Part shown: positions 1 to 64,000 of the stretch, in pieces | Layout: each line of letters opens with the position of its first letter | How positions within the stretch are numbered: position 1 is the first letter of the stretch | Assembly: GCA_023375675.1 (NCBI GenBank) | Contig: JALQBC010000044.1 | Span: 186,001-250,000 of the forward strand | Length of the DNA stretch: 64,000 nt | Source of the DNA: Cytospora piceicola | Taxonomy: Eukaryota > Ascomycota > Sordariomycetes > Diaporthales > Cytosporaceae | Reading direction: 5' to 3' | Notes under the pieces: model-generated | Seen by the model: only the letters and a program-made list of their open reading frames with translations | The model's database searches: none | What the model was told of the DNA's origin: nothing | Made by a program: the position numbers and the translations under genes

Positions 1-1
1 C

Positions 2-307
2 AACGGGGAGCTGTGTCAACAACCGGAACGGATCGGGGAGGTTGAAGCCGGCCCGTCGAGCCTTGTACCGGCGCGGGACGGCCACGCCTCCGAGCTCGAT
101 GGAAACAACTCGCTGGACCCGCAAAGCCTGATGGCCTTCTTCAGTTTCGACGACTTCAACGCTGAATACGCGGCGTGGCGTAGGCAGCCAGAGGAGACTA
201 GCAGCCACGCGGACTCGGGGTATTTCAGTTCGCTATCTGGCGGAGGCGCGAATGACGAGACAGGCAAAGGGAAGGAAGTTGCCTGGGACCCGTTCGCGGG
301 GTTTTGA
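2..307 (+). CDS. 3' end of an unrecognised protein-coding gene (partial)
   Basis: An open frame enters from the left edge and runs without a stop to TGA at 305-307, giving about 101 residues. Codon use is GC-rich as in real genes of this genome. The tail is acidic and aromatic-rich (MAFFSFDDFNAEYAAWRRQ, then DSGYFSSLSGG) and ends WDPFAGF. Such Asp/Phe-rich C-termini occur in fungal transcription regulators, but no domain is visible here and I assign no function. The start and any introns lie outside the window. An overlapping minus-strand frame (16-267) looks like a shadow of this one. Confidence 0.6.
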   Translation, partial: NGELCQQPERIGEVEAGPSSLVPARDGHASELDGNNSLDPQSLMAFFSFDDFNAEYAAWRRQPEETSSHADSGYFSSLSGGGANDETGKGKEVAWDPFAGF

Positions 308-1192
308 AGTTGTCTTGACTTTTTCTCTGAGAGGGATATGGATAGTCGGTTGGCGTACGTAAGTGGTGTACTGCTATTGCAGAATTATGTCACTCAGGAC
401 TTTTTTCCTGTCTTCTGGAAAGCGGAGTTTGGGAAGCGTATGAAGGGCAGTGTTTCTCTTTGCGAAGGTTTCGGTCTATGTTACTGGCTTGTTTATGTTA
501 CTGTGTTTCACTGCCAATCGGGATCAATACAAATATCACGGGTAGTCAGGCAAGTCAGAGGCCAGATGGTGACACGCCTTTCCTCACGACACGACAGACG
601 TGTGTCTCCGTAGGGACATTGGCATCGGTACCTCCAAACGGCCTTTCTACTGGCACGAGAGACGTTGGTGGTAGCCGTTCGTGCGAGCCGATACGGATCC
701 ATCCGTCCGAAGTGGTGCAGACTCGCCGCCCTCCGACCCGACGGTGCTGTCACTCGACCCCTGTCCAGCGAGTGTGTCTGAGAAGGGGAGTCATCTTCGG
801 CGGTTACGTCGTGAGCCCCCGACAGTATAAGATCGACGCCTGGGGGAGGCTGCACAATGATGCACATCTTCCTCACCAACGGCCACAGCTTTCATGCTGT
901 CCAGGTCGAGGGTAGGCAGATCGAAACACGAAGGTGGCAAGGACCGTGACAGTTCTGCCAGATTCTAAACCAACGACAGTGTGCGTCACTTGCGAAGACG
1001 ATGGACGTAGTATAGCAGACGATTTGGGGAACCGCGTGGATGTATTAGAATGTGGTCGAATTTGAGTTGACGTCGCAGGGTGGCAGTGGAACTGACCCGC
1101 TCGCTCCACACCAGCATGATTTTCGCTCCACTCTCGCCTGTTTTTGCTATATGAGTAGTCAGTCTTTGCCTCACTTCAACAATTGGAAAACA
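308..1192. other. intergenic, no gene seen
   Basis: This stretch runs between the stop of the left-edge gene and the tRNA. Short frames exist on both strands, but none shows a domain, signal peptide or convincing exon pattern. The first 150 bases are probably 3' UTR of the left gene. I see no repeat or mobile element. Confidence 0.5.
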
Positions 1193-1264
1193 GGCCTGTT
1201 GGCCCAATGGCAAGGCGTCTGACTACGAATCAGGAGATTGCAGGTTCGACCCCTGCACAGGTCA
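1193..1264 (+). tRNA. tRNA-Arg (anticodon ACG)
   Basis: This is a 72-nt cloverleaf. The acceptor stem GGCCTGT pairs with ACAGGTC (one G-U), with discriminator A at 1264. The T arm is GCAGG-TTCGACC-CCTGC. The anticodon stem TCTGA/TCAGG closes the loop CTACGAA, which puts ACG at positions 34-36; A34 would be read as inosine for CGU/CGC/CGA arginine codons. No intron is present. T-rich runs start a few bases downstream (atttcttttt, then a longer T run), as expected for Pol III termination. CCA is not encoded, as usual in eukaryotes. Confidence 0.96.
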
Positions 1265-1780
1265 ATTTCTTTTTGCCCTTTTTTGGAACGACCCCCGATA
1301 CTTGTTCGATTTGGGCTGAATTATTTCATGGCGCTCTGTTCGATTGAAGAGAATGTCGTGATGTCCACCCATTCTTACCTTGACATGTACCGAGCATCTC
1401 ACTGCCCGCATTGTCTGGCCCTCTCTTGGTGTACGACTGGATCACATGCTCACTCCCTTCGCCCATGCAGACCACTAAGCCTGCGCATTGGAACTCGATG
1501 GCATGAAGATGATGTGATCTGGTCCAGTTTCTAGCGAAGCCTAGCATGTATGTGCCCCCTTTGAAAACTCTAATATTGAAGCCACATCGTGACGTGTCCA
1601 GTGGCGAGCCTTGCTGGGACATGCATTGACTGTACCTTCTTTTTTTAGTTGAAGGACGTGGCCATTCTTATGACCGACCTGCCAATCCATCGCGATGGGC
1701 GACAGGTTCTGATAGCAGGGCAGCACAGACCGCAAAGGCACCACCTAGAGGACTCTAGGAGGTGTGCGGCCCCTTGGGGT
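1265..1780. other. intergenic, no gene seen
   Basis: This lies between the tRNA terminator and the left target duplication of the transposon. Base composition is ordinary and CpA/TpG are present, so RIP has not spread into it. Frames on the two strands overlap each other and show no recognisable domain. Confidence 0.5.
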
Positions 1781-1782
1781 TA

Positions 1783-1943
1783 CTGTTTCTTTAAAACGAA
1801 ATGACACCCCCCCCCTGTCCGATGAGTCAGTTCCGCGCCCCCCTCCCAAATTTGCTGTAATTCTCGGAAACTTACTATTTTAGCATCTTTTTAACCGCCT
1901 CTGCTACTATAACGCCGTCTGATCGTAATTAAAGCTATCGTAA
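1783..1943 (+). repeat. left terminal inverted repeat of the Tc1/mariner element
   Basis: This 161-bp arm contains a run of nine C near its outer end and a TGAGTCAGTTCCGCG block. It pairs with 5626-5786. The outer ~90 bp keep CpA sites; the inner part shows RIP-type losses, for example CTTACT here against CTCACC in the other arm. Confidence 0.92.
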
Positions 1944-2153
1944 CCTCGTGCCGTATACTATACTAGTACGTAACGAGGTTTTTTCTAGCCTATCCCGTAA
2001 AACCGCGTATACGTTGCTTTCGTTATCCGGTAAGTTGTATAGCCCGTTCGGTATTTCGCTAAAGGCTAACAGTAAATATTAGTAGAGAACTCTTAATTAT
2101 AGCCCGAAATACTTATACGGTAAACCCGATTAAAGCGACGATCGGTTTAATTT

Positions 2154-4240
2154 GCCTACGCCTATCTGCCGTCGCCTTCGGCCTTATACGAACCTGCCGC
2201 GATACCGTTATATACTAAAAAGCCTATAGCTAAAGCGGCGGTAATAGCTAAAGGACGCTATATTACTGCTATTATATAGCGTATAGTAAAGCAGAAAGCT
2301 ACGTTTAGGCCGAAGGCTATAGCGAAGAAGTCGAAAGTATCGTCGAAGACAGCTAGTAATAAAGCTAAGGCTGCCGTTATTATAGTAGCCCGTGCTGTAG
2401 AAAATACAGACGAGGTAGTTATAACCTCGGATAATTCTTAAAGCGGCCTAAGCATAGAGGATAGTTAGGGGGATAGCTAAGGGGATAGTTAAAGCGATAA
2501 CTAAACTTTTTCTAAAACGGCTTCCGGTAGTAGGAATAGCGGTAACGATATCGTCGAAACGGCTAGTCGGCCTATACCGCTATCGCCGCTACGCTACTTA
2601 AAGCAGCTATTTCTGACCTTTATCGTAAAGGTTATAGGCTATAATAACCGGAAGCTACTGCCGGAAAGGCGTAGTATTAATATTAACCTACGTACGCCTA
2701 AACTAGACCTTTACTTTTTATAGTAGTAGCTTCTCGAGAGTATAAATAAGAGGTTATTAGTTAAGTTAATCGATATCGAAGGGGTATCGTAAGTACTACG
2801 CGGTATTTTTATAAAGGTAGGGCGATAGTAGCCGAAGGGTAATATACCGTACTAGGCAGGGCCGGCGAAGATATTAGACTAAGCGCGCCTAAAAGGCGTA
2901 TTCGACCATATAGATCTTATAAGAACTTTATTAGCGAGGGCAGGGCTATACTATTTAACTGTTATATATACTTATTAGATAACGATGCCTTAAAAAGAGC
3001 CTGCTACGCCTGCCTCGAAGTTAACACTAAAGCGCTTTATAATCGAGTTATTTAGCCCGCTACTAACGGTATACCCTGTACCTAGCCTGTCGGACGGTAT
3101 AGCGGCTGCGAAGGTAGTTAAGGGTATTATAACGCCGAGATCTGTACTAAAAGGGTCGACTATAAGGAAGATACTTTCTGCGATAGAGAATTAGTCTAAT
3201 AACCCTAAATAGGACATCTATAAACGCCTAATAGATATATAGTAATATAACTTCGGTATACGTTATAAGGTAAACAGGCGCTATCGTAATAAAGGCGATT
3301 CTCTATAGTAGTAGTGTTATATTATAGGTAACGGTACCTATATAAATATCTTTAACGTCGATCTCTGTGCCTAGGCGAAGGCTATTTAGGCCGAAAAAGC
3401 CGGCTTTAAAAGGCCGCCGGAGATACTTCTAATAAAGTAGAAGGCAGAGGTTAAAGACAACGATAGTAAAGGCGAGGCCTGTAACAATAACGTTAGTCTT
3501 ATACGGTTTCGGAAAAAGGCTAAAAGGGGAAAAGGAACTTACGACGGTATTAAGGTTACTATAAACCTTACGATTAACCTATACGCCGGTTAGCTAGAGC
3601 AGTATATAATACACCTACCTCCGCCGGCTTCCGTAATACTTTTAGTTAGTAGTTACGAAAGACTACCGCCGCCCTTCCCTTTTTTTATCGTTAAGTTAGT
3701 TACCTTTATACGCCGGCTAGCTACGCCGAAAAAGCCGGCCGTAGCTATAATATTATCGTTGCCGCCGCGCTTAAAAAGTAACCCGAAGGCGTTAAAAAAC
3801 GAGTTTATCGTAGACTCGCTATATAAGTACTTTAAGGCTTCGGCTAAAAGATCGTAGCTAGTAGTACTAAAAAGGGTAATAGCGTATAAGGGTATCGACG
3901 TAAGGGATTTATAGGTAAAAGAAGATGCCTGGTTCGATTAAAACGGCCTGTTAGGCGTAAAGTTAGTTAGATAGCTTATAAAGCTGTACTTAAGGGAGAG
4001 GGAAGAGTTAAGTTTACTATTAGAAACTAACGAGGAAATAAAGCTATAAGAGGTTACCGGCGAGGGTAGTAATAGCTTGCTTTAGAAGCCTATACAGCTC
4101 CCTTTAGCGTTAGTTACGTGGTTATAAATAACTACTTAGGACGACGAGGAAGAGTACCTTAATACCTTCGACGTTATGAGCGATCTTAAGGCTAATAGAT
4201 AGGTAGCTAGCAGGCGAGGTTCTCGTAATATTAGAGCGTA
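2154..4240 (+). pseudogene. RIP-disrupted second ORF of the Tc1/mariner element (function unknown)
   Basis: One reading frame stays gene-like for about 2 kb and is broken only by TAA/TAG, the stops RIP makes from Gln and Trp codons. The stretch 2154-2440 is Lys/Ala-rich and could be a basic, nuclear-type region. An in-frame ATG at 2985 begins a second candidate segment (residues LTLKRFIIELFSP follow shortly after). The 3' part at 3801-4000 contains EFIVDSLYKYFKASAKRS and an acidic tail. It may be one protein or two exons. It has no DDE signature, so it is not the transposase. I do not recognise the family; an accessory or DNA-binding protein is a guess. Confidence 0.6.
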
Positions 4241-4499
4241 GTTAAGGTAATGGTTAAGGTAGTAGTTAAGATGGTAGTTAAGATGCCGGCTGCCGTCTAA
4301 GTGATCGCGATATTAACACGAAATCGGGCGGTATATACGACGATAAAAAACAGGCGTGTTTAAAAAGGTTATTTAATGTATTTACTATAGTATAAGCTTT
4401 TTCTAGTTTTTCTGCTACTATAGAGGTTATTATAACCTGCCCCCTTTAACTTAATACTACGCCTTTAACGGCTAGTATAACCTTTTATACTCAGGTAGG

Positions 4500-5360
4500 C
4501 CTATACCGATTTTACGCGGCTATTTTACAGTATTATTACTATATATCTTTAACTATAGACCTTCTTTTTAGTACCTACGCGTAGCAGAAGTAACCTTCGA
4601 TTACCTTTATACGTTACCCGACTTTATTTACATACTCCTTTAAGAAGACGGTAAACTTCTCGTTACTATTAAAGTTATCTATTCTATACTTATAATACCT
4701 CCGGATATACCTTTTTACGTTACTAAAAAAAGCCTCGATCGGGTTAAAATTAAAAGAATATAAAGGTAGATATAGGAGCTAGACCCCGGCCGCCTCGTAC
4801 GCCGTATATACCTTCTCGTCGTAATACTACGAGGCGTTATCTATTACGAGAATCGACCGCGGGCTTAGGAATAGGGTTATTTTAGGTAAGGTTTTTTCGA
4901 TTAGCTACTTTACGAAGAAGTCTTTAGTTATATACCTTTTATATATCGTTACGTCGAAAAGGCTGCTAACTATAATAGCAGGTAGTATATAAAACTTCCC
5001 GCCTTTCTTTAACAGGCTTTCGACCCACGGTATTTAGCTAACCGGTGCTTAGCCTGTCCTCTTAACGCTATTACGTTTATCGGTCGCCGATTCGTTATAA
5101 AATATAAATATATCGGCTATATACTCGAGGTTAGAAACTTTGTATAGGTAGTAGGTACGAAGGTTTTCGTTATATTATTATACGAGGACGTAAACTTATT
5201 TATTCGACTAGTCGTATACTTTTAGGGCTAGAAATATCGTAGAAATACAGACGTCGATATAGCAGAACTCGGCTAGAAAGACCTATATCTTATCGAGGTA
5301 TAGGTTAGGTTTCTCGAAAAGGTAGTCTTTTAGCTCTTGTATAGTAGTAATCATACGTTA
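4500..5360 (-). pseudogene. RIP-disrupted Tc1/mariner (DDE) transposase
   Basis: Read on the minus strand, the frame gives the landmarks of the fungal Tc1-like DDE endonuclease in order. Near 5100 comes FYNESATDKR, equivalent to the first-Asp motif FLDES, with Asn in place of the catalytic Asp. Near 5000 are WVES and a GGKFYILPA block, equivalent to ERYSILPA. At about 4840-4860 is SILVIDNAS with the second Asp. The block YLPLYSFNFNPIEAFF near 4730-4790 retains the last acidic residue (Glu of NPIE). In-frame TAG/TAA codons interrupt the frame at several places. The N-terminal helix-turn-helix part is short or missing upstream of 5360. The enzyme would have cut and pasted the element at TA sites; this copy cannot. 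Confidence 0.88.
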
Positions 5361-5625
5361 ACCGAGCTTAATAGGTATCAGATAAGGAGAATAATACTAA
5401 CCTCTAAGGCTTACTGCTCGAGAACTATAATATTCGACGACGATCGCGACGGTACGGTTAGGTAAATAATACCTGTAATAACGACCTTCTCGCGATATCG
5501 CTATATAATACAACGTTTATACCGGAACTAGCCTTTTAGCTATTTAGTAGGTAGCGAGGGGTCTAACGTCAGGAAATACTACAGGGCAGCCTTCTCGTAC
5601 GTCGTTAGATAAGGGCGCTTAAGTA

Positions 5626-5786
5626 TTACGATGGCTTTAATTACGATTAGACGGCGTTATAGTAGCAGAGGCGGTTAAAAAGATGCTAAAATGGTGAGTT
5701 TCCGAGAATCACAGCAAATTTAGGAGGGGGGCGCGGAACTGACTCATCGGACAGGGGGGGGGTGTCATTTCGTTTTAAAGAAACAG
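5626..5786 (-). repeat. right terminal inverted repeat of the Tc1/mariner element
   Basis: This is the inverse complement of 1783-1943 with the same nine-base homopolymer (as G). It keeps CpA sites that the left arm has lost, so it is the less mutated arm. Confidence 0.92.
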
Positions 5787-5788
5787 TA

Positions 5789-8700
5789 GCTTCACTTGCC
5801 GCGGTTACCTAGGACCAAGCGGACAATTCTGGAAATGTAGTCTGCCTGTGCTTTGCTGCGCTGATATTGTTGTGATTCATCAAGCAGTCTCCCTGGTTCA
5901 TATGCACAGGACGGACAAGACCACTGCTTCAGTTGCAGTAGGGTGGGTTGGCTCGTCCAATGGTCTACACTAATATGACCTCCCTCCCCATGCCGATCGC
6001 CAGCGACAGATTCAGTGCGTGCCACGGCATGATGAACACCAGCAGAAACCATCACTTTAGCCAGGACGGTTAGACGGTTGCGGTGTACAGATGTTTCCTG
6101 GTGGAAAAGACAGTTCCGAGGAGATGCAACGGCGGAGACGCATTCGGAATGAAAAGGGAAACAATGCGCGACATTCCGGAACAGGTTGTCCCGAGAAAAC
6201 CCCAGAATTCGACATTTGAGCTTCCCGATGCACGCCCGGGGCGGATGCGACAACTCGGGGTGCAACTATACAACATTTGGCTTCGCGCTCAGTCGCGTTT
6301 CTTGTTTCTTGTTTCTTATGGCGAGAGGCATAAACTGTGAGAGATTGTTCGGGTCTTTCCGCTTACTCACCCCCCCCCCCTTGCAAGAACCATGCCGAGC
6401 GACTTCGCACCCTGGACCCTGCCACTTGTCTGAGTGAGTGAGTGTGGGGGTTTCGGCTTCTCCAGACAGAAAGCTGGTGATGATCTCGGCACTGGGGACG
6501 GGTCTCATCCACGCGGGATCGAACCGACACACGAACCGAGCGATCGCGAGGCACATGTGCAGGCCGAGCCAATCTTTGTGAGATGTGAAGCAATCGCAAA
6601 GATGGCTGGCAGAGCTCCACTTGGAATCCAGGAGCAGCTTTGTAACCCGAGGTGACGAGAGGCAGTGACAAGAGGCAGTGACAAGAAGCAGTGACGAGAG
6701 GTACCAACATGAATCACAGGTTCCCTTTCCTTGGGTACTGCACGTGGTATTCACTGAAGGGTACGGGGTTATCCGGAACTTGGCAACCAGGTAGGGTGAG
6801 ATGAGCCGTGCTATCACGATTGCAACTGCCATGGGCGTATCCAACTAACTGCCCTGCCCTGTATCTCCAAGTTTGGCCGTATACAGTTGGTCCCTCCGAA
6901 GCTCGCGTGTTAGTTCAAATCTGGAGTGGCAGTCGAGTCCAACATCAAGACAGCAAGGCATGGCCTCGGCGGTGAAGGACAGAGAGGACATGAACACGAG
7001 GTCCGCCTGCGATGTTGGTTGGCAACGATGGGGACTCTATAATCGTAGCGAGTGAGGCATTCGTCCTGAAAGCGTAGAACCGCGGCGTTCAGCCACAGTG
7101 GCCCAAGGTTGAAGCGGAACCGAGATGCTGGCCCCGTCACCGGACATCTAGACCTCACGGCCAACACCTGCATCTTCCAAAAGTGCTCTGGCCGTGGCCC
7201 TCCTGCTTGCTGGCGGTCTCGGACCCAACCCAGACCACGTCACAGGTCAAAATTTGCAACGATCCTCTTGGGTATTGGTATCGGTCGACCCTGATCGTTT
7301 CTGGAAGAGCATGCTGAGGATGAGGCCAGCTCCAATTTGGCAGATCGGCGATGTGAGCTGCAAGTTCGACCCAACCCGATGGGTTCTGGGGAAAAAGCAT
7401 TAGCATGCTTGTTAGCCGCGCCTGAGTTTTGCTACCACGGCCAGGTCTGGGGCTGGCTTGATATCTACCCGCGGTGGACCGGATCTGGAAATGTCTGAGA
7501 CCGCAAACAAAGGCCTTAAAAGGCCCCATGATGTCAGTTGACCGGTCGCTGCCGGTAGTGTTTGGGTAGAGCCTCAACGACCGGGGTATATCCGCGGTCT
7601 TCCCAAAGCTTCTCACGACTTTTCTGTCGTCGGACCGATCTATCGGGGGCGAGTCATGGCTGGAGGGGGAATTACAAGATCATTCGCTAGTAACTGGTGA
7701 TGATGACGTTGGCTTGATAGTATCGTGGGGGTTCGTACACAGGCTTATGAAGTCTCTGTTTGCTCAGTGATGATAAAATGAAAAGAGTTTTCGTTCACTT
7801 TTTTCTCTCTCTCGGTGTTTTCCCCCCTTTTTTTCTCTTGCCCCGAGTATGCAATTGCCCGGTCGGTGATGGTTTCGTGATACTTGGCTCTATCCGGAAC
7901 TTGGTGTTACTGAACAACGTGATGGAGCTCCGTTATTCTCGTGCCAAGCCAGGTAGTTATGGAGCCAAGCCGGGTCGGACCCGGAGGAGGGTAAGCCTCC
8001 GACCCCGAGATGAGCGCCGGCCGTGGGCGGAAGGCTGAGAGCGGTAACCCGTACAAGGCGTCGGAACAAGCATCCTGGCACCAAGCTGCTGTCCAGGCCG
8101 ACGGCGTATGCTCGCAAAGTCGGCGAGCTGTAACCCTTTTTCAGCCTCAGGGTCAGACGCTCTGATATAATAATGTCAGGGGTGGTCCCTATTCGCATAA
8201 GGAGACCCATTCATTCAGCCCGCTGGTTGATGCCCCATCAAGGTGCCCATCAAGGTGACTGGGTGGTAGACCATAGTCTACAGTAGCCTGAGTAGGTACT
8301 GTACATGGTAAGTAAAAGGGTGAATTTGGGTTTGAAAATTTACAAGTGGAGTATCGTAGACACTTTGTACATAAAACGCCCAATGCAGGACATGGCGCGC
8401 AGAACCTCGCGGGTCGGTTTTGGAATGCGCGAGGCCGACAGCTGGCAGTGCTTTGCAAGCTTACCAGCTTGCCTTGCCTAGTGTCGTTTTACTGGTACCG
8501 TTTACCGTTACCCGTGCCTGATGCTTCGGGGCGGGGTGGCCGGGGTACCGGCAGATCAACACGGCCAGATCACAAACCCAACGACATGTGGGAACTCCTG
8601 ATGCTCACAGCCACTCAGACCAAAACACGATAGCCTGGTGTATCATGTATCTCGGTATTGATATCAATCAAGAGACGAGGAAAAGGAGTAGCGCCAGGAA

Positions 8701-11395
8701 GACTGTTTATAGCTTTATGATCGACAAGACCAGGGATATATTTTTGATTCCAGACTGACTCTGTAGATGTACCTGAGTGAGTACCTACTTACCTAGGTAA
8801 GGTAAGTACACATTTACATGTGACGCTAACGGTCGGACGGACCAATGAGCACCCCATGTCATCGGTGCCGAAACGGCAGCTACTGTGATCCGATTTTGTG
8901 GCTTACCTGATGCGGAAACGAGTGGAAGAGAGGGAGAAGGGAAAAAAAAAAAAAAAAGTTTAATCCATTTCACCATCGCGATCACGGCGTCAACATCGAT
9001 CGAATTCCATCTCGAAGCTATTTGTCCATCGCTGCTGCTGACAATTAATACTCCGATGAGGGGGGTCCCCAACGAACCGACAGCACCTGAGTATCCTGGT
9101 CTTTACTACCTAGGTAACGTAAGAGGTAAGAAGACTTCACTCTCACCTGGGCAGAACTTGATGCAGGTAGTGTACGTAGTCTACATACAATGTACACTAT
9201 TCGCACACCATTACCATTACCGATGTAGTGGTGTAGTGACAAGCTTTTTGAGCATTACAAATCCGGGGAAATTGCCACGATTTTCCTGCGCATAGACATG
9301 CCTACCGTGGCTGCTGCATGACCGCTGCCGAGGTGACTCACGGGTCGCAGCCTCTGTGTAAGCAATATTCATATCAAAGACGTGTTTACTTAGGGATGGA
9401 TGGCGACACCCAGAAACTACTATGGTGACTTGGTGACATGGAGATTACCGTACATGTAGTCAATGCATTGAATATACCTAGGTATTCATACCACTATACA
9501 GTACAGGTATCTCAGGCTTGACCTGTGATAGCGGCCGCTAAGGATTGGTCTCCTTGTCTCAGACATGCTCATTGACAACTGGGACCGGCTAATGCGTGCG
9601 TGCTCTTCTCACCAGGGCCACACGGCTGTTTTCAGAGGAACAAAACCTGTGTTCATTTTGCCCGGCAGCAGCTTTGCAGAGAAGCCCTTCCAGCATTTCG
9701 TCGCATCATCGCATCGCATCGCATCGCATCTCATCTCGGGTGCCAGGCGAAGCCCGCAATCAATGCGTACGTGATGGCTACATGGCTACATGGCTACATG
9801 GATGATGGATGGCGATGCAAGCCCCGGCGGAAAAGTGGACGAGAGCTGAGGTGACAGCCAGACAGCCTGACAGGTCTCAAAATGCTCCGCTAAAACTTTA
9901 ATCTTGATGTCATCAGCCATGCAGTTTTTCGCAGTTTCGCGAGTCGAGAAGGACGCTGACAATGATGAGACAGATGAGAGTGACAGACCTCGGCCGCCAG
10001 AATAGCAGTCTCTCAGTTCTCTCTCATCAGTCAGTCGCCCTGTTCGCCCTGTCGCCCTATCGCCCAGCATCCAGAGCTAGGTGGTCCTGGTGGTGGGGGA
10101 GCTAGCTAGTATCTAGGGTCTTGGAGGACCCTTCGAGCGGCAAGTAGACACCAAGGAGGGGGACCACAGGAGAGGCAGCGCCGTTTGGGGGGAAAGACCC
10201 AATCACAGTTCAAGGCGAGCAAATGCGAGCTGGTGAGCTTTTGCTGGGGGTGGGCCAGGAAAAAAAGAGAAAGGCCGCCTCTTTGTTGCAGGGCCAGGGC
10301 CGCCAATTTGCTGGCATTCACCTTGTCTGCGGCCCCAGCTGCAGGGCTTACTCACGACACCGACTCGGGCTCCGCTCAGTCCTTACAGCCCGATGTACCT
10401 GATCGTACTTGTTTGTACCCCCACACACGGTCAGGGGCAGGCACTACTGGCACTACTATGATACACCACCCTGATCGACGACACACCTCGCTCTCGCTTA
10501 TGTTGCAGGTGCAGCAGCAGACAGCACTCGCTCACGGCTATATCTCACATTGGCGTCCAAGCCTTTCCAAGACCCTCCAGCTTGGCCTGCTTGGAAGGCA
10601 GACGAAAGAAACCTTTTGGATATAATATAAGACTTGCGTCACTATCCCATCCCATTGCAGGCTGACTCTGCCCCTCTCCCATCTGTTCTCCTCCCTCACA
10701 ATTGTCATCGAAACCTGCCGTGACAAATCGTTATCGTCGTGGGCTTTTCCGAATCGAACCCACTCAGCGCCTTTGAAAATACTCTGCGAACGTTCTCGTT
10801 CTCGCTCTCTCCCCACCCCGCTGCGAGTAACCCTCAGAGTCAGTCAGTTACCGCTTCGAGCAGGAACATCTTCAGTGTGAAAAGATAAAGGACGACAAGA
10901 AAAAAAAGTCGCCGACCACACTGAAAGAAGAGACGTTTCGGCAGCAAAAATCCGTAGATCCGCAGCCCCGGAAACAGGCGTGGCTCAATAAATCCCATCT
11001 GCAACCAAGATCGAATTTCGGCACGGGAACAGGGTGACATTCCAGCTACTTTAATCGACTTCCAAAACCAGACGGCCTTGCAGACCGCTTCGAGATTTGC
11101 CCGCCGCCCCCTCGGACATAAACATCTTGCCGACCGTTAACGCCCCGCGTGCGCACCACAACACCGAGGGAGTGAGTGTACTCCGTAAGTCCAGTGTCCC
11201 ACCCAAAAAGTTACCGTACCGCTTGCCAGGAACAACTCTTCCCATTTGCATTGCAGGGATGACTTGGGTTAAGGCTGGTGTGGGTCTTGAAGTCGCGAAC
11301 GGAGCCGAACCGGTTGGACTCACATCATCATTATTACCACAGGAACACCGCGGAAAATCCATTACATATCACATAATCTCCCAGCACCCTTGACC
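5789..11395. other. long gene-poor intergenic region
   Basis: This 5.6-kb stretch has ordinary base composition (not RIPped) and no gene I can support. Frames of 60-157 codons occur on both strands, but they overlap one another and lack domains, good starts or intron patterns. Visible items are a 13-bp tandem repeat (6652-6703), (GCATC)n near 9710-9735, CTACATGG repeats near 9777-9800, an A16 run near 8942, and several copies of the palindrome TACCTAGGTA or close variants (near 8791, 9109 and 9477). It may contain the distal promoter of the Zn2Cys6 gene. Confidence 0.55.
6652..6703. repeat. 13-bp tandem repeat, four copies
   Basis: Four head-to-tail copies of GTGACRAGARGCA, at 6652, 6665, 6678 and 6691, differ by one or two A/G changes. 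No coding role is seen. Confidence 0.9.
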
Positions 11396-11594
11396 TACGG
11401 ATACCTCTCTCTGTCTGTTCTCATCATTATTAATCCTCTACCTTCGAGTCATTAACACTCGTGTCGGCTCGCTTACTTCACTTTTTCCTTTCGTTCGTGC
11501 TGTCTCAAGACGAGTCGCTCCTCGAAACTACTGAAACCTTCGATTTATCCTGCCCACCTGTTGTTATAGTCTCCGCCGGGAAGTATATTCCGTA

Positions 11595-11650
11595 CACAAG
11601 CAAGCAAGCAAGCAAAGCAAAGCAAAGCAAAGCAAAGCAAAGCAGCAGCA
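11595..11650 (+). repeat. AAGC/AAAGC tandem repeat in the leader of the Zn2Cys6 gene
   Basis: About three CAAG units are followed by about six CAAAG units and then CAG repeats. The tract lies 130-190 bp upstream of the start codon in the probable 5' UTR. No ATG was noticed between it and the main start. Confidence 0.8.
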
Positions 11651-11783
11651 CCTCGACTTACACGGGCCCGCTTTCTCACCCGGCTACCCACCACAAATCA
11701 CATAAACGTCTCACCACCTACCTACCTTACCAACCTTCCAACTTATACTATCGTGATACCATTGTGCAAACACCGAAAACAAA

Positions 11784-13141
11784 ATGGAACATAATAGCCT
11801 GCCAAGTCCTCCATTGGAGGACCAACAGAAGTCACATGCGAAAAAGAGGAGTAGCTCCAGCGCGAAGTCTACCAAACCGGCACACCGAACATCAAAGCGC
11901 TCCAGTACCACCACAACGACGCACGCCCACCTTCACTCACCAATTTCAAATGACAGCCACTCCACACACTCAATGGCTGATGGAAGGCATAAGAGGGTAT
12001 GGAAAGCCTGTGAGAGGTGTAGGATGAAGAAAACAAAGGTAAATCCACATCACAGACCCGCTCTCCCACGCGGGTATACATACATACCTAAGCCAGTCCG
12101 ATGTCAGGTCACTGACATAGAAGGCAGTGTGACGGAGAATTCCCATGTAAAAGATGCAAGGACGATGGTCTGGTATGCACAGCAGGCACACGAAAGAAGA
12201 CAGAATTTAAGCAATTGCCACGAGGGTACGCTTTCTCCACCCCATTCCGTCTCACCCATATATACATATATGTTCATATATGTTCATAATTATATGTGTG
12301 GATATGTGTATATGTGTAAAGACACATACACACGTGTATATGATATTTCATCGAATACTCACAAAGAAGCCACAGGTATGCCGAGGTACTAGAGAACACA
12401 CAATTCGCCCTCATCGCAACCGTGCACAAGCTCTACTCCATGGTGCGCAACGGCCAGCAGTGGGACCTCGAGGAGCCCGACCTGAACGACCGCGGCCAGC
12501 CCGTAATCCACAACATCGCCCAGAAGCTCGGCTGCATACGGCCCAACAGCGACATCGACCTCCCCGTGCACTCGGTGTTCCCCGAGGACGAGCAAGGCCT
12601 CGCCGACCTGGCACGCCAGCTTGAGGAGCAGCAGCAGAGCGACAAGGCCCTCGGCCACCACCACCACGACAACGACGCGCAGACGGACCGCGCGAGCTCC
12701 TCGGAGCTGGACCACTCCGACTTTGAGGACTACCGGAAGGCGGCGTTTGGCGGGGGCGGCGGCGCGCACAGCAACACGACGACCATGTCGCCCGTGAGCC
12801 TGGCCTACGACTCGTTCGACAACTACTCTGCGCCGTCGACCGAGAGCATACCCAGCGCGGCGTCGCCGTCGTCGATCGCGGCGAACCCTGCGATGCCACC
12901 CGCCACGGCGGGGTCCTCGTTCGCGCCGTGGATGCGGCCCGCGTCCATGGGGTTCAACTCGCAGTTCATCCAGTCGTCGGGCGCGTTCGCGGGGGTGGAC
13001 ATGCTCAACCAGGGCCTGCTCGAGTCCGAGTTCGGCACCATCAAGCCGCACGTCGTGTCGTGCCCGAACCCCGAGGTCATGATGGGGCTGGGCGACCCCA
13101 TGATATATTCCGGGTTCGACCCTGAGGCCATGAGGATGTGA
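11784..13141 (+). CDS. Zn2Cys6 (fungal-type) transcription factor
   Basis: Three exons, 11784-12038, 12128-12225 and 12376-13141, give 372 residues. Both introns are GT-AG. Joining exons 1 and 2 restores a perfect zinc binuclear cluster at about residues 77-104: C-x2-C-x6-C-x5-C-x2-C-x6-C, starting ACERCRMKKTK and finishing CKRCKDDGLVC. The intron falls just before the third Cys, and this fixes the splice sites. The N-terminus is Ser/Thr/His/Lys-rich. After the cluster comes RGYAEVLENTQFALIATVHK, then LNDRGQPVIHNIAQKLGCIR and a His/Asp-rich, Ser-rich tail with probable activation function. There is no fungal_trans middle homology domain, so this belongs to the shorter type with a conserved post-cluster block; similar proteins are sometimes labelled fluconazole resistance protein 1-like, from memory and unverified. 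It is expected to be nuclear. The start is chosen because it is the first ATG after the long pyrimidine-rich leader, in an ACAAAATGG context. Confidence 0.93.
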
Positions 13142-16100
13142 CTATGAGTGAGGAGGTGGGGGCACTGGGGAGGGTGTGGGGACGGTTCAGTGATACCACC
13201 AGAGGGAGAGAGGGAAAAAAAGCCTGATGGGGAAAATAGGGGCTGTGTGGTTAATGATGGGTCTACGAAATTGGGTTCGGATGTCTGCATCTTGCGGCAT
13301 TAGAAGGCGTCACACAAAGATTGGGAGTCCTGGGGGAGGCGGTAAATGGGTTTCCGGCACAACACGGCACGGCGTTTATCGAGGTTCTTGAAATTCGGCT
13401 TTTATTTTTTATTGTTCTCTGCTTGGGAGGGACGGTTTTGATTCCAACATTCATGTTGCAATGAGGACTGGACGGAGGTGGTGGTTTTGGGGGGGGGGTT
13501 ATAGACTGTACGACTACACACGGGATCATCACTGCCAAACTCTGCTCTGCCAGCAAGAGGGAGAGATGCGAACAGAAGTGAGCAGTCTCTTGAACTATCG
13601 AAACGTCAATGGACATTGGGGGCCATACACCCACACACACACACACGGACATACACACACTCGGGTCGTACTCGAGGCCCAAAAATGGAAAAAGAAATGA
13701 TGTCCCCTCGAGTTCAATTATCCCAATTCCCATGCGGCCCGTCTCACAAACAGACAGACATACCTGGACAAGGTCACATTTGCCCATTTCATGTCATTCA
13801 AACAATGCAGCACAGTCTGAAGAGAAATTATAATAATAAAAAAAACATTAAAAAAAACAACCAAGCAGTGCGACACGACAAATTGCACTTGTGCTTGCCC
13901 CAAGACCAAAACGAGTCTCCCAAAAGGGCGCAGTCGATTTCCTTTAACAACCACCCCCCCCCCTGCTGCACCCGCTGCACATGCTGCACATGAACCGCGG
14001 TATGTAACATCGAGTGTCACCTCGGACTGGGAGGAGGAAAGCATGTGCATAGTGAGCATGGCAGAACGGGCTCCGAACTCGCAACATACACACACATGCA
14101 CACGCACGCGCGCGCTCTTTAATCGCTCGGTCAAGTCCGTTGGCGGTGGCGCGAAGCCGCGAGCTGACTTTTGGGTTGCCCCCCCCCCCCTGGTCAGCAC
14201 AGCACAGCACAGCACACAGCAACAGCGCAGCGCAGCACAGCGAGGCCTGGGCGAAAATCCACAAGGGCGCCCGTCTTCCCCCTATTTTTCTCCTTTGGTC
14301 CTTGGGATCTGGTTCGTTTGGACTGTATTCGCAATTGATGTGTTCTTGCTGCCTACTTGAGTATATATCACAATTCACAACTTAGTTGAGGACCGCTGAA
14401 TAAGTAATTTAGTTGCCTAAATCCCCCCAACTTGCCAAATTGGGGGAAAGATGGTGAGGGGGGGGGGTGTGTGGTTTTGCATATAATTTCCCCCGCGCTC
14501 CCAGCGAGGAGGATCAACGGCCAGCCCTACTAGCTAGGGGCATAAGAAGCAAAAAGCAATTAATTGTACATGTTTAGTACTGCCTGTAGCGCACATACAG
14601 ACTTACACACTACCTAGGTACTGTAACTACAATACTACAACACTACAACACCCCCAAAGGCCCGCCTATCCCCGCCTGCACGCACGCTCCCCGCCTGCAA
14701 GCCTCCCCCCCAATGTCACCGTCACACTTGTACCTTTCGATGTTTTTTTTTTTCTCTGGGCTGCGACCCCTCCCCCCTCCCCTTTCTCGTGAGACCACCT
14801 TGGAATTCGTGGTAGGGGGTGAGTGGTCGGCTTACGCCTAAGCGAACGTTCAGGGTCCACGGTCTGGTAGCGCGCAGCAGTACACTGCGAGCTCTCATAA
14901 ATTCTGGTTTTGTTTTCTCCTGTGTCTCTCCCTCTGGGCGCTGGATGATGATGGATCATGCGAAGGGGTTGGGGGAACCTGTTGGTTCCGGGGACGATTG
15001 ACTTCGTCCGAGCTGTACCACTCACTCATCACAGTACATATAAAGAGCCCGAGCGAGGACATCACACAGTTGTTGGGAACTTTTTGGGAACAAGTTGCTC
15101 GGTTGGGGGCGTTGCCCAGCATCCAAGGAGATTGGGCTGTCTGCAAACACGAAGTTGCGGTTACTTTATGTTACTTTCTGCACAAGATACGAGTTGTAGG
15201 ATGAATGCATGTGGATGGGATAATCATAGCCACCACACAGATACATGTCTCTGTGTTCTGTTCCTTCATCCATGGAGAGGGGGGGGGAGGATTTACTCAG
15301 ACGTGATCCCCCTCCCCCCCCCCACCCGACATGATCGGTACAAACACGGCTAGAATCCTTCCAGCCGCTGTGACACCTGCAACCTGGCTGGGTAGGTACA
15401 GCCTCCTGCTTTGCTTTTCCTGACGCCCTTATCCGAACCGGGATCTGGCGCATTATTATGGGAACATGGCGGTATTGCATGACATCCTTACCCAGCCATC
15501 TCCATCCGTCCCCATCCATACCCATCCATATCCATGCCAGAAGACAGAAGATATTTCCCTGGGCAGAGAGGCAGGTAAACTTGGCACAACGAGGTTTATC
15601 AAATTCGCCCATTGGGAACCTTTTCCGGTTTGCGCCTTCAAGCTGCCCCGTTCGGTCATCGAACCTAATGATGACAACGCCGGCCACGAGACAGCAGGAT
15701 AAATCTCACGGGGGGGGCAAGGGGGGGAGAGGCACGTGGCTGACGAACGGGGTTGCGGGGAGTTTCTGCTCTGCGGTTCACATCCTGACAAGACACATAT
15801 TCTGACAAGACAAAGAGCCTGCCTGTCTACTTACAACATGCGCCCGCCCGGCTTGGGTGCGGACGGACTAAGCAGCTGGTGACACGGCGGCGCTGCTGCA
15901 AAAGACAGGTCATGAGACGGGCTTTCTCAAGGAAGACAGGTCTTGGAAACGCCTTTCCCATGATTCATTCCCAATCGTCGTCAGCTTATCTCACCGGCGG
16001 ACGAGGTTTCAGCCGCGGCCTTTGGCTGTGTCGTTAAGCCACCTCCTCCTGAAGGGATATAAAGTCCGTAGGACGTCGGGGTTTGAAAATTGTCCGGTGC

Positions 16101-19082
16101 CTCGGCTGAACCCACTCTTACCAAAAAATCACACCAAAAAAAAAAAGGTTCGGAGACAGAGTCCCGCGGGAAACTCTCCTGGAGTTAGGTTTAGGGTGAC
16201 TCTGGTGAACTTTGATCGAGGGCTGTGTCGAACAACATTTGAGTGATGAGAAAGAAACTCGTTGGTTCCATCATGTCAGGGCTTTCGTTCGAGACGGTAC
16301 TTGCCGACATCTCCCCCTGGCCAAGAATCAGACCAATCTTTCTCGCTCGCTAGTATGTACAGTGTAGTGTATGTAGTAGGCGGCTAGGCCGTCCCAGGCC
16401 GTCAGCCGTTGAACCCCCCGGGGAATGGACTGCGGACGGGGCCCGGTGTCTCCAAAAACACCGGACAACGACAGCTGACCAAACACCAAGAACCAAGGGA
16501 CCCCCCCCCCCAAGGTGATTATTTTTATTTTATGGTTTATGTCCGATGTTTTTGGATTTTATTAGCTTGCTTCACTCTGCCCACGATGATCCAGTCTTTG
16601 CCCAGCAGGCCGAGGATTTGCCATCTCTGCTCGATCGGCCGACCCCATATTTTCGAGTTCTCGACCCCCTTTGGAATAACTCATGCCCCCACATATTGTC
16701 CTTGGGCCTTGGGCAGTTTTAGACTTTTGTCATCAATCGCGAGCTAGGTAAAACTTTGTTCCCACCTGGGCTGCCTTCCCACATGGCAGATGACAAGGTT
16801 TTAGTAAGATCGAGGTCAGGTCGCCGTGGGGCCCCTGGGCCCATGTCATCCTGTATGTGATGGTGTGTTTTTTTTCTTCCCTCCCATTCGCATATCCACC
16901 CTGATGGGTAAGCCGCCCTCACGCATCTGGTAGTGGCAAAACTAAGGTTCTTCCGGGGGCCGGAACCTTGGAGGCTGTCAGCCATCCGGACCGGAAAGCG
17001 GGTCCTCTTTTGGCCCGAAAACCCTCTTCCCGGATTCTTCAAAGTTGGCATCTGACGGGTAGTGTTTTCAAGCTTTCATCGGGCTCAAGATGATCGAAAC
17101 TCTGTGAGAGACAAACCGAGGGTGATGACCTCACGATACGATGAGCTATTCCCGTATGTCTCTCCCGCGAAGTCTGGGGTATAGGCGACGATCTGGATTC
17201 CACCCCGCTGCCCCACGATCGCCCACGCGCGCGGCGCTCCGAGGCAGGTTTTTTGGCTTCTCTTTATGATGCTTCAAGGGTGAGGGAAGATGTCCAGGTC
17301 GCAAATCTGATCCATAGAACCCCATATTTGATATCGCAAAAAAAGAGATTGATACAGTCCCCCAACGAGCTCCCCTGTCGGCGATAGGAATAACTGCCTG
17401 TATCCCTACATATCTCCGAGATTATCTTGGTGTTGGCCATCTTCCTGCAGTGGCTGAGTAGCCCAAGTGACGACTCCCCTCTCTCTCTCGCTCCCGTTGT
17501 CGTAACGCTGAAACCATCATGAAATCACTCTCCCTGGAATGTGTGCGTGACGTGTGCCCCCTATGGTTTCTCTGCCAAGCGTTGGAGCGCGAGCCGGCGC
17601 CGAGTTTCTCCCCTCATACCCAGGCTGGACTTCTTTGTGGCTTGAGCAAGTATTTGGGCATGGCATCGTGCCAAGGCGTGGTGTTGATGACCAATGGGAC
17701 CGTTGGGTGTCCTTTTCTACGTTGCACTCGTCATGATGCTGTTTGTTTGCATTTTCTATTGTAGGAAATGGCCCTGGAGACGGATGGTAAACTAGAGAGG
17801 TACTTCGACTGACATGTTGGTACTTGACTACTCGACCAGAAGAGGCGGCTCGCACCCCTGGCAAGCCACCCAAACCGTGTAAGATGATTGGTCAATATGC
17901 CCCTTTATCCGGCCTACCCCCCTCCTCCCCCCCTCCCCCCGAAACTCAAAATTGCTTCGGGAAACAGGTTTGATCGGATGTGCTTCGACTACTGCGGTGT
18001 GGTGATGACCATTGCAATAATGTTGGCAACGCAGTTGACATAGCTACGGCAAGTTCCGTTCTAACGCCATTTACCCGCATAAGACCCGGCAGATTGGTGA
18101 GACTGGGAACATTGAATGGCATCCCGAAAAGCCACCCTCTCACTCGCCAGGGAGGGGATCAGCAATAAAACATGGCGTGACTCGTGCTTTTGAAAATGGG
18201 CTGCAAGTTGCGAATTTGGCAGCTTGGCCTCGAAAAAAACCGAGTCCTCACAAAAAAACAATATCCCAATGCCAAAATCGGGCAGGTCTCGTAGACCCTA
18301 CTCCCACACCCCCCCAATGACCAGGCACCCCCTGCCCCTCCCCCCCGGCTTGTTCCCGGCCGCATCGGTGCCGAGGGGTCGGGGCTGGGTTTCAGCGATC
18401 GGGCCCGGGCTTTGTGTACCGGCAACTTGAAAGCGTCCGACTCCGCCGGCCGGGAAGCCCGATGCCCGAATGAGAGGCCCGACAAAGGCACTTTGAACGC
18501 TTCGGACGAAATTGGGAGCAGATCATACGTTATTCGCATCCTAACACCTACCTAAGTCGGTGAACCTTGCTACTTGTGGAGAATTGAATGCGAAGCCAGG
18601 GGGGGAGACTGGCTCCGCTGTTGCTTCCTAGGTTTCTAGAAGGTCCTTTTAGTTGATACAGACCCGGGTGATACGAATATGAACGCGTATGGAGGCTCGT
18701 TGCACCATATATCTTGGATATCTTATGTTCCATGTATTAGTTGGCCGTACGTTTCCTGAGCCCTACCCATTACTTGTGTACTCACTCGGCGTGCTCCGGA
18801 TCACGGACATAGTTTCCAGTCATTGGATCTCAAAACAAGAGTAGGCACACCTTGGCACAGAACGAGCCTTACAGTGTAGGCTAGCCCTTTCCATAGTAAG
18901 AGATATGGCTCTGAGTGCCAATCTAATACCATATTGTATTGTATCGGCCTGTAGCATATGTCTCCACTCGGAAGAACCCAACTGCCTTGGACTTCGCTTA
19001 CTTTGAGTGACTACGGGTCCTTGCATCGACTCGGACCCTGATGTTTGGTCTGGAGTCATAACAACTAGAGACAAATATCAGC
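13142..19082. other. long intergenic region, no supported gene
   Basis: About 5.9 kb of non-RIPped DNA. Many frames occur, but they are dominated by homopolymer C/G tracts (near 13486, 13955, 14180, 14460, 15295-15320, 16500 and 17920-17940), CA repeats (13625-13660, 14088-14110), and a CAGCA-type tract (14195-14240). I found no domain, signal peptide or consistent exon chain. The first few hundred bases are probably 3' UTR of the Zn2Cys6 gene. A TACCTAGGTA palindrome lies near 14613. Confidence 0.5.
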
Positions 19083-19084
19083 TA

Positions 19085-19268
19085 CAGTGGTTACCCCCCA
19101 TATATCATATCCCTGTATAGCATAAACCCTTGATATATCATATACATCTAATTAGTGGATGGATTGGCTAAGAGTGTATGTGACCCATTACCCTTATGTA
19201 TCATATGTCCCTTATGTATCATACAGATGGCTTGGAAGGGTCATATGATATATAGGAGGTAGCCACTG
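19085..19268. mobile_element. 184-bp MITE with TA target duplication
   Basis: The ends are inverted repeats of about 30 bp: CAGTGGTTACCCCCCATATA at the left, and CAGTGGCTACCTCCTATATA when the right end is read on the minus strand, continuing with TCATAT on both sides. TA flanks both ends (19083-19084 and 19269-19270), which is typical of non-autonomous Tc1/mariner elements. There is no coding capacity. It ends 20 bp short of the stop codon of the CorA-like gene, so it probably lies within or beside that gene's 3' UTR. The repeats do not match those of the 4-kb element, so its autonomous partner is elsewhere. It is not visibly RIPped. Confidence 0.85.
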
Positions 19269-19288
19269 TACATAATACTTTTGGGGTT

Positions 19289-21968
19289 TCAGACTTTCTC
19301 CGAGCCCTTCCACAAGACAAGACCTCTATTTCGAGCATACAACTGGCCCTTTCTGCTTCGTATGTATGTCAGGAAATAGATTGCCCCAGTCAATATCGTC
19401 AACCCTACCCAGCAAATGATGAACTTCCAAAAGTCTCTTGTAACAGCAATGTGGTTCGTCTCTGCACCGAACTGGAAGAAGTTCGTACCGAAGATTGACT
19501 GGTAAGGTGGATCAGAAAAGAACACCGGCTTAGGGCCAAGGCGAGGCTGTAGATACACTTACCGCCACAAAACTCCCAGGCACGTAGATTGCGGACAATA
19601 TCGTAATAATGGAAATTATGGCACTGTCGTTCGCAAACTTCTGGTTGATCTCCTTCAGCTCCACGGTTACTCTACTCGTCTGTTCTGAGAGATGTCTCGT
19701 CTCTTTGTCCAGCTTCGCAGTTTCCTCTTGATTGTGAACTGCTAACGTGTAGCTGACCTGTACACAGTCGACTTTCAGTAAGCCAGATATTTATATGTGC
19801 TATGGATGGCTTGGCATGCTTACCAGATCAATAGTATTGTCAATACCATCCTGTAATGTCTTTGAGTTCTTAACGTATCCGTTTATGATCGTTTCTGCTG
19901 CCGAGAGCATACTGGTATGCATGTTGGCTTGTGCACTCTCCCTGCTTTTGCGGATCGAGCGGAGGACCTCGAGATTGCTCAAACAGCAAGCAGAAGTGAA
20001 GCTGACGCGGTCCTTGATCTTTCGAAGTCGACGAACCAGGACATGGTTCTCGGAGACAGGATCGGTGACTTTGGCAACCATGGCTTCGTCATTCTGGTGT
20101 TTCGACTTGTTAAAACCCCACCGATGACTTCTTCAGGCGTGCCAGAATTGTACATAGTGCTGGTACTCACCATACTGGATACCTCGTCCCCCATTTCTCT
20201 TAGATAAAGCCGCCAATGATGAATGTAACAAGCCAGTATTGCATCATGGAGGCTACCAGGCTGCTCGAAAATATCTGTCAGGAAACGCTCCACCGTACCG
20301 ACATTGCTACCAGCCGGTGAGAACTGCTGATATAGGGCGGTTTCAGAAGTGCAATGGAGCAAGATGTAAAGATCAGACTCCGATTCATGGTGATGATAAA
20401 CTCCAAGGTGCCTTCTTGACCAAGGATCCTTACCCCCACGCCTGTTCGGTTCGACGAAGTTGAGTTTGTACGACAGAGAGTCTATAGGATTATCAGTTGG
20501 AATTTTCTTAGATCACCTCCAATTTGGAACATCGCATACAGCCGTCGCCTTCTCTTGGGAAAACTGCGTCACTTGCACTGCAAGTCTCCGCACGATGTGG
20601 CTCGTCCCCGAAAGCTAGTAACACCTGTAGGAATTCAGGTCTGACTTGATATGCCCCGAAAATCCTCTCACACCAGCTGAGACTGATGTTGAGTGGATCT
20701 ATGGTGCTGTCTGCGGAGATTGATCTTTGGGAATATGAGATGCGTCAGTGGTTGCCCCCCATATTCTCGGATGTGTGTGAGGCCGTCAATGTGGTGAGAG
20801 CTCACATGATGCGCGTCCCAACAGGAAGCCCCTGGGAAAGCAGGTTGGACAATCCCTTCTCTGATTTGATACTCGTTGTCTCAATTCTATCTACAGTATC
20901 TTGTTCAGTATATGCTGGCTGTTTCTTGTTATTCTCATCTCATGTTTAACCCACCTTCAGTGATGTCGAAGACTTGGAAGTCGCCTCCCTCATCCAGGAA
21001 TATGTCGTCTTCAAACTGTCTCAACTGATAACGAAGCACTTCCGTAGTAAGACGGTCGGATATTCTGTTCATCCTAAGAGGGTAAAATAGGTCTCAAGAC
21101 GACGGTAAATCGTGGTGTAACCCCCAAGTGAACTCGGGGAGGACAGTAACCCAAGAGGACAATTAGTAGCTGAAGACAGGGGTATCAAAGTACACCAGAT
21201 GTCGAAGTACACTGGAGATAAATGCGCGACACGTAAGATGCTTGGAGGAGGAGTATTTGATGGAGAAGAATTCCAGCCTTGATGAAAGCCAAAGCAATAC
21301 CTTTTCAATATCATTACACGTCTGTTCTGGATTGTGAAAACGAAGTCGATATTTCTGTCTGAGGCTTATTTCTAGACGCCTGCACTGCCCCTTCACAAAT
21401 ATTAGCCACCCCCGCTCCCCTGCCTCGAGGCTTTCCCCATCACTGATTACCCCTCGCCCTCCGTCTTGTACCACAATCCTGTCGGACTTAAGATGATACC
21501 GAATCTCTGCGCCTCTTGATGTTCTTTGCCATCTCCCTGCCAAGGTTGAATCAGTATTACCACCCGTGGACGTAGGCAACCCAGAATCTGACGGGCGAGA
21601 ATTTACCTCAGCTGTTTCTACATATAAGATCATCATTAGCATATATTTACGTAAAACCTCACGGGCAACTCACTTGTGTAAGGCGCTCCGGGCTCTCAAA
21701 GTGCCAGTGGTCGTTCGTGTACTGCGCGCGGGGCGTTAGTAACGTAGCTGCAGACATCCCACGGTGGGTGGTAATGGAGCACCACTAGTGCCGAACATAC
21801 CTCTATGTTGAACTCGAGGTCACTGCCAAACATTTCTTCCAGGTATTTGGATAGGTCAGCGTACGTCACGACGTATCGCGTATGGCTGCTTGGTAGAACT
21901 GCTCTGACCATCTTCACGTGCTGTGTGTCAGTGAGTACTGGACCGTTTGAAGTAGAGATTGTCGCCAT
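19289..21968 (-). CDS. fungal CorA-like membrane protein
   Basis: Multi-exon minus-strand gene. The C-terminal exons fit together in phase: 20806-20890, 20540-20724, 20171-20481, 19824-20093, 19563-19757 and 19289-19498. They read LPVGTRIISIS, then PLNISLSWCERIFGAYQVRP, then KDPWSRRHLGVYHHH, a long helical region rich in Leu/Lys/Glu, and two membrane segments: IISIITILSAIYVPGSFVAS followed by FGTNFF, and FWKFIICWVGLTILTGAIYF. A helical bundle followed by TM1, a G-x-N motif and TM2 is the CorA Mg2+ channel plan; GTN replaces the classical GMN, as in many fungal relatives. The first exons are 21801-21968 and 21674-21721. The middle (20955 to about 21606) is coding, but its splice sites are not resolved, so a frame problem there cannot be excluded. 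Ion transport is inferred from the family only. Confidence 0.78.
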
Positions 21969-22982
21969 GGAGAATACTACAGTTTTCGATGCTGGAGTTG
22001 GAGAGAGCCATCTATCTCATTCTCTGGAATAGCTGGATAATATGTGTCGCCTTGCAAACCCTCGCCAAGTAGGCAACCTGGCGCCGGAAGCGACAACAAA
22101 TTAGCACAGTTTCGGTGACGAGTTGTTCTAGGCTCCCATCTGCATTTTGCAAAGGCAACTAGGCGCTAAGAGCAATGACTGGTTCAATATTGACGAAAGG
22201 ATCATCAGTGCCACCACATCAAAGAGCCAGTAAGGCAGGCTGGGAGGCTGGAGAGGAGAGAGGGCGCTTATTTACTGCATGCTCTGACACTGATCTGTAA
22301 GCATAAGTACCGTCCTAGCATACCATTCCAGTTTGTGAGATGTTGCGATACGGTGGTATTCCTTACTCTTAGGTGCAGGAGACTAAAGGCAAACTGCGTC
22401 TGCATATTGGTTCGCATTCAGCCCAAACCGGTAGGACGCGCGTGCTGATCCTGGCCGGTCAGGCTCAGTGATGACGTGTGCACAGTTGAGGCTGAAATAA
22501 TAGTCTCTGATTTGTTGTGTTGGTTGCAGTGTGGTTGTTCGGTGATTATTGTACCACCATGACCGAAGGAGTGGTAAGCCGAGGACAAAATACTCACCCA
22601 CGTCGTCAATTGAATGCCAGATTGGCTAGAGCCACTTGAAGGTTGCTAAGAAAGGTAAGATAGGAAGCATTCCATACTAAGTTCTGGACCCATGTTGCCT
22701 TTTTTCTACAATTATTTGGCTATGTAAATGTGTATGCAAGCATTTGAGGGCCAAAGGGCGGCCATACTGTTTCACCCTCCGGGCCCTATTGAGCACAGCC
22801 CCCAATTTAGGATCTATTGTACTTTCTGTACAGCAGTCTCACAGCCCCTGTGGTGTTACCATGTACTGCGCAGTGCAGTGACGAAATCAGAGTAACGGAC
22901 AGTATTGCTGCCCCCTCTCCTCTCGTCGCCCAGGCTCGAGGTTGAAAATTTTGTGTCCCGGACACCAGCCCCATCATCAATC
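21969..22982. other. intergenic region between divergent genes
   Basis: About 1 kb separates the starts of the CorA-like gene (leftward) and the permease gene (rightward), so it should hold both promoters. Short frames here have no support. No repeat was noticed. Confidence 0.5.
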
Positions 22983-25543
22983 ATGCAGACCGGGGATACA
23001 GCCGATCATCAGCTTCGGTAAGAAAATCTCGTTAAACGTGTAGATTTTATCCGGTACTGACGTTGCTTTTGCAGACAGGAGCTCAGAAGCTACCAAATTC
23101 TCGTTCGTATTACACTTGACAATATAGCCTGCGGGGGGCTATAACTGAGTGGCCAGTAATTAACACTTTTTAAAAGTTCATAGTTCTCAGTGGCCTTATA
23201 GGAACCGGAGTCTTCGTTACAAATACAGATGCTCTCGAGCTGTCTGGCCCAGATGGACTGTTGGTGGCCCTTCTCGTGCTCGGGGTCATCACGGTCAGTG
23301 TTGGAGATACTGTCGGCCACCTCGTCCAACTTTTCCCGGCCCCGAATGCGATATTCGAGTACACCTACAACTTTGTGGATCATGAGTTGGCCTGGGTTGT
23401 TGGATTCGCATACTGGTAAGAGTATCACCACTAATCTGATGAATAGCCTGTACTGACGAAGTCCCTTCATCTAGGTACGCCTGGATTGCCGTCTTCGCCA
23501 CGGAATTTCTACAGGCAGCGGCGATAGTAAAATACTGGGATCCTTCAAGCAACTTGATTTCGATCATGTTTTATATTGTGACGCCCTTGGTCTTTGTCGT
23601 CCTCAATTGCTTGAACGTCAAGGCATGTACTTGACACGTCACCCAACAGAGGAAGAGTACCGGCTAATTGTAGCATAGTACTTTGGCTGGGTTGAGACAG
23701 CAGGAGGGATCCTGAAAGTCATGCTCATGGTCGGCGTGTCCATTGCCCTTTTTGCCGTTGCTGGTGAAGGTTTGTCTCCGGAGGCGTTCCCTAGGTCTCA
23801 GAGGTTCGAACTGACGATGTCCCAGATAATGAAGGGCGCAATGGACGTAAGTAAGCCATCCTTGGGTTTTCTCGCCATACTTCTGATCATATTTTAGCCA
23901 TTAATGCCAAATTTAATACCAACGAGAAATATACTGGTACTTTTGGCACAGCCTTCTGGTATGTATGTTCTCTATAGACATCAGCTCGACTGATAGCCAG
24001 GATCAGGATTGCGATGGGTTTGAGCGCCGGTCACAGTGTGACTTGTTTTCTGTTACTTCTATCTCCGGCCAATATAAGTCTGACTGAACTACAACTACAT
24101 ATAGCATGGCACTCCCTTTGGTTGCATGGAGCTTTGGAGGCATCGAAAGCACGACCATGGCAGCTTTCGAAGCGCGGTCCGTCAAAGACATCGCCTGGGC
24201 ATCCAGCTCTATTCACTGGATTACCTTTGCACTCTATCTTTTTTTCGGCATCTCAATTATGATTACCGTACCCTGGAATAGCCCTAATTTTCCTCTCATA
24301 TACACACGATCGACCAGTGATTCGGCAACCAACGTTGACGCATGTGGGTTATCTCCAATAGCCGTGGTTGTCGCCTTGTGCAATAGCAACTCAAGTTACT
24401 ACGATCACAGCAACAGCAGCCTGCCTCACCACCACAAACCTTATCCTGACCTCGCCGGATTTGTCAACGGATGTCTCCTCTACAGTGTGTTGTCAGCCGG
24501 CAACACGGCACTTTACGTGGCGAGCCGGACACTGTACGGGTTGGCTTCGAGCCCAAGGTTACGAGCCCGTGGCTATTTCGGCATGCTTATACGCTCGCTT
24601 GGTACAACTAATCCGCGGACAGGGGTCCCCGTCTATGCTGTGGTCTTCTCATGGTTGATATTATGCTGGGTGCCTCTTCTAGCATTTCACGATGAGCCTT
24701 GGAGAGTTTTAGACGGTGTAAGTGCCAAGCAATCCAAAGGAAAAGACATAAAACTGATTCTCCTACAGATCAAACAGTTTCTGTTTGTTACATCTAGTAT
24801 GGCATATGTTGTAGTTTGGGCTGTTCTATGCCTTGCATTTATCCGATTCAGGAATTGGTATGTTTCATGGAGGGGCCTTTTCTTTCCTCCCGTTCCAATA
24901 GAACTTCTAGTTTGAGTTGCATGATGCTGATCTCTAAAGGGCAAACAAATGTGCAAAAGGCCTTGAGAGATTTGACAGAGAGAATCATTCCCAGACAGGA
25001 ACAGGAACTCTGCCAGGTGAGGGGGTAGAGAACGATGATCATTATCAAAAGTTCATTTTGGCTGGTACTGGCAGCAGGTACCGAAACCATGTGAGATATA
25101 AACTCCCTCAGCCGTTGGCTGCTTGGACCGGTCTCACAGGCTGCTTTCTCTTGATCATTGTTTCAAGCTCAGTCTGGTGGGGAAACAGATCAACTGTCTC
25201 TACCGCATGGTCCGTAGCGGTATATTTCCTCGTAAGTTTCTGAAACGACAAACAATGCAAGCTGTCCCTGTCCACCCAGCTGACTCGAAACTAGGAGATA
25301 ATTATGCTATTACTCTGGATTATACTGAAGGCTTGGAACGGAACCTGGAAGACTGGGTGGATCAGTACAAATGATGACCCTCTGAACCCCTCGGAGTTGA
25401 AGGACTGCCTGGATAATTTGGTCAGGGCATCTGAGAAAGGAGAGAGGAGATTTGAAGTTCATCGGCTAGCCACATTACCCAACAATGGCACAGTCAATGG
25501 AGCAACAACTAGATCACTCTCTTCTCTTGGAATAAGACACTAA
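22983..25543 (+). CDS. amino acid permease (APC superfamily, fungal)
   Basis: Eleven exons in consistent phase: 22983-23017, 23075-23106, 23184-23415, 23475-23622, 23679-23769, 23826-23846, 23898-23958, 24105-24717, 24769-24857, 24940-25231 and 25295-25543. They total 1863 nt, or 620 residues. Family landmarks run in order: SGLIGTGVFVTNTDALELSG (TM1 with the G-x-G-x-F substrate motif), NAIFEYTYNFVDHELAWVVG (TM3), YFGWVETAGGILKVMLMVG (TM5 region), SFGGIESTTMAAFEARSVKD (TM6), AGNTALYVASRTLYGLA (TM8), NPRTGVPVYAVVFSW (TM9), and QPLAAWTGLTGCFLLIIVSS near the end. These place it among proton-coupled plasma membrane amino acid transporters; the substrate cannot be told. The intron after 23622 has a GC donor. 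Exon 6 is only 21 nt. The loop before TM8 is unusually long and rich in Asn, Ser and His. The 24718-24768 intron is 51 nt and open, so retention would keep the frame. Weakest joins: exon 2/3 and the 23959-24104 intron. Confidence 0.86.
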
Positions 25544-26053
25544 ATGGGAAAAGAGAGGAGGGATTAAACGAGGACCTGATACTACATACGAAAAGTCGCA
25601 AAATAGAGATATGGCGTGGTTCCAGCCCCGGGCAATCAATAGCGAGGCTTGATGGCTGTTTTGAAATGTGCATCACGAAATTCTGAGAAGATGCACCATG
25701 AGAAACTACTAAAGTACTCTCCTGTGATATTTGTTCAAGCAGTACGTTCAGAAAAGAGCGCTGGATCTCGTACGTGCGTCCTCCTGAATCTCCTTAGGAT
25801 GTCATGTGGTACCAGGAGGAGCGTCCGGAGTAAGAACTAGAACTGGACAAGCCACATGCACCTTAGCATTGCCACCATTCATCTGACTGGTTGACGAAGA
25901 TGAGGGCAAGATTGTTATCGGGGTACAACGGTACATATTTTGGGGTACACAACCCCTACCTCTTCCTTGTCTTGGAGCCCATACCTCGATAAGCAGTATT
26001 TGGCTGTCACTGGCACCCTGTTTCGTCACTTTTCCTCCTCTCGACCACCATCG
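25544..26053. other. intergenic region, promoter of the kinase gene
   Basis: About 510 bp lies between the permease stop and the chosen kinase start. An in-frame ATG at 25940 would lengthen the kinase N-terminus by 38 residues; that extension reads as Ser/Pro-rich, low-information sequence, so it is probably leader. Confidence 0.45.
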
Positions 26054-27604
26054 ATGGTGAATATGACTCAGGCCCCGCAATCAAACCCACCAGCCCAGGG
26101 AGACACGGGAAACGAAGAACTGGAGAGTCGCAGAACAAAATGTATTACGGAAATTCTGTCCTATGGAATTGTGAAGATTATGCGGCGTTCGGTGTCTACG
26201 GAAAAAGCTTTCTTTTGCCGTTCTGACCTCAACAAGCTCTGGATCGAAAAGTTACCAGCCTCTGGATACCGACCCCTTGATGCTGTACTCTATCAACTGA
26301 GTAAGGACCAACGGAATATCGTATTGGAGAATCTGGTCCTCTTCATTTCTTTCTTGGTATTTGTAGACGTTTCTCCGCGTTGGTTCTCTACTTGTGGATC
26401 CAAATTGTTTGGGCAACAATGGCATCAAACAACCCAACTCCAATTCAGAGACGACGATGGGCCGGTATCTGAGGAACAGCTTCGTGAAATCGGACTTACT
26501 CCAACCCAGGCCGCACACTGGCAGGAGCAGTACATGTTCAGGCCAGCTAGTATAAGATTCGACCCCGACGAATGGAGACAAGAAGTTGACCCATGGCAGC
26601 CCTTGCCTTTCGAGCTGGTTCATCGAGACGATGCTGCAAGCTCCATGGCTCGTGTGGAAGACAGCGACTCGGCCAGATATTACAGTGAATATGGGACAGT
26701 ACAAGTAAGCGGCCAATAGATTCAAATTAAACTCATTACAGACGTCCTAAAACAACATGAAGCTATACAGAATCCCCGAGGAATGTGTGGTGATCGTCCA
26801 TCGCGGATCAGAAGAATGGATGCCAGTTAGTTGAGTAAATTCTAATAAACCAGTCATATACTTACTAACAATTGGAAGAAAACCTCTCCTTTGAGGATAA
26901 TCAAGTCTTTTCTGGCCAGTAAGCCTGCTTTAGAAGAGGCTAGAAACATGGATTTCCTGAAAGGAAGCCTAAACCAAAACCAATCCATTGCCATACACGA
27001 AGCCATAATCGAGAGGAAACAAGAAGACCACACCCGAATCAGCATCATCTTGCCATATGCTTCACTGGGCGATCTCTCGCAGTTTCTTGTGGATGGAACG
27101 TCCGACGTTACTACACCATCAACACAGTTCTATGACATCAGGGAAAAGTTTCCTCAAATCGATACAACCGGTTACGAACTCCATCGATCACTTCTGAAAC
27201 AGTCCGCCCAACTAGCTGATGCGTTGAAGTTTCTCCACGAAGGGTTCCGCACCGTTGCGGATGACTGGAAGGTCTTTTGTGCCCATATGGATTTGAAGCC
27301 AGCCAATATCATCATATTCGAATCAAATGACGGTGTCGTGGGGAAATGGAAACTCTGCGATTTTGGGATATCTGTCTTTTATGCTGAACAAAAAGGCCAG
27401 CGCGGAGAAGTTGTCTCCATCGGCGACTATTTCAACAAGTTTTTGAAGTCGACTCAACGCTCGCCAAGGCGGCCACCAGGCGCATTCCAGGCCCCGGAAG
27501 TCGAGTTTCCAGCCAACTTGGGCATGGGGGATATCGAAGAAGATCCACGAGCAAGCGATATATGGTCCTTCGGGGCAATATTTACGGAGGTCCTGGCACC
27601 TCGA
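26054..27604 (+). pseudogene. Ser/Thr protein kinase gene, 5' half, cut by a giant insertion
   Basis: Exons 26054-26704, 26763-26825 and 26879 to about 27600. About 220 N-terminal residues of the type common in fungal kinases precede the catalytic domain. They are followed by YSEYGTVQ (glycine-loop region), LRIIKSF (beta-3 with the ATP-binding Lys), LEEARNM (helix C Glu), HMDLKPANIII (catalytic loop Asp), LCDFGIS (Mg-binding DFG), QAPEVEFP (APE) and ASDIWSFGAIFTEVLA (DxWSxG). The frame then meets TAA at 27605-27607, at the edge of RIP-mutated DNA. The rest of the C-lobe reappears in the same orientation at 61142. Sequence up to the junction has normal CpA content and no stops. The first intron (26705-26762) needs an AAG acceptor; the alternative CAG acceptor breaks the frame. 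Left alone, this half would make a kinase lacking the last C-lobe helices. Confidence 0.85.
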
Positions 27605-27780
27605 TAACGTGAGGCGATAATTTCCGATTTTAGTAGGTTTTAACTCCTAAGACACTGTTTCGGGAGCAGATTCTCGAATTTAAAACCTGTTTCTAAAGCA
27701 AATTCGAGTATCTAAGATATATTTCTAAAATACATCTCGAAGTTAAGACCTGTTTCTAGAGTAATTTCGAGGTAAGACCC
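27603..27780 (+). repeat. left terminal inverted repeat and subterminal repeat array
   Basis: The outer part resembles the right end in reverse complement (best block 27635-27666, around ACTCCTAAGACACTGTTTC). It is followed by about four diverged copies of a ~32-bp unit with the pattern CTGTTTC...CTCGA...TAAGA. Confidence 0.78.
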
Positions 27781-28794
27781 TTTATTAACCCCTTCCTTCC
27801 CTTTAGGCTACGACTTCCTGTTAAAGTTAAGGTTCTGCAGCCTATATAGCCTTAACGCCCGCCTCGGTAATCGAGCCCGTTTTAAAGTTCTGCCGGGCGG
27901 CGTACTTACGTTAAACCTTTAGCTATATAAACTTACTTCCTTACTCTTTTATTTTCGATTTAATTCCTCTTTTTTATAACTAACTTTTTTAACCTTTTAG
28001 CCGTTAGCTTATATTAATAAGTACTAACTTAAAATTAAAAGTTAAAACTATAAAACAGATTTAAAAGTTAGATTAAAAATACCGTTTAAAAAAAGGAAGG
28101 CTAAGGTAAAGCTAAAGGCTCCGGCTAAGTTAAAAACCCCGGCTAAGCTAAAGGCCCCGGCCGAGCCTTTTACCTTATCTTACTATTTAAATAAGAAAAA
28201 GCTAAGTAATACTACCGCTTTAAGTAATAATAATAAGTAGCCCGGACTTAATACGTCTACTAATATCGTATTTAGTAATATATATAAAGCTTAAAAAACC
28301 GGAGCCGCTAATATTATTATAATTTAGTTTCCGTAAAACTATTTTAAATTAAACCGGGACCTAGAGATATTACCTACTTTCCCGGACTTAAGATAATTCC
28401 CGAAAATCGTTAATAAAATAACGTTTAAAGCTATCGTTAATACCTCGAGTATATTATAAAAGTATAAGCTTTTTATAAATTTCGGATTCTTACTTATATA
28501 TAAGATTTATACTAAAAAGGATAAAAGCGACCGTTTAATTTTAAATTAATAAAACCTAATACCGGACGTTTTTATTTTCCGGGAGAAATAACTTTAAAGC
28601 TTTTTTAAAGATAAAGTAAAAAGTAACTTTAACTTTATCAGCTATAAGTATAATAAAGTTACGTTATTCTACTCGCTTATAGCTATTAAAAAGAGTATAG
28701 AAATCGTTAGCGAAATCTTTAGTTTTAATAAGGTAAAATATATATATATATATTAAACTTATATCGGTAAGTAAGTAACCCCTTTCCTTTATAT

Positions 28795-29065
28795 CTGGTT
28801 AATATTAAATAGTATCGATAAACTTTAATAATTTTAATACTATTTAATACTAACGAACTTCGATAATCTTATATTATTTAGTATTAACGATTTAAATAAC
28901 TTAATACTATTTAGTATTAACAGACCTCGATAATCTTAATACTATTTAGTATTAATAAAACTTAAATAAACTTAATACTATTTAATATTAACAGACTTTA
29001 ATAAACTTAGTATTATTTAGTATTAACAGACCTCGATAATTTTAATACTATTTAATACTAACTAC
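28795..29065. repeat. cluster of the palindromic motif TTAATACTATTTAGTATTAA
   Basis: About seven imperfect copies, spaced roughly 35-40 bp apart, lie in AT-rich DNA. The arms TTAATACT and AGTATTAA can form a hairpin around ATTT. The same motif recurs in a smaller cluster at 32780-32910 and singly near 30890, 30935 and 50270. Confidence 0.75.
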
Positions 29066-29099
29066 TTATAAATAATACTAATAACCTTATAGTATATAC

Positions 29100-30800
29100 G
29101 TTTTACAGCCTTTTAATTAAAGCTAAACTATATAAGTTTTAGTTATACCTGTATACCTTAATAAACGTATACAGACAATATATCGAACTAGTTAAAGGGT
29201 TTTAAAACCCTAGCTTAAAACAGATTTATAAGTCGATACTTAATAACCCGAAATAACCGGTTTACTTAATTAGAAATAGTAACGTCGGAATACCTTAACT
29301 TAAGAAGATTAATATAAACGCGACTATAAATATAGCGATTTTATAATACCTTATTTATTACTTTATAGGTATTTACTTAAATACAGAAGGTATTAGGCGG
29401 TATAAACGTTATAAACCGAATAAAGAATTTCTATAAAGCTTCTCGTATAATAATTTATTTTACGGCTTTATATTATACTTAGTATATATCCGATAGCGGT
29501 ATACCTTTAAATCTACTACTATTAAGAAATCCGGTAGGTTAAACTCGAATAAAAAGGTTCCTAATAGTAAGAATACTATTTAAACCTATATATATACTAC
29601 CGTTATATAATATAAACGATTTATAAGTAATAACACCGAAAGTATCCCGGATAATATAGCCTTTTAGTCGGTTATAAATATATCCGCGGTATTCTGTTAA
29701 CTACGTAATAAAATAAAAAACGTTTTTATTAAAGCTTTAAAAAACGCCTATTAAAACCTTTAGCGTTATATAGGATTTTTAGTTAAAGCGTTTTAATATA
29801 ACCGGCTAAACTATAGCTATATAAAAAACTACTAGTAAAACTATAAAGCCGAAGTCTTTAACGCTATAGCTAATATTCCCTTTATAGACTATTAAACGGT
29901 ATTAGCTATAGTTAAAAAGATTTATACCTAAAGTCTTTTAAAAAAGCTATACGTTACGTTTATCCGGAATAAAGATATTTTTTAAAACTTTAAAATCTTA
30001 TTACCTAAAACTTTTAATATTAAGTAGTATATCGCCGGCCTCGATATAAACGCTATCGTACTTATTATAAGTATTAAAAAAAACGATAAAAAGGTTAATA
30101 AAGATAATAGCGGCGCTTTTATATAAAGTAAGTATTAAAACAGACTAAAATAATACTATATAATATTAAATCTTTTACCTTTTCGACTTTTAATTAATAT
30201 CGATTTTATAACCGTATTCGATAAACTAAATATATACGATAAAAAAGCCGAAGGTAACGCTAAATATTAAAACCTTTATATAAACCGGCGAAATAATAAG
30301 AATAAAAAGCCTTTAAACTTATATAATATTAAACTTAAAGAGTTTTAAGTTATCGGTAAGCCTTATTTCTTAGTTAGTACTTATTAGTATTAATATTAAC
30401 GTTTTCTATACTTTTTAGTACTAACTTACTTTAATATAGTTTATATACTAACTAGCTAATTAAATATATACTACTTACGACTTATAATAGATAACGCGAT
30501 ATATAACGTTTTACTTATTAACAAGGTCGGTATAAGTAAAACCCTTATCTTTTTAATAAAACGTAAGGTAGCTATTAATAATTACTTAACCGTTTTAGCC
30601 GAGCTAAACTTTATTAAAAATAAAAATACCGGAAAGTATATAAAGTTATATATACCTATAATACTTATACTACCTGCCGTTATTATTAAGTAGTACTTCG
30701 ATAAGATTTACCGGTTCTTTTTATTAAAGACCTTTTATATCCGGTTTTATTATAGTTCGAAAAGTAATATTAGCTATAACCCCGGTTTTTAATAAGCTGT
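29100..30800 (+). pseudogene. possible RIP-destroyed ORF (unrecognised)
   Basis: A plus-strand frame shows Lys/Asn/Tyr-rich protein-like stretches broken only by TAA/TAG. No domain is recognised. Because TGA cannot arise where TpG is depleted, the absence of TGA is weak evidence. Included as a possible gene remnant only. Confidence 0.25.
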
Positions 30801-33689
30801 AATAATAACCGATTAGCTTTATACCGAAATAAAGCTTACCGTTTAAAAGAAAAACATCTCGAAAGTAAAATTCAGGTTTTAAAGTTAATACTAAATAATA
30901 TTAATATTCTCTTTCTTATCGGTACTATTTAATATTAACTACTTTAGTTAACTACTAACAGTTAAATATAAAACAGAATATATATAAGATTTAGCTTTTC
31001 TCTTACTTTACTTTAGTATTCCGAATACTAAGAAAAACTTAAGGCTTTAGCTTCGTTAAAAAAAAAGGTAATCTGCTATTCGACTATAGCCTATAGAAAT
31101 ATAATATATAAAACTTAATTTAAAAGTTTAACGAAAAGAAAATAGCTTATATTTATAAGATAGTATTAGACGTATATAAGAATAAGTCCTCTTAGTATAA
31201 AGCAGATATAGTATATAAGCTAAACTTACTTTTTAACGAAAAAGAGGCAGATTTTAAGTTTCGCGTTTTAAAAAACCGAAAGGCTTATAACGCCGACCGT
31301 ACTAATAATAATATTAATAATAAGCTACCTAAATAAAACGACTAAGTTAACGATAATAATATAAAAGCTAAATACTAAGTTAGTCTATTTAATAAAAAGC
31401 TCGGAATCCTTATTAATATCTATAATAAACTACTCTTTATATAAATAAATACCGGTAAGCCTTTAATATTTATAAACGAAAAGATAAAAAAGGATAAACT
31501 TATAATACTTAAGTTTTTTAACTATTACTAAATAATATAGTTCCCGTTTAAGTTTTACTTTTAGTATATTATCTTTAATAAGTACTAAATAATATAAAAT
31601 CTTTATACCGAATAGTTTTAACTTATACGTATAATAATCTATATAGCCTACTAACTAAACTATAAAAATAAAAAAACTAGCCTAGCCTTTTTAGTTATAA
31701 TATCCGCTATACCCGTTATTAATAAAATTATAAACTACTGTAGTTTTACCTTTTTATTCTAATAGAATATAGACCTAAATAACGTAGCCTTCTTTAAGAA
31801 AAAGCCTACGATAAATATTAAAAACGGCGTTTTAAAGTTTCTGCCGGAAGCTATATTTTAAGAACAGAAAGCGACGCTTACCTACGCGTATATATATTAT
31901 AGTTAATAGTAGTAAGTATTATCTCCCGGCTTATAAGGTATACAGAATACCGGTAAAGACTATAACAGCCGAAATATCGTAAAGGTAATACTTTAATATA
32001 TCGGAATACGTTAAAGGATAAATACGATTATTTACCTCTTCGAATATATTAACAGTAAGCTTTAACTAGTTTACTTTTATAACGGTATCCTTTTATATAT
32101 AATAAAAATATATAAGCTAAAATACAGAATTAATAAATATCTTATAGATAATTATATAAATAACTACTTTTAAAATCTTACGTTAAGCGATAATAACATC
32201 GGCGTAGTTAAAAATAAAATTAAGCTACTTTTAAAAAAAGGCTAAGTCGAAATAGCTATTAATAACGGTAAAGAAGTAACGCTTTACTTAAACGCCGGTA
32301 TTCTTTATATACTAATAATCGTATCGATAAATATACTTAGTTATAACGTTATATTAAATAAAGATATTATAAGAAATATACCGGAAGAGGTTATTATAAA
32401 CGATTTTATCGAGTTTAGAATCTAGCTAGTTTAGGTAAAAGGCGGTAAAGGGAAGAAAAAGAGTACCCGATAAGCCGTTAAAGAAATAGCTAACTAAAGT
32501 AATAGCTTAATCTCCTTTAACGTAAAGTATATAAACGCTATCCTTTATAGTACCGGGGATTTAAGCTTATCGTACCTTTAGCTTTTTATATATAGATTTA
32601 ACTTATACGATTTTATCCTTACTAAGCGGAAAGCTGTCTTTAGCCGTGTTATCTATAAGTCGCTAATTAACTACTATATATTAAAGCTAGTTATTAAGTA
32701 AGCCGTTAAGTAAGAAAAGACCTTAGTTATAGTCGTTACTTCTTAAAAGTAACTATAAGTATAACTTCTTTTCTTATTAGTACTATTTAATACCGATAAC
32801 TTTTAATCTTATTCGTATTATTTAGTATTAATAACCTTTTCTCCGGTTAGTACTATTTAGTATTAACGGTTTTCTTTCTATTCGTACTATTTAGTACTAA
32901 TAACTTTTATATTATAAGCTAATTATTTAATAGCCTTTTAGTTACTATTTTAGAAAAAGCTTTTCTGTTAGTTTTATCGATTTACGCCGGTATAACCTTA
33001 TTAAAAAAGGCTATATATATTTTTAAGTTTAATAATAGTATATCTAATATTAACGTTTTAATATTAAACTAGTAGTATAGATCCGCCGGCTTAAACCTTT
33101 ACTATTATTATTATTATAATATTTAAGTTTAATATCTTTAAAACTTCGGTATTACTATATAGTTTTTCGAACGCTTTATCCGGGTTAACTAATATATAAA
33201 GGTAACGTAGGTTATACTATAAGTTAATAATACTATTTATAATTACCTCGAATATAAGATATATATAAAAAAGGTATAGATACTTATTATCGAGCTTATA
33301 TTCCCCGACTAGCTAAAAAAGTATATTAAGCTTAAAACCTTTATAGTATATAAAGTATTACGTATTATTTAAAGCTAGCCTTTTAACTATTATATTTAAA
33401 ATATCTATTACTTTAAGGTTATTAAAGACTTTAACTCGGTAGTTACCTGTAATATTATCGAGTTTTATAAGTAGCTCGGGCTATTATTACTAAGTATTTT
33501 AAAAAAAGAACCCTTTAAGTAAAACTTTTTAAAAAAGCTCGACGATAAGCTAAATACCTTTTTTAAAACGTAGCTTACCGGTAGTAACCTTAGCTATAAT
33601 TTTAGCTAAAAGGTTATAACCGAGCTTTTAGCTATAACGGTCGATAAAGCTAACGAAACCGTAAGCTAAGTAAATAATATATAAAAGGA

Positions 33690-34950
33690 AATAGCCGATA
33701 CGACCTTCGGTAATATAAAGAAAAAGAAAGTATCGGTATTAAAGCAGATCTTTAACAGTAATAGCCTTACGGCTAAACGGCGGAAGCGAAAAAAGGCTAA
33801 AAAGGCTAAAAAGGCTAAGAAAGCCGAAGAGGCTAAAGAGGCCGATAAGTCCGAGAAAGCCGATAAGTTTAAAAAGGCTTAAGAGTTCGAGTATTTAACC
33901 TTAATAAAATACAGGTAAAGATACGATTAAGTTAAGTAAACTAAATCTTATACTTTATAAAATAGCTAGACAGATAGTCGGAAGTAAAGGCCTAAAGACT
34001 TAATAGCTTTTTATATTTAAGCTTTACTTAATAAATAACCTACTTTCCCGAAACGTTTTTTTAATTAATTAGTATTTATTAATACTATTATTTACTACTT
34101 CCTTATACTTATTAATACTAACTTATTATCTATAACTTATTAAAGATAAGTTTTCGGATTTTTATAACTACTATTTTAAAGTATACTAATTAAGTAAATA
34201 ATTACGTTTATATAACTACAGAATAATATAACCTATACGACTTTAGCTGTCGAACTAGTAATCGAAATATTACTACCTATAATAGTTAGCCGACCTATAT
34301 TACCCCTTTTCTCTATTACTATAGTTTATAATATAGTATCTACCGAAACCTCTATAGTATAAAGAGTATATAAAAACAGGCCGGCTAAGTTAGTCTTAAC
34401 TAAAGGTACTAAAGCTTATACCTTCCGAAACTATTTCTGTAGTAAATTAAACAACGCCGAAGATATCTTAGTCTAGTTTATATATACTATATAAAATATA
34501 TACTTTAAGCTTAACAGCCTTACGTATACTTTAATAGACTTTAAGCTTAATAAAAAAGAGCGTTATATCTTAGCCTTCGAGGTTCGAGTAGTAAAGAAAG
34601 AGTAAAGCGTTTCGGAGTAAAAGCGTTTAACAAATAAAAAAGAAAGGCTTATAAAGGTTTTAAACCGTTAGCTTAAAGATAAAGACGTTAGTATATAAAG
34701 GAGTAAACAGTATATTTAAAACTAAAAAGTATAAGTCGAAAGTTAAAAACAACGTATAAACGAATATATATAGTTTATCTTTTAAGCCTTTATAAGGGTC
34801 GAGTTTTCGAACGTTTAAGCTAAGTAGGATATAGACGTTACCGAATAGGCTATTTTAAAGGGTAAAGTAAAGATTTAATAAGTCCGGAAAGCTATAAAAA
34901 ATTTAGTTAATATTTTAAAAAGTACGAAAGCCGCGAATTAAAAATAACTA
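33690..34950 (+). pseudogene. possible RIP-destroyed ORF with Lys/Ala/Glu-rich segment
   Basis: The stretch 33770-33890 encodes a strongly basic then mixed-charge run of KKAKKAKKAEEAKEADK type, likely helical or coiled-coil. It is followed after about 500 bp by other frames (FRNYFCSKLNNAEDIL near 34430) with TAA/TAG interruptions. The pieces are in different frames or exons. The function is unknown. Confidence 0.3.
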
Positions 34951-37397
34951 TACCTTTTTATTAACTTAACTAAAGGCTTATTAAACTACAGTATAAAAAG
35001 GTAAATATTCGCCGGTAAAAGGAACTTAAAACTTAAACTAAAAGGTAATATTTTATAAGGTATAAAGTAAGATAGATAATATTACTATTTATATTACTAC
35101 TTAAATAATAAATAGTATAAAATTAATCCTTATAAAAAGATAGGCTTTTAAAATATCTAAGTAATTTATTACTTTTCTTTATTATATCTATTATTACTAT
35201 TAATACTGTTATTACTATTATCGCCTTAATAAATATTAGCGATTATCTCTTTATTATAAAGTACTTAATATATCGTTATTATATTAATAATAGCGTTTAT
35301 TAGTCTATAGAGTAAAATACTTATCGACTTTATTAAGTTAACTAAGCGTTTTAAGTTAGCCGGATCGAACTTAGCCGTTATCTTTTTAATAGCCTTAAAA
35401 GGCCTACGGTCTGTTATAACTTACTTTTTTAATATACCGCCCTCGGCCGGTTTAATAACGGTATTAGGTTTTTATATTTAATATACCGGCGCTTAATCTT
35501 ATTAATATCGGAATATTTAATTATAAAAAAGACTTACTATATCGAACCGCGCCTTAATACCGAAAACCTTAAAGATATCGATAAAGTCGTCTATAAAAAG
35601 GTTTATACCCGTTAACTATCTTCTATTAATAATAGATAAACGTCGGAGCTTTATATCGAAAGGGCTAGCTTATAAAATAATTTCGACCTTATTAGTTATA
35701 GTCGAAAGCTAAGAAGTAGTATAAATTATAGCCGAAAGAATATCTTTTTTTTTAATATTAGGTATACTAACGCCGAAACGATCGTAAACGTAATCGACTA
35801 TACGGCTCTTTTAAAAGCTAGCGGTAAAGCGAATAAAAGCGAAGGTATTATTAAAACGGCTCTTAAAAACGCTTAGGTTATATATAGCCCGGTAGATAAC
35901 GTTATCGAAACGGCTATATTTATAGCTACCGGTAATAAAAGGGAGGTTATATACTTTATTCCTTTCCTTAAAGCTACGAAAGGACTTAAACTAATAGTTA
36001 TAATAATAGCTTAAAAGAGGTAAAGTAAAAGTATTTATTATAAAAGGTAAAATACCGGTAAAAAGTTAATATATAGCCGATAATAAAAAGCTTAAATTCT
36101 TCGGTAAATATATAACTAACAATATACTAAAGTATTATAGAATATTTTAAATAATAGTAGCTTAGTTTAAAGTAATAAAGAAACAGGCTTACTATTATAC
36201 TCGCTTTTAAAAGAATAAGCTTACCGCTTAAAAGCTTTATCTATAGTAAACTATTATAGTCGGAAACAGATATAAGTTATAGTTAATAAAGTTATATTAT
36301 ACTTTCTTATTTAATTAATACGCCGTATTAATAATACTTAAACCTTAAAAAATAAAAGCGAAACGTTATAAACTTAAAGATAACTCCTTTATAATTTAAA
36401 CGTTAAGGAAAATAAGGTTGTTTATAAGTATAATAGTACGGTAAAACAACTATAAGAACTAAACTATTACTTTTTCTATTTAAAAACTAACAGTTATACT
36501 ATTACTTTTAGCCGAAGAATACTATTCTTTAAAATAAAATAAAAATAAAAATAAAAAAGCTATTTAAAACTAAAATAAAAATAAAAAAACTACTTAAAAC
36601 TAACATTTAAACTAAAAAAAAAACTAATATAAAACTATAAAATAAAAACTATAAAATAAAAACTATAAAAAGAAATACTATTATTATAACTATTTAACCT
36701 AATATTACCGTACCGTTAAAGATAAGTAACTATTTAAGCCGCTACTCGGTATTACTTTTAAAAACTAAAACTTATCTCTTTTATAAGATTTAAAGATTTA
36801 TATCCTTAGCTTAAAATAAGTAATAAAACCGTATTACGTTTAACAATTACTACGTTAAGATAAAATATTATAATAATTTAAAAAGCAAAAGTACTAACGA
36901 GATAAGTAGTAACTAATACCTTATAAAGGGTTTTAAAGTTAGCTATTTAAAACTTCCTTATAAGTTCTATAGTAACTACCGGGATTGTAAAAAGTTTTAT
37001 AAAAGGGTATAGATAAAAAAAAGGGGTAAGACGTAGTAAGAGCTATACAGCTTTTAACGTATATTTTTAATAGCGACGGGTTTTATTAGTAATAGTATTT
37101 TAGTATATAAGTACTTAATATATAAATATTAAAGGGTTAGCTGCCTTTAATACCTTAATACTAAGTTTCTGCGATACGAAATAGTATACTTAAAAGCGGT
37201 CTTAAAGCAGATAAAGACGAGGATAGTATAGGTTATTATTATTATTCCGGTAGTATATTCGCGATTAGGACTATTTAAAACACCTAAGCCTTTATTAAGA
37301 AAGCTACTTAAAGCTAACCTTTTAAATAGCTCTTTTAATAAAGGCCTAAGAGAGGCAGCTAGACTTAATACCTTAATAAAGTATTTAAAGTAGGTAA

Positions 37398-37606
37398 TGT
37401 GACGGAACGGCGCGTGGGGCCAGGGGTCACCTGACCTGGCGCCTGTGCACAGACCAGGTGACCCACTAGGCCTCGCCGTACCTTAGTATTTAGACCTTTG
37501 GGAAGGGCCTTAGCTACGCTTAAGCCTTTCCCTTCCTCTTTAGCCAAAATGCTCATACTACATCAGAATTGCAGCTTTGCCTCTATCATTTTGATGCATC
37601 GTGACA
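37398..37606. mobile_element. 209-bp solo LTR, not RIPped
   Basis: The segment starts TGTGACGG and ends GTGACA, and is flanked by the 5-bp direct repeat GGTAA (37393-37397 and 37607-37611). TG...CA ends with a 5-bp duplication define an LTR. No second LTR, primer-binding site or internal region follows, so it is a solo LTR left by recombination. It is GC-richer than its surroundings and full of CpA/TpG (for example GGGGTCACCTGACC and GTGCACAG), so RIP did not touch it. Either it arrived after RIP, or it escaped by being shorter than the RIP detection length. Any short frame in it is not a gene. Confidence 0.88.
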
Positions 37607-39229
37607 GGTAATATACTTTACTTTTAGTATTAAACTAAACGTAGCTTTTTATATAAAACACTTAGCTAAATACTAAGCTAAATATTTAAATATAGTTTTA
37701 TAAATCCCTATACTTTATACCGCTACTATTATACTATTAATTCCCCTTTATCTACTAAGTAGCTATAAATATTACTAAAATACTTATCGACTATTACGTT
37801 AAAAAGCTTTTACGCTTTTAACTTAAGATCTTCTACCGAAGGTTTTTAACTTTTTATACTTTACCGTACTATAAAAAGTTATAAATAGCCGAAAAGTATA
37901 TCGACCTTTTAAAGAATAATATCGAAAAGGCTATTAACCGCTTCTTCGATACCCTCGGCCTCGACTACTTTAATAACCTACTTTATAATAAACTTTAAAA
38001 AGGTAAGCTAGCTATCGGTTAGTTTTATTACTTTAAAGTTATTAATACGATAAAAACTACTAATATCGATATCCTTACTTACTTAACTTTTACTTAGCTT
38101 AGTATTATCGATAATATTATAACGATTTACTACTTTAAAAAGTAGACGGAAAACCGCCGGCAGATAGTTTATAAGTTCCTCCGAATTATAAGAAAAGGCT
38201 TAACGTTTAAGCCTAAGTAAATCTTTAACGTTATAAACCCCGAAGATTTAATAAATATCGACTACCTCCCGGACAGTATTACGTAAAAGAATAATAAGTT
38301 TTTATAAGTATAAAATAATATTAAAGATAAAGATAGGGAAGAGAATAAAAAGGATAAAGAAAAAGAGAAAGAAAATAAAGACGAAGACGAAAACGAAAAT
38401 AAAGATAAAAGTAAAGACAATAAATTATAAAGTCTTACTAGTAAGATAAAGCTAACTAAAATAAGTAAAAAAACTAGTTTTATAACCTATTTATATAAGA
38501 TAAGGATTATATAGGCTAAATAGTATATAACCTTTATAAAATAATAGTAAATATATATAAAACTTTACTTTTAAAAAAAAGCTTATATAAAACTAGTAGA
38601 TCTTACTAAAGTCTAATTTTATTTCCGGAATAGCTATTAACCTCTATATTAATATAAACACCTTTTAAATCCTTTAAAACTATAATACAATTAATACCCT
38701 TACCTACGCTCTTATTATACTAGCTATTCGGCCTAATTAGTTTAATAAGGTAATATAGGTAACAACTACCGTATTATACGTTATTACTATAAAAAGCTAG
38801 TAGACAGTATTATCTATAAGAGGATATTTATATAATAGTAGAATCTTTACCGCTATATATATATATAATATTAAAGATAGCCGAAGGCTATTAATTATAC
38901 TTTTATTATTATTAGGTTTAAAGTATTACGTCGGATTACTTTATCGTTTATTATACCGCTTTATACCTTTATACTCTGCCCTTCGCCCCCTATACTACCC
39001 CGCTTTTTACTTTAAACGCTACCTTATATCTTAATTAATAGCCTATTTAACCGGCTAGCTTAACCTTTCAACCCGGACCTTTTAAAACGCTATTAAAACT
39101 ACCGCGGTAACTACTACAATACCTTACCTACGTATAATATTAAAATCTTTAAAAAGGCTTATTAATAAAAAGATATCGCTTAACTTATATATAAAGCTAA
39201 ATAACGGTTAAACCGACGTATTATAAAGC

Positions 39230-40250
39230 TTATAAGCTTATAAAGCGTAGTAAACCGTTACGTTAATACTTACGTGTTTTTAACCTTAAACTAAGCTGTT
39301 ATACTACTTAAGGTTTTAACGTAAAAGTTTAAGCTAGTAGTATATATTAAGATCTCGTCGTTATACGTTATCTATAAAAAAGGTAATTATATTACGTTTC
39401 TGTTTAAAACGTAAGCTTAGTTCTCGACTTAGCTTTATAACAGTATTTAGTTTAATAACTTTATCGAGTATAAGCCGTTTATTAAATATAATAAAAGCTA
39501 TACGTATTATAACTTACTATATATTAACCCGAACTATATTATATAAAAGCCGTATAATATTAACTAATTTAAAATAAAGTACTACGATTATACCTTTATA
39601 CTTTATCGGAGCAGTCTTCTTATTCTAGTAAAATACTTAAAATATAACCTACCTTATCTCTTTTAAGTAAGTTTTATACCTGTTTATATATTATAAGCCT
39701 TAGCTAATATAATAATATATATCTCTTATAATATTCGAACGCGTTTCGTTTTAAATTTAAATACTTAAAGACGCCTATAGGCTATTAAAAAGTCTTACCC
39801 TTAAACGCCTACGGTAGTATACCTTTTTTACGTTCGAAGCTATACTACCTCTTTAGTTCTATAAAAGCTTTACCGTTATATTAAACTTACGTTACGTTTA
39901 CCGGGCTAAAGTATATATAAAGGTCGACCGGCTTTAGCTTATCTACTCTTTCTACTTTACGGTTAAATCTTTTATATAAGTCGTAGCTTATTAAAGACAC
40001 CTACTCTTCTGTTATACCGAGTAATCGAAGACTAGCCGGCTATTAAAAGTCTAACGTTTAACAGCTAGCTAATAGGTATACTTTAAAACGTAGCTTAAGC
40101 CGTTTTTAAATAAGCCGACGATAAAGAAGGTCTAATAGGCTTTATAGCCGGGGTTTTAGTAGCGCTATATAAAGGCGTAGCGTTTAAAGAAGTAAAGGCT
40201 ATAGGTCCGAAGTTTCGAATTATAACGTTTCGAGGATTTAATTAATTAAG
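39230..40250 (+). pseudogene. possible RIP-destroyed ORF (unrecognised)
   Basis: A plus-strand frame with stretches such as FIEYKPFIKYNKSYTYYNLL and, further on, FIAGVLVALYKGVAFKEVKA is interrupted only by TAA/TAG. The amphipathic pattern looks protein-like, but I cannot place it in a family. Confidence 0.3.
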
Positions 40251-40427
40251 TATTATCGTATCGTTTAAAGTATTTTATTTAAGTATTAATAAGACCTTTT
40301 TTATTAAATAGCACCTTTTAAGTTAATACGTCGCTATTATCTGCCCGCTACCTACGCCGTTACCTACGCTACTACCTACGCTACTATCTACGCCTACGCC
40401 TACTGCCTACACTATTACCGTCGCCGT

Positions 40428-40770
40428 CGGTTAATCGCCTGCTATTACCGTTGCCTAATATTGTTATTTACTACCTACTGCCTACTACTACTACTACTAC
40501 TACTACTACTGTCTACTGTCTACTGCCTACGCTTATACTTACGCCTACGCCTACTGCCTACTACCTACTGCCTACGCTATCGTTATCGTTATCGCTATTA
40601 GTTAATCGCTTACTATTACCGTTACCTAATTATTATTTAATACCTTGTCTACTGTTTACTATCTACTACCTACTACCTACGTTATCGCCGTCGTCGTCGT
40701 CGTTACTATCGGTTAATTACCTACCGTTACCGTTACTTAATACCGTTATTTACTACCGAGTAGTAATTAC
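40428..40770. repeat. diverged tandem repeats rich in TACTGCC/TACTAC
   Basis: Three diverged copies of a block anchored on GTTAATCGCYTRCTATTACC (near 40428, 40600 and 40711) are separated by ACT, TACTGCC and CGT microrepeats. Open frames here are an artefact of the repeats. Confidence 0.75.
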
Positions 40771-43407
40771 TATCGACTTAAAAGTATAGTATTTAGATAT
40801 ATATCTTAATTACCCCCCTTATAGTCCTTTCGACCTTAGTTTACCCTGTAGCACGCTACGATAGGCTTTATTATATAAATTACAATCCCGATAAATTCAT
40901 TTTATATAAACGATTAAAAAATCGACTTACCGCTATTAAACTTATTTTTATAAACTACTATAGAAAGTGTTTATTTACTTTAAAGATAAAGTAACCGACG
41001 TTACTATAATCTGTCTTATTTTAACTAAATAAAATCTATTTAATAATAAAAGCAGCTAATATATTACTATAGTTTCTTAACGTTACGGCCTTATCTATCC
41101 CCGCTACTAAAGGCTACGCCTTTATATAAGATATTAAAACCGAAACGTCTTATTTAGTCGGCTATCCTATTTATAGCATTATATATTTAGTCGGTATTAC
41201 ACGCGATAATACTAAACTACTGCCGGGCCGTTTCTTAAACGATATTAAACGTTACCTTAGCTTCGTTTTTAATTTAAGCCGTTTATTTATTAACCTCTAT
41301 AATAGCCTTAAAGAATATACGTATAACCTCTTCCGCGTTCTAATCCTCTCCGTTACCTTTTAAAATTAAAGTAACCTCGAGGTACTTTTCCTCGATTACT
41401 TTAACAAAGTCGACTAAAAAGTTTTAAGCCCGGCCCGGGTTCTTTATAATAAAACCTATAAAAGTAATAGGTACTTTATCCTGCCTTTAAGGCTTTTAAG
41501 GTTATATAAAGCTTTATACGATCTTACTTATAAAGTTAAGAATAAATACGTTTCAGGGTAAAGCTATAGCTAAAAACCGATAATATAAACTATATAAAAA
41601 TATCTCTTATATCCGATACTAATAAGGATAATATAAGCTTGCTTATTTATCTTTAATATAAATTCTAATATACGAATAAAAAGCCCGGCGACGTAATAGT
41701 TAGCTTATTAAAAGTAAAGATACCGGTATTATAAAGGGTAAAGGTATCGTTTCTCTTTTATAACTAAATCTCGGCGATAGTACTTAGCTAACGTTTAATA
41801 ATTTTAAAAATAATACCTTAAAAAACTTATACTTTAATAACGTTACTATCGAGCTATAAACCGTACTTCTCCTTTCTATATATATATATAAGCTTTACGT
41901 TTATCTTTAAAGCCTTACTTATATTTTCGTATACTATTTTAAAAAGACTATATAGTATTTTTACGTCGTATATAATAATATATAGTAGTAGCTTTTTTTT
42001 AGTCTACTTATCTTAGCTAGTTCCGGGCTTCGAAAGTATACACTCTTTATAGTATAAGTATAAATCGGAAAGGTTTTAATAGTTAAGGTAAGCCTTTATT
42101 AAAAGTAGTATAATATATTTCTAGCTAGAAAATATATCGGGCCGAAAATAAGTATACTCGAAACAGCGGTATATAAACGTTATTAACTAAAACCTAAGTT
42201 AATATACGTAAACGCTATAAATAATAGGCGGGATAGCTTTTTATATTATTTATTTACTTAGTCTTCGGCCTATAAACGTTTAGTTTTTAGTTAACGCTAA
42301 ATAGTAATATATATATATAAAGTAATATATATATATAAGATAGTAGTAATAGTAATAATATCGGTATCGGCTCGGGTTTATCTTTATACTATAGCTATAA
42401 TAATAGTAATATTAGTATCGACGGTTTAGTAAAAAGGTAGCTTTATACCTTTAAGCTAAGATTTTATATTTATATAAACGATTACTACTTCCGATAAATA
42501 ATCTTAGCTTTATATCCGATAGGTTAAAAGGGCTATATACTTATTTCGGATATATACTTAAATAGTATATCTTATACTACTATAATCCGTTTAAATCAGG
42601 CTTTAAAAGATATTAATAATAAACTTAATCTTCTTTACTAAATATCGCCTCTTTAGCTATTACTTTAACATTTAATAAATATACTTATAGCCTTCCCTAT
42701 CTCTCTTTTTCTATAATATTATTTAAATAGGTTACCTTACTTTAATAGTATAAAAATAAAAGCTTCTTATAATTCGTACTTTCGCTTTTTAGTCGTTTAG
42801 TTTTTAAAAAAAAGCTTTCGTTTTAGTTAATATTAAAAGGTATAAACGAAATTAGTATATAAACTATTAACACCCTTTAATACTAACTGCTACTAGCTAT
42901 TAACTAGTAATTCTAATCTATTCTTAAGGTTTATTATTATAGTCTTTAAGGTTATTAATTATACCTATTAAATTCTAAATAAACGTCGTATTAACGTAAT
43001 TAAAAACCGTATTAAATATAATACAGTCTTTTCTCGTATTTACTATTAAATATAAATAACGTAATTACCCGAAATTAAACTTTAATTCCTATAGTTATTT
43101 ACTATTACCGATATATAACAGAAGTTTATTAAACAACCTTATAACTGTCTACTAACTTCTTATAAGAAACTTATTATTAAATACTAGCTTTCTTTTAAAT
43201 ATAAAAAAAGAAGGGAAAGCTCCGATACTTACTATAGTCGCTTTTAACACCTCCTTATAATACGGTTAATTATATTATAAATTATATTCTTTATATTATA
43301 TACGGCCTTTACGTTAAATACTTTATAGCTTAAAAAAAAAAGAACTACCTTATACTATCGAGCTTAAAAACTACTCCCGATCCCCTTCCTTATAACTATT
43401 ATACCGA

Positions 43408-43875
43408 GACTAAAAACCCCCTTAGTAATAACTACTATATTAAGACTAAAGACCTCTTTAATAATAGCTATTATATTAAGACTAAGGACTTCCTTAGTAA
43501 TAGCTATTACACCGAGACTAAAGACCTCTTTAATAATAGCCTTTACACTAAGACTAAAGACCTCTTTAATAACAGCCTTTATACTAAGACCGAGGACCTC
43601 CTTAATAATAGCCTTTATACTAAAACTAAAGACCTCTTTAGTAATAGCTACTATACTAAAACTAAAAACCTCCTTAGTAACAGCCTTTACACTAAGACTA
43701 AAGACCTCTTTAATAACAGCCTCTATACTAAGACCGAAAACCTCTTTAGTAATAGCCTTTACACTAAAACCGAAGACCTTTTTAATAACAGCCTTTATAT
43801 TAAAACCGAAGACCTTAGTAATAACCTTTATACCAAGACTAAAAACCCCTTTAATAACCTTTACTATAGCCTTTA
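43408..43875 (+). repeat. 36-bp minisatellite encoding a 12-residue repeat
   Basis: About 12-13 head-to-tail copies of a 36-bp unit. In one frame the consensus reads TKDLFNNSLYTK and is free of stops in nearly all copies. The last one or two copies are shortened. A period of three times twelve and a largely open frame suggest a former repeat-containing protein. Confidence 0.85.
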
Positions 43876-45039
43876 AATAATACCGGATAGTTAACTATTT
43901 ATAAGCGTTTACCTCTTATACGAAATTATTAAAAAAATTACCGAAATATCTATCTCGAGCAAGTTCTTTAATATATACTTAAAAGAACAGTTCTCTCTCT
44001 TACTTTTTACTTAAACAAACAGCTCTTTCCGACAGGCTTATATATAAAAGGCCGGATATACTCTTTCGACAGAAACGATAACTTATAAAAAAAACGAGTA
44101 ATAAAGTATATAAACACTAAATAACGTATTTCCTATAAACTAACAATTTTATAATAAATATAATAAACCTACGTTAACTAACCGAGTACGATATACTCTT
44201 TATCGATATAAACGAGTACTTATACTAAAGTAATACTTTTACGCTAGTCCTTTAAAATACAACGGCTATTATTAAGATCGTCCTATATAAACTTATAAAA
44301 TTATCTAACTAGTTTATTATACTTAAAAGCCTATTAAACCTAAAAGAAGTAGTGTTAATATACCTTATAAAGCCTTACTTTAATATATATATAAGCCCCG
44401 AGGTAGATAATAGACTGCTATATCTTATAAATATAACCTTCTATACCGAGTAATAAGGGTTTATAAAGTAGTTTTAAAACCCTTTTTTACTAAATACTAT
44501 AACGTTTAATAGCGAAAACCTTATTAGCTTTATACTTATACTTTATAAAGATATTTAAAGTATCGAGTATAAGCTTAAGACGTAGTTTTTTAAAAACTAG
44601 CTTAGCTTAGCCTTCGAAAAAGAAAAGCTTCTTCGAGTTTATAGCTATACCCTTTAGCCTATTAACCTCCCGGATTTTATTAAAATATAAAAGAATAAAA
44701 TTACCCCTTTCTAAAGTTAAGGCAAGTATAACTAAAGTATATTATCTTAAGCGTTCTAAACTCTTTATTATATTAAGTTAACGTTATATAGCGTTTTACT
44801 TTACTTAAGATTTAAGAGAACTAAGGAATTAAAGTAATATAAATAGTATAATATAAATAGAAAGTATATACTTAAATACCTAAATACTTAAGACAGATTT
44901 AATTATTTTTAAAAACTAATATAAACTAATAAGCTAATTTAATATAATACGAAAGTTAGTATCTCTTATCTTAGTTAGTATTAAAAGGTGCCGATAGTCT
45001 ATAGGTCGATTAAATATACCTTTTAGTATTAACTGCTAA

Positions 45040-45120
45040 CTACCGTTAGTTAAAAGCTAACAGCTAACAGTTAAAAGCTAACAGTTAACAGTTAGTAGTT
45101 AGCAGTTAATAGTTATAGCT
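45040..45120. repeat. AGCTAACAGTTA tandem repeats
   Basis: A short array of TAACAGCTAACAGTTAAAAG-type units. The retained CpA sites are all in CAG context. Confidence 0.7.
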
Positions 45121-46284
45121 TTTATTATCTTAGCTGTTAATTAGCCTTTATATAAGAGATAACACGTAATTTAGCCGTATATATATAGTACTTTAACTAA
45201 GCCTATTTATTAAAATAAACCTCCGTTCGACATTTCGTTCGTTATTAATTAAGCTACTTAAGCGAATTTAGTACTATATTTAAAGTCTTTTAATTACCGG
45301 TAAAATTACTAATTACTAATTATTAATCTCGACTACTAGCTAGTATTAGCTATAGCTAGATGTTAACTATTAATTATTAGCCGTTATTACTAATATAATT
45401 ACTAAAACACTAAAATATTATAATATTTAGTAAATATATACTATATACTTATAAGGTTAGCCTTATTTACGTAAGATTACGATAAAGTAGTATAAGTCCC
45501 GGCTTATAGATCTTGCTCGGTAAGTTTAATTCTACTTAATTTAATAAAAGGCAGGCTTAAAGATTAAAGCGAGTTAGTTCTTTATTATATACTTTATATA
45601 CGGCTTTATAAAGCTATAAAGATAGCCGCCGAGCTTTAATTACTTAGCAATTTATAGCCGAAGACAGCTATATTATAAATAGCCTTACTATTTACTCTCT
45701 TACCGTTAATTAACTATATATTAATTATATAGAGATAATATAAATTAATCTGTTTAGCCGGTCGTTTTTATATATAAAAGTAGAGTATATATAAGTATAG
45801 GTTATCTAATATATACTTTCTAATCCTTATAATCTTATTAAAAATACCTTTACCTAACTATAGATTTTAGTAGCAGTTAGTATTAAAAGGCGTAAATAGA
45901 TTATACCGTAGGTTCGAAAGTATACTTACTTTAAATATTTACTTTAAACTTACAGAGTTTACTTACCTTAAACGTCTTAAAGTATATACGCCTACGTTAA
46001 AAGATAAGTTTAGTAGCTATAAGTCGATTTATTACGTTTACTATATAAATTAATTAGTCGGCTTATATAAACGTATACCGGAGCCTACCGTAACGTATAT
46101 CGAGGTAAATATATATCGGAGGGACTATAAAAGGGCCGATAAGAAAGTAGACTCGAATAACGATATATAACACTTAAAGGCTTTAATACCTATACTATAA
46201 GGGGTTTAGTCGGCTAAATTAACTAACGGTAGTAATATTAATAATAATTCCTAATAGTATATAGTAAGTAATAACCTATAGGTA

Positions 46285-46345
46285 AAGCTATAAGCAGTAG
46301 GTAATAAGCAGTAGGTAGTAGGCAGTAGGTAGTAGGCAGTAAGCA
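46285..46345. repeat. AGTAGGCAGTAGGT tandem repeats
   Basis: About four copies of a 14-15 bp unit. Confidence 0.7.
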
Positions 46346-48664
46346 GTTAGCACTAAATAGCGCTAATAGATTAATTAGTAGTACTATATAGTGCTATTAA
46401 TTAGTTTATTCGCACCTTTTAGTATTAATTAAGGCGAGAACTGTATTATATAGTTTTATTATAAGAATATTAGTAGTTTATAAAGCTATTTATAAGTTAA
46501 ACTTAAGTAAATAGTTAAGTAAATAACTATAGACTTACGAAAATAACTATCTTCTTCTAATATATATATACTAAGAGATAAGTTTAGTATATATAAATCG
46601 ATTTTTTATAATCCTTATATAAAATAATTTATCGGCAATAAAAAAGTATATACTTAAGCCTACCGTAGCGTATTATATTATAAACCTATATCGGAAAGAC
46701 TATAAAAAAGCGTTCGAATTAAAGGAAGGATACTAAAGATAGAATTAAAAGTAATAACTTAGACAGGGCTGTTTAGCTTATTAAACACCTTATTCTTAAA
46801 CGTAACCTTTTATAAAACGTACCTTTTCTTAAGTAACGTATATACCTAAGTAAATATTTTATACGATAACAGCTTATCTCTTCTTAGCTTAACTAATAGT
46901 ACTTTCCGAGTATATAATTATAGTAGTAATAAAACCTTAAGTAGTATATAATAGTAGCTAGTTAAGGCCTATAGTTTATCTTTAAGCTTTAAAGGTTTAT
47001 TCTTAAACTTTTTATATAGAACGTAAGCTTGTTTTTAAATAGAAGACTATTTATATATAATATAAGCCTGATTTATTAAAATAAGTTATAATAAGTCTAT
47101 ACTATCTCTTAAGTAGTATTACTTAAGTATATTACGTAAATATAGCTTATCCCCTTTTATCTTAACTATAGCTTAAATAGTAATACTCTCCGAGTATATA
47201 ATTATAGTAGTAATAAGAACTTAAGCAGGTTAACGACGTAGTTTTAATAATAATCCGGGTTTTAAGCTTTTAAACGTATAATAGCTTTTTAAAAACTTTA
47301 TTTACAGAATATTATAGTTATTTACTAAACTAGTTCCTTAAAAAATTCCGAAACGGCGTTTTAATATATAACCTTTTAACTATAAAAGTTATTAACAGGT
47401 CTTTTATCTTATATAGTTCTTATTACGTAGTCTTTTAAACAGCTTAGTAAACTAAAAGTTTCGGTTATAAAGGATTTATAATAAGTTTTAACCTTATAAG
47501 CGCAGCTACTCCGATAACTTACGTTAATAAAAAGCGTTAGTTATACTAGTATAGGCTTTTCTTCGGATAAGTAATAGGTAATACCTGTCTTTAAAAAACG
47601 TTAAATAGCTATACTCGAAGTATTATAACTGCCTTAATATTAAAGAAGCTAAAATTAATTAAATTTATAGCTATATTTAAAGATATTTAAAAGTATAGAG
47701 GCTTATACGCTAAAAGTAAAATCCGTATTATATAAGCCTTTATTATAGCGAAAGCTTATATTAAGGATATTTTCTATAGCTATAGGTTTAGTTAATAAGG
47801 TATACGTTAACGGAATATACGATATAAAGGAAAACGTTAAAGGTAATATAACCTTATAATAAAGTATATTAATAAAACTGCCTAAAGGGACTATACTATA
47901 TCGATAGCTACTACTAAACTTAAATATAAAACCTTAATAGTAACGCGGATATAAATAAAAACGGCTAATAAGCCTATAAGTAGTAATTCTGTTTCTTACA
48001 ACGGCTTTTTACTTTAAATCTAAAATAAAGTTCCCGGCCGGAAGAGTTTAATATATTTACTAAATCTGTTATAGCTTACTAATCCTTTAAAAACCTTCTA
48101 TAAAATTATAAGTTTTACGCTTTATCTAGCTAGATAATATTACAGTATAAAGTAGTTTCGAAAAACCTATAATAACGGATCGTTCTTTAATTAAGTTTAT
48201 ATAAAAATTAAATATAGACTTAAAAGTAAGTACTCGAAGAACCTGCGATACAGATCGTTCTTTAATTTAAGCTAAAGATTAAAATATATATTATATTAAT
48301 TAACCTTATAAACTTTTCCCGCTTATACGCTTATACTAATATATCGTACCTCCTACTCTTAAAGCAAAGACTTATAAACTAATATTTAAATATATAGTTT
48401 CACTATCTTTTAAATCTATAATTATTTTAAAGATATTTAAAAGTATAAAAACTTATACGTTAAAAGTAATATCTATTAAACCGTATAAGTACTATCTACT
48501 ACGAAAGTATTTACTAAAGATATTTTTATTAATTATAAGTTTAGTATAAGTTTATAATAATATAGCTGCTTATAAGTATAAGACTAAAGCGGCGATAAAG
48601 GCCTAGGCAGCTTAGTCTTTATATTAAAGGTTACTATAAACTTTATTACTATAAGCTGTTACTA

Positions 48665-49160
48665 ATAGATTATTACCTTATTAGATCTGTTCCTCTGCTA
48701 AATCTGTTCCTTCGTTAAATCTATTTCTCTACTAGATCTGTTCCCTCGTTAAATCTGTTCCTCTACTAGATTTATTCCTTTATTAAATCTGTTCTCTTAC
48801 TGGATTTATTACCTTATTAGATCTGTTCCTTTACTAGATCTGTTACCTTATTAGATCTGTTACCTTACTAGATCTGTTACCCTACTAGATCTGTTACCTT
48901 ACTAAATCTATTACCTCGTTAGATCTGTTACCTCGTTAGATCTGTTACCTCGTTAGATCTGTTACCTTACTAGATCTGTTACCTCGTTAAATAATATCTG
49001 TTATATAATTAAGGGTATTACCGTATCCTGTTACCGTAGGTTCTGTTACTTCGTTAAGTCTGTCCCTTTATTAGATCTGTCCTTTAGATCTGTCCTTTAA
49101 ATCTGTTACCTAGATCTATTACCTAGATCTATCCCTTAGATCTGTCCTCTAGATCTGTTA
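48665..49160. repeat. 17-bp minisatellite (TTAGATCTGTTACCTCG)
   Basis: About 25-30 copies of a 17-bp unit with variants in the last five bases. Each copy keeps the palindrome AGATCT and a CTG in TpG-poor surroundings. Confidence 0.85.
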
Positions 49161-51334
49161 CTATAAGCTATACTGTTATTCTGTTACCCTATTAGATTTA
49201 TTACCGTAAGCTTTACCGTAGAATAATACTTTTATTATATTTAAATCGAAATCGTTTTACCCAGGCCGGCTTATAAAAAAACAGGTTAAAAAACGTTTAA
49301 AAACATATACTTATACCGTAATTTATCTTTATTATTAATTAGCTACTGCTTTTAAAAAGCACTAGTAAATAGTAATTCTTATAATACTTTACTAAGTAAT
49401 AAAGCTAAAGTTTAAATTATTAATAATAAAAAAATAAAGATTATATAAAACTTTCCGGGTTCTTCGGAATTATTAATATTAATTTATAATATAGTAGCTT
49501 ATCTGTATTTTTTATTTAAAATAATTTAAATAACTTTAAGTTTTATAAGTTAATACTTATAAAATCGCGTTTATAAAGGGCTAAAACCGTTAAAAAGCTT
49601 TAAAAACTCGTCGATATTATAGTATTTTCGGTAGGCTTTATTTAAAGAAAGTAAAACTTACCTTTAATATACTTTTATTTTTCGGGACTTTTTTCTTAAG
49701 TAAATAAGTCTCTTAAGTCGATTACTATTATTCTTAATACTATTACGGCGAATAGTTAACAAGCTAAAATTAATTAGTATAAAAGCCGTACTTTATCTAC
49801 TCGACTACTTATAGTAACACTTAGCTACTAAACCCCGCTCTTTCTTAGCTACTCGGCTACTCGGTAACTCGACTAATTAGTTAATTAATATCCCTTTCGG
49901 CCTAAACTTACCGATATTACAATCCGATATTACGATTTCATTAATTAATATCTCTAAACGTTATTTACTTACTATATTAACCGATCTACGCCTTAAACAG
50001 ACTTTCGACTTTCGACCTCTCTCTTAACCTTTTTTCTAATCGCTTTATAAATATAATATTTCTACTATAACTTCGGATAACAGTACGGCTAAACGTATTA
50101 ACGTATATAAAGAGCGACGTTCTATTTTAAGCTTAAATAAGGCTTTATATTTAAAGGACGTTAAAGTCGAGTTTCTCGAAAAAAAAGTAGCTACCGCGCT
50201 AAAGGCGGTAAAAAAGGAGCTTAAAGTTAAAACCTTAATAAAGTATAAAAGATATATCTTTTTATATAGAGTTAGTACTATTTAATACTAAAATAATACT
50301 ATCTAAATAATTCCTATTACTATAATTTACCTTAATTAGATACTAATTATAACGTATATAATGTTTATTTATTACCTATATACCTATTAGAAAAGGAGTA
50401 TAACTAGTACCCGAGTTAGTACTTATAAGTACTAACTTTAAACTTAATTAATTAAACGTTTTAGTACCTTTTAGTACTAACTAGCCTTATAATATTTTTA
50501 AGGCTTATATTTAATACTTCGTAAATCGGCCTACTATTTAGTTTCGTTACTTAAAAACTACTTAAGTACTTAGGTATTACTAACTTATTTCTTAATCTAA
50601 ACATCCTACTTAACGTTATATATTCTATTATATTTATAAAATAAATACTACCTTAATATATCGCATAGTCTTATTACTAAACTAGTATTACTAACTCTAT
50701 TCCTTAATCTAAACACCCTACTAAACATTACACTCTATTATATCTATAATTAAATACCTGTTAATATATCGATATAGACTAAACTAGTACTTACCGTTAT
50801 CTATCGCTTAGCCTGTTTAACCGTTACTTAGTTCTTTTTCTATAAAAGAGTCCGCCGGTATAAGGTAGCCGGCTGTTTATTTAGCTAAGCTATATTCGAA
50901 CCGATAAGAGCTCGGAGTATATCGGGTTTATATATATTTTTAAAGGTTTTTTTCTGTTTAATAAAAGGTAGTAAAATAGGCCGGAAAAGCGATAGCTTTA
51001 CGTCGATATTACGTATAATAAGCTTAATAAAACTTTACCGCTTTAAATATAGGCTTTAGATATTCTTACTCCGAGTATAAATTTCTATATCTTAATATCT
51101 TATCCCGGCTACGTTTAAAACCTTATATAATATTATCTTATATACGCTCGGATTTTATTATAAGCTATTATCGGTTATAATATCGGCTACAGCGTTTATA
51201 ATCACTAGATAAGCGATTAGCGGTCCTCGCTACTATATCTTTTACTCGTTATAAACTTAAAGGACACGTCGATTAGTAAGTTTACTACGAAGCTCTATAG
51301 CTATTATTTTAAACTAGTTCGGCTTATCGGGTAA

Positions 51335-51470
51335 CTACTATAGCTATTACGGCTACTATATCTACTACGGCTATTATATCTACTACGGCTATTGTATTTA
51401 CTACGGCTGCTATATCTGCTATAGCTACTATATCTACTACGGCTACTATATCTACTGTGTTTACTATAAT
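51335..51470. repeat. 18-bp tandem repeat (TATATCTACTACGGCTAC)
   Basis: About seven copies of an 18-bp unit with single-base variants. Confidence 0.8.
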
Positions 51471-52207
51471 AAGAGTTACTTAACAGGTTACTATAAGGTT
51501 TCTTAACCTAGCTATTCTAAAGCTAGCTATTAAGCTACTACGTAATATCGGAAAAGTTTACCTTAAGTAATAGTTAGTAACGTGCCTTTTAAGACTTAAA
51601 TAATAAAGACAGACCTAAATACGTATCTCGATAAGATTTACTTTAATTAAAGTAAAATCCTACTCGTTTATTTACTCCCGGATCTTGTATTTAGTTATAT
51701 TTATAAAAGAAAGTAGCTCCGGCTCGAATAGGTTATTTTATAGTAGCTTAAATTCTTAAAGCGTAAAGAAAACTATAAGCTCTTCTTATCTTTTTTAATC
51801 TTCGATCGGGATAGCCTGTTTTTTAGCTTAGTCCTTAAGGTTATTCTACAGACCGCTACTTAATACGGATCTGTAATTTATTTAAACGGTTTACTATAAA
51901 AGGACGCGTCGCGATAAAGTTAGCTATATACTATCTACCGAGTCTATCGTGTTTATAAAAGGTAAAGTATATAGTATTTTAAGGCTAAGATCTAATAGTT
52001 TCGAAGGTAATATATATAGCTTAAGTAGGTAATAATAATTAAAAGGCTTAAAACTTAAGCTTAAAGCCGTTACTACGATTTCCTTTAGCTTAAAGCTATT
52101 ACTTAACGCCTTTCTGTTAATAGCCTTTAGCTTTTTATCGACTACTTAAGGCTATCTTAGTATTATCCCTCTTACTTTTATTAATATTATTATTAGCTAA
52201 GTTACTT

Positions 52208-52462
52208 TATAGCCTTCCGATATTTTAAGGTATAAAAGAGAGCGGTTTAAGACTTTTAAAAGTTTACTATAGCCTTTCGATATTTTAAAGTATAAAAGAG
52301 ACCGGTTTAAGGTTTTAGAGTTATTTCTATAAGCTACCGATATTATTAAAGTATAAAAGAGAGCGGTTTAAGACTTTTAAGAGTTTACTATAGCCTTCCG
52401 ATATTTTAAGGTATAAAAGAGACCGGTTTAAGATTTCGGAGTTATTTTTAAAGGCTACCGAT
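52208..52462. repeat. 60-62 bp tandem repeat with alternating A-B-A-B copies
   Basis: Four copies, each containing TATAAAAGAGASCGGTTTAA. Copies 1 and 3 share one tail and copies 2 and 4 another, so a ~121-bp dimer was duplicated. Confidence 0.82.
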
Positions 52463-52589
52463 ATACTTTAAGATCGTTTAAAGCTATATTAACAGCCTTA
52501 AGTAGCCGCTAAGTAGGTAACTTAAGTATACAGATTTAAAGACTTACCTCTTTTATACTAACTTTCTTAAAATTTTCAGATCTCTATAA

Positions 52590-52995
52590 ACCTTTTTTAT
52601 TAAACCTTATCTGTTAGACCTTAATTCTTAGACCTTATTTGCTAAACCTTCTTTACTAGACCTTATCTGTTAGACCTTATCCTTTAAACCTTATCTACTA
52701 GACCTTAATTCTTAGACCTTATCTGCTAAACTTTAATTCCTAGACCTTAATTCCTAAACCTTATCTGCTAGACTATATCTCTATAAACCTTATCTGCTAA
52801 ACTTTATCCCTTAAACCTTAATTCTTAGACCTTATCTGTTAGACCTTAATTCCTAGACCTTATCCTTTAAACCTTATCTGTTAAACCTTAATTCTTAGAC
52901 CTTAATTCCTAAACCTTATTTACTAGACTTTAATTCTTAGACCTTATCTGCTAGACTTTATCTTTTAAACCTTATCCTTTATACCTTAATTCCTA
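52590..52995. repeat. 14-bp minisatellite (ACCTTATCTGCTAG / ACCTTAATTCCTAG)
   Basis: About 28 copies of two interleaved 14-bp variants. The shared core is CTTA followed later by TAGAC or TAAAC. Confidence 0.82.
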
Positions 52996-55199
52996 GCTAC
53001 GTCTATAGGATAACAGAAACCGGATATTATAAGTAAGGTAAGCTTAAGACTATATACTGTTTCTTATCTTATTATTAATATAAATAATTCGAAAGATAAG
53101 ATATTGCTTTTAAAAGCTACTTCTACCGCTACCTCGGAAGCTATAAAAGGCTAGTAAACTATTAACAATCTCTATATTTATAATAAAGTAATATTAGTAG
53201 TAAGTTTAAACTCTTTAGATATCTTAATCTTTACCTCTATATTAACTAAATTTAAAGAAAGTCGACGTATAAAAGTAAGCCGCTACTATTACTACTACTA
53301 CTACCGTTATTATTACCGTTATCGCTAAACAGTCTTTTTATATCTAAAAAGATAATAAGCTAGCCGACAGCCCTTTATAGTCTTAATAGCAGACAGGAAT
53401 ATATATATTTAAAAACCTGCTATAGGTAATATATATACGCTACTTTAATAACGCCTTCCGGTTTATAGACCGGCGGGCTTAGCTTAACGATAATAAACTA
53501 AATAGGTTAGTTTAACTCGCTTAGTAAGGATATAATATTAAATATTTACTCCTCGAGGTAATCTTATTACTAATAGGCGAACTAAAAGATATTATCGCTT
53601 AGTTCGGCTAAGAAACTAAAGATAATATTAAGTCGGCCTTTATTCGTACTACGATTATAAGCTTATTATCTGTCGGCTTATACTAAGCTTTAATCGTTAC
53701 GTATAAAGGTAAGCTTTTATACTTTAATACGTCGGCTTTATAATATATATTTACTTTTTATATTTAAAAACTCTTCCTACTTGTTTTAACTTTAGCCGGT
53801 ATCGATACTTATTTCCTACCTACTACGATCGTCGAAGTACTTTAATAACTAAACGGGTAAGAGTATAGACTTTTTATTATAAAGATATAACGTAAGATCG
53901 TTTATAAAGGTAACTTAACGGCGGTTATAAGTTAAAGCGAAAGTATTAAAAAGGTCGTCGAGCTATAAAAAGCCGCGATTATCTAAAAGCTCGGCGATAT
54001 TAAAAACGAAAACAGGCCCGAGAAAGCGTTTAAGCCTTACGTTTAAAACGGCTATATAATTATCGCTAAAATATATAACGAATAGAAGGCTAGCGACTAA
54101 ATATTTTTAGTTAGTTTTAAAGATATTCTTACGTTTAAGTTAAAGGACTTTATATTTCGGAAAAATATTCGAGATAATAAACTTATACCCGGCCTTTTTA
54201 AAAAAAAGTATAATAAACGTTTTAAAGATATTGTAAACAGCTTCCGGTATAACTTTTATTTAATCCTGTTAGTTAAAATTATATTTATAAAAGCCGACGA
54301 TATTTTAAACTTATAGGCCTTTAACTTTTTAACTAGCTAAAACACCCTTTTCCCGGCTTCGCTATTTATACTATCTTTAAAAGCTTTTATATTATTTACT
54401 TATCGCTAAAAGGCCTTATACTATTATATAAAAGCTAATATAGCAGTTATAATAAGCTTTTTAAACTAAGTAAAGGGCTAAAATTAGTTTCTCCTCGACC
54501 TTATAATCGGCGTATTTTAGTAAAAAGTTTTGTAAGATTTCGAAACTCTTTAAGCTTAATGTCTTCCCGTTCTTTAATAGCTTACCGTAGCTGTAAAAAA
54601 CCTAATAATAACTCGACGTCTACTAAAGTTCTTCGAAATATATTAAGCTCGGTATAAGTAATAGGCTAAGTAAACGAACGAAAACCTTAAAATAGTACTT
54701 AAAACCGTTTCGATAAAGAAGAAAACACGAATTATTAAAGAAAAGCTTATAAAAGCTTAACCTCTACTTTATATAGATTACGGAAAAAAATCGGTCGATA
54801 ATATATCGACTTAAAAGGCGTCTCGGATCTAATAAGGCTGCCTAGCTATTTTTAAAAGCTATAGCCTCGGCGAATCGGAGTTTAAAACCTATATACTTTT
54901 CGATAAAACGTATATCTATCCCTTCTATATCTCTTACTACAGCTAACTACGCTCCCTTAGCTATACGATCGGCACTTTATATATTATATTAGTTTCCTCG
55001 CTTTTTTATATGTAATATAATAAAGCTATAACACGCTTCGACTTTTATAAGCCCGAACTAAGTATTTATTAAAAGCGGTTCTTCTTTTAGATTATTTATA
55101 ACGTTTTATAATAAATCGCTTAAGCCGTTTAAAAGGTTAGCTACCAGCGGCTAAATAAAAACTGCTACTTGTTAAACTTTATACTTAAAGTTTAGTAGT

Positions 55200-56290
55200 T
55201 AATTATAAACCGTTAAGGCTTCCCGATTATACTATTTAAGTATAGCCCTTTCTACTATATACCTGCTATATAAAGACCTCCGAACTCGGTAATATTCTCG
55301 GGGTACTAAAGCGAATTATTACCGGTAGAAAGTCCTATTATACACTTAAACCTATTCGATCCGGTAAAGAGCTTTTAAAATAAGTTTTATAACGTTACCT
55401 AAAATAGTAATATTACTAATAAAGTTATAGGTAAGTCGGATCTTTTATTTTAGCTAGTCTAGTTTACTTACTTATTACAGATCTTAACGAGTAGTCTGTT
55501 TTAAAAACTCGACCTTAAACTTAGCAGAAAGCGATAAGCTTCTCTTAAAGAATACCTGAATATAAAAGCCCTTAACTCTTCGTTTCTCGACCTCGATATA
55601 CCAGACCCTCTATACGTATATTTTATAAATAGTTAAGACTAGCTACTCTCTTTCTAATACCTGTACTAAGCTTACTTTACCTTTAACCTCGACCTTAACG
55701 CCGGTTAATACTAGTATTACCTTAACCGGTTTTATAGTAACTAAAGGTATAAGTATAATACTTACTAAAGATTATTCTCTAACTAGAAAACTTTAAAAGC
55801 TTATCGGGATATTAACTTTTATCTCGATACAGAAAGGGTTTTCGATTAAGCTTATAAGTTCTTTTAAAAATACCTCCGTTATAACTATATCGACTATACC
55901 GAGAAGCGAAAGAGATTCGGTATAAAACAGACCTTCGATCGATACTACTAAAGTTATATACCTTTAGAAAAGCGATCGCTTCCGACGATAGTTTATAAAT
56001 ACGGCTTTTTCTAAGCGAGTAAAATAAGTTATATTAACACGTATTAAACCTCCCGGTTCTATTAATAGTATATAAATAACTATAATAAGCCTAACTAAGG
56101 GCTATCGAAAACGTTCTAGTGCTCGAACTGTTATTTCGAGACTAATAATCGGTATTAATAGAAAGAGCATTAACGTTCAGAGATTTATAAAAAGGGGATA
56201 CTATACTCTCCTCTCTAAGGTAACTTTTAAAAGATCGATAAAGCTACTATTTAAAAGTAGAAGGCCGGACAGGTTTTAAAGCCTTTTTAG
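55200..56290 (+). pseudogene. RIP-destroyed ORF with a Cys/His zinc-finger-like end
   Basis: One plus-strand frame stays protein-like for more than 1 kb, with TAA/TAG at intervals and no TGA. It includes SFLDLDIPDPLYVYF, INFYLDTERVFD, YNYIDYTEKRKRFGIK and, near 56120-56180, CSNCYFETNNR followed by KEH, a C-x2-C...H pattern like the start of a C2H2 finger. This is the most coherent relic in the giant element. A DNA-binding or transposition protein is a guess. Confidence 0.4.
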
Positions 56291-56934
56291 TCGAAGGCAC
56301 TCTAAGATTCCTAGAATAACCGTAAGGCTATATAGGATCGCGGTCTGTAGAAAAGGAGCTAAAGCGATAAGTAGAAAGAAAAAACTTTTATATATTAAGC
56401 TTATAAATATAGCTTTCAGAAACTAAGTAATTATAATTAACATCTTAATACTATAGAACACGAATTTCGTAATCCTACCTTTATCTCGTTACTATAAAAG
56501 TATTGTTATTAGCTTTACGACTTTAAGATTAATATCCTTTACCGGTCGAAGAAGTATACTGTAAAATGTTATCTAACACTTAAGATCGAGCTATTAAACC
56601 TTATAAAAAAGGTTAAAAACCTTTCTAAAAAGCTTCGAAATATCTTTTCGAATAACGACGGTATTTTTACCGATCTAAAGGAATATATATATCTTAAATA
56701 CCTCGGTAGTTTTTAGTAGCTAAAAGACTTTCGAAAATATCGCTTAATAAGCAGCTATTATATAAACTAAGATACTTTTAAGCTAATTAACGATAACTTT
56801 TCGATCGTTTACGCTAAAGTATAAGTATATCTTAAAGGAGAAAGTTAACCTTTTACCGGAAACGATAGTTAAACTTTATAGCTATTACCTTAAAATAAAA
56901 CTTCCGGGAAAGGTAAAGCGGTTATCGTTATAAA

Positions 56935-57055
56935 AGGTATAATAGCTGTTAAAGGTATTACTATTAAAGGTATTTTTACTAAAGGTATTATTACTAAAAG
57001 TGTTATTACTAAAAGCATCTTTATTAAAGGTACTACTAAAAATGTCGTTACTAAA
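56935..57055. repeat. 15-18 bp tandem repeat (ACTAAAGGTATTATT)
   Basis: About seven copies of a variable-length unit; the array stays open in one frame. Confidence 0.7.
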
Positions 57056-57499
57056 TAATAGCCGGTTTCGAGTATTATAAAGCTAACTTTAAAACGTCGG
57101 ATTTTTAATAACGATTAATATACTTTAAAACGATCTTTAAAACGCTAATCTCTAAATATAGAATCAGGTATCGAAATTAAAACTACTATACGTTAGCGTT
57201 TAATACAGCTAGCCGCCCTTTAGCCGTTAAGTAATAGTATATCGCCGCTAGTATAAAAGGTAACGTTAAACGATATTATAAATAAAGGTAGCGATAGCTT
57301 CGAAAATAACAACGATTTTAATAATAACGAAAGTAATAACGAAGATTAAAATATCGAGTAAGAATATATATTTAGTCGTTTTCTATTATTTATAATACTA
57401 TATATTATATCTCTTTTACTTTTAAGTATTAAAGTTTAATACTAAAAGACGTTAACTTTAAATAAGTTTCGTAATTAGTATTAAAAAGTACGAACTCGT

Positions 57500-57850
57500 A
57501 GTTACTAACTACGAGTTCGCACCTTTTAATACTAATTATAAACTAGTATCGAGCCTTTTAACTACTCTTTAAACATCTTAGCTATTTTTAAGTTAGCACT
57601 TTTTAATATTAGTTTTAAGCCTTTTAACTACTCTTTAAGTATTTTAGCTGCCCTCGAGTTAATACCTTTTAATATTAGTTTCGAGCCTTTTAACTACTCT
57701 TTAAGCATCTTAACTACTTTTAAGTTAACACCTTTTAATATTAGTTTCGAGCTTTCTAACTACTCCTTAAGCATTTTAGCTACCTTCGAGTTAATACCTT
57801 TTAGTATTAACTATAAACTAGTTTCGAGCCTTTTAACTACACCTTACACA
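57500..57850. repeat. ~66-bp tandem repeat
   Basis: About five copies, each containing TTTTAACTACTCYTTAAGCA and CACCTTTTAATATTAGTTT or close variants. The array begins after an inverted repeat, GAACTCGTAGTTACTAACTA, around 57486-57510. Confidence 0.75.
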
Positions 57851-57904
57851 TCTTAACTAACCTTAAGCGACTAAGTTATTTATTACTAACTAAGATACCT
57901 AAAG

Positions 57905-58275
57905 TAAGTTAGTATACTTAAGGCGAGTTAGTATACTTAAAGCGAGTTATAATACTTAAAGCGAGTTAAGGTGCTTAAAGCGAGTTAGGGTATTTAAAGC
58001 GAGTTAGTATACTTAAGGTAGAGTTAAGATACTTAAAGCGAGTTAAAATACTTAAAGCGAGTTAGTATACTTAAGGCGGGTTAGTATACTTAAAGCGAGT
58101 TAGTACGCTTAAGGTAGAGTTAGAATGCTTAAAGCGAGTTAAGATACTTAAAGCGAGTTATAATACTTAAGGTAGTTAGTATACTTAAGGCGAGCTAGAG
58201 TATTTAAAGTAGTTAATATACTTAAGGCGAGTTAAGGTACTTAAAGTAACTTAAGATACTTAAGGTAAGTTTTTA
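57905..58275. repeat. 19-bp minisatellite (AGTATACTTAAAGCGAGTT)
   Basis: About 18 copies. Variants affect the first six bases and AAAGC/AAGGC. Confidence 0.85.
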
Positions 58276-58664
58276 AATAGTTAATACTTAAGGTATAAAA
58301 GGGGCTACTAAAAGTATATAATTATATAATACAGCGCAGATAAGCTCTTTTATTTAAAAGGCCCCGGAAGCTATACTGTACTTATTTTAAGCTATCGTAC
58401 TTATTTTAAGCTATTATACTTATTTCTAATAAAGTAAAGTACGTACTCGTATATTTAATATACCAGGTATACTAACGTTTATACCGGCCTTACTACCTTT
58501 AAGGCCGGAGCTCTTTTTAAAAGCTTAATTACTTTATATAACGTATAATTAAATTACTTCTTATTATTAGTATGTTTTCGCTTTCTATTATTTTAATATA
58601 AATATATACCTAAGTACTTTTAAACATGTTTTTAAAGTTAAGCTTAAAAAACATCCTTATTACT

Positions 58665-58760
58665 ACTATTACTACTATTACTACTACTATAACTACTACT
58701 ACTACTACTAATAATAATAATAATAATAATAATAACAATAATAATAATAATAATAACAGT
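58665..58760. repeat. trinucleotide repeats (ACT)n then (AAT)n
   Basis: A TACTAC-type tract passes directly into an AATAAT tract. Confidence 0.85.
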
Positions 58761-60304
58761 TCGTATTACGCTTTCTGTCTATAGCTCGATTAAAGTAATT
58801 ATAAAACTAACTACTATATATAGATAAAATAGCCCTTACCTCCCCTACTAAGTTACTTATAGCCGCCTAAGCTATAAAGGCCGGTATATACGCTCTTTAA
58901 CTCGATTATAACCTTTATACTAACGACTTAACAGGTAAAAAAAAAAGCCGCGCCGGCGGTATTAAAAGTATATATATATTAACTTACTTTATTTTAGTTA
59001 CTACTATTTAAAAGCTATTACTAACTTTTATAATTAAAGAGCGCGGCTTTTAAACCTGCTTATAAAAGTAAGATCGGCGGCTTAAGCCCTCTTTTACGTA
59101 AGTTACGCCTCTTATTATTTATTATTTATATAAATTATTTATTACGTTTTATACTTACTCAAGTATTATTACTACCTTTTATATTCCTTACTTATTTCGA
59201 GTATTATTACTACCTTTTATAATCCCTATTTACTCGAGTATTATTACTACCTTTTATATTCTCTGCTTATCTCGAGTATTATCGCTTATATTACTAACTA
59301 ATATATAGCTACCTATATATACAGCCGTCTAACCGAACCCTTCCCTTCCCTCTCTCTTTCCGACGATAATAACGACGACAATAAAGACGATAACGATAAC
59401 AACCTCGGCTTACTTATAGCCGCCGCCGCTTACCGTTAGTCTGCTTATCTTTAAAAAGCTAAAAATAAGGCTAATAATAAAGCTAAAAAAAACCCTTTCG
59501 AGCCTAAAGTACTTAAAAGTAGCCTATACGCCGATTTATATATTAATTACGTAAGGTCGACTTTAGCTAGTCGAAGTATAAAATAGTACTTCGACGTTTT
59601 CGAAGGTAGTCTTTTAAGTATAAAAGTATATTACGCTTACTATACTTAAAGTAGCTATACTTATATTACTATTACTAGCTTAGCGAAACCGGCTTATCGC
59701 GTCCTTATAAACGTTTTAGCCGGTAAAGCTAAAGCTTAATAGGTTAAGGTATTTTATAGTTTTATTTATAAAGTCTTTAAAGATTTTACGTTAAGGTTTA
59801 CCTTTAATAAGGTAAACGCTTTAATAGATAAAGGTTATACTTAGCTATATATAGCTAAATACGCCTTTATAAACTCGCTTTTAAACTTAGTTTAGTAAAA
59901 CGCTTTCGTATAAGGTTTTTAGTTTAGTTTAAGTATTTAGTTTTACGCCGACGTATATACTTTATAAGGCTTTTTATTTATTTATTTATAGTTTACGCCG
60001 GTATATATATTTTTCGAGGTAAAATTATAAATTAAATATTACGTCGGCGTATACGCTTTCTTTAAGTATTTAACATCTCTTACTCTTTTTCCGTATATAT
60101 AATATCTAGTATTAAGGTAGTTAGTATTAAACGGTACTAACTTAAGGTTAGTTAAAATACTTGAAATTACTTAAGTTCTTAAGTAACTACTTTAGTACTT
60201 TAAACAGCTATAAAATAAGATATAGGCGATATAAGAATCGTAGCTAAAAGGTTAGTTATAAAGGGCTTAATAGGCGTAAAAGCAAGGTTATTATATAGGT
60301 AGTC

Positions 60305-60560
60305 ACGTGTTCTGTAGCGGACTGACCGTAAGAGGTATCGTAGCTATCGTAGATCTTCCGGGGCGGACCGACTGTAAAAGGCATCGTAGCTATCGTAGAT
60401 CTTCCGTAGCAGACCGACCGTAAGAGGCATTATAGCCTCCCGCATCGCCTTTCCTACTCGATATAACCTAAGCCGACCGTAAAAGACCGGCCGTAAAAGG
60501 TATCGTATATAGATTTTCCGGGGCAGACCGACCGTAAGATATACTAGAAACACTACCTAT
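60305..60560. repeat. ~50-bp tandem repeats (GATCTTCCG...GACCGACCGTAA)
   Basis: Five diverged copies share GACCGACCGTAAGAGG and TATCGTAGATCTTCCG. This part is less AT-rich than most of the element. Confidence 0.75.
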
Positions 60561-60639
60561 ACGGCTACGGTCAGTTAAACAGGGGACTATTAGCTAAGGA
60601 CTCGAAGGTATAATAAAAGCCGTAGCGGAAGCCGTAGCG

Positions 60640-60905
60640 GAAGCTAGACGATTAGACTCGAAGGCTAGGGGTCGAAATCGAGGGCGATATAGAGACAGAG
60701 AGATAGCTACGATCAGACTCGAAGGTCGACGGTCGAGGGCGACTTAAAGACAGATGGCCACGATCAGATTCGAAGGTCGAGGGTCGAGGGCGACATAGAG
60801 ACAGATAGCTACGATCAGATTCGAAGGTCGAGGGTCGAGGGCGACAGAGATAGCCACGATCAGATTCAAGATAGCCACGATCAGACTCGAAGGCTAGCCT
60901 CGAAG
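60640..60905. repeat. GACTCGAAGGTCGAGGGTCGA-family tandem repeats
   Basis: Five to six copies of a 50-70 bp unit contain ACGATCAGATTCGAAGGTCG and GGGCGACA. CpA appears here in CAG and also ACAT and CAC contexts, so RIP is weaker near this end. Confidence 0.78.
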
Positions 60906-60931
60906 GTCGAAGTAAACCTCACGATGTATAT

Positions 60932-61139
60932 ATCAGCTTTAAATACACTCTAAAAACATATACCAGACTCGAAGATATACTCTAAAAACATATATTATAC
61001 TCGAAAATGCACTCCAGAAATATGTATTATACTCGAAAATACACTCTAAAAACATATATCAGACTCGAGATACACTCCAGAAACAGTATCTCAGGAGTCA
61101 AGACCTGCCGAAAATAGAGAAAATTTACTCTCGCTTGAC
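60932..61139 (-). repeat. right subterminal repeat array and terminal inverted repeat
   Basis: Five copies of a ~32-bp unit (ATACACTCTAAAAACATATA, then AGACTCGA) are followed by GGAGTCAAGACCT and the junction near CTCTCGCTTGA. In reverse complement these align with the left-end array and repeat. Confidence 0.78.
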
Positions 61140-61141
61140 AG

Positions 61142-63036
61142 GGATATGCTTCTGGACGGTCAACATCTGTCAAGAAGTTTCGTCAGATGAGGACGCAGCG
61201 GACATCCGCCAGGCCCATCCCCGATGACTTCTTTTACACGTGGATACCGCCCAAAGACATACCGCCCAAAGACATATCCCAGACCTCATACTACGACTGC
61301 GTTTTACGGAGTGAGGTATCCGGCTGGCTAAATGAATTTGATACGGATCGGCCTCCGTTGTCACCGCCCGCTGCATGCCTCAAGTGCTGGGCCACTTGCG
61401 TCAAGAGCGTCCTCGAAGTACATCCTGAGAAAAGACCAAGAGCTGCAACACTCGATCAGTGGATTCTCAATCTCCAAAAGCACACCACCAAGTCCGGGAA
61501 GACTCAATGTATCACGACATTTCCGACCCGCCTATACGCCGAAGCCAGAAGTTCAGTATCGTCATTGGTTGGCAGTCTTCCCTCCTCGACATCTACGCGA
61601 AACGAGGGGACTCGCACCAGCAGTTCGAGTGAAAACCCGCAGCCACAAGGGCGTGTTCCTCGAGTTGTTTTCAACGATCCCTTCCCTCTTATAAATTCGC
61701 CTAGCTCACCCGGTTTGTCGGACCCTTCTCGGAGGTCAAGCACTGGGCAGTCAAGCCAGGTGATTAACTTCAACCTCACTTCTCCTGAGGTTGTTGACTA
61801 CGATCTGGATGGCGACAGTATGGCCTTCCTCGGAAAGAGCCATTTCCAAGTGTTCCGACTGTTCCCGAGGAAGCATTCAATGAATTTCCATGATCATGGA
61901 GCAGTTAATCTCGTTGAGAAGGACCAAAAGTGGAAAGGCATCAGTCTTTCGGGTGGCTATCTCGTTGTATGGGGAATCCATAGCAGTGTTCCAGTAGTAA
62001 GCCAGAATCCTCTTGTTTCTAAGAAGACCACCCCTAATGACTGCATGTAACAGCTTCGAGTTTACGATGTATCAGAGGATCCGGTGCAACTTCCAGGTTC
62101 CGGCAACGTCCCTTATTTCGATCCAAGAAAGCGCGTAGCAATATCAAGACAAGGATACATCGCCATGATCAATAACAACCTGATACATATTCTCAACGCG
62201 AGGTTTGTCTTACCCAAGGCAGAGAAATGGCCTGTTATAGCTGATTTGGGAATAGAGACCAGACCGTGTACCGAAGAATCGAGATGCCGAGACAGGGGAG
62301 GGTGAGGAAGTTTCTGGGGGTTTCGTTTGATGACTCCGGCTCGATTCTTTACGCATGGGGAAATCTGGACACCATCTACGGTGCTCTATTTGCGTACGAG
62401 TTCACGAGAGAAACCGAACCAGAGATCCCGGTCTTCGATGGAAAATACCAGGTTTGTAGAACTCCAGAGATCTCGCTCATAGCGCAGAGGCTGACCCTGG
62501 TTAAGAACGACTTCAACGGGCAGGACGTTGTCATTATGCCCTTTCCAGGAAATACAGAGTGCATCATTGCAGTAGATTCAAGGTATTTCATGGGATGCAT
62601 CGACCGCGATCGACGAGAATCCATACTTCACAGAGCCTCCACACAAAGCCGGCAGAGCCTAGTCGAGCGAGGCCTGACGCCACAGCACATCTTTGGACCA
62701 TTCGATGGGCCAGACACGATTGCAGCTTGCGTCTCCGATGACTCTCTCATCCTCGTCCAGAGCACCCGGCCTGGGCGTTTCTCGAGCAGCAAGAACTGGA
62801 CAGGCCGGATCTGCGAGCAACCACTCGGCCCGCACGAGATACCCGACCTGACAGCGCATAGGCCACTGGCGAGCTTGCGGCAGAGGCCTAAGGTAGACCC
62901 AAAGGCCGGTCTGAACATGACGGTGAAGGTGGGGGTCGTCCGGCTGAATGAGGCGGATGTTTTCATCGTCGTGTGTCATAAGGAAGGCAAAGTTGAGCTG
63001 GTGCCCCTCATGCAGGAGTCACAAGATCCTGGATAG
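61142..63036 (+). pseudogene. Ser/Thr protein kinase gene, 3' half (C-lobe plus beta-propeller-like domain)
   Basis: Exons run from about 61142 to 61996, then 62054-62202 and 62256-63036, all in phase. The first residues, GYASGRSTSVKKFRQMR, then PDDFFYTWIPPKD, VSGWLNEFDTD and SVLEVHPEKRPRAATLDQWI, are the end of a protein kinase C-lobe (helix G to helix I, with the conserved Arg of EKRP). They continue the 5' half at 26054-27604. A Ser-rich linker (about 61560-61750) follows, then some 380 residues of short beta-strand-like blocks: VVDYDLDGDSMAFLG, GISLSGGYLVVWG, FLGVSFDDSGSILYAWG and DDSLILVQS. That pattern resembles WD40 or related propellers and probably serves protein binding. A 15-bp direct duplication at 61244-61273 repeats PPKDI. 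No start codon or promoter of its own is evident. Confidence 0.85.
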
Positions 63037-63551
63037 TAAAGACGTAATGGAAATTTTCAGGGCCACAAATGAGATGAATAGTCCCAAATCAACATTGATG
63101 ACAAGTCAATACTCGAGCTGAACTTCAGAAAGCATACTTCAGTGCTGGAGTACTTGTAGCTGACTGGGCCCCCTGTGCAGCTGACCAGTGCAGTCCTGCC
63201 AATGTACATTAGAACCGATGGTCGCTGGTAAACCTCTCAAATACACTGGCCCTGTTACACATTTCAGCGCCTACGGTAGTTCTATGACACTCGCTGTGTT
63301 CACTAGAGCGAGACTGAGATTGGTATGTACTGATCGTTCTAGCTCGAATTATCAATCTGGCTCCGAGTTGACTTATGGTGTCCAGTCCACACAGCCTCAT
63401 CCATGACACATAGCATAGAAAGTAAGTGAGGTATTGCTTGGCGGACAAAGCTTTTTACGATGAGCAAGATGATAATAAACTTATATGAGATAGATCGTCA
63501 TGAAATACCCAAGGAAATCCGAGATAACCATCAAACCAAATCCAATCAAGC
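63037..63551. other. intergenic region between tail-to-tail genes
   Basis: About 515 bp separates the kinase stop from the stop of the next minus-strand gene. The overlapping frames of 60-80 codons show no domain. It is probably the two 3' UTRs. Confidence 0.5.
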
Positions 63552-63998
63552 TCACCGAACTCGTCCCGACGTTCCAGGCTTGCTCAAAGAGATCCAACTG
63601 CCAGGCATCGACCCAACTCCGACCCTGCTATAAACTTGATATCCACGAGTGACCTGTGATACATCGGCGATAACCAGTAAGACAAAATGAGTTCTATCGG
63701 AGACAGACTTTTCCTCGCTCTTCCGCCTTCCTAAGACGACACATTTCAAGGCTGGCCCGGGTCTGTCCGCTCTGGTTGGGTCATCAAGTATGATACTCGA
63801 CTCTGTACCCGTCCCCCCGGCTGGAACTTCAAACTCCCGAACAATGACCCTCAACTCCAAAGTGCCGCTCGACTCATCTCTGCTGTAACTCCAGGTGTAC
63901 ATCGCACTTTTCGACCATGGCGAGTGGATTTCTTCCGCCTCCCACTCCACTTGACCAAAATCCATGTGGAGGTACTCGATAGCACCTTTGTAAGACAT
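63552..63998 (-). CDS. 3' part of a minus-strand gene, possibly a HET-type protein (partial)
   Basis: An open frame runs leftward from the window edge to a stop at 63552-63554, covering about 148 residues. It has normal codon use and no RIP. It reads MDFGQVEWEAEEIHSPWSKS, then HFVLLVIADVSQVTRGYQVY, SRVGVGSMPGSW and LSKPGTSGRVR at the end. The closing pattern, a hydrophobic HFVLLV strand followed by Y-x-R-V-G-x-G-x-x, resembles the C-terminal tails of fungal heterokaryon-incompatibility (HET) domain proteins. The HET domain itself would lie outside the window, so this is only suggestive. The ATG at 63998 is at the edge and need not be the true start. Confidence 0.55.
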   Translation of the reverse strand: MSYKGAIEYLHMDFGQVEWEAEEIHSPWSKSAMYTWSYSRDESSGTLELRVIVREFEVPAGGTGTESSIILDDPTRADRPGPALKCVVLGRRKSEEKSVSDRTHFVLLVIADVSQVTRGYQVYSRVGVGSMPGSWISLSKPGTSGRVR

Positions 63999-64000
63999 CC

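What the first reader, a model, noticed from the sequence alone, without database searches (positions are those of the whole stretch)
26054..63036. A protein kinase gene is split inside its catalytic domain by a ~33.5-kb insertion
The 5' part carries every kinase landmark through DxWSxG and stops at TAA at the edge of RIP DNA. The missing C-lobe helices with the EKRP motif, followed by a propeller-like region, resume in the same orientation and in an open frame 33.5 kb away. Both halves retain intact splice sites and no stops.
Basis: partly seen in the sequence, partly recalled or inferred. Interest (0 to 1): 0.9.

Follow-up and report, generated by a model that had tools for sequence, protein, structure and literature searches.

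The report
Giant mobile element splits kinase gene
A fungal protein kinase gene has been cut cleanly in two by one member of a family of about 33.5-kilobase jumping DNA elements, since scrambled by the fungus's own genome defence, and some sister copies of the element have cut other genes in the same way.

Summary
The kinase gene is open up to codon GCA (window 27596-27598) and resumes at codon TAT (61145), with plausible introns and no stop. Between them lies one discrete element, 27599-61143 (33,545 bp), with defined ends and subterminal inverted repeats. An interior 2-kb probe finds 18 copies in this genome. I located both ends for 15 of these 18: 12 of 15 are 33.2-34.0 kb. One sister copy, the only one read in full, is collinear throughout. 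In a 3.1-kb segment of 7 copies, differences are 9,824 transitions and 57 transversions over 21 pairs, so the copies were near-identical before RIP. Insertion follows a YA dinucleotide, with at most one A added. Three other copies split an acyl-CoA dehydrogenase, a DUF2855 gene and an FAD monooxygenase, by Pfam. DUF3435 (Starship captain) and Helitron_like_N were not found in the element. No known transposase was recognised. A second family with similar ends follows the same target rule in three pairs. Best reading: a burst of a giant transposable element of unrecognised type. The paper library failed throughout, so novelty is unchecked.

The parts
26054..26704 (+). kinase gene, left half, exon 1 (inferred model)
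   Evidence: open frame, donor GTAAGC at 26705
26763..26825 (+). kinase gene, left half, exon 2 (inferred model)
   Evidence: inferred introns 26705-26762 and 26826-26878, the second containing TACTAAC-like sequence
26879..27598 (+). kinase gene, left half, exon 3: catalytic landmarks through DIWSFG, cut after EVLA
   Evidence: Pfam Pkinase E 2.6e-10, profile 69-192 of 263; only two weak paralogue matches elsewhere
27597..27598 (+). target dinucleotide CA (YA at 18 of 18 paired sites)
27599..61143 (+). giant element, 33,545 bp, starts CCTCGATAACG, ends CTTGACAGGG
   Evidence: ends shared by paired copies; collinear sister copy on C16; 18 interior matches including this one
27621..27771 (+). 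left subterminal inverted repeat arm
   Evidence: 112 of 158 columns identical to the reverse complement of the right arm
60968..61122 (-). right subterminal inverted repeat arm, within an array of 32-bp repeats (60909-61100)
29100..34000 (+). RIP-broken coding trace(s), period-3 signal, frame changes near 30.85 and 32.8 kb; SNF2-helicase-like by eye only
   Evidence: period-3 composition, read in two copies; the frame at 32.9-33.4 kb is matched by an un-RIP'd relic elsewhere, E 2.5e-6, 1.1e-8; the SNF2 name failed its tests
53300..54300 (+). second RIP-broken coding trace, unnamed
   Evidence: period-3 composition, two-copy reading by eye
61144..61144 (+). extra A beside the right end: element-borne base or one-base duplication of the target A
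   Evidence: found at 23 of 23 right ends examined; the search pattern included it, and none of the 23 failed the pattern
61145..61996 (+). kinase gene, right half, first exon part, from TAT; contains VHPEKRP
   Evidence: codon phase 0, no stop; one DNA match in the genome
62054..62202 (+). kinase gene, right half, next exon (inferred model)
62256..63036 (+). kinase gene, right half, last exon with stop (inferred model)

Best explanation
The kinase gene was split by transposition of one copy of a giant (about 33.5-kb) high-copy element. Shown: discrete ends, a collinear copy elsewhere, insertion after YA with at most one added A, near-identity of copies before RIP, and splitting of other genes by sister copies. 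Inferred: a recombinase recognises the ends and subterminal repeats and joins them at YA; copies spread in a short time; RIP then mutated every copy seen and probably silenced the family. The left reading frame now ends two codons inside the element, so the kinase lacks the C-lobe from about helix F onward and is predicted inactive. The right half has lost its promoter and start.
For: Left and right termini pair in the same orientation at 33,208-34,008 bp in 12 of 15 type-A pairs; the other three are 35.5, 36.1 and 44.4 kb. The C16 copy is collinear end to end, 84% identical, 4,992 transitions against 237 transversions in 32,694 aligned bases. In a 3.1-kb segment of 7 of 18 copies: 9,824 transitions, 57 transversions over 21 pairs. 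Target: Y at -2 in 20 of 20 and A at -1 in 19 of 20 left ends examined; the base after the right-hand A is never A in 23 right ends. The kinase halves meet codon to codon. Other splits with the same Pfam family on both sides: DUF2855 2-273 then 277-333 of 335 (the second below its curated cut-off, E 3.3e-5); Acyl-CoA_dh_1 5-58 then 61-148 of 150; FAD_binding_3 3-182 then 245-348 of 349, with 58 unmatched residues at the seam for 62 unmatched positions.
Against: No transposase or recombinase gene was recognised in the element. The right half of the kinase has no family hit and no significant alignment to two paralogues. No empty allele, homologue or transcript could be examined. Only one other copy was read in full.
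Confidence: 0.88

Rival explanations
1. The block is an AT-rich isochore of several nested, unrelated RIP'd transposons that built up in the gene by successive insertions.
For: RIP signature along nearly the whole block; internal minisatellites; eleven indels of 48-214 bp between two copies.
Against: The whole 33.4 kb is collinear in a second copy; an interior probe has 18 copies; the ends pair at a near-fixed distance in 12 of 15.
Confidence: 0.04
2. The element is a RIP'd Starship, moved by a DUF3435 tyrosine recombinase.
For: Giant size, fungal host and very short target duplication fit what I recall of Starships. A coding signal lies on the + strand near the left end. The one DUF3435 relic in the genome (C51:181911-182709) lies about 38 kb from a type-B left end on the same strand, so it might lie inside a type-B element; I did not resolve this.
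Against: A DUF3435 search up to E 10 found none in any type-A copy but did find that RIP'd relic. The relic's DNA has one match in the genome, itself, so it is not a general part of either family. High copy number and subterminal repeat arrays are, from recall, unusual for Starships.
Confidence: 0.12
3. Left and right halves are two separate genes that happen to flank the element.
For: The right half has no kinase-family hit, its similarity to two paralogous C-lobes is no better than shuffled, and it has an in-frame ATG at its codon 15 (61187).
Against: The right half is open exactly to the element end, in the codon phase of the left half: 250 codons back and 301 forward, against a median of 118 in total at 3,000 random sites of this window. 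Three other copies show the same with one Pfam family on both sides.
Confidence: 0.04
4. The element works as a giant mobile intron that is spliced out, sparing the gene.
For: The type-A left end carries GTRAGG and the right end ACAG, which resemble splice sites.
Against: My own reckoning from the sequence: splicing there would leave 13 nt and, in the kinase, an in-frame TAA. The GTRAGG is missing from the type-B left ends seen. A 33-kb intron is far outside fungal sizes (recalled).
Confidence: 0.01

Closest known systems
Starship giant elements of filamentous fungi (recalled, no paper could be read)
   Same: Tens of kilobases, fungal, mobile, very short target duplication.
   Different: No DUF3435 captain found in any type-A copy; 18 copies of one element; subterminal inverted repeat arrays; YA target.
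Helitrons (recalled)
   Same: Insertion next to a fixed A without a duplication longer than one base.
   Different: No Helitron_like_N in the element, although two RIP'd ones were found elsewhere; subterminal inverted repeats; ends do not read TC...CTRR.
Mavericks/Polintons (recalled)
   Same: 15-40 kb with inverted repeats.
   Different: No 5-6-bp duplication; no polymerase B, integrase or packaging domain hits in the frames scanned.
RIP'd AT-rich blocks of ascomycete genomes (recalled)
   Same: Composition and CpA depletion.
   Different: One discrete element with defined ends and a collinear copy, not a mosaic.

Membership tests
Starship | DUF3435 tyrosine recombinase (captain) near the 5' end (recalled) | tested here: not met
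   PF11917 search of the genome up to E 10: two adjacent matches on C51, none in the type-A copies. RIP damage weakens but does not void this, since the C51 match is itself RIP'd. Whether the C51 relic lies in a type-B element was not resolved.
Starship | short direct repeats at a preferred short target (recalled) | tested here: inconclusive
   Preferred target YA, at most one A repeated
Helitron | Rep/helicase protein with Helitron_like_N | tested here: not met
   PF14214 matches only C14:1048290 and C57:602280, outside the 18 paired elements
Helitron | no target duplication, insertion between A and T (recalled) | tested here: inconclusive
   Left flank A in 19 of 20; after the right-hand A comes T in 10, C in 8, G in 5 of 23
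Maverick/Polinton | 5-6-bp target duplication (recalled) | tested here: not met
   Flanks of 18 pairs share at most one base at the seam
Maverick/Polinton | polymerase B, retroviral-type integrase, packaging ATPase genes (recalled) | tested here: inconclusive
   No such Pfam match in frames read with X at stops; RIP limits sensitivity
DNA transposon with terminal inverted repeats (DDE type) | terminal inverted repeats with a target duplication of two or more bases (recalled) | tested here: not met
   Subterminal inverted repeats are present, but no duplication longer than one base
Protein kinase (split gene) | Pkinase domain | tested here: met
   Left half only, profile 69-192 of 263; right half no hit

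The most novel reading that the evidence does not exclude
A new superfamily of giant fungal transposable elements: two related families (one about 33.5 kb with 18 copies; one of about 45 kb or more with some 26 probe sites) share end sequences, use a YA target with at most one base duplicated, carry subterminal repeat arrays, and move by an enzyme that is neither DUF3435 nor a Helitron Rep. It bursts to tens of copies, splits genes, and is extinguished by RIP.
Probability: 0.35. Interest if true: 0.8.

Novelty: new variant of a known kind. Interest (0 to 1): 0.62.

Why it matters
As I recall the field, giant mobile elements are mostly described at low copy number. Here one genome holds 18 copies of a 33.5-kb element that were near-identical before RIP (shown on 7 in one segment), plus a related larger family, with at least four copies inside recognisable genes. 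That gives gene-level evidence of how such elements damage a genome and a natural test of how RIP ends an invasion. If the enzyme proves unfamiliar, it adds a class of large-cargo eukaryotic transposition.

Tried and rejected
Giant intron: rejected, 13-nt remainder and an in-frame TAA, by my own reckoning. Nested junk: rejected by the collinear copy. Starship and Helitron: domain searches negative in the element. SNF2 helicase: suggested by eye at 30.4-33.4 kb, but not supported by Pfam, PDB profile searches, the PF00176 genome search, which scored only 40 candidates, or local HMMs against frames of five loci with SNF2 matches; I do not claim it. Solved-structure searches with each kinase half: none. 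Fold of the right-half exon: mean pLDDT 39.5, unusable. Preference for genes: 6 of 17 pairs (three of the 17 are type B; the C26 pair, nested against another element, was dropped) have at least 250 jointly open codons, against 10% of 3,000 random sites; 9 of 17 against 32% at 150 codons; the control is a single 21-kb stretch of this window. Suggestive only.
Full report
Check of the observation. The window is contig C41:186001-250000 of a 43.6-Mb assembly in 99 contigs. The left half of the kinase gene reads from ATG 26054 through two short introns to codon GCA at 27596-27598, 478 codons without a stop. The right half reads from TAT at 61145 through two short introns to a stop at 63034-63036 (the intron limits are my inference, no RNA was available). 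Pfam Pkinase matches the left half at profile positions 69-192 of 263. Neither half has a close second copy: one DNA match for the right half, only two weak paralogue matches for the left (E 3.0e-5 and 8.2e-5) and two chance-level ones for the right (E 0.33 and 0.69). The right half has no Pfam match even at E 10, and its alignment to two distant paralogues is no better than shuffled, so its identity as the C-lobe rests on its frame, its position and the VHPEKRP motif. The 'propeller' was not confirmed; a single-sequence model was too poor to use. RIP indices change sharply at the left junction; the last part of the element at the right is only weakly RIP-like.

What the insert is. The left end (27590-27960) gives 43 matches and the right end (60290-61138) 165 matched pieces in the genome; in each search only 40 candidates were scored. 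Matches pair up in the same orientation. The ends show a shared left end CCTCGATAACG and right end CTTGACAGGG with few variants, and inverted subterminal repeats, 112 of 158 columns identical between left and right arms. I located both ends for 18 pairs: 15 of type A (as in the window) and 3 of a second type, B, told by a different left-end variant. Type-A lengths run from 33,208 to 44,400 bp, 12 of 15 at 33,208-34,008; the window copy is 33,545 bp. A 2-kb interior probe has 18 full or nearly full matches, the window and 17 others at 83-86% identity, plus four short ones. Of these 18 copies, three (C38, C26 near 320 kb, C1 near 1.85 Mb) were not paired by me. The C16 copy, the only other one read in full, is collinear with the window copy.

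Age and state. C41 and C16 differ by 4,992 transitions and 237 transversions in 32,694 aligned bases; 117 of the 237 lie at 54147-56846, 34 at 51897-53696, and only 30 in the 24 kb from 28047 to 51896. In a 3.1-kb segment of 7 of 18 copies, 21 comparisons give 9,824 transitions and 57 transversions, and six of the 21 pairs have no transversion. The copies were nearly identical before RIP, so the spread was a burst. In a 160-codon piece, each of the 18 copies carries 11-15 stop codons, so no intact copy was seen. Among variable sites, CpT and CpG contexts are affected as well as CpA.

How it inserts. I examined 20 left and 23 right ends. The two bases left of the element are Y in 20 of 20 and A in 19 of 20. 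At the right a constant A (part of the search pattern; none of the 23 failed it) is followed by T, C or G, never A. In the kinase and in the acyl-CoA dehydrogenase the reading frame shows that nothing of the target was lost; one A is extra. The one left end not in A, a type-B end at C23:248447 flanked by TG, has 35.1 kb away a right end still followed by A. If those two ends belong together, the A is borne by the element and no base is duplicated; that is one case, with pairing uncertain. The three type-B pairs follow the YA rule, so both types plausibly use one kind of enzyme.

Other split genes. I printed the flanking open frames of eight pairs and scanned five with Pfam. On C7 a DUF2855 gene, on C5 an acyl-CoA dehydrogenase and on C79 an FAD monooxygenase have their two parts on either side of a type-A copy (profile positions 2-273 and 277-333; 5-58 and 61-148; 3-182 and 245-348). 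On C14 a type-B element cuts off a weak sugar-transferase match at the junction (below cut-off, E 8e-4), the other side matching nothing. On C44 both sides were scanned and matched nothing, though 423 codons are jointly open; C14a (255 jointly open) was not scanned. With the kinase, 4 of 15 type-A pairs are split genes with family evidence on at least one half. Six of the 14 type-A pairs tested (C26 left out) had no jointly open frame of 150 codons or more (C21, C23, C16, C57, C1, C11), so there is no evidence that every copy splits a gene.

Coding content. Period-3 signals occur at 28.9-34 kb and at several other places. The frame at 32.9-33.4 kb is real: an un-RIP'd, truncated relic at C22:72517-72669 matches it (E 2.5e-6; 1.1e-8 in a local search among unrelated and shuffled frames). 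I read SNF2-like motifs there by eye, but every test failed. Pfam scans covered 28.0-61.14 kb in six frames, except two minus-strand frames of about 47.2-48.2 kb, and not 27.6-28.0 kb; the five matches listed were all below their curated cut-offs. DUF3435 and Helitron_like_N exist elsewhere in RIP'd form and were found there, but not in the type-A element. The DUF3435 relic on C51 lies about 38 kb from a type-B left end on the same strand. I did not settle whether it is inside that element, but its DNA occurs once in the genome, whereas the type-B probe has 26 matches of 500 bp or more, its own included, with 40 of 97 candidates scored. The three type-B pairs measure 44.8, 48.9 and 61.6 kb; in the longest, C90, the probe matches 10 kb further in than expected, so it may hold another insertion or be two elements.

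Verdict. The finding is right and understated. A protein kinase gene was split by one copy of a giant, discrete, high-copy element of unrecognised type, and at least three sister copies did the same to other genes. What moves it is unknown. Statements about Starships, Helitrons, Polintons and fungal intron sizes are from recall; the paper library failed at every attempt, so I make no claim that the element is unpublished.

Noticed in passing
window 37391-37604: About 214 bp, GC-rich and not RIP'd, present in this copy but absent from the C16 copy, flanked by GGTAAT on both sides: probably a small element that inserted after RIP.
   Followed up: partly
G000 C47, C16, C23, C90, C64, C22, C14 and others: A second family (type B) with similar ends: 26 places match one left-interior probe over 500 bp or more, its own included, 40 of 97 candidates scored; three paired copies measure 44.8, 48.9 and 61.6 kb.
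   Followed up: partly
G000:C26:347966-348098 (L010): Two element left ends abut head to head and share TA, as if one element had used the very edge of another as its target.
   Followed up: no
G000:C51:181911-182709 (L055, L056): A RIP'd DUF3435 captain relic, one copy in the genome; it lies about 38 kb from a type-B left end on the same strand, and whether it belongs to a Starship relic or to that element is open.
   Followed up: partly
window 54147-56846: Holds 117 of the 237 transversions between the window and C16 copies, as if this part had a different history or exchanged cargo.
   Followed up: no
G000:C23:248447 and about 213346 (L019, L075): A type-B left end flanked by TG rather than YA, with a right end 35.1 kb away still followed by A: a hint that the A belongs to the element.
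   Followed up: partly
window 43307-43846, 48639-49026, 52496-53043, 57868-58286: Minisatellite arrays of 36-, 17-, 14- and 19-bp units inside the element.
   Followed up: no
window 2001-6000: Another RIP-like block, GC 37-43%, composite index 1.0-2.0.
   Followed up: no
G000:C22:72517-72669 (L069): An un-RIP'd truncated relic of an element gene beside a simple-repeat array.
   Followed up: partly
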